A DNA stretch of 64,000 nt from Amaurobius ferox (taxonomy: Eukaryota > Arthropoda > Arachnida > Araneae > Amaurobiidae), in NCBI GenBank assembly GCA_951213105.1, contig OX578140.1, forward strand, positions 119,209,653-119,273,652. Reading direction: 5' to 3'. The notes beneath the pieces were generated by a model that was given only the letters and a program-made list of their open reading frames with translations, ran no database searches and was not told the DNA's origin. Made by a program: the position numbers and the translations under genes. Shown here piece after piece: positions 1 through 64,000 of the stretch (positions within the stretch are counted from its first letter, which is position 1; the number at the start of each line of letters is the position of its first letter).

Positions 1-1048
1 GAAATTTCGGATTTTCACAAGACCGGTAATACCAATGCTTAAACCCGGACCAAGCCCGAAGAAATTTATAAATGTAGAGTGAACTCAGGCTGAAGATAAC
101 TGCGTCTCAGCAAGCCCGAAATGATTTGTATTCAAATACGTTAAAAACAAATTTGTCAAAATTTTGTACAGAGAATTTAGTTTGTTTTCTTAAACATTTA
201 TCTTTACATAGCTGAAATAAAAGCAATAAATTCATGTATTCAATTTAAATCCATTTTAAAAATTTTCAAAATAAATATGTTGGGCCTGGTCGTAATGGAA
301 GTTTAAAAAAAAAAACTCAACCCTGCCCGAAACAATAGAAAACTCAAGCCCAGCCCAGGCCTAAGCCCCCTTTTAACTCTTTAAAACCCAAACTATAAAA
401 TTTTCATTTGCTGTAATACACAGGAGTAAGTAACAAGTTCTAATTTTTGGAATGGATTGTTCTAGTTTCAGCCAGAAGTGTTTTATTTTCTTCCCCATTT
501 TGGTTTCAACTTTAAAACTAAAACGTTTAAAATTCATTCATGGCATTTGTTCCAGTTGTTTGACAATTGAAGTTACGGTATGAAACATCTATTCAGTCCA
601 AGCAGATTTTAATCTTGATTGCCTGCTTTCCCTAGAAATTAAGAGTGCCAATGCGGTTTAAACTGCTTAGAGACAAGAGGATTTATATGATTGATTACAT
701 TCCAGTCCTTCAAGTTACCAAACATTGGAAAAAGGAGCAATTCCTTACATATCTTACTCCTCTGCCCCACCCATAGATTAGAATTCCGCCAGTCTGGTCC
801 TCTATTGGAGACTCCGCGTCGGCGAGTTTGATTGCGGCGGTTAAGCGCTGTGAGGGTGGTATATAAATATGCAGATATCCCACTTCATCGTAAAGCAGTT
901 GGTTCTAATTTATTACTGCTGTGCGATGTATTTAAGTCACATATATTAATGAATATAAAGTGAAAAAAAAATTCTTAGGAGGACAGGTAAAAAATTTGAA
1001 TAGCCGTCCTCGTGGAAGGACTACATTTTGCCGATTTCCCGAAGCCTA
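1..1048 (-). mobile_element. hAT-like non-autonomous element, copy a, cut by the window edge
   Basis: This stretch matches, in reverse complement, the element at 39005-41854 once the transposon nested in that copy is removed. Its terminal part near 995-1048 carries CGTCCTCG-type subterminal motifs and ends GATTTCCCGAAGCCTA, a slightly decayed version of the CAGGCTT inverted repeat of the second copy. It has no open reading frame of note. A TATA-like stretch lies near 863-880. The other terminus is left of the window. It contains the uninterrupted AGAAAACT site (337-344) into which another transposon inserted in the second copy. Confidence 0.72.
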
Positions 1049-1783
1049 CTTTATCACCTCTAGCTGATAGAACAAATGTTATGTTAATATAACGGGAATA
1101 GAAATCAGAGTTAAAAAAGCAGATATTGCAATCCAATGTGTGCCGCGTCGGTGTCCGCGATTTATGCCAAAGCAGAAACGAATACTGTGAACAACTGACT
1201 CGAATTGGTTAAGTTTCACTAATTTGGCCTTGAATTTTTCTTGATAAATATGTGTTCTCTCTCTAGCTTCTTTTTAAAATAATAAATTTGGATGTTTAAA
1301 TAAATATTTGAAAATAAATTACTGTATTTATGTAATTCTAATTTATTATATTGATTCTATTGATCTAGTTCTTTCAGTTTTGGTTCATGATGAAATAGTT
1401 CAGCATTAGATTTAGATACAGAAAATAGAAATTAAAAAAAAATTTCGATACATATTTTATGCTTTTTACTGAATTGTATAAGTGGGAGTTATATATTACT
1501 TAATGAAACTGTTTCGCTCAGTAAGCGCCTGGGGGGGGGGGGTCCATTTCTGATGTAGGGTGGTTCTGGCCTTCGGAAAGGGGATCATTTCTGATTTAAG
1601 GTAGTTCTATACTTTGTTTGTGATGAATTTCAATGCGTTTGACCTCTTAATTGTTTAAAAGTCATGAGAATTGTATTTGTGGCATACCCATGGATATTTT
1701 TAGTGACACTTTCAGAAATGTGTTGTCTGAGGGGGTGGGTCTCTTGACTTACTCAACTGTCTTACTTTTTCAGCTATTTAACA
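1049..1783. other. AT-rich non-coding stretch with a poly-G tract
   Basis: I see no gene here. There is a G run near 1531-1542 followed by an approximate direct repeat built on 'ATTTCTGATNTA' and 'GGT(G)GTTCT' between about 1545 and 1610. A short open frame beginning at 1651 runs into the adjacent piggyBac end and is not a gene. Confidence 0.5.
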
Positions 1784-2185
1784 TTAACCCTTTTGGGACG
1801 GTTGACGCGCCCGCGTGTCGGCTGAAAAACTTGCATTCAAGGACGACTGTCACGTATCGTCGTCGAGGAAAAACTTACCCTAAAGAACGAGGATCACGTC
1901 AGCGTGTTTTCATATGGGATGTTTTTATTTGAATTTATTTGTCTACTAGATGGAGTTAAATGTTCATGGGAACAGCTCCATTGTATTTTGCAGATATTTA
2001 ACCTTGGCATAGGGAGAATCCAATGAATTATTTCTCCATTTGGAGCAGTGAAACATGATTTTGTAATATAAACAAGAGCACTTCTCGCAGCATCAACAAT
2101 TTTATAATTGAGTTTCGGGTCTCGTTTTGATTTCAGTTTAATGAATTTGTTGGTGAATTATAAGAATATGTGAGAGTATTTTTTT

Positions 2186-2218
2186 GGGGGGTGGGGGGTG
2201 GGGGGTGGGGGTGGGGGG
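2186..2218 (+). repeat. G-rich (GGGGGGT)n tract, quadruplex-capable
   Basis: Five consecutive runs of five or six G are separated by single T residues inside piggyBac derivative A. The pattern satisfies the usual four-run G-quadruplex rule on the + strand. The same place in derivative B shows a C-rich run (about 3532-3548), so the tract seems to belong to the family. Confidence 0.8.
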
Positions 2219-2278
2219 TAAAGGAATGTGCGGCAGTGAAATGATTAGTTTATTTTGGATAAAAGAATGGTTGGGCTG

Positions 2279-2478
2279 AGACATTTTCTTTCTGTGGAAG
2301 AATATATTCGTATGGTAAAAGAACCAGACAGTAATGAAAGTGATGCAGCTAGTGAAGATTCGTGGGCTACAAAAGGCAAAAGAAAGACATAGTCTAATGT
2401 ATAGACAGTTATTATGAATGCAAAGATTGCAATGTTGGTCTGTGCATGGATTCTTGCTTTGAAATAAATATACCATAA
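2279..2478 (+). pseudogene. piggyBac transposase remnant: N-terminal acidic leader joined to C-terminal zinc finger
   Basis: Two separate transposase pieces can be read. From 2279 to 2392 a frame begins RHFLSVEEYIRM, continues through an acidic Asp/Ser/Glu-rich stretch and stops at TAG (2390-2392). Acidic leaders of this sort are usual at the N-terminus of piggyBac transposases. From 2410 another frame reads YYECKDCNVGLCMDSCFE and stops at 2476-2478. This is the C-x2-C-x5-C-x3-C cysteine cluster that ends piggyBac (DDE_Tnp_1_7) transposases. The whole catalytic centre is missing between them, so this is an internal deletion and not a working gene. Confidence 0.7.
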
Positions 2479-2887
2479 GCAAAAGGTGTATTAATTAATG
2501 AAAATAGCTATGCTATTTTCTTGTATATATATGTACATAATTTCTATTAGCTATATAAATATTTCATTACAATCATTTCAATATTTTTTCTGATTAACTG
2601 ATATCTATTTTAATCAAGGTAACTAATCATTTTTAATACACTAAAATGCTTAATATTTTGATAAAAGAAAATTTGTATGAAAATTATACATCAAATAGAA
2701 AATAAGTATTTCCTCTATTCCTGAAAAAAGTAGAATGCTGTGTTGAACAGGTGACTTTCAGTGAATTTTTTTCGAGAGTTAGGCTAAGCACAAAAAATTA
2801 GCTGTCCTTTGGGAACAGTTCGGAAACAAAGTGCTCTGTCTTTTGGGCCACGGCAGTTTCAGAATGCCGCCATCCCGAAAGGGTTAA

Positions 2888-3976
2888 CCCTTTCGGGATG
2901 GCGACATTCCGAAACTACAGTGGCCCAAAAGACGAAGCACTTCGTTTCCGAAATGTGCCCAAAAGACGGCTATTTTTTTGCGCTAAGCCTAACTCTAGAA
3001 AAAAAATTCACTAAAAATCACCCGTTCAACACAGCATTCTACTTTTTTCAGGAAGAAAGGAAATACTTATTTTCTATTTGATGTATATTTTTTATACAAA
3101 TTTTCTTTTATCAAAATATTAAAAATTTTAGTGTATATATGTTTTAGGTACAGATGGATAATTCTTTGGCATGTCCTTCCGATTTTTTAAAACTGTACCA
3201 CATACATGCGTATTCTTAGACAACAAATACTTTGCAAGTACAGGAGAGGTAAAAAATTTATCCAAATACAAAGTATATCCTTTTCCTAAAAGTTCACTTA
3301 GAAATGTTTTCACAACGCGTTCTCCATACCCACCATCAGAGCTTGATAATCCCGTGTCCTTTCCAGTATACACAAGGAAATTCCATTTATGGCCTCATTC
3401 CGATTCTGACGATTTATATATTTTTATTCCATATCTGGACCTTTTCGATGGGATATATTAACGAAATCCCAGCCTTCCTTTCCATGAGAACATAAATAAC
3501 CTAATCATTTCATTGCCGCACATTCCTTTACCCCCCCCCCTCCCCCACCCACTCAAAAAAAAAAAACTCCTACAACTAATTCAACAACTAAATTCAACCT
3601 CTAATTCAACAACGAAATCAATAAAAGACAAAATCAGAACAAGACCCGGAACTCAATTATAAAATTGTTGATGCTACGAGAAGTGCTCTGTTTACTTTAC
3701 AAAACCATGTGTTTCACCGCTCCAAATGGAGAAATAATTCATTGGATTCTCCTTGTGCCAAGGTCAAACATCTACAAAATACATTTAAGTTGCTTCCACG
3801 GGCATTTAACGCCATCTAGGAGACAAATACATTCAAATTAAAATGTTCCACGTAGAAACACCAATACGTGCCAGTCGTCCTTTAGGGTAAAATTTCCTCC
3901 AGCCCGTGGGCGTGCCGTTCGTCCTTGAATGCAAGTTCGCAGCTGGCACCTGGGCGTGCCGTTCGTCGCGAAAGTG
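2888..3976 (-). mobile_element. piggyBac-like internal-deletion derivative B
   Basis: It is bounded by the shared TTAA at 2884-2887 and by TTAA at 3977-3980. Ends are CCCTTTCGGGATGGCG at the left and, read inwards, CACTTTCGCGACGAACGGC at the right. It is the same family as derivative A in opposite orientation, but a different internal part of the transposase was kept. A shorter relative lies at 28820-29491. Confidence 0.82.
3128..3465 (-). pseudogene. piggyBac transposase fragment, central DDE region
   Basis: Read on the minus strand, this begins near 3465 with an IPSKRSRYGIK motif. After one in-frame TGA it continues with KWNFLVYTGKDTG and then GYTLYLDKFFTSPVLA and CGTVLKNRKDMPK. These are the recognisable blocks of the DDE_Tnp_1_7 catalytic core: the region before the second Asp, the 'LYLDKFFTSP' block holding a catalytic Asp, and the 'NRK.MP' block. 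About 110 codons survive out of a protein normally of 500-600 residues. N- and C-terminal parts are absent here, and partly present in the neighbouring derivative A. Confidence 0.85.
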
Positions 3977-3980
3977 TTAA

Positions 3981-5285
3981 AGACTGAAAAAATTATAGAT
4001 ATTTGTTAAAAAATGTTAAAAATCAATTTTCAACCTGATACTTGATTCCTTGATCTGACGTGTTCCTTAAAATTCCCCCCCCCCCCCTTCACCAGCGACT
4101 ACTCAATTCTACTTTATGGATTATTCTACAAATTCTACTTATGGATTATTCTACAAATTCTACTTTATGGATTATTATTATTATTATTTACTCAATTTTA
4201 CAAATGCTATTGAACAAAATTTTGCTTTTACAAGATTTTTATCAAAATCAGCTTCCAAAACATTTGCAGAATTCGTACCCATTTTTCAGAATGAAATTGC
4301 CAGTATTTTTCCTGTTGCTTTCAGCAAACTTGAAGTTGTTGAAGTTCAAATAAATACAGAATTTTTTCCATAACAGTGCATAATCAAAGCATAATTCATT
4401 TTTCTGTTTCAAAATAAATATGGTTTAGGACATGAAAAGTGTTTATTAATTTAATATTACTATTTTATTTATTGTTTCATGCATTATAAATAAAATATAT
4501 TTTAAAATAACTTTTAATATAATAAAAACAAATTTATAATTTTAAAACCAGATTTTTTTAGAAACAGAAGACTGTCTTTAGATTCATAGCAGATTCACAT
4601 AGGAAGGGGATGTAAATTGTTAAATATAAGAATAATCTTATTGCTAAAAGAGTTGGTAAATTATACAACACATTTAAGACATTAACATAGAAAAAAATAT
4701 TTGTAAACTTTTGGGATTACAAACTGAATTGTGCAACCACACTGTTTATATGAAAATAACTAAAAAATTAACCTTTATAATTAACCAGAATAGGAAAATA
4801 TGTTAGTTTAGTCAATCTAATATGCAATAATTACAGGACAGAGACAGGAAGAAAAAGATACTAATCAACGCTCGGCAATGCATGTGATGTCACCTGAATT
4901 AAACAATCCCACTATTTATGGAAAAATAATTACATTAACTTTAATAATTAACCAAAATGTGAGAATAAGCTAGTTTAGACTATCTAATGACTAATATTTA
5001 GAGGACGGAAAAGGATACTTGTAGACTCTAAGGACTACACGAGAATTCTCTGAATTGCACAATCTCACTAAATGTGTCGAAATAATTTTAAAATTAACTT
5101 GAATAATAAACCAAAATATGAAAATAAACTAAGTTTTAATAAGTTTTTCAATTTAATGTGCAATAATTACAGGATGGAAATGGAAGGAAAGAGAGAAAGG
5201 TAGGAAAAATATAGGCATTTTCCATAATTTTAAGGGTCTTATCCGTAGTCAGTAATTTTGTTCTGAAATCCGTAATGATTAGCAT
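3981..5285. other. Non-coding stretch with degenerate tandem repeats
   Basis: No gene is seen. There is a C run at about 4075-4087, then roughly three copies of a 26-bp unit containing ATTCTACAAATTCTACTT (about 4100-4170) and a short ATT microsatellite. Between about 4730 and 5190 three degenerate units of roughly 160 bp share a CAATCYCACT-like block (near 4735, 4903 and 5060), an AATTAACCAAAAT block and an AGGACRGAR block. The last five bases, AGCAT (5281-5285), are the left target duplication of the BEL complex. Confidence 0.5.
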
Positions 5286-5564
5286 TGTTAAGTAACACAC
5301 ATTGATTTCGTTATTCAAGTTTTATATTTAAATTTGCATTTCTTGTGAATTTGTTTATTTTAGTTTTGTAATAATGCTATGGCAACACTCTTGGGTTTCT
5401 GTAGACGTGGTCAGAGGAACGAGCGGTTTTGTTTACGAGTTGACGTTGGCTGTACGAATGTTCAGTTTTGAAGTAAAGTTTCTGGTTCCTGAAAAGCAGT
5501 TGTAATTATTTTTGTACATATTGAAACGTGTGAAGTTGGGTAAATTTCTAGGGCGTTTCTGACA
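5286..5564 (+). repeat. BEL LTR1
   Basis: This 279-bp LTR begins TGTTAAGTAACAC and ends GCGTTTCTGACA (TG...CA). It is the 5' LTR of the complex. It appears identical to LTR3 and differs from LTR2 by two bases near the GTCAGAGGAACG motif. It is preceded by the target duplication AGCAT. Confidence 0.92.
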
Positions 5565-5583
5565 TTTGGTGACCCGGACGTGA
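5565..5583 (+). other. Putative primer-binding site of the BEL element
   Basis: TTTGGTGACCCGGACGTGA follows the LTR directly. This is where a tRNA primer anneals to begin minus-strand synthesis. I could not assign the tRNA with certainty. The same sequence follows LTR2 at 15171 and is present inverted at about 14582-14600. Confidence 0.6.
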
Positions 5584-5655
5584 CCGTGAAGATAGAAAGG
5601 TTAGTTTCGTTTGGAATTTTGTTTTAACTAAGCCTGTCGCTGTCACATTTTCATA

Positions 5656-8600
5656 ATGGAACTGTTCATAAGAAAGCGAAAGCCGATTCGAGCATCTTTT
5701 ACAAAGTCGTATAACATTTTGACAGCGGCTTTAATTGATGAGGAACCAGACGATAAAATTATTCAAACACATTTGGCAAATATGGACAGATTAATGATGA
5801 ATTTAGCAGAGATCGACGACGAAATCTGTAACGCTTTGCTTGCCGATGAGTCAAAAGTGGAAGAATATGAAACTGAATATGGGGTAATAGAAGAATATCG
5901 CGGAAAAATGGTTACTGCTAGGGTTGGCGTCGAAATGCATTTAAATAAAACCGCAACCAAACGAAGTGCGAGTTTTTCCCATGTTCAAGAAAAAACGAAA
6001 CTGAAGCTTCCTAAAATTGAATTTGTGAAATTTGGGGGTGAAATAAAAGATTGGCTAGCATTTTGGAGTCAATTCAAGAGAATCCATGAAGATAAATTGA
6101 TGGAAGAAGAAGATAAATTTCAATATTTAATTCAGTCTATGATCGTTGGCACAAGAGCAAAAGAAATAGTAGACAGCTTCCCTCCTACTGCAGAAAATTA
6201 TTCAAAAGCTGTTGAAAGCCTTAAAAATAGATTTGGAAGGGAAGAGCTACTCATAGAGTTCTATGTCAGGGAATTGCTTGGACTGGTGATTAAAAATGCA
6301 GTGTCTTCAAAATCCAAAGCAAATACAGCTCAATTGTATGATAAGTTAGAATCGCATTTAAGGTCTCTTGAATCAATTGGTATGACTTCTGACAAATACG
6401 CAGCAATGCTTTTTCCCCTTGTTGAATCTTGCATACCGGAAGAAATACTACGAGTCTGGTTAAGAAATCCGGTGGCGGCTAAAGGTGAAGAAAGTGATAC
6501 TTACATTGATAAGTTGAAAAACCTGTTATTGTTCCTAAGAACTGAAGTAGAAGGTGAAGAGCGTATCTCGCTTGCTAAAGCTGGTTTTAAGCAAAATGAG
6601 AAAAGTAGTCGAAAGGAAATTTGTAAGGAAACGGGTATGAATTTACCGACTGCTACTGATTTATTTTTAGGGATAAATTCATGTGAAAAGTCCATTTGTG
6701 TATTTTGCGGAAAATTTCATGAAAGTAAAGAATGCTTCAAAGCTCAAAAACTTTCTCTAGAAGAGAAGCACGATATTTTAAAAAGAAAGAAGGGATGCTT
6801 CACTTGTTTACGGATTGGACATCGTTCTAAACAGTGCAAATCACATGTTCGGTGTATAATTTGTTCCAAAAGGCACTGGGTAGTTATGTGTCCTGAACTA
6901 ACCAATAATAAAAGGGCTTTAGTTACAGAGTTCAAAGAAGGTGGGGATCAGAATATTACTTTATCCAGCCAAGGCCACTCTGAAGTACTATTGCAAACAC
7001 TGCTTGTGGTTCTTAAAGCTCACGGAAAAGACAGAAAAGTTAGGGCACTGATTGATACAGGTTCTCAGCGTTCTTATATTCTAGAAAGTACTGCAAGGCA
7101 GATGGGATTTAATCCTGTGAATACTGATATATTAACACAAGTCGTGTTTGGAGGAATCACCTCTAGGAGAGAGCACAAGTGCTACAATGTAATTTTGAAT
7201 AGTTCAGTTAATAACTATTGCTGTGAAATTAAAGTGTTAGACCAACCTGTTATATGTGGTTCAATACCAGGACTCAAGACTGGATTATGGTTGGAAGAAA
7301 TGAGACAAAAGGGAATCCAGCTCACGGATATAGGAAGCAATCAGCCACCTATTGAAATACTTATTGGAGCCGATTTCGCTGGTCAACTTTACACAGGACG
7401 CGTTCATCAGTTAAAGTGTGGACTGGTCGCTGTGCAAACTCATCAAGGATGGGTTGTAATGGGAAAGTCGCAAGAGGATTCAAAGTATAGCAATTATGGT
7501 TCGGTTTTAACTTCACTTTCGATTCATAGTAGCAATGTTCCTGATTTATGGAAGTTAGAAGCTATTGGAATCACTGAACCATGTGAACATCAAAGCAAAG
7601 ACGAAGTAGAAACAGCTGTTTCGGATCATTTCAAGAAAACAGTTAGAATTAATGAAGACGGAAGATATCAAGTTAGTCTTCCTTGGATGCATACTCAAGG
7701 AGAATTACCAACTAACAGAGAAATAGCTGAGAAGAGATTGAATTCCACAACATCTAAACTCATGAAAGAAGGAAAGTTTGAAAGCTACAATGCTGTTTTC
7801 CATGAGTGGTGGCAAGAAGGAATAATCACAGAAAGTTCAGAGAATAGTGGTCATTTTTTACCTCATCGAGGAGTATTTAAATGCAATTCATCGACTAATG
7901 TTAGACCTGTCTTTGATGCATCCTGTAAACAGAAAGGATCTTATTCCTTAAATGAATGTTTGGCAAAGGGACCAAATCTATTGGAACTGATTCCCACAAT
8001 ACTTTTGAAGTTTCGAGAGAAAAAAATCGGCGTTATTTCGGACATAAAGAAGGCTTTCTTGCAAATATCTGTTGTTAAAAGTGATCAAGAATTTTTAAAA
8101 TTTCTTTGGTGGCAAGGTGAAAGCCAGAATGCTATAAAGATTTTCCAACATTGCAGAGTAGTCTTTGGATTAAACTGTAGTCCTTTTCTTCTTGGAGCAG
8201 TGATACAACACCATTTGGACAAATATTCATCTTCAGCTCAACATAATGTAACACAGAAACTTAAATCAGCATTTTATGTTGATAATTGTGTGTGTTCTGT
8301 AGACTCTGAAGTGGAATTGCAAGAATTTGTTCAAATATCCACAGAGGTGATGGCGGAAGGAAAATTTGAATTAAGAGACTGGGAACATACCGAAATAACG
8401 GATACTTGTGTCAAATCTAATCCGTCAACAGTCTTGGGATTGTTATGGGACAAACAAGAAGATGTATTATTCTGTGACATCGCAGCGATAAGCAAACCTG
8501 AAGGGACCATCAGTAGAAGAACTATTTTATCTATTGCACAAAGACTATTTGACCCCATAGGTTTCACTTGTCCAGTTACATTGTATCCTAAGTTGTTATT

Positions 8601-9060
8601 ACAAAATAGTTGGAAATCTAAATTGAGTTGGGATGCTGAAGTACCGAAAGATGTTTCACATAACTTTTTGAAATGGATCGCTGAACTACAAATGCTTAAT
8701 GTCGTGAGGATTCCTAGACATGCTTTTATCAATGATAACTCAACATTGAGTCTACATGTGTTTTGTGATGCATCTGGGATTTCATATGCAGCTGTTGTAT
8801 ATGTGCGATGTGAAACCTATACTAATATTTCCGTGCAGCTACTCATGGCAAAATCAAGAGTTGCACCATTAAAACCCATTTCTATTCCAAGACTAGAACT
8901 TTTAGCTTGTTGTATTGGTGCACGTCTAGCAGACTTTGTGAAGAGAAGTTTGAAATTTGATTCTGTTAGGGAATATTTCTGGACGGATTCTTCTACTGCC
9001 CTACACTGGATTAAAAGAAATGAGCAGTGGGGAGTATTTGTCAAAAATAGAGTAAATTAA
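5656..9060 (+). CDS. BEL/Pao gag-pol polyprotein, + arm (gag, protease, reverse transcriptase, start of RNase H region)
   Basis: This open frame of 1134 codons encodes the retrotransposon polyprotein. In order it shows a DUF1759-type Gag region (about residues 120-275, 'KDWLAFWSQF'), zinc knuckles including C381-x2-C384-x4-H389-x4-C394, an aspartic protease of the DUF1758 type with DTGS (D467), a reverse transcriptase beginning near FDASCK (753) with the catalytic YVDN motif at 874-877, and the Pao-specific region with FCDASG and FWTDSSTALHW. YVDN instead of YVDD is common in BEL/Pao. The start ATG lies 92 bp after the LTR. The frame ends at a TAA (9058-9060) where family members read on, and the same stop occurs in the inverted copy. 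Apart from that stop the frame continues to 9727. Confidence 0.93.
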   Translation: MELFIRKRKPIRASFTKSYNILTAALIDEEPDDKIIQTHLANMDRLMMNLAEIDDEICNALLADESKVEEYETEYGVIEEYRGKMVTARVGVEMHLNKTATKRSASFSHVQEKTKLKLPKIEFVKFGGEIKDWLAFWSQFKRIHEDKLMEEEDKFQYLIQSMIVGTRAKEIVDSFPPTAENYSKAVESLKNRFGREELLIEFYVRELLGLVIKNAVSSKSKANTAQLYDKLESHLRSLESIGMTSDKYAAMLFPLVESCIPEEILRVWLRNPVAAKGEESDTYIDKLKNLLLFLRTEVEGEERISLAKAGFKQNEKSSRKEICKETGMNLPTATDLFLGINSCEKSICVFCGKFHESKECFKAQKLSLEEKHDILKRKKGCFTCLRIGHRSKQCKSHVRCIICSKRHWVVMCPELTNNKRALVTEFKEGGDQNITLSSQGHSEVLLQTLLVVLKAHGKDRKVRALIDTGSQRSYILESTARQMGFNPVNTDILTQVVFGGITSRREHKCYNVILNSSVNNYCCEIKVLDQPVICGSIPGLKTGLWLEEMRQKGIQLTDIGSNQPPIEILIGADFAGQLYTGRVHQLKCGLVAVQTHQGWVVMGKSQEDSKYSNYGSVLTSLSIHSSNVPDLWKLEAIGITEPCEHQSKDEVETAVSDHFKKTVRINEDGRYQVSLPWMHTQGELPTNREIAEKRLNSTTSKLMKEGKFESYNAVFHEWWQEGIITESSENSGHFLPHRGVFKCNSSTNVRPVFDASCKQKGSYSLNECLAKGPNLLELIPTILLKFREKKIGVISDIKKAFLQISVVKSDQEFLKFLWWQGESQNAIKIFQHCRVVFGLNCSPFLLGAVIQHHLDKYSSSAQHNVTQKLKSAFYVDNCVCSVDSEVELQEFVQISTEVMAEGKFELRDWEHTEITDTCVKSNPSTVLGLLWDKQEDVLFCDIAAISKPEGTISRRTILSIAQRLFDPIGFTCPVTLYPKLLLQNSWKSKLSWDAEVPKDVSHNFLKWIAELQMLNVVRIPRHAFINDNSTLSLHVFCDASGISYAAVVYVRCETYTNISVQLLMAKSRVAPLKPISIPRLELLACCIGARLADFVKRSLKFDSVREYFWTDSSTALHWIKRNEQWGVFVKNRVN

Positions 9061-9727
9061 ATCCAGAAATTATCTAATATTGAAAATTGGAGACATGTTA
9101 ATAGCCAAAATAATCCTGCTGATCTGCCCTCCAGAGGATGCTCAGTGAAGAAATTAATTGAATCCCGATGGTGGGAGGGACCTCCATGGCTGAAACAGAA
9201 TGAAAAGGATTGGCCCCGCTCTGAATGCACGGTTAATGAAATAGACGTGCTGCAAGAAAGAAAAAATATCTCTGCGGTTCTGTTGAGTAAAACGTTTAAA
9301 GAGACATGGTTTCTATCATATTTTTCAAAGTATACAAAAATTATAAGAATGGTAGGATGGATTTTGAGATTTCTTCAGAATGCTCGAAAGAACATTCATG
9401 ATCGAAACACTGGAGAATTATCTGCTGATGAGTTGAATAAAGCTGAAAAGGCAATTATCAAAACTGTTCAAAGAGATACCTTTACCAAGGAACGGTTAAA
9501 TAGTTTGAAATCCTTGTGTCTGTTGAAAGACCGTGATGGTTTAATTCGAGTGGAAACAAAGTTGACAGAACGTAAAGATGAAGACAATTTCAAGTACCCA
9601 ATACTACTGCCAAGCGAACATAAATTGGTAGAACTTATCATCCAAGAACACCATGCAACCAAACTTCATGCCGGATTACATTCCTTATTGTCAGATTTGC
9701 GTGAAAAATTCTGGATACTTAATGGAA
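9061..9727 (+). pseudogene. BEL/Pao pol continuation after the in-frame TAA; integrase truncated
   Basis: The reading frame of the preceding polyprotein continues after the TAA without shift through 'NPADLPSRG' and the start of the integrase zinc-binding region (EHHATKLHAGLHS). It breaks off after FWILNG, where the sequence jumps into the inverted copy (junction 9727/9728). The frame then gains eight unrelated codons and stops at 9751-9753. The second half of the zinc-binding motif and the whole DDE core are missing, so this arm cannot supply an integrase. Confidence 0.85.
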
Positions 9728-11104
9728 CTGCTGATATCTCAGTCTTTTTGTGAGATCCACTTTGTCCAAAAGGTCCAAGTCTGGCACTCCCACCGTCTGC
9801 ATGTCCTGCAAAAACATAGCCGGAGTCAAAGGAGTTAGATTTTCAGGATCTTCGGAAATGTAAGTCAGTGGTCTGGCATTAATTATTGCTTCGCAATCGC
9901 AGAGAATGCTCATCATTTCTTCATAGTCTAAAGAAGCTGTTCCCAAGACCCGTCTCAACAGTCTCTTAACCATCTGCACAAGACGTTCCCAAAACCCTCC
10001 CCACCAAGCAGCGGAGGGTGGATTGAACTTCCAAGTAATTCTTTTGACTGCTGTTTCTATTTCAATGGTTTTCCAATCAATTTTTTGTAGAAGATTATCA
10101 GCTCCGACAAAATTACTTCCATTATCACTATAGATGGTATTGGGTCTTCCACGACGTGCTATGAACCGTCTGAAACTGAGCAGAAAAGCTTTAGTAGATA
10201 ATGATGTTATGAGCTCCAAATGAATAGCCCTATAAACAGCACACGTATAAAGAACAACCCAACTTTTCACACCTCCCCTCAATATGAGGGGTCCAGCCAG
10301 ATCTACTCCAGTAATTTCAAAAACTGACGCTTGTCTCACTCTGTCTTCTGGAAGAGGAACTGGAGTTGTTTGTATACATTTTGCATTGTGTCTCTTGCAT
10401 CTAATGCATTTCGAAATTACACGGCGTACTGTTCTCCTTCCATTAAGTATCCAGAATTTTTCACGCAAATCTGACAATAAGGAATGTAATCCGGCATGAA
10501 GTTTGGTTGCATGGTGTTCTTGGATGATAAGTTCTACCAATTTATGTTCGCTTGGCAGTAGTATTGGGTACTTGAAATTGTCTTCATCTTTACGTTCTGT
10601 CAACTTTGTTTCCACTCGAATTAAACCATCACGGTCTTTCAACAGACACAAGGATTTCAAACTATTTAACCGTTCCTTGGTAAAGGTATCTCTTTGAACA
10701 GTTTTGATAATTGCCTTTTCAGCTTTATTCAACTCATCAGCAGATAATTCTCCAGTGTTTCGATCATGAATGTTCTTTCGAGCATTCTGAAGAAATCTCA
10801 AAATCCATCCTACCATTCTTATAATTTTTGTATACTTTGAAAAATATGATAGAAACCATGTCTCTTTAAACGTTTTACTCAACAGAACCGCAGAGATATT
10901 TTTTCTTTCTTGCAGCACGTCTATTTCATTAACCGTGCATTCAGAGCGGGGCCAATCCTTTTCATTCTGTTTCAGCCATGGAGGTCCCTCCCACCATCGG
11001 GATTCAATTAATTTCTTCACTGAGCATCCTCTGGAGGGCAGATCAGCAGGATTATTTTGGCTATTAACATGTCTCCAATTTTCAATATTAGATAATTTCT
11101 GGAT
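9728..11104 (-). pseudogene. BEL/Pao pol, inverted arm: integrase portion
   Basis: Read leftwards from 11104, this continues the inverted gag-pol after its shared TAA. It contains the integrase zinc region (HHATKLH, then CIRCKRHNAKC), the first catalytic Asp in GVDLAGP, the second in YSDNGSNF and the Glu in GGFWERLV. It ends at RYQQ, where it meets the + arm. The C-terminal DUF5641-like tail is therefore missing. The part between 9728 and 10437 has no partner in the + arm and forms the spacer of the palindrome. Confidence 0.88.
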
Positions 11105-14100
11105 TTAATTTACTCTATTTTTGACAAATACTCCCCACTGCTCATTTCTTTTAATCCAGTGTAGGGCAGTAGAAGAATCCGTCCAGAAATATTCCCTAAC
11201 AGAATCAAATTTCAAACTTCTCTTCACAAAGTCTGCTAGACGTGCACCAATACAACAAGCTAAAAGTTCTAGTCTTGGAATAGAAATGGGTTTTAATGGT
11301 GCAACTCTTGATTTTGCCATGAGTAGCTGCACGGAAATATTAGTATAGGTTTCACATCGCACATATACAACAGCTGCATATGAAATCCCAGATGCATCAC
11401 AAAACACATGTAGACTCAATGTTGAGTTATCATTGATAAAAGCATGTCTAGGAATCCTCACGACATTAAGCATTTGTAGTTCAGCGATCCATTTCAAAAA
11501 GTTATGTGAAACATCTTTCGGTACTTCAGCATCCCAACTCAATTTAGATTTCCAACTATTTTGTAATAACAACTTAGGATACAATGTAATTGGACAAGTG
11601 AAACCTATGGGGTCAAATAGTTTTTGTGCAATAGATAAAATAGTTCTTCTACTGATGGTCCCTTCAGGTTTGCTTATCGCTGCGATGTCACAGAATAATA
11701 CATCTTCTTGTTTGTCCCATAACAATCCCAAGACTGTTGACGGATTAGATTTGACACAAGTATCCGTTATTTCGGTATGTTCCCAGTCTCTTAATTCAAA
11801 TTTTCCTTCCGCCATCACCTCTGTGGATATTTGAACAAATTCTTGCAATTCCACTTCAGAGTCTACAGAACACACCCAATTATCAACATAAAATACTGAT
11901 TTAAGTTTCTGTGTTACCTTATGTTGAGCTGAAGATGAATATTTGTCCAAATGGTGTTGTATCACTGCTCCAAGAAGAAAAGGACTACAGTTTAATCCAA
12001 AGACTACTCTGCAATGTTGAAAAATCTTTATAGCATTCTGGCTTTCACCTTGCCACCAAAGAAATTTTAAAAATTCTTGATCACTTTTAACAACAGATAT
12101 TTGCAAGAAAGCCTTCTTTATGTCCGAAATAACGCCGATTTTTTTCTCTCGAAACTTCAAAAGTATTGTGGGAATCAGTTCCAATAGATTTGGTCCCTTC
12201 GCTAAACATTCATTTAAGGAATAAGATCCTTTCTGTTTACAGGATGCATCAAAGACAGGTCTAACATTAGTCGATGAATTGCACTTAAATACTCCTCGAT
12301 GAGGTAAAAAATGACCACTATTCTCTGAACTTTCTGTGATTATTCCTTCTTGCCACCACTCATGGAAAACAGCATTGTAGCTTTCAAACTTTCCTTCTTT
12401 CATGAGTTTCGATGTTGTGGAATTCAATCTCTTCTCAGCTATTTCTCTGTTAGTTGGTAATTCTCCTTTAGTATGCATCCAAGGAAGACTAACTTGATAT
12501 CTTCCGTCTTCATTAATTCTAACTGTTTTCTTGAAATGATCCGAAACAGCTGTTTCTACTTCGTCTTTGCTTTGATGTTCACATGGTTCAGTGATTCCAA
12601 TAGCTTCTAACTTCCATAAATCAGGAACATTGTTACTATGAATCGAAAGTGAAGTTAAAACCGAACCATAATTGCTATACTTTGAATCCTCTTGCGACTT
12701 TCCCATTACAACCCATCCTAGATGAGTTTGCACAGTGACCAGTCCACACTTTAGCTGATGAACGCGTCCTGTGTAAAGTTGACCAGCGAAATCGGCTCCA
12801 ATAAGTATTTCAATAGGTGGCTGATTGCTTCCTATATCCGTGAGCTGGATTCCCTTTTGTCTCATTTCTTCCAACCATAATCCAGTCTTGAGTCTTGGTA
12901 TTGAACCACATATAACAGGTTGGTCTAACACTTTAATTTCACAGCAATAGTTATTAACTGAACTATTCAAAATTACATTGTAGCACTTGTGATCTCTCCT
13001 AGAGGTGATTCCTCCAAACACGACTTGTGTTAATATATCAGTATTCACAGGATTAAATCCCATCTGCTTTGCAGTACTTTCTAGAATATAAGAACGCTGA
13101 GAACCTGTATCAATCAGTGCCCTAACTTTTCTGTCTTTTCCGTGAGCTTTAAGAACCACAAGCAGTGTTTGCAATAGTACTTCAGAGTGGCCTTGGCTGG
13201 ATAAAGTAATATTCTGATCCCCACCTTCTTTGAACTCTGTAACTAAAGCCCTCTTATTATTGGTTAGTTCAGGACACATAACTACCCAGTGCCTTTTGGA
13301 ACAAATTATACACCGAACATGTGATTTGCACTGTTTAGAACGATGTCCAATCCGTAAACAAGTGAAGCATCCCTTCTTTCTTTTTAAAATATCGTGCTTC
13401 TCTTCTAGAGAAAGTTTTTGAGCTTTGAAGCATTCTTTACTTTCATGAAATTTTCCGCAAAATACACAAATGGACTTTTCACATGAATTTATCCCTAAAA
13501 ATAAATCAGTAGCAGTCGGTAAATTCATACCCGTTTCCTTACAAATTTCCTTTCGACTACTTTTCTCATTTTGCTTAAAACCAGCTTTAGCAAGCGAGAT
13601 ACGCTCTTCACCTTCTACTTCAGTTCTTAGGAACAATAACAGGTTTTTCAACTTATCAATGTAAGTATCACTTTCTTCACCTTTAGCCGCCACCGGATTT
13701 CTTAACCAGACTCGTAGTATTTCTTCCGGTATGCAAGATTCAACAAGGGGAAAAAGCATTGCTGCGTATTTGTCAGAAGTCATACCAATTGATTCAAGAG
13801 ACCTTAAATGCGATTCTAACTTATCATACAATTGAGCTGTATTTGCTTTGGATTTTGAAGACACTGCATTTTTAATCACCAGTCCAAGCAATTCCCTGAC
13901 ATAGAACTCTATGAGTAGCTCTTCCCTTCCAAATCTATTTTTAAGGCTTTCAACAGCTTTTGAATAATTTTCTGCAGTAGGAGGGAAGCTGTCTACTATT
14001 TCTTTTGCTCTTGTGCCAACGATCATAGACTGAATTAAATATTGAAATTTATCTTCTTCTTCCATCAATTTATCTTCATGGATTCTCTTGAATTGACTCC

Positions 14101-14509
14101 AAAATGCTAGCCAATCTTTTATTTCACCCCCAAATTTCACAAATTCAATTTTAGGAAGCTTCAGTTTCGTTTTTTCTTGAACATGGGAAAAACTCGCACT
14201 TCGTTTGGTTGCGGTTTTATTTAAATGCATTTCGACGCCAACCCTAGCAGTAACCATTTTTCCGCGATATTCTTCTATTACCCCATATTCAGTTTCATAT
14301 TCTTCCACTTTTGACTCATCGGCAAGCAAAGCGTTACAGATTTCGTCGTCGATCTCTGCTAAATTCATCATTAATCTGTCCATATTTGCCAAATGTGTTT
14401 GAATAATTTTATCGTCTGGTTCCTCATCAATTAAAGCCGTTGTCAGAATGTTATACGACTTTGTAAAAGACGCTCGAATCGGCTTTCGCTTTCTTATGAG
14501 CAGCTCCAT
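11105..14509 (-). CDS. BEL/Pao gag-pol polyprotein, inverted arm
   Basis: This second 1134-codon copy has the same domain order as the + arm: DUF1759-type Gag, CCHC knuckles, DTGS protease, reverse transcriptase and Pao region. It differs from the + arm at roughly a dozen amino acids (for example L instead of F at residue 4, and YVDNWV where the + arm has YVDNCV) but has no indel relative to it. It ends at the same in-frame TAA. Since the arms differ by about 1 percent at protein level while the outer LTRs look identical, the arm is not a simple recent fold-back of its partner. Confidence 0.93.
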   Translation of the reverse strand: MELLIRKRKPIRASFTKSYNILTTALIDEEPDDKIIQTHLANMDRLMMNLAEIDDEICNALLADESKVEEYETEYGVIEEYRGKMVTARVGVEMHLNKTATKRSASFSHVQEKTKLKLPKIEFVKFGGEIKDWLAFWSQFKRIHEDKLMEEEDKFQYLIQSMIVGTRAKEIVDSFPPTAENYSKAVESLKNRFGREELLIEFYVRELLGLVIKNAVSSKSKANTAQLYDKLESHLRSLESIGMTSDKYAAMLFPLVESCIPEEILRVWLRNPVAAKGEESDTYIDKLKNLLLFLRTEVEGEERISLAKAGFKQNEKSSRKEICKETGMNLPTATDLFLGINSCEKSICVFCGKFHESKECFKAQKLSLEEKHDILKRKKGCFTCLRIGHRSKQCKSHVRCIICSKRHWVVMCPELTNNKRALVTEFKEGGDQNITLSSQGHSEVLLQTLLVVLKAHGKDRKVRALIDTGSQRSYILESTAKQMGFNPVNTDILTQVVFGGITSRRDHKCYNVILNSSVNNYCCEIKVLDQPVICGSIPRLKTGLWLEEMRQKGIQLTDIGSNQPPIEILIGADFAGQLYTGRVHQLKCGLVTVQTHLGWVVMGKSQEDSKYSNYGSVLTSLSIHSNNVPDLWKLEAIGITEPCEHQSKDEVETAVSDHFKKTVRINEDGRYQVSLPWMHTKGELPTNREIAEKRLNSTTSKLMKEGKFESYNAVFHEWWQEGIITESSENSGHFLPHRGVFKCNSSTNVRPVFDASCKQKGSYSLNECLAKGPNLLELIPTILLKFREKKIGVISDIKKAFLQISVVKSDQEFLKFLWWQGESQNAIKIFQHCRVVFGLNCSPFLLGAVIQHHLDKYSSSAQHKVTQKLKSVFYVDNWVCSVDSEVELQEFVQISTEVMAEGKFELRDWEHTEITDTCVKSNPSTVLGLLWDKQEDVLFCDIAAISKPEGTISRRTILSIAQKLFDPIGFTCPITLYPKLLLQNSWKSKLSWDAEVPKDVSHNFLKWIAELQMLNVVRIPRHAFINDNSTLSLHVFCDASGISYAAVVYVRCETYTNISVQLLMAKSRVAPLKPISIPRLELLACCIGARLADFVKRSLKFDSVREYFWTDSSTALHWIKRNEQWGVFVKNRVN

Positions 14510-14688
14510 TATGAAAATGTGACAGCGACAGGCTTAGTTAAAACAAAATTCCAAACGAAACTAACCTTTCTATCTTCACGGTCACGTCCGGGTCACCAAA
14601 TGTCAGAAACGCCCTAGAAATTTACCCAACTTCACACGTTTCAATATGTACAAAAATAATTACAACTGCTTTTCAGGAACCAGAAACT
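14510..14688 (-). repeat. Inverted BEL leader, primer site and partial LTR
   Basis: This is the reverse complement of 5477-5655: untranslated leader, primer site (about 14582-14600) and the last 87-90 bp of the LTR. The LTR piece stops at GAACCAGAAACT (14677-14688). Those 12 bases also occur in the 3' end of pol (about 16125-16138), and from there the sequence continues as + strand pol tail. The junction is therefore at a 12-base microhomology. Confidence 0.88.
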
Positions 14689-14891
14689 GATACTGTAGCT
14701 AGTGAGAAAAGGGTTGTGGACACTTCACCCTCTGTTCAACGAAAGACTGTTGTTACTAGAAGTGGCAGAACAATTAGACTCCCATCTAGGTTTAGATAAA
14801 TGTAGAAAAGTTTAATTTCCATTTAAATGTTAATTTATCTTTAATTTATTGTAAGTTTTGATTATAATGTTTAAATCAAAAGGTGGGAGAA
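14689..14891 (+). pseudogene. BEL pol C-terminal tail and 3' untranslated region, orphan piece
   Basis: This matches 16139-16340, the last codons of pol (ending in RSGRTIRLPSRFR and TAA at about 14797-14799) and the untranslated region to the LTR, including GGTGGGAGA just before LTR2, which probably acts as polypurine tract. It begins at the microhomology junction and so has no start of its own. One base difference from the 16 kb copy is visible in the CCTCTGTTCAACG stretch. Confidence 0.85.
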
Positions 14892-15170
14892 TGTTAAGTA
14901 ACACACATTGATTTCGTTATTCAAGTTTTATATTTAAATTTGCATTTCTTGTGAATTTGTTTATTTTAGTTTTGTAATAATGCTATGGCAACACTCTTGG
15001 GTTTCTGTAGACGTGGTCAGAAAAACGAGCGGTTTTGTTTACGAGTTGACGTTGGCTGTACGAATGTTCAGTTTTGAAGTAAAGTTTCTGGTTCCTGAAA
15101 AGCAGTTGTAATTATTTTTGTACATATTGAAACGTGTGAAGTTGGGTAAATTTCTAGGGCGTTTCTGACA
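14892..15170 (+). repeat. BEL LTR2 (internal LTR)
   Basis: This 279-bp LTR has the same limits as LTR1. It carries GTCAGAAAAACG where LTR1 and LTR3 have GTCAGAGGAACG. It acts as 3' LTR for the orphan pol tail to its left and as 5' LTR for the deletion derivative to its right, followed by its own primer site at 15171. Confidence 0.92.
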
Positions 15171-15261
15171 TTTGGTGACCCGGACGTGACCGTGAAGATA
15201 AAAAGGTTAGTTTGGTTTGGAATTTTGTTTTAACTAAGCCTGTCGCTGTCACATTTTCATA

Positions 15262-16248
15262 ATGGAGCTGCTCATAAGAAAGCGAAAGCCGATTCGCTTT
15301 CGTGTGAAAAGTTGGGTTGTTCTTTATACGTGTGCTGTTTATAGGGCTATTCATTTGGAGCTCATAACATCATTATCTACTAAAGCTTTTCTGCTCAGTT
15401 TCAGACGGTTCATAGCACGTCGTGGAAGACCTAATACCATCTATAGTGATAATGGAAGTAATTTTGTCGGAGCTGATAATCTTCTACAAAAAATTGATTG
15501 GAAAACCATTGAAATAGAAACAGCAGTCAAAAGAATTACTTGGAAGTTCAATCCACCCTCCGCTGCTTGGTGGGGAGGGTTTTGGGAACGTCTTGTGCAG
15601 ATGGTTAAGAGACTGTTGAGACGGGTCTTGGGAACAGCTTCTTTAGACTATGAAGAAATGATGAGCATTCTCTGCGATTGCGAAGCAATAATTAATGCCA
15701 GACCACTGACTTACATTTCCGAAGATCCTGAAAACCTAACTCCTTTGACTCCGGCTATGTTTTTGCAGGACATGCAGACGGTGGGAGTGCCAGACTTGGA
15801 CCTTTTGGACAAAGTGGATCTCACAAAAAGACTGAGATATCAGCAGACATTAAAGGATCAGCTAAGGAAAAGATTTAGAGTAGAGTATCTTGGCCAATTA
15901 GTGCAACATAGGGGAAAAATGAAAATGCTGAATGTCAAAATTGGAGATATAGTTCTCATTGAATGCGAGAATAAGAAAAGAACTTTCTGGCCAATGGCAA
16001 AAATAACTGAAGTTTATCCCGGAAAAGATGGCAGCAACAGAGTTGTGAAATTAAAGACAGCAACGGGGGAACTAATTCGACCAGTTCAGAGAATTTTCCC
16101 TCTTGAAATTGAATGTCCATCCCGAGAACCAGAAACTGATACTGTAGCTAGTGAGAAAAGGGTTGTGGACACTTCACCCTCTGCTCAACGAAAGACTGTT
16201 GTTACTAGAAGTGGCAGAACAATTAGACTCCCATCTAGGTTTAGATAA
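15262..16248 (+). CDS. BEL deletion derivative: gag start fused to integrase and C-terminal tail
   Basis: This open frame of 328 codons starts with the first 12-13 Gag residues (MELLIRKRKPIR) and jumps in frame into the integrase at VKSWVVLY. The rest of Gag, protease and reverse transcriptase is deleted, as is the part of the integrase with the zinc motif and the first catalytic Asp. D63 (YSDNGSNF) and E109 (GGFWERLV) remain, and the DUF5641-like C-terminal domain is complete. A few bases at the fusion (CTTTCG) belong to neither parent. It has LTRs at both sides. It cannot be an active integrase but could be mobilised in trans. The in-frame fusion may be chance. Confidence 0.85.
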   Translation: MELLIRKRKPIRFRVKSWVVLYTCAVYRAIHLELITSLSTKAFLLSFRRFIARRGRPNTIYSDNGSNFVGADNLLQKIDWKTIEIETAVKRITWKFNPPSAAWWGGFWERLVQMVKRLLRRVLGTASLDYEEMMSILCDCEAIINARPLTYISEDPENLTPLTPAMFLQDMQTVGVPDLDLLDKVDLTKRLRYQQTLKDQLRKRFRVEYLGQLVQHRGKMKMLNVKIGDIVLIECENKKRTFWPMAKITEVYPGKDGSNRVVKLKTATGELIRPVQRIFPLEIECPSREPETDTVASEKRVVDTSPSAQRKTVVTRSGRTIRLPSRFR

Positions 16249-16340
16249 ATGTAGAAAAGTTTAATTTCCATTTAAATGTTAATTTATCTTTAATTTATTG
16301 TAAGTTTTGATTATAATGTTTAAATCAAAAGGTGGGAGAA

Positions 16341-16619
16341 TGTTAAGTAACACACATTGATTTCGTTATTCAAGTTTTATATTTAAATTTGCATTTCTTG
16401 TGAATTTGTTTATTTTAGTTTTGTAATAATGCTATGGCAACACTCTTGGGTTTCTGTAGACGTGGTCAGAGGAACGAGCGGTTTTGTTTACGAGTTGACG
16501 TTGGCTGTACGAATGTTCAGTTTTGAAGTAAAGTTTCTGGTTCCTGAAAAGCAGTTGTAATTATTTTTGTACATATTGAAACGTGTGAAGTTGGGTAAAT
16601 TTCTAGGGCGTTTCTGACA
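16341..16619 (+). repeat. BEL LTR3 (outer 3' LTR)
   Basis: This 279-bp LTR follows the GGTGGGAGA purine stretch. It matches LTR1 without a difference I could see. It is followed by AGCAT (16620-16624), which repeats the five bases before LTR1. Confidence 0.92.
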
Positions 16620-16640
16620 AGCATCTCTGTGAAAGCTATG

Positions 16641-16926
16641 TTGTTGTTGAAACCCAGACCGTCCGACCTACCAGAAAGGTGTAAGGTAACTGTTTGGACG
16701 GTCGGGAAGTGTCACCCAATTTAGACCGGAACCCAGTGGGGGAGGCATCCACAGGGACCGTACCCTCCTTCCCCTACCACCAACCTCTCGGAAGGACTTT
16801 CGTACCCACATGTTTAACGTGATCATACTCCGCATGAACACGGCGGCAGTTTTGGCAGTGGCTGGAATCGAACCCGGGCCTACCGAGTGTAACTCCAGTG
16901 CGCTAACCAATGGGCTACCGCGCCCC
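16641..16926 (-). repeat. tRNA-derived SINE
   Basis: On the minus strand it starts GGGGCGCGGTAGCCC and shows an A-box-like TAGCCCATTGGTTAGCGCA and a B-box GGGTTCGATTCC within the first 65 bases, as in a tRNA gene. A non-tRNA body follows and a CAA-type tail (CAACAACAA at 16641-16649). The tRNA-like head lacks a complete cloverleaf, so it is a SINE promoter and not a tRNA gene. Imperfect flanking similarity (GTGAAAGCTATGT against GAGAAATCTATGT) may be a decayed target duplication. Being adjacent to the BEL right end, it was there before or inserted independently. Confidence 0.75.
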
Positions 16927-17582
16927 TGATGAGAAATCTATGTGGAAAATATTTTCATATTTAAACAAAATATACCAAGGATAGTATACATATGTTGTTT
17001 TTCGCAACACTGCCACAAAATAGATCATTTCATTAATAACACATTTGAAATAGTTTTTTTTTTTTTTTGTATATAGCATGAAATAATTATCAAAATTTTA
17101 GTTGATGTACACAGATTGTAAAAGTGGAACAAAAATAATCATTGGAAATCTCTTTCCTGGCAAGCTTCTGAGTGCAAATTTTGCAATTGCAGAAAAATAA
17201 ATTTTCCAGAGGAAAGAATAGGAAAACTCCGATCTCAAAATTTGTGACATTTTCAGGACAATTTTGGCCGATTTTGTGATTTTCCAAACCTATAAACATC
17301 CTACCAAAATATTAAGGTTTTTTTGTAGTGGAATTGGGAAAAGTAGAGACTTTTGATTTCTGGGTGAAAAATCAGTTTCCGATCGGAAGAATGCTTGAAA
17401 ATCGGAAGGATTGGCAACTATGTATTAACCAGCAGAAAATTAGGCAAGAAGCATAATATTAGTGGCAAATCTTACAATGCTTGATTGCTATGATCAAAGT
17501 TCTTGGCATGCAAAACTTAATATTCCTCTGTAAAAATAAAAACAATACTAACAATGGACATTTTAAAAATTTTATAGAATAA
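16927..17582. other. AT-rich non-coding stretch
   Basis: I see no gene or clear element. There is a T run near 17057-17068. Minus-strand open reading at 17090-17299 gives a 69-residue Phe/Cys-rich peptide without recognisable domains, and I do not regard it as a gene. Confidence 0.4.
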
Positions 17583-17584
17583 TA

Positions 17585-19290
17585 GGGTCAGGTGGGGTAA
17601 AATAGGTAACTTTAAAAAATAAGAAAATATATATAAATTAATCTTTTCTATTATTGTTTTGTCAGTTTTAGATATTTTAGGTATGAGTCATTATATTCAA
17701 TGCAGAATAAAGTAATTGCTTATGTACTGTTAGGCTTGGTAGCCATTTTGAAGTTTCTTGTTGTGGTAGCTTAGTTGTATTGGTGAGAAAAACTTTGAAT
17801 TTAAAGTAAATTAGAGGTAAGTTTTAGAAAACTTTTATATCATATTGCATAAAACACTTATTCATGATAAATTTCCTACATTTTTGTTACAGAATAATGA
17901 TAAATTAATATTTTGGAGCAAAAAAACCCATGTGGGATAAAATAGTTATACAGTCAGGCTTTACAAAAAAGAAAATAGTTAACTTTCTTAACTTTTGGAT
18001 CATTGCAGTGAAGGGTATTTATTTACAAATGTATTACACATTAGTGCTTTATTAACTCAAAAATTGGTATAGAGAACGTCGTATGCATAATGTCGATAAA
18101 GCTGTTTTCCCCATACTGTTAACGAAGTTGTTTGAAAAATGCTCAGAGGAAAATACTGTTAGTGGCATATTTCCTTCAAACAAGGATGTCATTAACCGGA
18201 AAATGCTAAAATATATAAAAGGCATGAATGTAGAGTCAACTTTAACAACTATGGTTGATGAACCAGTGGAATCAACTTTAACAATAACAATCGATCCATG
18301 AACCTGTGGCATCAACTTCAAAGACAACCATTGATAAACCTGTGGCCTTCTTTAGTTCAGCAGAGACAGATGAATCAAGTATAGGTTTCCCTTTTAAACA
18401 TATACAAGTAGTGATTATAAACACATTATCACCTGTATAGTCTACTCCTGTTAAAAATGCTCTCAGAAATACTTCGAGAAAAAGGACCTGCAAGCAAATG
18501 AAATCTGGTGAAGTCTTAACCCCTAATCAATTGATATAGAGAAAATCAACAGAGATATCAAAAAGGTAAAAACATTTGTTGTACAAGCCAAGAAAAAGCT
18601 ATCAAAACAAAGTGCCGCCTTAAAAGAGCGAAATTTGTCTAGAGAGAGTTCGATTAACAGTAATGAACAAATCTTCAAAATTGAACAATGGGTTGAAGTA
18701 GCATTCCTTGGGAAAATAACGAGCCAGTTGTTCTATGGAATAATTATATCTCAACATGATGAAGAATTTCTCACCATGATGAGGAATATATAGTCAAATT
18801 CGCAAAAAAAAGTGGAAGTTCCTATTTTATATTTCCAGAGAAAGACAATACATCTGCAACTGATGCATCGCAGATAATAAAAGTTCTTCCTCATCCAATA
18901 ATGGACCACGGAAAACACTATTTTTTTTCCTAGATATGTTGCGAAAGCATTGCAAACACTTTAAAATATTCTTTCCTCATCTTACTATACAAATATTTGT
19001 ATAATTAAAGTGCATTATAAACTAAAATCAGGTATACTTATTTTAACCCATGCATTATCTATTTTACCCCACAGCACGGGGTAAAATAGTTAATAGACAG
19101 CATGTTTTAAAATTGTATTATCAATACCAATTTGCATTTTTTTTACTGAAATTACTGTTGAAATGTTATAAGAAAAACTCATTTGTACATCCTATATAAT
19201 TTTCTTGTCAAAGAAAACAATCTATTTTAAACTAACTATGTGCAAATGAACAACCTGCTGTTTTTATAACTATTTTACCACACCTGACCC
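17585..19290 (+). mobile_element. pogo-like Tc1/mariner transposon relic
   Basis: It has inverted termini GGGTCAGGTGGGGTAAAATAG at the left and, read inwards, GGGTCAGGTGTGGTAAAATAG at the right. TA flanks it on both sides (17583-17584 and 19291-19292), the target duplication of the Tc1/mariner superfamily. GGGGTAAAATAG motifs recur internally (near 17933, 19078), probably as subterminal binding repeats. It is 1706 bp long and contains only decayed C-terminal transposase coding sequence. Confidence 0.82.
18083..18935 (+). pseudogene. pogo-like (DDE_1) transposase C-terminal remnant
   Basis: The frame at 18083-18301 reads VFPILLTKLFEKCSEENTV followed by SGIFPSNKDVI. This resembles the segment after the catalytic domain of pogo/Jerky-type transposases, where a 'L..AGFRA.GIYPFNP' block is usual. 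Near 18785-18935 another frame contains EYIVKFAKKSGSSYFIFPEK, similar to the C-terminal 'Y.V.FLRK....FVFP' motif of the same group. The pieces are in different frames with stops between, and the DDE core was not found. Confidence 0.55.
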
Positions 19291-19829
19291 TAACTAGCCA
19301 TTTTAAATCCTATCATGAATGAACATAATCAGGGATCATAGCAGATTTTCTAAAAATTTTAGGTAGGAATTTAAGGAATTTTTTTCAAAATTTTAGGAAA
19401 ATTTTAAGAGCTAATTTTTATTATTTCTATTATTAGTTAAGTTTAATTACCGTTCTTTTCATTAATTAAAGGTGAATTGATACAAAAAACAAACATCATT
19501 GAAAGAAAAGGGTAATCTTTTGAATATTTTTCCAATTTAATTTCTCATTTTAATGCCCTGTAGACTTGAAAAGTCAAATTATCACTTAGTATCCAGTGGC
19601 TACTTTATCACAGGTATTTTTTGTGTAAATATATACATACATACACATTATATATATGTATGTTAGAAAAATGTTAGTTTAGTTTTCAAGCAACTTTATA
19701 TAAACAGAAAAAGAAAATCTTAATATAATTAACAAAAAAAGAATCCAAAAAGCTCAAAATCACATTTAAAATGTTTAAAGAATTGTAAAATAAAATACGG
19801 CCATAAGAAAAATCTAGCTGGAAAGTTAG

Positions 19830-20165
19830 TAGTTATTGCATGTAACGTACAAGCAATGCATGCACCCGCGCAGCGGGCGGACTTAAAGCAAATAATGCTA
19901 ATAAAAGCCAATTTATTTTGGGAAAAGTGTTTATTTGTTAGCCTTGAACCCTCGTAATGGGCTGGAATGCGATTGACAGCTATTTCAAATCTATGCAGAT
20001 TGCATGTACCCGCGCAGCGTGTATATCGTTATTACATGAAGTAGAATTGTCGTTATTGCATATATCGTACGTGGATTGCATGCACCAGCTAATAAAAGAC
20101 GATTCATTTTATACGCAGCAGCTGTATCATTACCCGTGTGCCCGCATTGCGGTCGGAAATGCGAT
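19830..20165 (+). repeat. Two diverged ~220-bp units at the left of the satellite array
   Basis: The two units start near 19831 and 20052. Both contain TTATTGCATRTA(A)CGTAC, a GGATTGCATGCACC-like block, GCTAATAAAAG and an ending GCGATTGACAGCTA that also occurs in the 63-bp monomers that follow. They look like a composite ancestor or neighbour of the array. The matching part of copy 2 is 47788-48145 and is interrupted at its left edge by a solo LTR. Confidence 0.6.
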
Positions 20166-20398
20166 TGACAGCTACTTAATGAGTTAGCCATAAATTCCGT
20201 GCGTAGCTGAGGTTTGTGATCGACAGTAACTTCATAAACTGCATCATTAGCCGTGAATTGCACATGTTGCTACATCGTTAGCCATAACTTGCATGCGTAG
20301 GTGAGATATACGATTGACAGCTACTTCATGAACTGAACCGTTAGCCATAACTTGTGCGCGTAACGGAAACGTGCAATCAACAGCCACTTGATGAACTA
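20166..20398 (+). repeat. 63-bp satellite array, copy 1, segment 1
   Basis: Monomers follow the pattern TTAGCCATAACTTGCG, CGTAGCTGAGGTGTGCGAT, GACAGCTACTTCATGAACTG. Identity between neighbours is moderate. The segment ends with AACTA (20394-20398), the target duplication of the following LTR. Confidence 0.8.
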
Positions 20399-20771
20399 TG
20401 ATAAAAAAACTTTGGTTGTAAACAAAGCACGTATGTGAATCGGTCAATGTACGGTCTAAAATCCAAAAGATACTTCGTTATGATTGGCTAATCGTTTTCA
20501 ATAGCTTGTTAAGAAGTTTCACCCCCCATGGTCTGTGGTCCTGCAAATTGAGACGTCAACTTCTGGTTTATGCTAATTTCTACTTCAACTGATTAGAGAT
20601 TAGCATACTCTGGAAGGAAAACATTAACTACGACTTCAATGATACTGAGCTATTTAAGCTAGTGCTTGTATCAGTTGATTGTCTATCTTCTCTCTCTATC
20701 TTGCTTCTGATGGAAACTTGGTTTTGTTTACGTCGCGATTCTCGTTTCGCGGGAGTTGACGTCATTATTAA

Positions 20772-22183
20772 CCCTTTCGCGCCGACTGTCACCTGTACGT
20801 GCCAGCAAGAAACGCACTCACTTCCCGGCCGACACGCCAGCGTGCAAGAGCGTTTTCTCATTCACCCCCGGCCGCCACCCATTAGTGCCAGTGTCCTGGA
20901 ACGTTTTAAAAACTAAAATTTTTGCCAGAAGATGGCATTATATGTCCATGTGGTTTCAGATACATGTAGATTTGACCTTCTACTCAAAATGAGAGTAGTA
21001 TGACTCACATACACGTGGTTTTTAGGGGGAAGGAATGAAGGAGAAAGGAATGTTTCCGAATGGCGTGAATTATACGGCTCTTTACATTCGCACGTGGTAT
21101 TTGTTTACAGTAAGCAGGGGAAGTTTTTTTTTCGCTACAGCTTTGGGTATTTCGATTTGCGGTCCAGTTTTTAGTGGATAGTTAGATCTTGTAGACGTAA
21201 ATTTTTTCTCTTTTTACCGTTAGAATGTCGAAGCGTCGAAAAATTTTAACTGAGATTGAAATAGCGGAAATGATGCAAAATATTTCAGATATTGATTCTG
21301 AAACAGATTCGGATAGTGACACTAAAATATATTCTGATTATTCTGCTCATAAAGAATCTAGCGAATCTAATGATGATGAGGACATTACTGATATCTGTAT
21401 GCCGAGTACATCGAAAGCAAGTACTTCTCCATGGTCATCCACAGTAGAAAATTTAACACAATTACCATTCAAAGCAGTGCCTGGACTAAAAGTGGATAAT
21501 TCGGTTGAAGAAGAAATTGATTTCTTTAGGCATTATTTTGATGATACAGTAATGAAATTAATTACGGAACAGACTAATCTGTATCAGAGAAGTATATATC
21601 CTGAGGATGCATCTGGTGCACGTTCTTCGAACTATTTACCTGTCACAGAGGAAGAAATGTTTGTTTTCTTTGCTCTAACAATTTTGATGGGCATTATAAA
21701 AAAACCCAAAATCAAAATGTACTTTTCAACGAATCCCATGCTTGCAACGCCATTTTTTAATAGCGTAATGAGTCATGATCGATACGTTGCAATTCTTCGA
21801 TGTTTGCATTTTGCCAGCAGCGATGCCAAAAAAATCGTTTTCAAATTTTTCATACGAAAAAAGAATTTTAAGTCCTATATTTAGTTTTCAGATATATAAT
21901 GTTAAAAGTTATTAAATGGTAAGTACATAGTGAAAATAAAATGTGTAAAATATATATTTAAACAAGAAATAACTTAAATAAATAAAGTATCTATAGAAAT
22001 ATATATAAAGCATATGCCATTTAAATATTCTACAGAACATTATTAAACAACGCGTTGATATTTCGGTAATTTCATGGATTTAGGCTTAACAGCAAAAAAC
22101 CCTCCGGCCGTGGACAGACACTCGCGAGAGAGACTGCCGGCCTCAGCGATAAGCGCACGTTTGCGCTTCGCGTCGCGAAAGGG
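20772..22183 (+). mobile_element. piggyBac-like element inserted in the Copia-1 LTR
   Basis: TTAA is found at 20768-20771 and 22184-22187, and the ends are CCCTTTCGCGCCG and, read inwards, CCCTTTCGCGACGCG. It is 1412 bp long. The empty site exists in the 3' LTR of Copia-1 copy 2, where TTAA stands alone at 49362-49365 with matching flanks. It carries only the N-terminal part of a transposase gene. Confidence 0.92.
21225..21884 (+). CDS. piggyBac transposase, N-terminal part only
   Basis: The frame encodes 219 residues starting MSKRRKILTEIEIAEMM. A Ser/Asp/Glu-rich leader extends to about residue 70. From about 95 the start of the DDE_Tnp_1_7 domain follows, with a 'FFRHYFDDTVMKLITEQTN' segment, then ILMGIIKKP and SVMSHDRYVAILRCLHF. 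Family proteins continue for another 300-400 residues with three catalytic Asp and a cysteine-rich tail. Here the frame stops after a low-complexity Lys/Phe end. The rest is deleted, so the product cannot transpose DNA. A remnant role as DNA-binding protein is conceivable but unsupported. Confidence 0.88.
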   Translation: MSKRRKILTEIEIAEMMQNISDIDSETDSDSDTKIYSDYSAHKESSESNDDEDITDICMPSTSKASTSPWSSTVENLTQLPFKAVPGLKVDNSVEEEIDFFRHYFDDTVMKLITEQTNLYQRSIYPEDASGARSSNYLPVTEEEMFVFFALTILMGIIKKPKIKMYFSTNPMLATPFFNSVMSHDRYVAILRCLHFASSDAKKIVFKFFIRKKNFKSYI

Positions 22184-23086
22184 TTAAAATGATTTTTCCG
22201 TTCTCGTGAACGAATCGCGATGTGGACAAAACTTGGCTTATCATGCAAATCACCTTTCTCACCGCTCACGCATCCTGTTTTGCATATCCAGAGGGTGTTG
22301 CCGGCAACGGTTATGTTCCGGAACGCACCCATCGTCGGATATAAAGGCTAGACACTTTTCTGGTTTAAGGTAGATCGCTAGATCGCTTGACATCACGGAA
22401 GCTCGCTTGATAGCTTGTTTGATAGATCAGCCAGACGGATCGATATACTGATCGACGGAAGGATCTAGAAGGATCTAGATCGGGCAGACGGATCTACATA
22501 AAGTCATGTTCGACGTAGTCGAAGGTTACGATAAATGTTTATCGGTGGACGCGGATGTTTAAATTAAACTAAGTAGTTTTTGTGGTTCTCAGTTATGGAG
22601 ACCATGTTTTCCGTGTTGTGGACTTTATCTAGTACTGATCCGGGAAGTTTAAAGTTTTTGCCATAACGTGTGCCCAGCTAGTGGTGGCGTCGGAAATTGC
22701 ACGTGGTTACGTAAGTTGAAATGTTTTATTCTACTTACTCGTGTAAATACTGCTTAAACCAGAAACGTGTCTAAGCGTGGAACTATTACTGAAAGCCTTC
22801 AAATGAGCTGTAGAGCTCATTTTTTGTACATAGCATGCTTTGTTTTGCTTTACTGTTTTTCATGAAATATTTTGTAAGCAAATGCAACGGATTCACTCTT
22901 CAATAAAAGTGATTTTGAACTAAACTGGAACTGTTCTCCTTTAACACCTCTACAGCTACTTGTATTTCTACAACTACCCTTTGACTTTGTTATAGCTGCA
23001 ACACTACTTAAATTTTCAACGAACATTTGATTTAACTTATATAATATAATATATACCAACAAGGTTATTTTATAAATTTGCCATCA

Positions 23087-23101
23087 GGTTATGGGCCCAG
23101 T
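23087..23101 (+). other. Copia-1 primer-binding site (initiator tRNA-Met half)
   Basis: GGTTATGGGCCCAGT follows the LTR directly. It is complementary to the anticodon arm of initiator tRNA-Met (CTGGGCCCATAACC). Drosophila copia uses the same internal tRNA fragment as primer. The second copy has it on the minus strand at 54150-54164. Confidence 0.85.
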
Positions 23102-23184
23102 GCTCCCCATAACAACGTTAAAAATTCAGAAGTGTTAGTGTTCCAGCAAAGAATCCTGTCGACGGGGGCCGCGGACGGCGCCAT

Positions 23185-26100
23185 TTGCATGTCGACGAAA
23201 GCATAAACAAAAAACTGTTCAGTTCAGTTCCAAAAGGCCACCTTGCCATGGAGGCAAATAAAATTAGTGCATTAACAAGAGACAATTACGTCACGTGGAG
23301 GAATGAAGTTTCATTCGCTCTGAAAGGAGAGGGCTGTTTCGGATTTGTAGACCGAACAGCGTTACCGGTGGATGATAAGACGTCATGGCGTGATTATGAA
23401 GAACACATGCGCAGAAAGGACCGCACGTTAGCGATCCTGTTCCAGAACGTTTCATCTGACTACCAAGAGTTAATTGACATTAACGACGATCCGGCAGATG
23501 CGTGGGATAAGTTAAAAACGCACTTCGAAGCGCCGACTCGCGCCAACCTAGTGCGCTTACTGGATGACTTCTTCAGCCTGCGTCCGGAGCCAGATGAACC
23601 TGTGGATATCTTCTGCACACGTCTAAAGAAAGCGGTCACCAAACTGAAGAACGTTAAGCACGAGGTGGAAAGCGTCTATGTGGCATTCCAGGCCATTAGA
23701 TACCTCTCGGACGACTTTCAAGGAATGGTCCAACAAATCTACAGATGGGAGGACAAGGATTTCACTTTGGAGAAAATCCAACATGAATTGTCAGAGGAGG
23801 AAGGACGTATCCGGCAACTCCATAGTGACAGAAACAACGTAAGTCAGAATTCATCTGTATTCTTGTCTCAAAGTAATGTAAATGTAAAATGTAAAAATAA
23901 CAAAGTGTTTAAAAATGTTAAACCAGTTAAAAAGGTCATAGGACCGTGTTATTTTTGTAAAAAGGCTGGTCATTTAAAGAGAAATTGCCCTACTCTTAAG
24001 TCTAGCTCAAATATAATTGAATTATATTCTTCTGCTAGAATTGAAGCAAATACTGTGCAGGATCCTAGCGATAGACTCAGCTGGGTAATTGACACCGCTG
24101 CTATGCGGCACTTTTGCAATGATATTAATCTATTCTCAAAATTTAAGGAAAGCAAAGGTGCATCTATGTCGCTAGCAATGGGTGATATTGAGAGCCCAGT
24201 TGAGGCTATCGGTACGGTCAAAATGTTTGTTCAGTTTAAGAACATAAGAAGTGATATTGTTTTGTCTGATGTAATGTTTTCGCCTAAGTTAAGACGAAAC
24301 TTATTAGCCGCATCTGTTCTTGAGGAACAGGGGTATACATTTAAAGGGGCTAATGGGGTATTGTGGTTTTACACTCCAAAGGGAGAAAAATTCTTCTATT
24401 CTAAACGAAAAGAAGGCTTATATTTTTTAAAACCTCAATACGAAGTTCAGACTGTAAATAACAATATTGAAGACCGTAAAACTAAAGGAAAGGATCAGGA
24501 TAGGGATAAAGATTCTAAGAAAGATAGAAAACCCCTAAATAAGAAAAACAGTATTAACAAAATGAAAAATTTGCCTAGTTTAAATAAAAGTAAACATAAC
24601 TCTGAGGTGAAGTCGAGGTCAAAAGGAAAAGTTAATGATAAACCAAGTTGTTCGGTTTCTGAGGTTTTAAATAAAACGGAACTCTGGCATAGGAGATATT
24701 GCCACATTAACACTGATTATTTATATCAGACAAGTAAAGTTTCCGCAGCTAATGGACTCCCTAGACTAAAATATGCAAAAATTAACTGTACACATTGTAA
24801 GTTAGCAAAGTCTAAGAGAATTTCTTTTAAGCCAATTGGTAGGATAAGGTCCACTAAACCTTTACAATTACTCCATATGGATGTGTGTGGTCCCTTACCT
24901 ACAGCTTCAATGGGCGGAAACAGATACTTTTTGACAATAACTGACGACTTCAGCCGGAAAGTGTTTGTGTATATAATGAAACAAAAATCAGAGGTGTTTA
25001 GAATATTTAAGGAATTCCAAGCTAAGGAAGAGAGGCAGCTAGGCAAAAAGATTTTGTGTATCCGTACGGACAATGGTATCGAGTTCTGTCATAACCAGTT
25101 CAAGGCATGCTTAAATAAATTGGGGATTAAATCAGAAAGGTCAAATGTATATACGCCCGAACAGAACGGGGTTTCTGAGAGATTTAATCTAACTGCACTA
25201 GATTGTGTAAAAGCTATGCTTGATCAAAGTCAGGTTGATAACAGGATGTGGGCAGAAGCGATTTTGTGTTTTACACACACCAAGAACAGGATATGTCATA
25301 AGTTCAAAACCAAAACTCCACACGAGTTATATTATGGAAGGAAGCCAACCGTTGCTCACCTCAAAGTTTTTGGGTGCAAACCCTATGTGGGCACAGCCAA
25401 ACAAATCAGGAATAAGTTGGATATGAGAGCCCAAGTAGGAATTATGGTCGGTTATGCCGAAAGCACCAAAGGCTATAGGATTTATATAGCAAGTAAAAAG
25501 AAAGTTGAGGAAACTTGTAATGTAAGATTTGAGGAAGGAGAGGCAGCGGAAGGCGTCCTGGGCCCTAATTACCCTAAAGGAATCACCTTGAGGAAATCGA
25601 ACGTTACTCAGTCGATTGACTCTGAATCAGAATGCTTGGGAGGAGTGTCAGAGGAAGAAGCAGGTGAGAGCCGTGACACTAGTGAATCTAGTGGGGATGA
25701 GGACTCTCCTGCTGATTCTGGTCTGACACCCTGCTCAGATATTAACTGGATACGGAAAGCAGTACCTAGGCCTGATGGGAGTAGGACGGATATTTACTAC
25801 TCAGTAAAAGGTGACAATAAAAGGCTGAGATCTCACAATGATGTCAGAAAGTTTTGTGGAAAAGCTGACATTCATTATGATCAGCAAATGTTTAATTTTA
25901 GAGAGAAAAAGGGGGTAAGTGATATCAAAAGAAAACCGGAAGCAAGCAATGTTGAGATCTTGATACCCAAGAGCTATAGATCGGCAATAGAATCTCCCCA
26001 GTCCGATAAATGGCAAGAAGCCATGGATGATGAAATAGCTACAATGCAGGAGAGGGGTGTCTGGGACTTAGTGCCTGCACCCATCTCACAACAAAAAATT

Positions 26101-26721
26101 ATCAGAAGTAGATGGGTTTATACCATTAAGAAGGATGAAAGGGGAAATGTCAAAAGATTCAAAGCTCGCCTAGTAGCTCAAGGATATACCCAGATAAAGG
26201 GGGACTCATATGATGAAGTGTTTAGCCCTGTGATTAATTTTAGTTTAATCAGAGCCTTCTTCTCCATATTCGTTTGCATGCTTAAATGGAAACATTTTCA
26301 ACTGGACATTAAGTCCGCATATCTTTATGCAAAGTTGAATGATAAAATTTTTTTGAAACAATCACATGGATATGTCGATCCAAACCAGCCTCAATATGTT
26401 TGTTTACTTAAGAAAGCAATATATGGCCTTCACCAAAGCGGAAGGGAATGGTATACAGAGCTTGACACCACCTTGAAAAAATTGAACTTTTTTAAATTTA
26501 AATGGTGCAACTGTGCTTATATATATCAGAATAAAGTATTAATGCTGGTTTACGTAGACGATATAATTTTGTTTGCTAAACAACAAAATGATATAGACCA
26601 TACTGTTTCACTTTTGAGTAAAGAGTTTGATATCAAAGAATTAGGAAAAGTCAAAAGACTTTTGGGTGTGGAATTTAAAGATAGAGTTTTTAAATTTAGT
26701 AATGATATCTTTAAAATGTAA
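23185..26721 (+). CDS. Copia-1 gag-pol polyprotein, intact, without RNase H
   Basis: This is one open frame of 1178 codons. The likely real start is M22 (23248, MEANKISAL) because Copia Gag proteins begin at that alignment point. Gag occupies about 22-230, with a zinc knuckle C255-x2-C258-x4-H263-x4-C268 and the protease motif DTAA at D303. A Lys/Asp/Arg-rich linker follows (~425-490). Next come the integrase zinc motif (H502, H507, C535, C538), the integrase triad D566, D629, E665 (35 residues between the last two), and a reverse transcriptase with YVDD at 1123-1126. The frame stops at FKFSNDIFKM, shortly after the reverse transcriptase; the usual RNase H domain (about 150 residues) is absent. 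All catalytic residues that are present look intact. Confidence 0.94.
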   Translation: MHVDESINKKLFSSVPKGHLAMEANKISALTRDNYVTWRNEVSFALKGEGCFGFVDRTALPVDDKTSWRDYEEHMRRKDRTLAILFQNVSSDYQELIDINDDPADAWDKLKTHFEAPTRANLVRLLDDFFSLRPEPDEPVDIFCTRLKKAVTKLKNVKHEVESVYVAFQAIRYLSDDFQGMVQQIYRWEDKDFTLEKIQHELSEEEGRIRQLHSDRNNVSQNSSVFLSQSNVNVKCKNNKVFKNVKPVKKVIGPCYFCKKAGHLKRNCPTLKSSSNIIELYSSARIEANTVQDPSDRLSWVIDTAAMRHFCNDINLFSKFKESKGASMSLAMGDIESPVEAIGTVKMFVQFKNIRSDIVLSDVMFSPKLRRNLLAASVLEEQGYTFKGANGVLWFYTPKGEKFFYSKRKEGLYFLKPQYEVQTVNNNIEDRKTKGKDQDRDKDSKKDRKPLNKKNSINKMKNLPSLNKSKHNSEVKSRSKGKVNDKPSCSVSEVLNKTELWHRRYCHINTDYLYQTSKVSAANGLPRLKYAKINCTHCKLAKSKRISFKPIGRIRSTKPLQLLHMDVCGPLPTASMGGNRYFLTITDDFSRKVFVYIMKQKSEVFRIFKEFQAKEERQLGKKILCIRTDNGIEFCHNQFKACLNKLGIKSERSNVYTPEQNGVSERFNLTALDCVKAMLDQSQVDNRMWAEAILCFTHTKNRICHKFKTKTPHELYYGRKPTVAHLKVFGCKPYVGTAKQIRNKLDMRAQVGIMVGYAESTKGYRIYIASKKKVEETCNVRFEEGEAAEGVLGPNYPKGITLRKSNVTQSIDSESECLGGVSEEEAGESRDTSESSGDEDSPADSGLTPCSDINWIRKAVPRPDGSRTDIYYSVKGDNKRLRSHNDVRKFCGKADIHYDQQMFNFREKKGVSDIKRKPEASNVEILIPKSYRSAIESPQSDKWQEAMDDEIATMQERGVWDLVPAPISQQKIIRSRWVYTIKKDERGNVKRFKARLVAQGYTQIKGDSYDEVFSPVINFSLIRAFFSIFVCMLKWKHFQLDIKSAYLYAKLNDKIFLKQSHGYVDPNQPQYVCLLKKAIYGLHQSGREWYTELDTTLKKLNFFKFKWCNCAYIYQNKVLMLVYVDDIILFAKQQNDIDHTVSLLSKEFDIKELGKVKRLLGVEFKDRVFKFSNDIFKM

Positions 26722-27826
26722 AATTTAACTGTTCAAATAGAAATTTTACTTTAAATTTTTTTTTTTCACATTTTCAAAGTATAAATGGTTAGGGTATCTT
26801 ATGATTTATTCCTCTCTCATTGATACAAATGAAATGTATCTTGAGTATATATTGTTATGTGACAATGAACTGTTACTTTTCTCACATTACACTTGAAAAA
26901 TATATATCCATTTTTACTACACGCATAACGCATTTTTGCTTATGTGAATAAAATATGTGTCTGAATGTACATTATTGATATAATTCACATGAATCATGAA
27001 ATTTTTAATCTGTGCTTATCTCATATGTATGTTTACCTTCTGTATCTTTTATTATCATTGCCATTGTATTGGGTATTTATTGTGTATACTAGTCATAGGC
27101 TAAGATAATAAGACTTAAAATTTTTTAATCTTAAATGTTAAATTTCATAGTTATACACTAAATTTTCTACAACTTGAATTTAATGTTTGGACTTAAATTT
27201 TTAATCTTAAATGTTAAATTTAATAGTTATACATTACATTTTCTACAACTTGAATTTGATGTTTGGACTTCAAATTTTTAATCTTAAATGTTAAATTTCA
27301 TAGTTATACACTAAATTTTCTACAACTTGAATCTGATATGTATAATAAATTTTTTAATCTTTAATATTAAATTTAATAACTATACCTAAATTTTCTAGAG
27401 CTTAAATTTTTGATATCTTAGATTTTTAAATTTTAAACTTAATGTTTCTATAAATTTTCAAAATAGTAAAGAAATAGCTTTCTTTAGTATGAGCTAGTAC
27501 TTTAGAAAGGGCAATAGTATGGTTATACTCAGTTTCTTTTACTATGTTATCCTTAAACATGTAATTTAAAGAATGCTTATGATCTGCATTATAGAGAAGT
27601 GTACTTATTTGATTGTTGCCATTTTGAGATATAGAAAAGGCTGTTCACTTTCTAGAATGTTATAAGTATTATAAATTTCTTTAATGTATAAAATTTTGTG
27701 TATGCATACATTATGTTTTTAGGATACTAAGAACCTTGACATTTTTGACCTTGATTCTTAGAGTAACCTTTTGTTGGATGAAAGCATGGGCGCCGAGAGT
27801 TGGTGTTTTTGCATGAGGGGGCCGAT
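26722..27826 (+). other. Copia-1 3' non-coding segment with ~76-bp tandem repeats
   Basis: In place of RNase H this holds AT-rich DNA full of stops in all frames. From about 27112 to 27345 three units of ~76 bp repeat (ACTTAAATTTTTAATC, AATGTTAAATTT, ATAGTTATACA, TTTCTACAACTTGAAT), followed by a degenerate fourth. It ends in the purine-rich GAGGGGGCCGAT before the 3' LTR. Copy 2 has the same segment at 49427-50529, so it belongs to the family. Confidence 0.8.
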
Positions 27827-28744
27827 TGTTGGAAACTTGGTTTTGTTTACGTCGCGTGAACGAATACGTCGTTGGTTTTGTTTACGTCGTGAACGAATCG
27901 CAATGTGGACAAAACTTGGCTTATCATGCAAATCACCTTTCTCGCCGCTCACGCATCCTGTTTTGCATATCCAGAAGGCGTTGCCGGCAACGGTTATGTT
28001 CCGGAACGCACCCATCGTCGGATATAAAGGCTAGACACTTTTCTGGTTTAAGGTAGATCGCTAGATCGCGGTAGCTCGCTTGATAGATCAGCCAGACGGA
28101 TCGATATACTGATCGACGGCAGGATCTAGAAAGATCTAGATCGGGCAGACGGATCTACATAAAGTCATGTTCGACGTAGTCGAAGGTTACGATAAATGTT
28201 TATCGGTTGACGCGGATGTTTAAATTAAACTAAGTAGTTTTTGTGGTTCACAGTTATGGAGACCATGTTTTCCGTGTTGTGGACTTTATCTAGTGCTGAT
28301 CCGGGAAGTTTAAAGTTTTTGCCATAACGTGTGCCCAGCTAGTGGTGGCGTCGGAAATTGCACGTGGTTACGTAAGTTGAAATGTTTTATTCTACTTACT
28401 CGTGTAAATACTGCTTAAACCAGAAACGTGTCTAAGCGTGGAACTTTTACTGAAAACCTACAAATGAGCTGTAGAGCTCATGTTTTTGTACATAGCATGC
28501 TTTGTTTTGCTTTACTGTTTTTCATGAAATATTTTGTAAGCAAATGCAACGGATTCACTCTTCAATAAAAGTGATTTTGAACTAAACTGGAACTGTTCTC
28601 CTTTAACACCTCTACAGCTACTTGTATTTCTACAACTACCCTTTGACGTTGTTATAGCTGCAACACTAAATTTTCAACGAACATTTGATTTAACTTATAT
28701 AATATAATATATACCAGCAAGGTTATGTTATAAATTTGCCATCA
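27827..28744 (+). repeat. Copia-1 copy 1, 3' LTR
   Basis: It begins TGTTGGAAACTTGG and ends TTTGCCATCA (918 bp). Its first ~80 bp differ from the 5' LTR: a GTTTTGTTTACGTCG motif is repeated and the palindromic CTCGTTTCGCGGGAG block is missing. From the octamer on (ATGCAAAT near 27926) it resembles the other LTRs, with a TATA box at about 28021-28028. Confidence 0.9.
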
Positions 28745-28819
28745 GCTTCGTCTTCGTGATATAACATCATGATTACGTTTGATCGGTATCTTCATGTACG
28801 CCGGTTATGACAATATTAA

Positions 28820-29491
28820 CCCTTTCAGGATGGCGGTCCAAAAGACGAAGCGCTTCGCTTCCGAACTGGTCCCAAAGGACGGTGCATTTTTTGCGCTAAG
28901 CCTAACTCTCGAAAATAATTCGCTAAAAATCACCTATTCCACACAGAAATCTACTTTTTTCAGGAATAAAAGAAATATTTATGTTCTATTTGATGTATAA
29001 TTTTCATACAAATCTGAATACAAAATACTCGTTAGTTGCTCCCATTCTTTTATCCGAAATAAACGAATAATTTCACTGCCTCTAAAACTCAAAAAAAAAA
29101 AAAAAAATACTCTCTTATATTCCTATGATTCACCAACGAAATCACAACGCTGAAATAAAAATAAAAACCGAAACTCAATTATAAAATTGTTGATGCTACG
29201 AGAACTGCTCTGTTTGTTTATATTACAAAATGATTTTAACCGCTCCAAATGGAGAAATAATTCATTCGATCCTCTTCTGCCACGGTCATGCCTCTGCAAA
29301 ATACATTGGAGTTAGTTCCACGGACATGGAACGCCATCTAGTAGACAAATTAAAACGTTCCGCGTGGTGGCACTTATAGGTGCCACTATCCGCTTGCGGT
29401 AAAATTTCCTCCGGCCTGAGTGCGTGCCGTTCGTCCTTGAATGATGCAAGTTCGCAGCTGGCACGTGGGTGTGCCGATCGTCGCGAAAGGG
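28820..29491 (+). mobile_element. piggyBac MITE (672 bp) inside the family-2 solo LTR
   Basis: TTAA at 28816-28819 and 29492-29495 flank the ends CCCTTTCAGGATGGCG and, read inwards, CCCTTTCGCGACGATCGGC. It is a short relative of the derivatives at 1788-3976 and has no coding sequence. Three related LTRs show the uninterrupted TTAA (30363-30366, 35568-35571, 47519-47522). Confidence 0.9.
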
Positions 29492-29763
29492 TTAATGGAC
29501 GATGCTTGTTAGGCCTGAACTGCTGTTAAGTCTACTGTAATTTTTCAAGACTTGTGTTTAAAGTATTCAACGATTTGCAAATATCTTTTCCAAGTTATGG
29601 AAAGTGATATAGTCTTATGTTATTTTAATGTTTCGAGTTCGTGAAAAATAAATTTCGTTTTTTTATTCACGTTGACTATTTTCTGCTTACATCCGCTACG
29701 ACACTCTGCTAACATCTGGGTTTTTTTAATGGATAAATTCCAATAAATTTCAAGTAACTAGCA

Positions 29764-30095
29764 AACTATACCGTTAGCCGTAAGTTGCGCACGTAGCTGA
29801 GATAAGATAGCTACTTCATCAACTGTACCGTTAGCCGTGACTTGGATGTAAGTAGCTGAGGTGTGCAATTGACAACTGCTGTATCAACTGCACCGTTAGC
29901 CATGACTTGCGCACATAACGAAGGCGTGCGATCGACATCTACTCCATGAACTTCACCAGTAACCACGATTTATGCGTGTAGCTAAGGTATGCAATAGACA
30001 GCTACTTAATGAACTGAACCATTAGTTATGACTTGAGTGCATAACGGAGACGTGAGATCGACAGCTACTTCGTGAAATACATCGTTAGCCGTAAT
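29764..30095 (+). repeat. 63-bp satellite array, copy 1, segment 2: one full five-monomer unit
   Basis: Five consecutive monomers can be told apart and return in the same order in copy 2. A reads CGTTAGCCGTAAGTTGCG and ends ATCAACTGTA; B has CAACTGCTGTATCAACTGCA; C has CATAACGAAGGCGTGCGATC and CATCTACTCCATG; D has ACCACGATTTATGCGTGTAG; E has ATTAGTTATGACTTGAGTGC. The next A monomer is cut by Copia-2 at GTAAT (30091-30095). Confidence 0.85.
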
Positions 30096-30740
30096 TGCTG
30101 GTTACTTGAAATTTGTTGGATTTTATCCATTAAAAAAAACCAGATGTTAGCAGAGTGTCGTTGCGGATGTAAGCAGAAAATAGTCAACGTGAAAAAAAAC
30201 CGACATTTATTTTTCACAAACTCAAAACATTAAACTAACATAAGACTATATCACTTTCCATAACTTGGAAAAGATATTTGCAAATCGTTGAATACTTTAA
30301 ACACAAGTCTTGAAAAATTACAGTTGACTTAACAGCAGTTCAGGCCTAACAAACATCGTCCATTAATATTGTCATAACCGGCGTACATGAAGATACCGAT
30401 CAAACATAATCATGATGTTATATCACGAAGACGAAGCGAGATAGAGAGAGAAGATAGACAATCAACTGATACAAGCACTAGCTTAAATAGGCCAGTATCA
30501 TTGAAGTTGTAGTTAAAGTTTTCCTTCCGGAGTATGCTAATCTCTAATCAGTTGAAGTAGAAATTAGCATAAACTGGAAGTTGACGTCTCAATTTGCAGG
30601 ACCACAGACCATGGGGGTAAAACTTCTTACCAAGCGATCCAAAAGCAATTAGCCAATCATAACGAAGTATCTTTAGGATTTTAGACCGTACATTGACCGA
30701 TTCACGTACGTGCTTGTTTACAACCGAAGTTTTTCTAACA
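30096..30740 (-). repeat. Copia-2 3' LTR
   Basis: The 645-bp LTR is in minus orientation. It contains an inverted pair of ATGCTAAT-type octamers (about 30535-30570) upstream of a weak TATA-like TATTTAAGC and shows the uninterrupted sites for Copia-1 (GAAGC, 30433-30437) and for the piggyBac MITE (TTAA, 30363-30366). Confidence 0.88.
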
Positions 30741-31342
30741 AGCAGCCCCCTCCTGCAGATTGAGTTATCTAATCACATAAATACAAGTAGTAATCAAATT
30801 TAAATTTCAGTTGAACATATACTACATTATAGAGTTTCAAAATATCATGTATAAATTTCAGTGTAGAATTATATTTTCAAGACAAAGTTTAAAAAAGTTA
30901 TAAAATACATCATGATACAATTTACATGAGAAAACAAATTTAAAAATATCTCTGTGTCAAATACAGGAGATACAAATTTTCAAATCTTATATACTTCGCC
31001 ACACAGTATAAACTCAACAGTATCTAAACTACATGTTGAGGGAATGTAAAAAGTTTGTATATTATATCGAAAATCTTAAACTTTTAAATACTTCGCCACA
31101 CAGTTTAAACTCATAAGTATCTAAGCTACTACATGAGAGATTGAAAAAATGCATAAGTTATTTTTAGTATGTATCAAAAACTTTAAAATCTTCGTCACAC
31201 AGTATAAACACATTGGTAACTAAACTATGCAATGCGGGTTTTGAAAAAGTGTTGAAGATAATTTTTGAAAAATACAACTATACAATTTAGAATGAATTTA
31301 ACTTGTTTACATTAGATTTCACATTAAAACTTCTTAAGATGT

Positions 31343-32726
31343 TTAAATTCTAAAGATTTCACAGAATTTAGAGATTGCTTCTTTGGTGATAGGTTTCGTA
31401 AAACTGTCAGCTTTGTTATTTTTGCTATTTACAAATTTAATCTCAAAGAGCTTCTTTTCCACTAGATTTCTTAAGAAATGATATTTAACATCAATGTGTT
31501 TGGTTCTGATTCTCAATGGGCGAATTGGAAAAGCTTATGTCTGCTCGGTTATCACAGAATATTATACTATTTCCTAACTTAACGCTAAGTTTAGTACATT
31601 CAAGTAATATGTTCTGTACCCATACCATTTCCTTTGCCGATTCGGTTAATGAGATATATTCAGCCTCCACTGTAGATAAACTTACACATTTGTGTTTAAA
31701 TGTCCTCCATGAAATAGGTACCCTATCTACAAAAAATATCATGCTTTCCATTGATACTCTATCATCCCGATTAGCTGCAAAGTCAGAATCAGTAAAACAA
31801 TTTAAATTTACAGATTGAATGTTTGATAAGTTTAGTTTAAAATCCCTTGTTTTATCAACATACCCTAGAAGTTTAAGTAAAACATCCCAGTGTTTAATGC
31901 CTGGGTTTTCCTCAAATTGGGATAAGATGTTTACGGCATAGCTAATATCAGGTCCAGTTCTGCTGGCAAGAAATGATAAACAAGCTAATAAGTTTCTGCA
32001 AGGTATATTCTTCATTTGTTCAATTTCTGCATGATTTGCTGGACAATCTGTTTTGCTTAAAACTACACCTTTAGCTATGGGTAAACTAGAAATAGGATAT
32101 TTAAACTTTGAGAATTTGTCACAAATTTTTGCGATGTATTGATTTTGATGGATGAAATGTTTATCATGTTTTTCCTCAAATTCAATACCTAATAGCATTT
32201 TTGTTTTTCCTAACATTTTAATGTCAAATTTAGTTTTTAGTAATGAAGTTACGGAATTTATATCCATTTGAATTTTGGCAAATAATATTATGTCATCAAC
32301 GTAAACAATCAATAAAGTCTTATTATTAAAATTATATGCACAATTGCACCACTTAAACTTTATGAAATTGAGTTTTCTGAGAACCTGGTATAATTCAAGA
32401 TACCATTCTCTGCCGTTTTTGTCAAAAAATCCTGAGGGCTGTTTCATGAATATTTTTTCACTGAGAATGGCATATAAATATGCACATTTGATATCAAGCT
32501 GAGTATGGAACCATCCTAATAAACACACAAAAATAGTAAAAAACATCCTAACGATTGTAAAGTTAATTACCGGGCTAAACACTTCTTTGTAAGTTTGCCC
32601 CTTTTCCTGGTTAAATCCCTGAGCTACAAATCTAGCTTTATACATGCTAACTTCACCCCTTTCGTCTTTTTTGACTGTATACATCCAACGGCAACCAATT
32701 ACTTTGTCGGAAACAGGTGCAGGCAC
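31343..32726 (-). pseudogene. Copia-2 reverse transcriptase and RNase H
   Basis: The minus-strand frame 32726-31491 starts inside the reverse transcriptase (GCRWMYTVKKDERGEVS), shows LDIKCAYLYAILSEKIF and the catalytic YVDD, and continues into a Copia RNase H with CFTDSDFAAN, STVEAEYISL and FCDN, i.e. the usual acidic residues. After NQNQTH a one-base deletion shifts the frame; the expected C-terminus (HIDVKYHFLRN, later ADSFTKPI) continues in another frame to a stop at about 31343. A stretch of the reverse transcriptase between the two halves of the palm (around FFDKNGREWY) is deleted compared with Copia-1. Confidence 0.88.
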
Positions 32727-33931
32727 TAAGTCCCTGATTTACACTGGATCCCAAACCACCTTCCTTTGTGTTGCACTCTTCATGAAATCTAACATTTTTA
32801 GTTTCCACTATTTTCCCTTCATTCAAGAGCCATATCCTATACCCCCCCCCCCCCCCGAGTTTTCAGTGCGTATCCCATCATAATGCCCTTTTGTGCCCTC
32901 ATATCAAGTTTTCCCCTAAGTTGTTAAGGCTTGCTTACAAAAACTTTGCATCCAAACGCTTTGAGGTAAGCAACTGATGGCTTTTTGCTGCTGTACAACT
33001 CGATCGGTGTCAGATTCTTAAACTTGTGGCATATCCGATTTTTAACGTATGCAAAACAGAGTAAAGCTTCTGTCCAAAGGTCGTCCTTCAGATTGCTATC
33101 GTTTAACATTGCCCTAACACAATCCAAAGCAGTTAAGTTAAACCTCTCAGAAACCCCGTTTTGTTCGGGTGTGTACATGTTTGTTCTTTCCGCTTTGATT
33201 CCCTGTGTTTCTAAAAACTTTTCAAACTCAGTGTTACAAAACTCCATACCGTTGTCAGTTCTGACACTTAAAATTTTGGTATTTAGAAATCTCTCTGCTC
33301 GATGTTGAAATTGTTTGAACTTATCAAAAATTTCAGATTTTCGTTTCATAGGATACACAGTTACTTTGCGTGAAAAATCATCGGTTATGCTAAGAAAATA
33401 TTTAGCACCTCCACGCGATGGTTTTGTCATTGGCCCGCATACGTCCATATGGATTAGTTCCAATGGTTTTTCCGATCTTATTCTGCCTATGGGTTTGAAC
33501 GAAATTCTTTTTGTATTTGCCAACCAATTTACAACATTTACAGTTGATTTTCCGAACACTGATTTTAGACAATCCTTTAACAGCTGACACTTTACATGTG
33601 TGATGTAAATATTCAAAATTGATGTGACAAAACCTTTTATGCCATAACATTGTATTTCCACCGACTTCAATGGGTGATTTTACATTGCTTGAACTTTTAA
33701 AAACGTCAAACTTACAAGGCTTGTTAGGTTTAAAAATACTAGTATTAGAGTTTTCAATTTTACGTTTAAAAACTTTACTGGCATTTCTATTTACATTATT
33801 CCTTTGATCATTATCACAATCTTCAACTTTATAAGTTTTAAACTTACTTTTGTTACTTTGATTTTTAAAAGCATGATCATTATTTTCAGTTTTACAAACA
33901 GATGACTAATTTTTAGGCTTAGGTTTAGCAT
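32727..33931 (-). pseudogene. Copia-2 integrase region
   Basis: The minus frame 33670-32924 contains the integrase zinc motif (LWHKRFCHIN in one frame, CKCCKL), LELIHMDVCGP with the first catalytic Asp, VRTDNGMEF with the second and PEQNGVSERF with the Glu. It ends near GCKVFVSKP. Two frames overlap between 33402 and 33670, which indicates a frameshift. A run of C (about 32840-32853) and decayed sequence separate it from the reverse transcriptase, so the link between integrase and reverse transcriptase is lost. Confidence 0.85.
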
Positions 33932-35176
33932 TTACATTTCCTTTAGACTTCTCAACATTAAAACTTGTCTCGTAGATTTAATGTTGAGATTGTCTCGTAT
34001 TGGTCGAAGATTTTGTCTCGTATTGAGGTCGAAGGAAATACAAGCTGTTATGTCTTTTGGCATAAAACCATTTACTGCCGTCAGGCTTGTAAAAAGTAAG
34101 GAAACCATTTTTCGCGGTGAAATTACATTGTGCTCTTCTAGAATTGAAGCAGCAATTAAGTTTCTCCTCAATCTAGGTGAATACATTACATCTGTTAAAT
34201 GAATGAAATTTTTCACATTATTGATTTTAACATACATACTGATCGATCCGACACCTTCGATTGGGCTTTCTTGATCACCGGCAGCTAAGGACATTGTAGT
34301 TCCTTTAAGCTCTTTAAATTTGTTGAACAATTCCAAATTATTGCAAAAATGCTTAGTTGCTGCTGTATCAATAACCCAACCGATTCAGTATTACAATTTA
34401 AAATACTAGACTGTATTTCACTTAATTTAGCAAGATAGGATTTACAATTAGCTTTTAAATGACCATATGCCTTGCATTTATGGCAAGGGCCTACTTGTTT
34501 ACTAGAACTTACATTTTTGGAAGAAGTACTCTTAGATTTATACAATTTTGTAGTTTTAGAGTTACATACATTAAATGCTAAAGTCTTCTGTTGCTCGTCA
34601 TGCTTTTGCTGAACTATCCGGTCCTCCTCGGTGAGCAGTTCAGTCTCGGTGTGCTTTAGTGTAAAAGCATCGTCCGACAATCTGTAAAGGGTCAGCACTA
34701 TACCACGGTAGTCCTCATCGAGATGTCTAATTGTTTGGAAAGCTACCAGGACCTCGGCCATTGGGTAGCCTGCGTCTTTCAGCTTGAATACCCATCTTTT
34801 AATCCTTACGATGAATAGTCCAATTGGTTCTCCCGGCACTGGTTTCTCACTGAAGAAGTTGTCCAAGAGCCTAATGAGTCCAGCCCTGGATTTTGGTTCG
34901 AATTGGTCTTTCAAGATGTTCCATGCTGACACAGGTTCCTCCACTGATGAAATCAAATCGCGGTACTCCGCCTCTAGATTGTAGTAGTGTTGAAAGCGCT
35001 CTCTCTTTACGTCTTTGATATTCCACCTTTTCTTTCCTGGTCGTTTCCGCATCAGGATTTTCCTCCGTACCCGTGACGAATCCATAAAGTCCTTCATTCA
35101 TTAACATGAACTTTATATCCGTACTCCATGTAGAGAAATTATCTTTCCTGAGCTTCTCCATGTCTGGTGTCGCCAT
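33932..35176 (-). pseudogene. Copia-2 gag and protease region
   Basis: Gag begins at 35176 (MATPDMEKLRKDNFSTW). A frameshift near 35000 moves the reading into the frame that covers EYRDLISSVEEPVSAWN, the zinc knuckle CHKCKAYGHLKANC and a Lys/Ser-rich linker. Another shift near 34350 leads into the protease-proximal part (FNKFKELKGTTMSLAAGD, RRNLIAASILEEH). The protease Asp motif lies at the shift and is damaged. The same domain order is intact in Copia-1. Confidence 0.85.
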
Positions 35177-35298
35177 TTTCGTACACTGCTGCTGCAGTCC
35201 CCGTCTCGGGGCTCGTTCGTCTTTCCTTGATGTTTTGAAACTACTTCGCTGATACTAGTTTGCTGATATACAAGGGCTGCTAGGGTCCATAACCCACG

Positions 35299-35930
35299 TG
35301 CTGGTTACTTGAAATTTGTTGGATTTTATCCATTCGAAAAAAGCCCAGATGTTAGCACAGTGTCGTAGCGGATGTAAGCAGAAAATAGTCAAACGTGAAA
35401 AAAAACAAAATTTATTTTTCACGAACTCAAAACATTAAACTAACATAAGACTATATCAATTTCCATAACTTGGAAAAGATATTTGCAAATCATTGAATAG
35501 TTTAAACACAAGTCTTGAAAAATTACAGTAGACTTAACAGCAGTTTAGGCCTAACAAACATCGGCCATTAATATTGTCATAACCAGTGTACATGAAGATA
35601 CCGATCAAACGTAATCATGATGTTATATCACGAAGACAAAGAGAGATAGAATCAACTGATACAAGCACTAGCTTAAATAGCCCAGTATCATTGAAGTTGT
35701 AGTTAAAGTTTTCCTTCCGGAGTATGCTAATCTCTAATCAGTGGAAGTAGAAATTAGCATAAACTGGAAGTTGACGTCTCAATTTGCAGGACCACAGACC
35801 ATGGGGGTAAAACTTCCTAACAAGCGATCCGAAAGCGATTAGCCAATTAGAACGAAGTATCTTTTGGATTTTAGACCATACATCGACTGATTCACATACG
35901 TGCTTGTTTACAACCGAAGTTTTTCTAACA
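35299..35930 (-). repeat. Copia-2 5' LTR
   Basis: The 632-bp LTR in minus orientation differs from the 3' LTR by a short deletion in the AGATAGAGAGAGAAG stretch and scattered substitutions, so the insertion is not recent. Its empty piggyBac target TTAA is at 35568-35571. Confidence 0.88.
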
Positions 35931-36164
35931 GTAATTTGCGCGCATAGCTGAGATAGACAGCTACTTCATTAAATGTACCGTTAGCCGTGACTTGCCAGTG
36001 TAGCTAAGCTGTGTGAATGACAGCTGCTTCATCAACTGCACCGTTAGCCATGACTTGCGAGAGTAACGAAGGTGTGCGATCGACATCTATTCCATGAAAT
36101 GCACCGCTAGCCATGATTTATGCGTGTAGCTGAGGTGTGCGATAGACAGTTACTTCATGAACTG
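35931..36164 (+). repeat. 63-bp satellite array, copy 1, segment 3
   Basis: It continues the order A, B, C, D after the Copia-2 insertion. The D monomer is cut by a solo LTR at AACTG (36160-36164). Confidence 0.83.
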
Positions 36165-37101
36165 TGTTGGAAAAATCTAATGTAAACATCGCGATTTCTG
36201 ATTCGATTCATCACGTTTCCTGTGAAAGGGCGTTCATGCAAATTTCTTGTGAACGACTCTTTCCGTACACCGGAGTGAACCGTGACGTTTTTCCATCATG
36301 AGGAGTCATGCAAATCAGATTCCCAATGCGTACACATCGCATTTGCATATCCGGGGGCATTTCCAGAAAGGCTCATTATCGGGTATATAAGATGGAACTT
36401 GCTTGAAGCATTTATCTTCATTCTTTCATTCTGATACGATCTGTTCTTGTGTCGACTGTTACCACGATCTGTTAGGACGATGTTCGCAGGCTATCGCTAA
36501 CATATTACGACGATAAGACGGACTTAGTTCTTAGTCGACATGTTTGATATGCGAGTTTAAGTCGGATGTGTTCTTTTTATAACACAGACTTGAAAGTTCT
36601 GCTAAGTGACGGCTTTTTGATAAAGTAACGTGTAGTTGTTCACGACGTTAATCATCTGAGTTTATTAACGGTGAATAGTATAAAGTCATAGTGTATTGGT
36701 GCTTCAAGTTATTGAATCTTTCCTGCCAAGTGTGATACCAGGGGTCGTGGCTTCGAACAAATATGCACGTTATCAAGGTAGTATACGTTTTCTTATATAC
36801 TACAAAAGAAGCTTCAAGAAAGTTCTAGAACCCAACTCAAGCTTTCGAGCTTTATGTACATAGCCTTGTTTATGTTTTGGCATGGATTTTACTAAGTGAT
36901 GCAAATTGCCTAAATATGCTTTATTTCACAAGTGAATTGAATTTCTACTTAACATGTTTCATCTGTCTTCAATTTACAAATGAACATTTTTCACTTGAGG
37001 TTTTGCTGCGTGTGTCTCTGTTCTATCTCTAACTATCTCGTTCAATTTAATGTCATACCTTCAAAAGGAAATTAAATTTCCGAGTCGAATCTCTTCCATC
37101 A
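36165..37101 (+). mobile_element. Solo LTR, third Copia-type family
   Basis: It begins TGTTGGAAAAATCTAATG and ends CGAATCTCTTCCATCA, flanked by AACTG (36160-36164, 37102-37106). At 937 bp it has the same promoter plan as Copia-1: ATGCAAAT and ATTTGCATATCC upstream of a TATATAAG box near 36385. No internal region remains, so it arose by LTR-LTR recombination. Copy 2 of the host element is empty here. Confidence 0.85.
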
Positions 37102-37565
37102 AACTGAACCATTAGTCATGACTTGAGTGCGTAACAGAGATGTGCGATCGACAGCTACTTCATGAACTACATCGTTAGCCGTAACTTGCACATGTAGCTG
37201 AGGTACAAGATCAACACCTCATAAACTGCACACTTAGCCATGATTGTACTGTACTGTATTGTATTGTTTTTATGTTTTGTTTTGTTGTTGCCAATCTTTT
37301 GCTTGTCTTGATGTAACTACCTGTGCTGTGATTCAATTTTAATATGTATTGTGTATTGTAATGTCTTGAATCTAAAATAAAGTTCCCGGCCACACACTTA
37401 GCTACAGTAAACCTTCGGGTCTGTCGTGTGGTCTGGGTTTTCAACACTTCAACACTTAGCCATGACTTGCGCACGTAACGTAGGTGTGCGATCAACAGTT
37501 ACTTTATGAACTGCCCCATTATTTATGGCTTGCGTCGCAGAGGTGCACGATCGACAGCTACTGCA
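37102..37565 (+). repeat. 63-bp satellite array, copy 1, segment 4 (array end)
   Basis: It contains the rest of D, then E, A and two final monomers; the last one is truncated (ACAGCTACTGCAAGAAAGG). A 208-bp retroposon (37244-37451) interrupts it. Confidence 0.8.
37244..37451 (-). mobile_element. Short retroposon (SINE-like or 5'-truncated LINE)
   Basis: It is flanked by a 14-bp direct repeat ACACTTAGCCATGA (37230-37243 and 37452-37465), a length typical of LINE-driven insertion. Read on the minus strand it ends in an A-rich simple tail (CAATACAATACAGTACAG), with AAAACAAAACA just before. The paralogous site in copy 2 (about 57983-57997) is empty. I see no tRNA-like promoter, so its type stays open. 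Confidence 0.7.
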
Positions 37566-38886
37566 AGAAAGGTATTGCAAGTTTAAAAACTTTTTCAAAA
37601 ACAATAGGGCTTGTTGTCGAAGGCAGTAATTAATTAATATGACAGAAATAAGTTATCCTATTTTTCATCAAAGCTACTGCAACACGTTAACCTAGACACA
37701 GCTATTTCCCTTCAATCATCCTCTGTTTCGATAGAATCAACAAAAACACAAGTTCCTGCGGCTCAAGGAACTCTAGTCCAGAAAACGATATTTTTAAATA
37801 TTGGTTTTTGAGCAAAAATTCTTACAGAGTTCAAATCTTTAGTACTTTTCATCCCAGATACATACTAAACATGGAATAATTTGAAAAAATTTTAAGTTTA
37901 AAAAGAAATGAAAACTGTTTAAAAGTTTTATCTGTTGGAAGCTGGAATATGTTTATTTAACATTCTTCCCATTTCTGCTCTTTCATTGTTTTTAATTTAT
38001 TTTTTATAGGGAGCGTGGCGATCCAATTGCGGGACCTCCTTGCTATGCTGTATTTTATTTTATCCATTGCTTTTCTTCATAAACTGCTATGTCGTCCAGG
38101 CCCCTACACAATGAATCCTTTTGAAGAGATATCCTTTAATATCATCAATGCTTAGAGAGGTTGCTAACAGCAGACAAAAATTCCTTCTCTACTCTATTGT
38201 TTTGACATGACGTTGATCAAATATTACGTAATGATGGGTGTAAGAGAATCATAATCCGACTAACTATATTTGTATTATTGGATTTCGACCTCAAATTCTT
38301 CAGAATTTTTGCACACAATCGATTCCCAACAAAGAATAGCTGAGCAAAATTTTAACTTTGCAAAGAAAGAGAAACTTCGTGATTTATCTAGTAAATATGA
38401 GGAAGCACACTATTCAACAATAGAACCCATCTTTTTCTATTTTATTTCTTTGAGAGGTTAAAGGCTTCTAGGTTTGTTAGCTTGTGCTGGAGATTCTCAC
38501 TCCCACAAACAAAAGAATCTCCCCCAAACTCAAATCGTAAATGATCACGTGGGTCGCCATTCGTCTTGCGATCGTATTTCACTAAAACCGCCCGCGGACG
38601 GAGAGGATTTAACCATTGAGAATCGGCGATTTTGTCGTGATTGACACTTTTGTCGTCTTTAACTTTGTAAAAGATGAATGCTATTTTGAACAACGTTTTA
38701 ATTTCTGAAGTCTTTTTTAACATCGATTGCCGTATGAATGGAATGTAGTCGGGCGATAGTAGAGTAAATTTGACGCCGCAGCAAAACATTACAAAATTTT
38801 AGGATGATTTAAAAATTTTAGGTTAATTTTAGGAATTCAAGGGAAGCTTCAAACTTTTAGGAATTTTAGGATGAATGCGATCCCTG
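37566..38886 (+). other. Right part of host element copy 1, no recognised gene
   Basis: This 1.3 kb segment is shared with 58106-59455. A short + frame (38270-38461) contains SQQRIAEQNFNFAKKEKLRD and is kept in copy 2 (58822-59004) with few changes, but conservation between two copies of one transposon is weak evidence for a gene. The last ~120 bp carry five TTTTAGG motifs before the terminal GCGATCCCTG. Confidence 0.5.
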
Positions 38887-39004
38887 CATAATCATAAGCT
38901 TAAAGATCAAGAAACAATGGTTCACTATTTAATAAAAGATATCCATAAAGAGCTTATACGACTTCTAGCCTGTGCTATAAATCAGCAAATTTGAATACAT
39001 ACAT

Positions 39005-40080
39005 CAGGCTTTGGGAAATCGGCTAAATCTAGCCAGTCCGCGAGGACGGCTATTGAAATTTTTTACCCGTCCTCGAAAATTTTTACCCGTGCTCCTAAGA
39101 ATTTTTTTTTCACTTTATATTCCTTAATATATGTGCTTAAATACATCGCATAACAATAATAAATTAGAACAAACTGCCTCACGATGAAGTGCGATAACTG
39201 CATATTCATACACCACCCCCACACCACCGCGATGAAAGTTGCTGACGCGGAGTCTCCGATAATGGATCGAACCGGCGGAATTCCGATCTATGGGTGGGGG
39301 CAAAGAGGTAAGATATGTAAGGAATCGCTCCTTTTTTCAATGTTTGGTAACTTGAAGGCGTGGTAAATAAATAATCATATAAATCCTCTTGTCTCTAAAC
39401 AGTTTAAACCTCATCGGTACTCTTAATTTCTAGAGAATGTAGTCAATCAAGATTAAAATCTTCTTGCACTGAATAGATGTTTCATACTTTAACTTCAATT
39501 GTCAAACAACTGGAACAAATGCCATGAATGAATTTTAAACGTTTTAGTTTTAAAGTTGAAACCAAAGTGGGGAAGAAAATAAAACACTTCTGGCTGAAAC
39601 TAGAAGAATCCATTCCAAAAATTCAAACTTGTTACTTACATACTACCGTCTATTACAGCAAATGAAAATTTTACAGTTTGGGTTTTAAAGAGTTAAATGG
39701 GGATTTGGGCTTAGGCCCGGGCTGGACTTGAGTTTTCTCGTAGCCCCCGTTACTACATGCCCGCCGACTTTAGCCGTTTCCTTTGTTTAAAGGGCAACAT
39801 AGCAACGAGGGACGCCACCGCTAGAGGTCAGGGATAGCAGGCCACTCTTCCGCGAAAAGGGTAAATAAAGCAGAGCGCCAGTGTATGTATTCGTACGATT
39901 CAAGCTACCGCTACTTTTCTCATTAAATATTTTAGACGTTTCTTGCTTTTTCATTGACATATTTTGATTCATTTATTGCTATTTTTTCGCTTGTTTTCTT
40001 TTTACCTAATAAATATTTAACCTAAAGAATGATATGTACACCATACACTTTACAGGAAAAAAATAAGAGCTGCTTACGCG

Positions 40081-40117
<37 letters not shown>

Positions 40118-41854
40118 CAAATTTTTTACGACCCAAAGTATTTGGCGGAGTATATAAATTCATTCTGACTCCGCCTCCTGCCCCTCTCTAATGCTAAGTC
40201 TATGGGTAATATTATTCTCCCCCTGTTACAGCCCTGTATATACAAATACACACACTTTTTCTTCAAACTTTAACTATGTTAATCTTCTATTAAATGATCA
40301 TAAAAATAATTAATTCTATTACACTTTTGAAGTTTTAATGTAGAGGTGTTTCAGTTGCATTGCATAAGTTTGTTAGTAAAATCAATCAGCCATTGTTAAA
40401 CAACTATGAGAAACTATGAGAATGAACTATGAATGAACTATGAGAAATACTTTCATAATAGAAAAATACTTAATATTTTTATTGCACTTCATGCGAAACA
40501 CTGCCAGAGAGTAAAATATATATACAACTGGTAACATTTTCCCCATTATATTGTGTGAACAACCTATCTGCTGGGGAGGGGGAGGGGCAGAATTCAAAGT
40601 TTTTAAAAGTAAGTTTTAAATCACAATTTCAGTTTTTCAGTTCATGATTAACTGCCTTTGGGAATGTTGCATAATATACATATAAAACTGCCGTTATCAA
40701 TTTCATTTGTAAAATCCCCTCCTCCCCATCTTACCGTTATATTTCCTATACTATAATAAAAATTTTAAAAGTGGCCAAGATATTAAATAAAAATGCACGC
40801 TCTCCAACTCTTTCTCTTCTGATTTCAGAATATGGATACCCTTAATAATAAATAATAATCTAAACTTACCTTCTCTAGATATAGCTTTAAACCAGATTTG
40901 TCGTTGTGGTTCTCTGTGAGGTATTTCATGAAATGCAGTGCTAGTAGATTTATTGGACGATTTACAACCAGGAATTACGCAGTAAACAATCGAAATTTAA
41001 ACAAGTCGCGAAAATTTTAAAAAAAAACTTAAGTAAAACACGTTAAACCCCGTTACTGTGCTATTAACTGTGGCCCGCTTGAGTTTCCCCCTAGCGAGGA
41101 AACTAAGCAGCAAGTGTTGCCTGGTAACCGCAAAATACGACGGGCATGTAGTGACAGGGGCTACAGTTTTCTATTGTTTTGGTCAGGGTTGAGTCTTTTT
41201 TTTTTTTTTTTAAACGTCCGTTACGACCGGGTCGAACATATTTCTTTTGAAAATTTTTAAAATAGATTTAAATTGAATGCATGAACTTATTGTTTTTATT
41301 TCAGCTACATAGATAAATGTTTTAAGAAAACAAACTAAATTCTCCGTACAAAATTTTGACAAATTTATTTTTAACATATTTGAATACAAATCATTTCGGG
41401 CCTGCTGAGATGCAGTTATCTTCAGGCCGAGTTCATTCTACATTTATAAATTTCTTCGGGCTTGGTCTGGATTTAAGCATTGGTATTGTCGGTCTTGTGA
41501 AAATCCGAAAATTCTGCACATGCAGACCTTGAAAAGGAGAAGAGAACATGTCACTTCGATCGTAAGTGCGATATCGCATTTTCGTGTGATCATCGGATTC
41601 ACTGGGTGAAGGATGAGGGGAGAAAAAATAACTAGCGCCTGTGGTTACAATTCAGATCTGACGGCGTGACGACATTTTAATTTTCATTTATGGTACCACA
41701 ATTTTACGATGACAGCAATTTGTTATCTATTTTTTTTTTATTTTATTTTACGGAATCTCTAATCTCAAGGCCGTCCGAGAGGACGGCAACTTCCGAAAAT
41801 TTGTAGTCTTCGCCGAATTTTAACCAGCGAGGACGGGCGATTTCCGGAAGCCTG
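39005..41854 (+). mobile_element. hAT-like non-autonomous element, copy b, with nested transposon
   Basis: Its termini are CAGGCTTTGGGAAATCGGC and, read inwards, CAGGCTTCCGGAAATCGCC. ATACATAC occurs at 38995-39002 (two bases before the end) and directly after it at 41855-41862; it fits the 8-bp hAT target pattern nTnnnnAn. Subterminal CGAGGACGG motifs are repeated at both ends. Without the nested insert it is about 1.42 kb and has no transposase. It is inverted relative to copy a at the window start. Confidence 0.8.
39739..41164 (+). mobile_element. DNA transposon nested in the hAT-like element
   Basis: The ends are GTAGCCCCCGTTACTACATG and, read inwards, GTAGCCCCTGTCACTACATG, an inverted repeat of about 27 bp. 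AGTTTTCT lies on both sides (39731-39738, 41165-41172). The uninterrupted site is present in copy a at 337-344. At about 1.43 kb it holds no convincing gene, and a (TA)n microsatellite is at 40089-40118. The 8-bp duplication fits hAT or P-type families; I cannot decide. Confidence 0.8.
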
Positions 41855-43339
41855 ATACATACAAATTCAGTAAACACTATTACATTATTCTTGACTTCAC
41901 CTGATGCTAGTCATATTGATCAAATGGCAATGATTGTACATTTTGTTTGTGTAATCAAGTCTTCAAATAATGGCATGTCTGAGGCTGATGTTGAAATCAA
42001 TTAAAGATATACTTAAAGGCTGCTAAAATGCTGAAAAATCTTGACTGCATAATGGAAACACATATATTGATGTCGAAGATCAATGTTGCGAGCTTACAGC
42101 AATAGCTCGTAGATTTCCAAAGTTTACGCCGCCAAAAGAAGTATTTCTTTTCATACTACAACAAAAATCCTGGATAATGTGCCTAATGTTTTCGTTGTTC
42201 TAAGTATTTTCTCACACTTCCAGTTTCGATGATAAGTGGTGGCATATGGTTCCCAAAGCTCAAACTTATAAAAACTTGCATAAGCTCTGCAATGCTGGGA
42301 AATTAGATTAGTTGGCTTGGTAACTGTATCAATTAAACATGCGTGAGAAACAGCGCTTGGTCTGGTTGAATTGATGACAAAATTTGTGAAGGAATTGGCA
42401 TGAAAGGAGAGATTTTGATGTGCCTGAAATTGAAACTTTTATGAAACATTTTTAACTGTGCAGGATGATTATGCCAAGTAACCTTCCCGCCATAGTAATT
42501 ATATTAAAGGTGCACGAAATGAAAGGTTTTACTTTGTGTTACAGGTGGAAAGATATGCATTATACCTAGTGCCCTACTTTGAAATGTTTGGTGTGCCAAA
42601 ATATTTTCTTTTGTATGTGCAAATAATAGTCAAAGATTGTTTATTACTTCTTGCAATATAAAATAAATTTAGCAGCTTTAAGTTTTATGCTTTTTATTTG
42701 TTCCATGACTACCAGACAACTGTTCTTAAAAATCAAAGTTAGCATTTTTTTTTTGCATGTGTGCATGGGGGGGGGGGGGGGGGGGGAGAATAGCTAACTT
42801 TGCCTAAGACGCAAAATAGTCTAGGGCCAACCCTGGTTATATATTCACATATTGTTGCCCTGTTTAAATGCTCGGTTGTTGCTTCCCGATGTTTGATTTT
42901 CTGGGGGAGGTCGCCTGGTCCTTTTTCATCTTTTGTTAAGGAACTAAGATATTTTTGTACTAAATTTGACTCGCTCTGCAATTGCATAATTGACATTTTT
43001 TCCCCCTTCTATAAAAGGAGCTGAGATGAGCCCCCTACTCCATCCCAAAAATGGGAGCCAAATGGACCCCTTCTTTCATTGTGTGTGCTATAGGGGTTCC
43101 TATACTATGGCACAGGAAGATTACAGAAGATTAAGAAGTACATAGCTAGATGTCATAGTTTGGCAGATATCGGCCTGAGAAAGGACTTTTCTTGTCACAC
43201 TGTATAATGTTTGTAATAAAGAACAAAGCATGCATTCATATCTATTCCCAAAATTTTGGAATAAATGTAACTCCATTATAATCTTATATTTATATTTATA
43301 AATTATCTGTAATTAGTTTTAAAACAAATTACAAATCAA
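41855..43339. other. Non-genic stretch with a possible decayed transposase trace
   Basis: Near 41900-42130 a broken + frame reads SPDASHIDQMAMIVHFVC and then KAAKMLKNLDCIM, faintly like hAT-type/DUF4371 proteins. Stops and shifts interrupt it and the assignment is weak. A run of about 20 G lies at 42767-42786. Nothing else is recognisable. Confidence 0.3.
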
Positions 43340-44622
43340 CAAGAAAGATCAATCATGCATAAAGCATTGATTATGAATCACTTTCCAACATCAATACAAT
43401 TTTATTTAAACATCTCTAAAATGCGATACATTCCTCAGTAATATTTTTAAAATTATCACAATACTACATTGATTTATTACATTTGAAAACTTAAAACGTC
43501 ATCGGAAAAAAATGAACTTCATTCAAATGACGGCACTGAAATTTAAATTGCCTGGTTTAAACATCTCTAAAATGCAATACATTCCTCGGTAATATATTTT
43601 TAAATTATCATAATACTACAATAATTTATTATATTTGAAAAAATCATCGGAAACAAATGAAATTTATTCAAATGACGTCATCGAAATATAACACGCCTGG
43701 CTCTATCTATGAAAACAGCATTTCATTCATACACTTTTTTCCATTCATTTCATTCATCCCAATACTATAACAATTTATTTTATTTGAAAACTTAAGACCA
43801 TGGAGGTACAAGTAATTAAAATCTATGCTTAAAACTTCATCAAGAAAATCGTCTGCTTCTCTGCAAAATCAATTAATATTTCATTCATATCAGTTATATT
43901 GCAGACTCCATGAGCTAAATACTTTGCGTTAAAGAAATGCAGCAATTCTTATACAACTCATTCTACATCTTTTGGTATTTACATTCTCCATAAGTGAAAA
44001 TTAGGCTTCGTTGTAGAAATATTCAAAGTTGGATGATCATTTAAACTCAAATATATTGTAATTGCGTTGTTTCAGTATGTAGATGCACAGAATTTAAGCA
44101 AAACTAAAGCGGTTTTAGGACAGATACAACACTAAATATGAATTAATTAAAGAACCTTAAAAATCACGATTTTGACACAAGATGGATGCCATATTTTATT
44201 TTGAAGTGGATCACGTGATCTCTTAATGTAAAAGGTGTAATTATTATTTTAATTTTTATTTTAAAAACTACTGAACATATTTTGCTGAAATTTTTTTTAT
44301 ATATTTTATGGAATAATTTGAATATTTCCTAAAACTTTCGAAGCAATTTGTGAATTTTAAATCCTCTTAAAAAAAGGTTTGAAAAATTAGGTCTCATAGG
44401 ACTCAATGTATTTCATTTTTTCAACCCGGATTCAATCCAAAATTAATTGGTTGATATTATTCATTTATATTATTCCCATAGGTTCCACAGACCGTCTGAA
44501 CAACATACTGAAATTTCAGTTTTGATAAAGTCATTTTTACAGCGGTTATCGTGCTAACAGACAGACAGAGAGAATAAACAGAATCATGAACACTTTTCAA
44601 CTATATTGTAAAGTGTTAAAAA
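43340..44622 (+). repeat. Unclassified dispersed repeat, copy 1
   Basis: It starts CAAGAAAGATCAATCATGC and ends near AAAGTGTTAAAA after a GACAGACAGA stretch. Inside, the block ACATCTCTAAAATGC occurs twice (from ~43410 and ~43560), so this copy has a partial internal duplication. TATCTATGAAAACAGC near 43700-43730 is a decayed form of a TATAAAAGCAGC box kept in the other copies. No coding frame. Confidence 0.7.
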
Positions 44623-44742
44623 TATCAGCATTTTATAAAGAAAAAAAATACATATAGCAAAAATTATAAAAATAAAATCTGTGATTACAAATTTCAAAAA
44701 GTGGCTATTAAATCAAGTAACTAATTTATAGCTAAAGAAAAA

Positions 44743-45885
44743 CAAGAAAGATCAAACATGCATAAAGCATTGATTATGAAACACTTTCCAACTTCAATGC
44801 AACTTTATTTAAACATCTCTAAAATGCAATACATTCTTCGGTAATGTTTTTAAAATTATCATAATACTACAATAATTTATTATATTTAAAAACTTCATCA
44901 AAAACAAATGAACTTCATTCAAATGATGTCATCGAAATATAAATCGGATGGCTCTCTCTATAAAAGCAGCATTTCATTCGTAAACTTTTTTCAATTCCTT
45001 TCATTCATCACAATACTATAATAATTTATTTTATTTAAAAACTTAAAACCGTGGAGGTACAAGTAATTTAACTCTTTGCTTAAAACTTCATAAAAAAAAA
45101 TCGTCTTTGTGTAAAATCAATGAATGTTTCATTCATATCAGCTATATTGACTCCATGAACTAAATAATTTCACATTAAAGAAATGCAGCAATTCTTATAC
45201 AACTCATTCTATATATTTTGATGTTTACATTTTCCATAAGTGAAAATTAGGCTTTGTAGAAATAATCAAAGTTTGATGATCATTTAAACTCAAATATATT
45301 GTAATTGCATTGTTTCAGTATGTAGATGCACAGAATTTAAGCAAAAATAAAGAGGTTTTAGGAAGGATACAACACTAAATATGAATTAAAAAGAACGTTA
45401 AAAATTACGATTTTGACACAAGATGGATGCCATATTTTATTTTGAAGTGGGTCACATGATCTCTTCATATAATGGTCACGTGATCGCTTCATATAAAGGA
45501 TGTAATTATTATTTTAATTTTTATTTAAAACTACTGAATATATTTTGCTGAAATTTTTTTTATATATTTTATGGGATAATTTGAATATTTCCTAGAACTT
45601 TCGAAGCAATTTATGAATTTTAAATTCGCTTAAAAAATGTTTGAAAAATTAGGTCCCATAGTGTTCAATGTATTTGATTTTTTCAACCCGGGTCCAATCC
45701 AAAGCTAATTGGGTGATATTATTAATTTATATTCCCATAGGTCCCACAGACCGTCTGAACAATATACTAAAATTTCGTTTTGATAAAGTCATTTTTACAG
45801 CAGTTATCGTGCTAACGGACAGACAGACAGACAGAATGAACAAAGTCATAAAAACTTTTCAACTATGTTGTAAAGTGTTAAAAAG
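44743..45885 (+). repeat. Unclassified dispersed repeat, copy 2
   Basis: This direct repeat of the preceding one begins 1403 bp later. It contains CTATAAAAGCAGCATTTCATTC (core box near 44959), the shared ATTCCCATAGGTCCCACAGACC-like segment and a (GACA)n run near 45825. A duplicated GGTCACRTGATC block occurs near 45450-45490. No coding frame. Confidence 0.7.
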
Positions 45886-46663
45886 GCCTGTATTTGGTTA
45901 CTTCATTTTAAGTACAATACTGTATTTCACAAACTATTTTCTGGCGGTATGGATAGTTTAAGATTCTGCTACTGGGTTTAAAAAGTAAATAAGATATTTA
46001 AAATACAGTATGCGACCTCGTATCTGGCGTCCCAATATCCGGACGCTCACAAAACTGGAATGTGGCAAAATAATAACAAATTGTATGCCAACAAGCGATT
46101 ATTTGCCAAATATTGCACCAAATAGCGATTTTTTGTTTAAAATCCCGACAAATGCTTTTTTGCCTTAATTAGCAATATTAATTTTAAAAAACGAGGCGTT
46201 GAAACCTACATTTTTCCAGGAATAGAACCCTCGAACCGTGCACGAAATTGAAAAATGCCGTGCGGGAATTCGCACATACTCGCCGCCGCTCATCCTTCTT
46301 AAATTTGCGAATGAAAAGCAGGAATGAAAATATTCTGTGGATCGTGTTTTTTCCGGAAAGTTCCGCAACTTCTCGTTTCCGGAAAACATACGAAGTAGCA
46401 TCATTTTTCCCGAACATTTTCTAAGCAGCTGCATCCAGAAAGCACTTTTTTAATGGCATTTCATTTCTTTCTGGGTGTATAGGGCAAAGCACTAGGCACA
46501 AAGGTGTTTTCCGAATTTGTTACATTTTCTTTCTGCGCTTTGTTCCAGGACTTTGATTTTCGGTAAAAGTATTTTAACTTTTTCGCTAGAAATATTCCGA
46601 TATCGCTAAAGAAATCCTATTTGCTTTGTCTACGCCCTTTAAACGCGATGTGCCACACAAAAT
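45886..46663. other. Non-genic stretch, possible Tigger-like fragment
   Basis: ACAGTATGCGACCTCGTATC and CCAATATCCGGACGC near 46008-46045 recall the terminal repeats of pogo/Tigger transposons, but no second end or transposase was found. Two overlapping minus-strand frames at 46165-46434 give no recognisable protein. The last six bases (CAAAAT, 46658-46663) are the probable left target duplication of the next element. Confidence 0.35.
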
Positions 46664-47162
46664 CAGGGATCATAGCAGATTTTCTAAAAATTTTAGGTAG
46701 GAATTTAAGGAATTTTTTTCAAAATTTTAGAAGCTAATTTTTATTATTTCTATTATTAGTACTATTTAATTACCGTGCTTTTCATTAATTAAAGGAGAAT
46801 TGATACAAAAAACAAACATCATTGAAAGAAAAAGGTAATCTTTTGAATATTTTTCCAATTTCATTTTTCATTTTAATGCTCTGTAGACTTGAAAATTCAA
46901 ATTATCACTCAGTATCCAGTGGCCACTTTATCACAGTTATTTTTTGTGTAAATATATATATACATACACATTATAAATATGTATGTTAGAAAAATGTTAG
47001 TTTAGTTTTCAAACAACTTTATATAAACAGAAAAAGAAAATCTTAATATAATTAACAAAAAAAGAATCCAAAAAGCTCAAAATCACATTTGAAATTTTTA
47101 AAGAATTGTAAAATAAAATACGGCCATAAGAGCAAAAATCTAGCTGGTAAGTTAGCAGTTAT

Positions 47163-47789
47163 TGTTAGAAAAACTTCGGTTGTAAACAAGCACGTACGTG
47201 GATAAGTCGATGTATGGTCTACAATCCAAAAGATACTTCGCTCTAATTGGCTAATCGCTTTCGGATCGCTTGTTAAGAAGTTTTACCCCCATGGTCTGTG
47301 GTCCTGCAAATTGAGACGTCGGCTTCCGGTTTATGTTAATTTCTACTTCAACCGATTAGAGATTAGCATACTCCGGAAAGAAAATATTAACTACAACTTT
47401 AATGGTACTGGGCTATTTAATCTAGTGCTTGGATCAGTTGATTATCTCTCTTCGTCTTCGTGATATAACATCATGATTACGTTTGATCGGAATCTTCTGT
47501 ACGCCGGTTATGGCAATATTAATGGCCGATGTTTGTTAGGCCTAAACTGCTGTTAAGTCTACTGAAATTTTTCAAGACTTGGGTTTAAACTATTCAACGA
47601 TTTGCAAATATCTTTTCCAAGTTATGGAAAGTGATATGGTCTTATGTTATTTTATTGTTTTGAGTTCGTGAAAAATAAATATCGTTTTTTTTCACATTGA
47701 CTATTTCCTGCTTACATCCGCTACGACACTCTGATAACATCTGGTTTTTTTAGAATGGATAAATTCCAACAAATTTCAAGTAACCAGCC
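47163..47789 (+). mobile_element. Solo LTR, Copia family 2
   Basis: It begins TGTTAGAAAAACTTCGG and ends AAGTAACCAGCC, flanked by GTTAT (47158-47162, 47790-47794). The empty paralogous site is in copy 1 near 19830 (TAGTAGTTATTGCATG). It lies just left of the satellite array and keeps the uninterrupted TTAA (47519-47522) that carries a piggyBac MITE in the related LTR at 28 kb. Confidence 0.88.
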
Positions 47790-48145
47790 GTTATTGCATG
47801 TAACGTACAAGGATTGCATGCACCCGTGCAGTTGGCGGGCTTAAAGCAAATAATGCTAATAAAAGCCAATTTATTTTGGGAAAAGTGTTTATCTGTTAGC
47901 TTTGAACCCTTGTAGTGGGCTGGAACGCAATTGAAGGCTATTTCAAATCTATGCAGATTGCATGTGCCCGGGCAGCATGTATATCGTTATTACATGCAGT
48001 AGAATTGTCATTATTGCATATATCGTACGTGGATTGCATGCACCCGCTAATAAAAGTCGATTCATTTTATACGCAGCAGCTGTATTATTACCCGTGTACC
48101 CGCATTGCGGTTGGAAACGCGATTGACAGCTACTTAATGAGTTAG

Positions 48146-48488
48146 CCATAAATTCCGCGCATTGCTGAGGTGTGTGATCGACAGTAATTTCATAAACTGC
48201 ATCATTAGCTGTGAATTGCGCATGTTGCGATATCGTTAGCCATAACTTGCGTGCGTAGCTGAGGTGTGCGATTGACAGCTACTTCATGAACTGCACCGTT
48301 AGTTATAACTTGCGTGCGTAACGGAAACGTGCAATCAACAGCCACTTGATGAACTATATCGTTAGCTGTAACTTGCGCATGTAGCTGAGGTAAATAGCTA
48401 CTTCATCAACTGTACCGTTAGCCGTGACTTGGCCGCGTATCTGAGGTGTGCAATTTACAACTGCTATATCAACTGCACCATTAGCCAT
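48146..48488 (+). repeat. 63-bp satellite array, copy 2, segment 1
   Basis: Leading monomers are followed by A and B of the five-monomer order. It is uninterrupted at the place where copy 1 carries the 20399-29763 LTR. It ends at GCCAT (48484-48488), the target of Copia-1 copy 2. Confidence 0.83.
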
Positions 48489-49426
48489 TGATGGCAAATT
48501 TATAACATAACCTTGTTGGTATATATTGTATTATATAAGTTAAATCAAATGTTCGTTGAAAATTTAAGTAGTGTTGCAGCTATAACAACGTCAAAGGGTA
48601 GTTGTAGAAATACAAGTAGCTGTAGAGGTGTTAAAGGAGAACAGTTCCAGTTTAGTTCAAAATCACTTTTATTGAAGAGTGAATCCGTTGCATTTGCTTA
48701 CAAAATATTTCATGAAAAACAGTAAAGCAAAACAAAGCATGCTATGTACAAAAACATGAGCTCTACAGCTCATTTGAAGGCTTTCAGTAATAGTTCCACG
48801 CTTAGACACGTTTCTGGTTTAAGCAGTATTTACACAAGTAAGTAGAATAAAACATTTCAACTTACGTAACCACGTGCAATTTCCGACGCCACCACTAGCT
48901 AGGCACACGTTATGGCAAAAACTTTAAACTTCCCGGATCAGCACTAGATAAAGTCCACAACACGGAAAACATGGTCTCCATAACTGAGAACCACAAAAAC
49001 CAATTAGTTTAATTTAAACATCCGCGTCAACCGATAAACATTTATCGTAACCTTCGACTACGTCGAACATGACTTTATGTAGATCCGTCTGCCCGATCTA
49101 GATCTTTCTAGATCCTTCCGTCGATCAGTATATCGATCTATCAAGCGAGCTACCGTGATCTAGAGATCTAGCGATCTACCTTAAACCAGAAAAGTGTCTA
49201 GCCTTTATATCCGACGATGGGTGCGTTCCGGAACATAACCGTTGCCGGCAACGCCCTCTGGATATGCAAAACAGGATGCGTGAGCGGCGAGAAACGTGAT
49301 TTGCATGATAAGCCAAGTTTTGTCCACATCGCGATTCGTTCACGAGAACGGAAAAATCATTTTAATAATGACGTCACGCTCCCGCGAAACGAGAATCGCG
49401 ACGTAAACAAAACCAAGTTTCCAACA
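48489..49426 (-). repeat. Copia-1 copy 2, 3' LTR
   Basis: The 938-bp LTR is complete, including the palindromic block around CTCCCGCGAAACGAG. It contains the unoccupied TTAA (49362-49365) that is the piggyBac target in copy 1. Confidence 0.9.
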
Positions 49427-50529
49427 ATCGGCCCCCTCATGCAAAAACACCAACTCTCGGCGCCCATGCTTTCATCCAACAAAAGGTTACTCTAAGAATC
49501 AAGGTCAAAAATGTCAAGGTTCTTAGTATCCTAAAAACATAATGTATGCATACACAAAATTTTATACATTAAAGAAATTTATAATACTTATAACATTCTA
49601 GAAAGTGAACAGCCTTTTCTATATCTCAAAATGGCAACAATCAAATAAGTACACTTCTCTATAATGCAGATCATAAGCATTCTTTAAATTACATGTTTAA
49701 GGATAACATAGTAAAAGAAACTGAGTATAACCATACTATTGCCCTTTCTAAAGTACTAGCTCATACTAAAGAAAGCTATTTCTTTACTATTTTGAAAATT
49801 TATAGAAACATTAAGTTTAAAATTTAAAAATCTAAGATATCAAAAATTTAAGCTCTAGAAAATTTAGGTATAGTTATTAAATTTAATATTAAAGATTAAA
49901 AAATTTATTATACATATCAGATTCAAGTTGTAGAAAATTTAGTGTATAACTATGAAATTTAACATTTAAGATTAAAAATTTGAAGTCCAAACATCAAATT
50001 CAAGTTGTAGAAAATGTAATGTATAACTATTAAATTTAACATTTAAGATTAAAAATTTAAGTCCAAACATTAAATTCAAGTTGTAGAAAATTTAGTGTAT
50101 AACTATGAAATTTAACATTTAAGATTAAAAAATTTTAAGTCTTATTATCTTAGCCTATGACTAGTATACACAATAAATACCCAATACAATGGCAATGATA
50201 ATAAAAGATACAGAAGGTAAACATACATATGAGATAAGCACAGATTAAAAATTTTATGATTCATGTGAATTATATCAATAATGTACATTCAGACACATAT
50301 TTTATTCACATAAGCAAAAATGCATTATGCGTGTAGTAAAAATGGATATATATTTTTCAAGTGTAATGTGAGAAAAGTAACAGTTCATTGTCACATAACA
50401 ATATATACTCAAGATACATTTCATTTGTATCAATGAGAGAGGAATAAAATATAAGATACCCTAACCATTTATACTTTGAAAATGTGAAAAAAAAATTTAA
50501 AGTAAAATTTCTATTTGAACAGTTAAATT

Positions 50530-53500
50530 TTACATTTTAAAGATATCATTACTAAATTTAAAAACTCTATCTTTAAATTCCACACCCAAAAGTCTTTTGA
50601 CTTTTCCTAATTCTTTGATATCAAACTCTTTACTCAAAAGTGAAACAGTATGGTCTATATCATTTTGTTGTTTAGCAAACATAATTATGTCGTCTACGTA
50701 AACCAGCATTAATACTTTATTCTGATATATATAAGCACAGTTGCACCATTTAAATTTTAAAAAGTTCAATTTTTTCAAGGTGGTGTCAAGCTCTGTATAC
50801 CATTCCCTTCCGCTTTGGTGAAGGCCATATATTGCTTTCTTAAGTAAACAAACATATGGAGGCTGGTTTGGATCGACATATCCATGTGGTTGTTTCAAAA
50901 AAATTTTATCATTCAACTTTGCATAAAGATATGCGGACTTAATGTCCAGTTGAAAATGTTTCCATTTAAGCATGCAAACGAATATGGAGAAGAAGGCTCT
51001 GATTAAACTAAAATTAATCACAGGGCTAAACACTTCATCATATGAGTCCCCCTTTATCTGGGTATATCCTTGAGCTACTAGGCGAGCTTTGAATCTTTTG
51101 ACATTTCCCCTTTCATCCTTCTTAATGGTGTAAACCCATCTACTTCCGATAATTTTTTGTTGTGAGATGGGTGCAGGCACTAAGTCCCAGACACCCCTCT
51201 CCTGCATTGTAGCTATTTCATCATCCATGGCTTCTTGCCATTTATCGGACTGGGGAGATTCTATTGCCGATCTATAGCTCTTGGGTATCAAGATCTCAAC
51301 ATTGCTTGCTTCCGGTTTTCTTTTGATATCACTTACCCCCTTTTTCTCTCTAAAATTAAACATTTGCTGATCATAATGAATGTTAGCTTTTCCACAAAAC
51401 TTTCTGACATCATTATGAGACCTCAGCCTTTTATTGTCACCTTTTACTGAGTAGTAAATATCCGTCCTACTCCCATCAGGCCTAGGTACTGCTTTCCGTA
51501 TCCAGTTAATATCTGAGCAGGGTGTCAGACCAGAATCAGCAGGAGAGTCCTCATCCCCACTAGATTCACTAGTGTCACGGCTCTCACCTGCTTCTTCCTC
51601 TGACACTCCTCCCAAGCATTCTGATTCAGAGTCAATCGACTGAGTAATGTTCGATTTCCTCAAGGTGATTCCTTTAGGGTAATTAGGGCCCAGGACGCCT
51701 TCCGCTGCCTCTCCTTCCTCAAATCTTACATTACAAGTTTCCTCAACTTTCTTTTTACTTGCTATATAAATCCTATAGCCTTTGGTGCTTTCGGCATAAC
51801 CGACCATAATTCCTACTTGGGCTCTCATATCCAACTTATTCCTGATTTGTTTGGCTGTGCCCACATAGGCTTTGCACCCAAAAACTTTGAGGTGAGCAAC
51901 GGCTGGCTTCCTTCCATAATATAACTCGTGTGGAGTTTTGGTTTTGAACTTATGACATATCCTGTTCTTGGTGTGTGTAAACCACAAAATCGCTTCTGCC
52001 CACATCCTGTTATCAACCTGACTTTGATCAAGCATAGCTTTTACACAATCTAGTGCAGTTAGATTAAATCTCTCAGAAACCCCGTTCTGTTCGGGCGTAT
52101 ATACATTTGACCTTTCTGATTTAATCCCCAATTTATTTAAGTATGCCTTGAACTGGTTATGACAGAACTCCATACCATTGTCCGTACGGATACACAAAAT
52201 CTTTATGCCTAGCTGCCTCTCTTCCTTAGCTTGGAATTCCTTAAATATTCTAAACACCTCTGATTTTTATTTCATTATATACACAAACACTTTCCGGCTG
52301 AAGTCGTCAGTTATTGTCAAAATGTATCTGTTTCCGCCCATTGAAGCTGTAGGTAAGGGACCACACACATCCATATGGAGTAATTGTAAAGGTTTAGTGG
52401 ACCTTATCCTACCAATTGGCTTAAAAGAAATTATCTTAGACTTTGCTAACTTACAATGTGTACAGTTAATTTTTGCATATTTTAGTCTAGGGAGTCCATT
52501 AGCCGCGGAAACTTTACTTGTCTGATATAAATAATCAGTGTTAATGTGGCAATATCTCCTATGCCAGAGTTCCGTTTTATTTAAAACCTCAGAAACCGAA
52601 CAACTTGGTTTATCATTAACTTTTCCTTTTGACCTCGACTTCACCTCAGAGTTATGTTTACTTTTATTTACACTAGGCAAATTTTTCATTTTGTTAATAC
52701 TGTTTTTCTTATTTAGGGGTTTTCTATCTTTCTTAGAATCTTTATCCCTATCCTGATCCTTTCCTTTAGTTTTACGGTCTTCAATATTGTTATTTACAGT
52801 CTGAACTTCGTATTGAGGTTTTAAAAAATATAAGCCTTCTTTTCGTTTAGCATAGAAGAATTTTTCTCCCTTTGGAGTGTAAAACCACAATACCCCATTA
52901 GCCCCTTTAAATGTATACCCCTGTTCCTCAAGAACAGATGCGGCTAATAAGTTTCGTCTTAACTTAGGCGAAAACATTACATCAGACAAAACAATATCAC
53001 TTCTTATGTTCTTAAACTGAACAAACATTTTGACCGTACCGATAGCCTCAACTGGGCTCTCAATATCACCCATTGCTAGCGACATAGATGCACCTTTGCT
53101 TTCCTTAAATTTTGAGAATAGATTAATATCATTGCAAAAGTGCCGCATAGCAGCGGTGTCAATTACCCAGCTGAGTCTATCGCTAGGATCCTGCACAGTA
53201 TTTGCTTCAATTCTAGCAGAAGAATATAATTCAATTATATTTGAGCTAGACTTAAGAGTAGGGCAATTTCTCTTTAAATGACCAGCCTTTTTACAAAAAT
53301 AACACGGTCCTATGACCTTTTTAACTGGTTTAACATTTTTAAACACTTTGTTATTTTTACATTTTACATTTACATTACTTGGAGACAAGAATACAGATGA
53401 ATTCTGACTTACGTTGTTTCTGTCACTACGGAGTTGCCGGATACGTCCTTCCTCCTCTGACAATTCATGTTGGATTTTCTCCAAAGTGAAATCCTTGTCC

Positions 53501-54066
53501 TCCCATCTGTAGATTTGTTGGACCATTCCTTGAAAGTCGTCCGAGAGGTATCTAATGGCCTGGAATGCCACATAGACGCTTTCCACCGGGTGCTTAACGT
53601 CCTTCAGTTTGGCGACCGCTTTCTTTAGACGTGTGCAGAAGATATCCACAGGTTCATCTGGCTCCGGACGCAGGCTGAAGAAGTCATCCAGTAAGCGCAC
53701 TAGGTTGGCGCGAGTCGGCTCTTCGAAGTGCGTTTTTAACTTATCCCACGCATCTGCCGGATCGTCGTTAATGTCAATTAACTCTTGGTAGTCAGATGAA
53801 ACGTTCTGGAACAGGATCGCTAACGTGCGGTCCTTTCTGCGCATGTGTTCTTCATAATCACGCCGTGACGTCTTATCATCCACAGGTAATGCTGTTCGGT
53901 CTACAAATCCGAAACAGCCCTCTCCTTTCAGAGCGAATGAAACTTCATTCCTCCACGTGACGTAATTGTCTCTTGTTAATGCACTAATTTTATTTGCCTC
54001 CATGGCAAGGTGGCCTTTTGGAACTGAACTGAACAGTTTTCTGTTTATGCTTTCGTCGACATGCAA
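50530..54066 (-). CDS. Copia-1 gag-pol polyprotein, copy 2, one nonsense codon
   Basis: Same 1178-codon frame and domain order as copy 1: Gag, CCHC knuckle, DTAA protease, integrase and reverse transcriptase with YVDD, ending at FKFSNDIFKM. One CAA codon in the integrase, shortly after TITDDFSRK, is TAA here (52267-52269), which splits the frame into 54066-52267 and a downstream part to 50530. No frameshift was seen. Without the stop it would be as complete as copy 1; with it only Gag, protease and the start of the integrase can be made. Confidence 0.92.
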
Positions 54067-54164
54067 ATGGCGCCGTCCGCGGCCCCCGTCGACAGGATTC
54101 TTTGCTGGAACACTAACACTTCTGAATTTTTAACGTTGTTATGGGGAGCACTGGGCCCATAACC

Positions 54165-55055
54165 TGATGGCAAATTTATAAAATAACCTTGTTGGTATAT
54201 ATTATATTATATAAGTTAAATCAAATGTTCGTTGAAAATTTAAGTAGTGTTGCAGCTATAACAAAGTCAAAGGGTAGTTGTAGAAATACAAGTAGCTGTA
54301 GAGGTGTTAAAGGAGAACAGTTCCAGTTTAGTTCAAAATCACTTTTATTGAAGAGTGAATCCGTTGCATTTGCTTACAAAATATTTCATGAAAAACAGTA
54401 AAGCAAAACAAAGCATGCTATGTACAAAAACATGAGCTCTACAGCTCATTTCAAGGCTTTCAGTAATAGTTCCACGCTTAGACACGTTTCTGGTTCAAGC
54501 AGTATTTACACAAGTAAGTAGAATAAAACATTTCAACTTACGTAACCATGTGCAATTTCCGACGCCACCACTAGCTGGGCACACGTTATGGCAAAAACTT
54601 TAAACTTCCCGGATCAGCACTAGATAAAGTTCACAACACGGAAAAAATGGTCTCCATAACTGAGAACCACAAAAACTACTTAGTTTAATTTAAACATCCG
54701 CGTCAACCGATAAACATTTATAGTAACCTTCGACTACGTCGAACATGACTTTATGTAGATCCGTCTGCCCGATCTAGATCCTTCTAGATCCTTCCGTCGA
54801 TCAGTATATCGATCCGTCTGGCTGATCTATCAAGCAAGCTATCAAGCGAGCTACCGTGATCTAGCGATCTAGCGATATACCTGAAACCAGAAAAGTGTCT
54901 AGCCTTTATATCCGACGATGGGTGCGTTCTGGAACATAACCGTTGCCGGCAACACCCTCTGGATATGCAAAACAGGATGCGTGAGCGTCGAGAAAGGTGA
55001 TTTGCATGATAAGCCAAGTTTTGTCCACATCGCCAACAAAACCAAGTTTCCAACA
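54165..55055 (-). repeat. Copia-1 copy 2, 5' LTR (shortened)
   Basis: The 891-bp LTR has TATA and octamer motifs in place. The block between GTCCACATCGC and CAACAAAACCAAG is deleted by about 74 bp, which removes the palindromic CTCGTTTCGCGGGAG region and the piggyBac target. Confidence 0.88.
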
Positions 55056-55060
55056 GCCAT

Positions 55061-55228
55061 GACTTGCACGCGTAACGAAGGCGTGCGATCGACATCTACT
55101 CCATGAAATGCACTGGTAACCACGATTTATGCGTGTAGCTGAGGTATGCGATAGACAGCTACTTAATGAACTGAACCATTAGTTATGACTTGAGTGCATA
55201 ATGGAGACGTGCGATCAGCAGCTACTTC
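55061..55228 (+). repeat. 63-bp satellite array, copy 2, segment 2
   Basis: It holds C, D and E of the five-monomer order, continuing exactly where Copia-1 interrupted B/C. It ends at ACTTC (55224-55228), the target of the next solo LTR. Confidence 0.83.
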
Positions 55229-55992
55229 TGTTGGAAAAAATCAATACATCGCGATTCACGTTTCCGTGAACGGGCGTTTATGCAACATGAGGTTTCATGC
55301 AAACAGTTCTCAATGCGTACGCATCTGATTTGCATATCCGGGGGCATTTCCGGAACAGTCCATTCTCGGATATATAAGGCAGAGATTTCTTGAAGCAAAC
55401 ATCAGTCAGCGAGAGTTTCCCACTCAGTCTGATCCAGAACGGAGCGGAGAAGGCTTTGTAAGACATAAACACTGATGGTCTGATGCAGGCAGACAGAAAT
55501 GCCTTAGACAGAAACACTGCAGGATATCGTTTGACGACGGTTTTTAGTCGAGACGGACGCAGAGATGGTCAGTTTAGACCAGTATGTATTGAACATTAAA
55601 TTTACTTACATGTGTCTGGAAATTACGTTAAATATTCTTCTGATGTCTTATCCTTTGGTTTTCCTTTGCCAAGTGTGATACCTTCAATGGTGGCTGCAAA
55701 TACACGCAAGAGATAGAGGTAGTATAGTTACTTACTACCCATGCTTCAAGGAATTTCTGTCTGATTATTTACAACTGCAAACTTTTTGTACATAGTATTT
55801 TTTGATGTTTTGTGGCATGGAAACCTGGAATGTGTAACTTGCCTAGTTATGTTTCTCACGAAATAAAGTGAACGATGTTTTTCTTTGAAACTGGATCTGC
55901 ATACTTTTATGACCCAGCCAACACTTATTGACTCTATGCCAGTGCGTACTTTGCTGTTCATCTTGCTTCTTCAAATTTTAAATTTTCCAACA
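55229..55992 (+). mobile_element. Solo LTR, fourth Copia-type family
   Basis: It begins TGTTGGAAAAAATCAATAC and ends TTTTAAATTTTCCAACA, flanked by ACTTC (55224-55228, 55993-55997). It is 764 bp and contains TTTGCATATCCGGGGGC and the TATA box GGATATATAAGG (about 55368-55379). It is related in promoter layout to the LTR at 36165 but diverged elsewhere. Confidence 0.85.
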
Positions 55993-56208
55993 ACTTCATG
56001 AACTACATCGTTAGCCGTAATTTGCGCGCGTAGCTGAAATAGACAGCTACTTCATTAAATGTACCATTAGCCGTGATTTGCCCACGTAGCTGAGGTGGGC
56101 GAATGACAGCTACTTCATCAACTGCACCGTTAGCCATGACTTGCGAGAGTAACGAAGACGTGCAATCGACATCTTTTCTATGAAATGCACTGCTAGCCAC
56201 GATTTATG
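55993..56208 (+). repeat. 63-bp satellite array, copy 2, segment 3
   Basis: It continues with A, B, C and part of D of the second five-monomer unit and ends at TTATG (56204-56208), the target of the following LTR. Confidence 0.83.
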
Positions 56209-57289
56209 TGTTGGAAACTTGGTTTTGTTTACGTCGCGATTCTCATTTCGCGGGAGTGTGACGTCATTATAATAAATGATTTTTCCGTACTCGTGAACGA
56301 ATCGCGATGTGAACAAACTGGGATTTTCATGCAAATCACCTTCTCGCCGCTCACGCATCCTGCTTTGCATATCCAGGGGGCGTTGCCGGCAATGGTTGTG
56401 TTCCGGAATGAACCCATCATCGGATATAAATGCTGGACACACTTTTGGTTTAAGCAGATCAACGTTAAGTCAGATTGATGTTAAGGAAATCAACTTTCAG
56501 TTAGATCGACATTCAGTTTGATCGATCGGATCACGGAGAGATCACTCAGACGGACTTGACCGTCAGACCTTGTAAAGGTTGTTGCCTAATTTAGAGTCTA
56601 GTTCGGGGATGTCGAATGTTTGGATAATGTTTATCGTAGACGCGGATGTTTGATTCAAGTAATAGTGGAACTTATGTTTTTATGGTTCTCAGTCAAAGAG
56701 ACCATGTTGTTCCGTGTTGTGGACTCAGTGCAATGTTAATCCGTGAAGTTTAAAGTTTTAGTAGTAGTGTGTGACCAGCTATTGGTGGCATCGGGAAATG
56801 CACGAAGTTTACGCAAGTCTAAAAAGCTTTTGTTCTACTTAGCTGTTGCTTAAACCTAGAATGTATCTAAGCTTGGAACTATACCGAAATCTTACGCTTG
56901 AGCTTGAGAGCTCAAATACTTGTACATAGTATGCTTGCTTTGTGTTACAATGTCTGAAGTGCATGTAAGCAAACGCAATGGATTCGCTTCATAATAAAAA
57001 GTGATTTGACTTAAATTGGAACTGCTTTTTTCTACACCTCTACAATTAGTTTGTATTAGTTTACAATTGCCTTTGACATTGTTACTACCGCTACTCTGCT
57101 TAATACCTTCATGGTTACTTTAAATTTTTCATGACCAATCTACAACACTAATGGGCCCAATCAAAGTCATGAATATACCAGTGAAGTCGTTCAACTCAAA
57201 TTTTTAACTTGCTCTCACAGCTTATTAACTTCAACGAGATACATTCTAATCTGTTTATATTAGAATATTATATACCTTGTATACCAGCA
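56209..57289 (+). mobile_element. Solo LTR related to Copia-1
   Basis: It begins TGTTGGAAACTTGG like Copia-1 and keeps the CTCATTTCGCGGGAG, ATGCAAAT, TTTGCATATCC and GGATATAAATGC motifs, but its 3' half is different (ends GTATACCAGCA). TTATG flanks it (56204-56208, 57290-57294). At 1081 bp its second half was later duplicated together with adjacent satellite sequence. Confidence 0.85.
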
Positions 57290-57834
57290 TTATGCGTGTA
57301 GTTGAGGTGTGCACGAAGTTTACGTAAGTCTAAAAAGCTTTTGTTCTACTTAGCTGTGTATTTCAAAGGATTGCTTAAACCTAGAATGTATCTAAGCTTG
57401 GAACTATACCGAAATCTTACGCTTGAGCTTGAGAGCTCAAATACTTGTACATAGTATGCTTGCTTTGTGTTACAATGTCTGAAGTGCATGTAAGCAAACG
57501 CAATGGATTCGCTTCATAATAAAAAGTGATTTGACTTAAATTGGAACTGCTTTTTTCTACACCTCTACAATTAGTTTGTATTAGTTTACAATTGCCTTTG
57601 ACATTGTTACTACCGCTACTCTGCTTAATACCTTCATGGTTACTTTAAATTTTTCATGACCAATCTACAACACTAATGGGCCCAATCAACGTCATGAATA
57701 TACCAGTGAAGTCGTTCAACTCAAATTTTTAACTTGCTCTCACAGCTTATTAACTTCAACGAGATACATTCTAATCTGTTTATATTAGAATATTATATAC
57801 CTTGTATACCAGCATTATGCGTGTAGTTGAGGTG
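56799..57834 (+). repeat. 511-bp tandem duplication covering LTR 3' half and flank
   Basis: 56799-57309 is repeated as 57310-57834. Both units run from TGCACGAAGTTTACG through the LTR end to GTGTAGTTGAGGTG. The second unit has 14 additional bases (GTATTTCAAAGGAT) and very few substitutions. At the joint the satellite GAGGTGTGC meets the LTR TGCACGAAG, so only three bases of homology were needed. Confidence 0.88.
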
Positions 57835-58105
57835 TGCGATAGACAGCTACTTCACGAACTGAACCATTAGTCATGACTTGAGCGCGTAACGGAGATGTGC
57901 AATCGACAGCTACTTCATGAACTACATCATTAGCCGTAACTTGCGTGCGTAGCTGAGGTATAAGATCAACACTTCATAAATTGCACACTCAGCCGTGACT
58001 TGCGCACGTAACATAGGTGTGCGATCGACAGTTACTTTATGAACTGCCCCGTTATTTATGGCTTGCGTCGCAAAGGTGCACGATCGACAGCTACTACAAG
58101 AAAGG
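57815..58105 (+). repeat. 63-bp satellite array, copy 2, segment 4 (array end)
   Basis: It holds the rest of D, E, A and the two terminal monomers, the last truncated at AGCTACTACAAGAAAGG as in copy 1. The retroposon found in copy 1 is absent here. Confidence 0.8.
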
Positions 58106-59455
58106 TATTGCAAGTTTAAAAACTTTTTCAAAAACAATAGGGCGGGTCGCCGAAGGCAGTAATTAAATAATATGAGGGAAATAAGTTATCCTATATTTCA
58201 TCAAAGCTACTGCAATGCGTTAATCTAGACACAGCTATATCCCTCTTCAATCATCCTCTTTTTGGATAGAATCAACAAAAACACATACACAAGTTCCTGC
58301 GGCTCAAAGGAACTCTAGGCCACAGAAAACTATATTTTTAAATATTGGTTTTTGAGCAAATATTCTTACAGAGTTCAAATCTTTGGTACTTTTCATCCCA
58401 GATACATACTAAACATGGAATAATTTGAAAAAATTTTAAGTTTAAAAAGAAATGAAAACTGTTTAAAAGTTTTATCTGTTGGAAGCGGGAATGTGTTTAT
58501 TTAACATTCTTCACATTTCTGCTCTTTCATTGTTTTTAATTTATTTTTTATGGGGAGTGTGGAGATCCAATTGCGGGACCTCCCTACTATGCCGTATTTT
58601 ATTTTATCCATTGCTTTTCTTCATAAACTGCTATGTGGTCCAGGCCCCTACGCAATGCATCCTTTTGAAGAGATATCCTTTAATATCATCAATGCCTAGA
58701 GAGGTTGCTAACAGCAGACAAAAATTCCTTCTCTACTCTCCTGTTTTGACATGATGTTGATCAAATATTACGCAATGAGGGGCATAAGAGAATCATAATC
58801 CGACTAACTATATTTGTATTATTGGATTTAGACCTAAAATTCTTAAAATTTTTGCACACAATTAATTCCCAACAAAGAATAGCTGAGCAAAATTTTAACT
58901 TTGCAAAGAAAGAGAAACTTCGTGATTTATCTAGTAAATATGAGGAAGCACACTATTCAACAATTGAACCCGTCTTTTTCTATTTTATTTCTTTGAGAGG
59001 TTAAAAGCTTCTAGGTTTGTTATCTTGCGCTGGAGATTCCTAAGATATCCTATGGAGATTCCCACTCCCACAAACAAAAGAATCTCCCCCAAACTCTGGT
59101 CGTAAATGATCAAGTGGGTCGCCATTCGTCTTGCGATCGTATTTCACTAAAACCGCCCACGGACGGAGAGGATTTAACCATTAAGAATCGGCGATTTTGT
59201 TGTGATTGACACTTTTGTCGTCTTTGACTTTGTAAAACATGAGTGCTATTTTGAACAATGTTTTAATTTCTGAAGTCTTTTTTAACATCGATTGCCGTAT
59301 GAATGGAATGTATTCGGCTGATAGTAGAGTAAATTTGATGCCGCAGCTAACATTACAAAATTTTAGGATGATTTTAAAAAATAATTTTAGGTTAATTTTA
59401 AGAATTCAAGGGAAGCTTCAAACTTTTAGGAATTTTAGGGCGAATGCGATCCCTG

Positions 59456-61180
59456 CAGAATTCACACTATTTTGCACAATTTAATAAACATTTATTGGAA
59501 AAGATGGAAAAAAAAAATAAAGAGTCATCAGCGCATTTGCGAGATGATAGAAAGTACGTTTAAGTAAGGAATTCCTAAAATTAATTAGACTTTACTTTTG
59601 CCAAAATGCGAAGAAAAATATAGCAGCTATAAAATGTCATTCGGGGCCTTCTGATTGATATTTTTAAATACTTAACCTAAGCAATAAACTTGTCATTTTC
59701 TCAGGAAAACCAGATTTTTTTTTTTTTGTTCATCTCCGTGGAAATATACACATCTTCAATATTTTAAAAAAGTTGATGGAATTCCAACATTAAAATCATT
59801 TTCAATTAAATCCTATTATTTGGATGAAAATAGCTATTTTAGACCGAAAATTGACCCTAGCAAGATGTTCCATTGCAGTATATTTATGGGGTTTTAACAT
59901 GTTACATTTATTAATTAGTAATGTATAAAAGACAGTTTAGCAATATAACAGAATTTTTTTATTTAAACACGATCGCCGATATATTTTGTTTTATTTTTAA
60001 ATATTTTCCATTTTTTCAATCTGTTTCCATCCACTAATATTTTTATATTTTTTGTGCTTTTTATGTTGGGATATTATCTTTTAAACATATTGTTGATAAA
60101 ATTGAGATATATATATGTTTAGGATAACAAAATTAAAAAAATTTTTATTTATTCAGGCATTTAGAATTATAAGGCTCACCAGAAATACATTTGAAGAGCA
60201 TACATTAGAATTTGATATATTTGCACCCATAGTTGAATCTGTCATTTCAATTCAAAATGAACATCCTTGCTTCTCATCTTAATTTTATAAAGTACTTTAA
60301 AATATTTTGAAACATATGAACTGCTAATATATTAGATGAATATGGTGAGGGCCCACTTTAGTTGAAATGTTCCACAAAAAAAAAAAAAAAAAAAAAAAAA
60401 AAACATTTTTTTGACATTTTTTTTTCTTTCAAAAATTTTCTTAATCACTATTTTGATACTATAATTAATTTTAGTTAACCAAGTATATATTTTCATATGG
60501 ATTATAAAAAATATTTATATAATACATGTTTTTAAAATGAATTACAATTTTCTATAACATTTTAGACCATTCCAGTAAGTTTTAGAAAAAGTGTTCCGAA
60601 TTACGTAAAAACCCCTTATCCAGACTACTGAAGTTCCAAGCAGTCCGGATAATAGATCCTGTATTATACTTAATTTACTCAAATATAAACAAACATTTAC
60701 GAATTCAGACACTTAAATTATTCTTAAATGAATAAAAGCATTTAAAAATCTAAACTACCCCAGAACTAGCAAAGCATTTCAAAATTTAAATTACTGGAAA
60801 GTTAACAGCATTATTTAATAGTTTATATTATTTTAAAATAAACAAGACTGATTACTGTATTTTTAGCAATAAAAACTACATCAATATGCAAACAACATCA
60901 TACATACAATACTACATCGCAATACTACATCAATATGCAAATAAAATAGGAAATTTATGGCATGCCTACAAAACCTAATTAAAAAGTATGCAATGTAGCT
61001 AAGTATCTCAGAATAGAAAACTGCAAATTATCATTCCAGAAATCAATTCTAAGATGGGGGGGGAGGGGGGGAATGGTAATGAGGACAGTTTAGTGAATCA
61101 AGAGTAATATTTATAACAGAAGTATATTACACCTGAGAAACCAAATCTTATTCACTGATAAAAATAAATATTTTTCTTAC
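59456..61180. other. AT-rich non-coding stretch, probable NDRG intron
   Basis: No exon was recognised. There is an A run at about 60376-60403. AATAGATCCTGTATTA with CAGTCCGGAT and TTATCCAGACT near 60617-60665 resembles a Tigger-type transposon end. A G-rich tract is near 61054-61070. Confidence 0.45.
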
Positions 61181-61301
61181 TTTTCTGGAAAGTTAGCAGC
61201 ATGTTCTGTTTGACCAGGAGCATTTACATGGTAGACAGTAAAACTTTGCATTAAGATTCGGGTATCGACAAAGTTAAAAAAAGCTTGGAAATTAGAAACA
61301 T
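61181..61301 (-). CDS. NDRG: NDRG-family protein, exon (second of the two seen)
   Basis: The 121-bp minus-strand exon has the acceptor TTTTTAG before 61301 and the donor GTAAG after 61181. It reads FQAFFNFVDTRI, later FTVYHVNAPGQTEHAANFPE. NDRG proteins have 'F..FFN..D......F.V.HV.APGQ...A..FP' at this place, within an alpha/beta-hydrolase fold that lacks a catalytic triad. Together with the next exon the phase fits: one base from the upstream exon plus two here give a His codon, restoring the family motif YHDIGLNH. It ends in phase 2; the following exon was not found in the window. NDRG proteins are cytoplasmic and linked to growth and stress responses; MESK2 is the Drosophila member. Confidence 0.9.
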
Positions 61302-61421
61302 CTAAAAACAATATACAGATTTTAGACTCATTAATTCAAGAAAATATTTTTTTTTTAAATCACTAATATAAAATTTCATTGGATTAAATAAAATTTATGA
61401 AAAATGTGTCAAATAACTTAC

Positions 61422-61521
61422 GGTTAAGTCCAATATCGTGATAGGTTAAAATTGCAGGTTTATTTCTATCACCCTGAACAGATACAGTCACAGTACCATA
61501 CTCTGTGTCAATTTGGTCATC
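61422..61521 (-). CDS. NDRG: NDRG-family protein, exon (first of the two seen)
   Basis: The 100-bp minus-strand exon has the acceptor TTTTATAG upstream and the donor GTAAGT downstream. It encodes DDQIDTEYGTVTVSVQGD, then NKPAILTYHDIGLN. The last part is a signature of the N-terminal NDRG domain ('RP.ILTYHDIG.N'). It is separated from the next exon by a 120-bp intron (61302-61421). The frame is open throughout and no decay is visible, so this looks like a functional host gene. The first coding exon should lie upstream (higher coordinates) and was not identified up to 64000. Confidence 0.92.
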
Positions 61522-62040
61522 CTATAAAAACATAATTTCATTAAAAGTCAACAAAAGAATTAAATATTTTACAAAAAATAAGAATTTAAGTCTTTGTTGA
61601 ACTAATCATGAAACTGGGATTAATGTTAAAAATTTGCCTTTGCTTTAAATGATTCATTCAAAGAAAACTTATTCAATAATTTTTTCATCATAGACTTGCA
61701 ATCTGGAAAAATAATGTCTTTTGAATTATGTGGCTTATACTTTCAATACCTAATACTGTAGCTGTTCTAATAGTAACATTGCTACTTAATTTCTGAGTCC
61801 ATATATATAAGTTTCTTCTTAGAGCTAAATCTATTGAACTTTATTGGTGATAAATCCAAAAGTTCACAACTTTTATTCAATTGTTCCATTACTATTGTGG
61901 CTTCACTATAATCTGAATCATTGCTGTATTAAGAATCTTCTGCATAGAGACCTCAACATTCGACCCTTTTTAGAACATATTCAAAATTTAGCTCAAAATT
62001 TTCTCAGAGGTCTCAGTGGAGTCAGCAATCCCACGTTAGG
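61522..62040. other. Non-coding stretch upstream of the NDRG exon
   Basis: No exon was recognised on either strand. A + frame begins at 61844 and runs into the GC-rich insert at 62048; it has no recognisable domain. Confidence 0.4.
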
Positions 62041-62159
62041 TAGCATTCCGGGGTATAACCCGACACACCCGAAGGCGCGTAAGCGCCCGAGGGCGTTGCC
62101 GTGGCGTCGCCCCAAGGATGCATTCCTGCGCCCCCCATGGGGCCGCCGTATCTAGCATT
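62041..62159. other. GC-rich 105-bp insert flanked by TAGCATT
   Basis: 62048-62152 is strongly GC-rich in otherwise AT-rich DNA and is flanked by TAGCATT at 62041-62047 and 62153-62159. It contains a hairpin GGCGC-GTAA-GCGCC (62074-62087) and CCCCATGGGG (62133-62142), with CTAG (62152-62155) across the right edge. There are no inverted termini. A small transposon or a captured foreign piece is possible. A Helitron-like end (hairpin, then CTAG) was considered but is weak. Confidence 0.5.
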
Positions 62160-62175
62160 GTTTTGCAGCTCTGCC

Positions 62176-62495
62176 TGGTTTAAGCATCTCTAAAATGCGA
62201 TACATTCCTCGATAATATTTTTAAAATTGTCATAATACTACAATAATTTATTATATTTGAAAACTTTATCGAAAACAAATGAAATTTATTCAATTGACAT
62301 CATCGAAATATAACAAGCCTGACTCTTTCTATAAAAGCAGCACTTCATTCATAAACATTTTTCTATTCATTTCATTCATCACAATACTATAATAATTTAT
62401 TTTATTTAAAAATATAAGACCATGGAGATACAAGTAATTAAACTCTATGCTTAAAACTTCATCGAAAAAATCGTCCTTCTCTCTGTAAAATCAAT
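62176..62495 (+). repeat. Unclassified dispersed repeat, fragment (copy 3)
   Basis: It matches the left-central part of the repeats at 43340 and 44743, from ATCTCTAAAATGCGATAC through CTATAAAAGCAGCACTTCATTC (near 62330) to TGTAAAATCAATGGA. The rest of the repeat is absent. Confidence 0.7.
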
Positions 62496-64000
62496 GGACA
62501 ATTCCGATTTTATTTAAAAGCTCTTAAAACCAATTGATATTTATAGAGAATTTTGTTCTGATTTCAAATATCCAAAAATTTCAAATGACGCCACAATGTC
62601 TGTTCGACCTGTGATGCAACATTCTACTATGTGCTGTTTCTAAGATATTTGCAAGTAGTTTGTGTTTAATTTTGTTTACAACTTGTTTATAATTATTTTA
62701 CCCATTTGTTCTTGGTCTGCTTGAGTTTAAATTATGTGTCCCTTATTTTATTTTATTGTAAACATGGATTCTGGTTTTGTTAAAGAGCAATCAGACAATT
62801 TGACTGAGATCGATATTACTGTGATGGCGCTCTCTTTCAGAAATAATAAATATTTTGTGACAGCTGAAACTCGAGATGTAAACTTGATACCCTTTTCCTG
62901 AATGCTTATAACAATAATGATAATAATAATTATTATTATTATGTGAATTACATTTACGTTTAAGGTATCTGTGGTGGAAATCGGAGCATTACGAAAAATG
63001 CAAACATTTGGGATGCCAATTTCTTCGAACGTGATAGATAAAAATGTACATTTTTTTTCTTGTTTCGTTGGTCCAGATTATGAATATATGAAATAATTTT
63101 AATAGTTTAGAACTTTTTTATTAAACACTTAAAGCGTCTATCCAAGCAAGTGATTTTTTAATTTTTGCTACTTTTACTCAAACTTCAAAAGATAGATGTA
63201 AATAGTAAGTGACAAAAATATATATTAGTAAATTTAGTTTCTGAATCTACTTTTTGAGAAAAAAAAAACTAATATATTGAACCTTACTAACTTAGTTTTC
63301 GAGTAATCGTCTTGACAAGTTGAAGAAGATTGAAAATTTTTCATTTTACAAATTTGTAATGCATATGTCTCAAAAACTAAAAGTGCTAGCTATGAACAAT
63401 GAGTAAGAATTTGTAGCTCTTCTAAAGTCGTGCAAGTGTATATAACTGGGTTTTGGATCAAGTGACTCTAATTTAGATAGCTTAGTTTTTAACCTGGATT
63501 TTCCAATAGCTGGGAAAGTTGCAATATTTAAAATATCACAATTGCTACAGCTCAGTGTCCTTACTCCTAGGGTTTGTCATTTTGCCAGGACAGTGGCAAA
63601 AACCTGGTAAAAACTGGCAAAAACTGAAAAAAATGGCTGGATTTAAAAAAATGTACAAAAAAACAATATAATTTTGTACATAATATAATTGAGACTTAAA
63701 TCAGAATATTAATTAGTTATTTCATTAATATTAATTTGTTTAATTAAAATGATAAAACATAATGAAACATTAATTGATTAATAAGAAGTTGTGAAATCAA
63801 TCTTCATTTTATCCTTATTTGAACCTCTAGGTATAACTTTTATGAATAATTTATAGAAGTAATCTTAAAATTCCTACAATTTTTTTTTTTTGTATATAAA
63901 TTAGAAGAAATATATATATATATATATATATGGACCAGATAAAGTGATTAAGACTGTTGATGTTAATAAATGGTGGAGAAGTATAGCAAGAGCATGTGAT
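62496..64000. other. AT-rich non-coding stretch to the window end
   Basis: It holds an AAT/ATT microsatellite (about 62918-62941), a repeated AAAAACTGGC-type motif near 63595-63625 and a (TA)n run (about 63910-63931). A 45-codon + frame at 62764-62901 (MDSGFVKEQSDNL...) and an open frame at the window edge (63932-64000, KVIKTVDVNKWWRSIARAC) have no domain I can name. The latter could be the start of a coding segment beyond the window. Confidence 0.35.

What the first reader, a model, noticed from the sequence alone, without database searches (positions are those of the whole stretch)
19330..59455. A transposon-borne higher-order satellite acts as a landing pad for Copia-type elements
Seen: two direct copies of a ~3.3 kb CAGGGATC-ended element, each with a ~1.1 kb array of 63-bp monomers. 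All seven primary LTR insertions of the window are in these two elements, and six lie inside the arrays with 5-bp duplications (AACTA, GTAAT, AACTG, GCCAT, ACTTC, TTATG); the seventh (GTTAT) is just left of one. At least four LTR families are involved. About 2.2 kb of satellite thus caught six independent insertions, while the other unique DNA of the window has no Copia LTR. Inference: integration is targeted to this sequence or its chromatin, as known for Ty1, Ty3 and Ty5, or arrays protect such insertions from loss.
Basis: partly seen in the sequence, partly recalled or inferred. Interest (0 to 1): 0.88.

Follow-up and report, generated by a model that had tools for sequence, protein, structure and literature searches.

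The report
CpG-rich array catches methyl-reading Copia elements
Two copies of a mobile DNA element in an arthropod-like genome each carry a CpG-dense tandem array that Copia retrotransposons have hit again and again, and at least one of those retrotransposons carries a methyl-CpG-binding domain that could steer it there.

Summary
E1 (19330-38886) and E2 (46664-59455) are copies of one ~3.2-kb element with a ~1-kb array of 63-bp monomers. All seven primary LTR insertions have exact 5-bp duplications, and each site is empty in the other copy, so the events are independent. Six lie in the arrays: P about 8e-5 against DNA where insertions are equally detectable, 0.005 within E1+E2 (post hoc). Copia B (two copies) carries a methyl-CpG-binding domain (MBD) between integrase and reverse transcriptase, seen by motif in 57 of 120 listed relatives and confirmed by a confident model matching solved MBDs. 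The arrays are CpG-dense (55-63/kb; 20-25/kb around), and their CpGs differ between E1 and E2 almost only by transitions (37 of 39), a methylation-like footprint. MBD-carrying arthropod retrotransposons are in print (de Mendoza 2019, not held), so this is a concentrated variant of a known kind: a transposon-borne, probably methylated CpG array as landing pad. Untested: genome-wide rates, methylation, binding. Against: a non-LTR insert also hit the array; a CpG-weighted null leaves P = 0.08 within E; only one family has a readable MBD.

The parts
19330..38886 (+). E1: non-autonomous TIR-like element (CAGGGATC...GATCCCTG), interrupted by A1, A2, E and X
   Evidence: flanking CATAAT/CATAAT
46664..59455 (+). 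E2: second copy, interrupted by A3, B2, F, C; flanking CAAAAT/CAGAAT
20182..20398 (+). E1 array, part 1 of 63-bp monomers
29764..30095 (+). E1 array, part 2
35931..36164 (+). E1 array, part 3
37102..37243 (+). E1 array, part 4
37452..37572 (+). E1 array, part 5 (diverged end)
48141..48488 (+). E2 array, part 1
55056..55228 (+). E2 array, part 2
55993..56208 (+). E2 array, part 3
57815..58117 (+). E2 array, part 4
20399..29763 (+). Insertion A1: solo LTR A with nested elements, duplication AACTA
20708..28744 (+). Copia B1, nested in A1's LTR, duplication GCTTC; 5' LTR split by a piggyBac-like element
25729..25926 (+). MBD (methyl-CpG-binding domain) of Copia B1
20768..22187 (+). piggyBac-like element (TTAA ends, DDE_Tnp_1_7 fragment) in B1's 5' LTR
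28816..29495 (.). short piggyBac-like element (TTAA ends) in A1's LTR
30096..35930 (-). Insertion A2: full-length Copia A, duplication GTAAT; reading frame broken, MBD stretch not found
36165..37101 (+). Insertion E: solo LTR E, duplication AACTG
37244..37451 (.). Insert X: 208 bp, 14-bp duplication ACACTTAGCCATGA, probable non-LTR (target-primed) insertion in the array
47163..47789 (+). Insertion A3: solo LTR A, duplication GTTAT, left of the E2 array
48489..55055 (-). Insertion B2: full-length Copia B, duplication GCCAT
51325..51522 (-). MBD of Copia B2
55229..55992 (+). Insertion F: solo LTR F, duplication ACTTC
56209..57814 (+). Insertion C: solo LTR C (sister to B) with a later ~0.5-kb tandem duplication, duplication TTATG

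Best explanation
A non-autonomous, TIR-ended element carries a CpG-dense array of 63-bp monomers. In the germ line the array's CpGs are probably methylated. Copia elements of a lineage whose polyprotein has a methyl-CpG-binding domain just after the integrase are tethered to that CpG-dense chromatin and integrate there, at no fixed monomer phase. Shown: seven independent insertions, six in the arrays; the MBD in family B; the CpG density; the transition-only decay of array CpGs. Inferred: that the array is methylated; that the MBD binds it; that families A, C, E and F carry or carried the same domain; that enrichment comes from targeting and not from retention.
Against: n = 7, one window, hypothesis taken from the same data. 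A null weighted by CpG count explains much of the within-E excess (P = 0.083; 0.0045 with the control DNA). Within the array, sites are not nearer to CpGs than random (P = 0.14-0.35), and A3 lies outside it at an ordinary CpG level. B1, which has the MBD, went into A1's LTR, about 16 CpG in the 500 bp around, half the array level. A probable non-LTR insert, with no such domain expected, also hit the array. Only family B has a visible MBD: the stretch is missing in the A2 copy and A1, A3, C, E, F are solo LTRs. B's own domain scores below the Pfam cut-off (16.2 against 21 bits) and the whole B ORF shows no Pfam MBD row at E<=1; no Foldseek match reached E<=0.001; a SUMO chain scored better (0.0022) than MBD1. 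CpG is not depleted in the array (o/e 1.08 and 1.22), as strong long-term methylation would cause. CpG-dense stretches exist elsewhere: up to 28 CpG per 500 bp outside E and BEL, 2.5% of such windows at >=25.
Confidence: 0.5

Rival explanations
1. Chance plus uneven detection: E1/E2 and the tandem array serve as their own templates, so insertions are seen there and missed in single-copy DNA, and the window was picked for its cluster.
For: Solo LTRs of unknown families in unique DNA cannot be recognised here. The window was chosen by a reader for its pattern. n = 7. Outside E the window has other insertions: BEL 5286-16619 with AGCAT and a 1.4-kb element at 39739-41164 with an 8-bp duplication.
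Against: Within E1+E2, where detection is equal, 6 of 7 in 32% of the length gives P = 0.005; adding the paralogous control DNA gives 8e-5. LTRs of the five kinds and Copia pol were searched in the whole window and found only in E1/E2.
Confidence: 0.22
2. Retention or accessibility: the array is inert or open DNA where insertions of any kind happen or survive; no Copia-specific tether.
For: The 208-bp insert X with a 14-bp duplication, of another class, also lies in the array. No monomer-phase preference.
Against: The BEL and the 39739 insert went elsewhere. The rest of the window also looks non-genic: the ORFs of 200 aa or more that I sent to Pfam (8 of 12) matched only mobile-element families, so loss by selection should not differ greatly.
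Confidence: 0.18
3. Targeting by another route, such as a satellite-bound or heterochromatin factor seen by the integrase, as with Tal1 and CENH3 chromatin.
For: Tal1, a Copia element, integrates into centromeric satellite via CENH3 chromatin, with the integrase C-terminus responsible (passages of PMC12859917; PMC5857280).
Against: An MBD already sits after the integrase of B and its relatives, and the array is where CpGs are densest in E. The arrays are dispersed 1-kb pieces, not a centromeric block, as far as this window shows.
Confidence: 0.1

Closest known systems
MBD-carrying arthropod Copia retrotransposons (de Mendoza, Pflueger, Lister 2019, Genome Res 29:1277)
   Same: Copia pol with an MBD after the integrase; relatives named from spiders. 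The title, seen in reference lists, says a functionally active MBD was captured by an arthropod retrotransposon family. From recall only: preference for CpG-dense methylated DNA and accumulation there.
   Different: The paper is not held and I compared no sequence with its elements. Here the target is one defined CpG-dense array carried by a DNA element and hit six times in about 2 kb.
Tal1 / ATCOPIA93 in Arabidopsis
   Same: Copia integration biased to tandem satellite arrays, determined by the integrase C-terminal region (passages).
   Different: Tal1 follows CENH3 chromatin in centromeres; here dispersed 1-kb arrays and an MBD.
Satellite-bearing DNA transposons: Cg_HINE Helentrons (PMC7492417), Tetris foldback (PMC4079207)
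   Same: Non-autonomous DNA element with internal tandem repeats, dispersed by transposition (abstract and one section; abstract).
   Different: E ends in short inverted repeats flanked by a 6-bp duplication (CATAAT/CATAAT; CAAAAT/CAGAAT), its repeats are not in the TIRs, and no 3' hairpin or subTIR structure was tested; not assigned to a superfamily.

Membership tests
Ty1/Copia retrotransposon (elements A and B) | pol order integrase before RVT_2, copia-type gag, 5-bp duplications | tested here: met
   B: Retrotran_gag_2, rve, SH3_retrovirus, RVT_2 in that order; A in broken pieces; duplications. C, E, F are LTRs only: class by LTR ends, relation to B (C) and 5-bp duplications.
MBD-carrying arthropod Copia | MBD encoded in pol | tested here: met
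   family B only: (B itself below the Pfam cut-off)
MBD-carrying arthropod Copia | host is an arthropod | tested here: inconclusive
   window not named; BEL/Pao and piggyBac present; organism-named hits among the best 65 relatives are spiders and one ant
MBD-carrying arthropod Copia | MBD binds methylated CpG | not testable with these tools
   binding assay needed; conserved R, D-Y and R-S positions align with MBD1; their DNA-contact role is recalled
MBD-carrying arthropod Copia | insertions favour CpG-dense DNA | tested here: inconclusive
   7 sites
hAT element (for E) | 8-bp target duplication | tested here: not met
   6-bp match in E1, 5 of 6 in E2; no 8-bp match
Helentron/HINE (for E) | no target duplication; subTIRs and 3' palindrome | tested here: inconclusive
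   a 6-bp duplication is seen; subTIR and hairpin not tested
Classical satellite DNA | homogenised long arrays | tested here: not met
   about 1 kb, ~83% to consensus, colinear between E1 and E2 at 91.5%

The most novel reading that the evidence does not exclude
A mobile DNA element disperses a methylated, CpG-dense tandem array that acts as a portable landing pad for a whole guild of MBD-carrying Copia families: one transposon builds the safe harbour, others read its methylation and home to it, so that E copies become nested Copia clusters across the genome.
Probability: 0.3. Interest if true: 0.78.

Novelty: new variant of a known kind. Interest (0 to 1): 0.62.

Why it matters
If true, it gives a defined target for a retrotransposon that may read DNA methylation: a 63-bp unit in two copies with reciprocal empty sites, so that targeting, methylation and retention can be separated by counting across the genome. 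It would also show that one mobile element can supply the landing site of others.

Tried and rejected
Monomer-phase preference: six TSD centres at phases 1, 1, 14, 17, 22, 56 of 63; Rayleigh P = 0.18; rejected as unproven.

Array or element copies in other collections: two exact patterns in viral contigs and one in genome contigs gave nothing; these collections are not arthropod genomes, so the absence means little.

Generic scan for solo Copia LTRs by TGTTRG starts and 5-bp duplications returned many chance pairs outside E; not used as evidence either way.

E as hAT: no 8-bp duplication. E as Helentron: not resolved. tRNA or Rfam content: none at gathering level. NCBIfam: no match for three stretches.

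Literature: ten searches. The listings I saw showed no paper on Copia insertion into a transposon-borne array in an arthropod; the lists shown were partial, and subscription journals are mostly not held. The key paper was first met as a reference.

Full report
What is there. The window holds two copies of one element with CAGGGATC...GATCCCTG ends, flanked by CATAAT/CATAAT (E1) and CAAAAT/CAGAAT (E2), so probably a 6-bp target duplication. Beyond those few bases the flanks are unrelated, so the copies arose by separate insertion. Emptied of inserts they are 3405 bp (3183 without insert X) and 3208 bp, 94% alike outside and 91.5% inside the array. No transposase was found in the element: the only ORF of 110 aa or more (stop to stop) lying wholly in its own DNA is 38442-38798, 118 aa, which was not searched; so 'non-autonomous' is an inference. 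The array is about 1.0 kb per copy, monomers of 63 bp at about 83% to the consensus, with a 308-bp higher period. It is colinear between the copies, so it behaves as cargo of a mobile element, not as a homogenising satellite.

The insertions. Seven primary LTR insertions with exact 5-bp duplications lie in E1 and E2. Each site is empty in the other copy, which proves seven independent events after the copies separated. Two of the seven are full-length Copia elements (A2, B2); five are solo LTRs, A1 carrying nested elements. An eighth Copia (B1) sits inside A1 with duplication GCTTC, and piggyBac-like elements with TTAA ends lie in B1 and A1. LTR-pair distances (K) are 0.061 for A2, 0.039 for B1 and 0.025 for B2, against 0.056-0.058 between E1 and E2, so hits came over a long time.

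Is it more than chance? Three comparisons, all post hoc. (a) Whole window less the E inserts and the BEL block (26,708 bp): 6 or more of 7 in the arrays has P = 1.3e-6, but detection is unequal. (b) Within E1+E2, where detection is equal: P = 0.0052, or 0.0022 with a strict array definition; counting insert X, 7 of 8 gives 0.0019 or 0.0007. (c) E1+E2 plus 6862 bp of other window DNA with a paralogue in the window: P = 7.8e-5. Weighting the target by G+C gives 0.017 for (b) and 4e-4 for (c); weighting by CpG count gives 0.083 and 0.0045. So CpG content can explain a large part of the excess.

A mechanism in the target. Array CpG density is 54.7 and 63.4 per kb, against 25.1 in the E flanks and 19.6 in the rest outside E and BEL. 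The consensus monomer has 6 CpGs. CpG-dense stretches also exist elsewhere: 2.5% of 500-bp windows outside E and BEL reach 25 CpG, the lowest value found in the E1 array, and stretches with Copia B LTRs and piggyBac-like DNA are as dense per kb. Comparing E1 with E2, 80 aligned array CpG sites have 41 conserved, 37 changed to TpG or CpA, and 2 changed otherwise; the rate is 2.5 times that of other C/G sites (P = 7e-5). In the flanks 21 of 33 changed CpG sites are transitions. The transition share in the array exceeds that of flank CpGs (P = 0.001) and of non-CpG array sites (P = 0.005), although the fraction of CpG sites changed is no higher than in the flanks (39 of 80 against 33 of 71; P = 0.87). 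This is what deamination of methylated CpG leaves. Against it, CpG is not depleted in the array (o/e 1.08 and 1.22). Methylation itself was not measured.

Reading. The most economical account is that MBD-carrying Copia elements are drawn to a CpG-dense, probably methylated array that a DNA element carries about. MBD capture by an arthropod retrotransposon family is in print (title seen in reference lists; the paper itself is not held). That those elements favour CpG-dense methylated regions I recall from its abstract and did not see. Tal1 shows that Copia can home to satellite chromatin (passages). DNA elements bearing satellite-like arrays are known too. New here is their combination at one locus, with reciprocal empty sites. 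Weak points: n = 7, one window, one family with a visible MBD, one array insert of another class, no fine preference for CpG within the array (P 0.14-0.35), and B1's own target in A1's LTR at about half the array's CpG level. Retention or chance with uneven detection remain possible.

Noticed in passing
5286-16619: A BEL/Pao block with outer LTRs and one 5-bp duplication (AGCAT) contains 4.25-kb inverted arms 99.4% alike and extra LTR copies: a recent compound or self-inserted element, or an assembly fold-back.
   Followed up: partly
39739-41164: A 1.4-kb element with 8-bp duplication AGTTTTCT and inverted ends (GTAGCCCC...) sits in a repeat shared with 1-1047; hAT-like by duplication length.
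   Followed up: partly
1784-2887: A third piggyBac-like pair of TTAA ends (TTAACCCT...AGGGTTAA) beside a 502-bp near-palindrome (2636-3136).
   Followed up: no
56799-57837: A ~0.5-kb tandem duplication spans the end of LTR C and about 20 bp of array, 97% alike: a later local duplication.
   Followed up: partly
43338-45884 and 62172-62496: A diverged tandem duplication (about 1.25 kb unit) with a 145-bp repeat, and a related piece near the window's end.
   Followed up: no
window:23122-26721 and 50530-54129: Copia B1 and B2 both stop at pol residue 1199; B2 has one more stop at 620.
   Followed up: no
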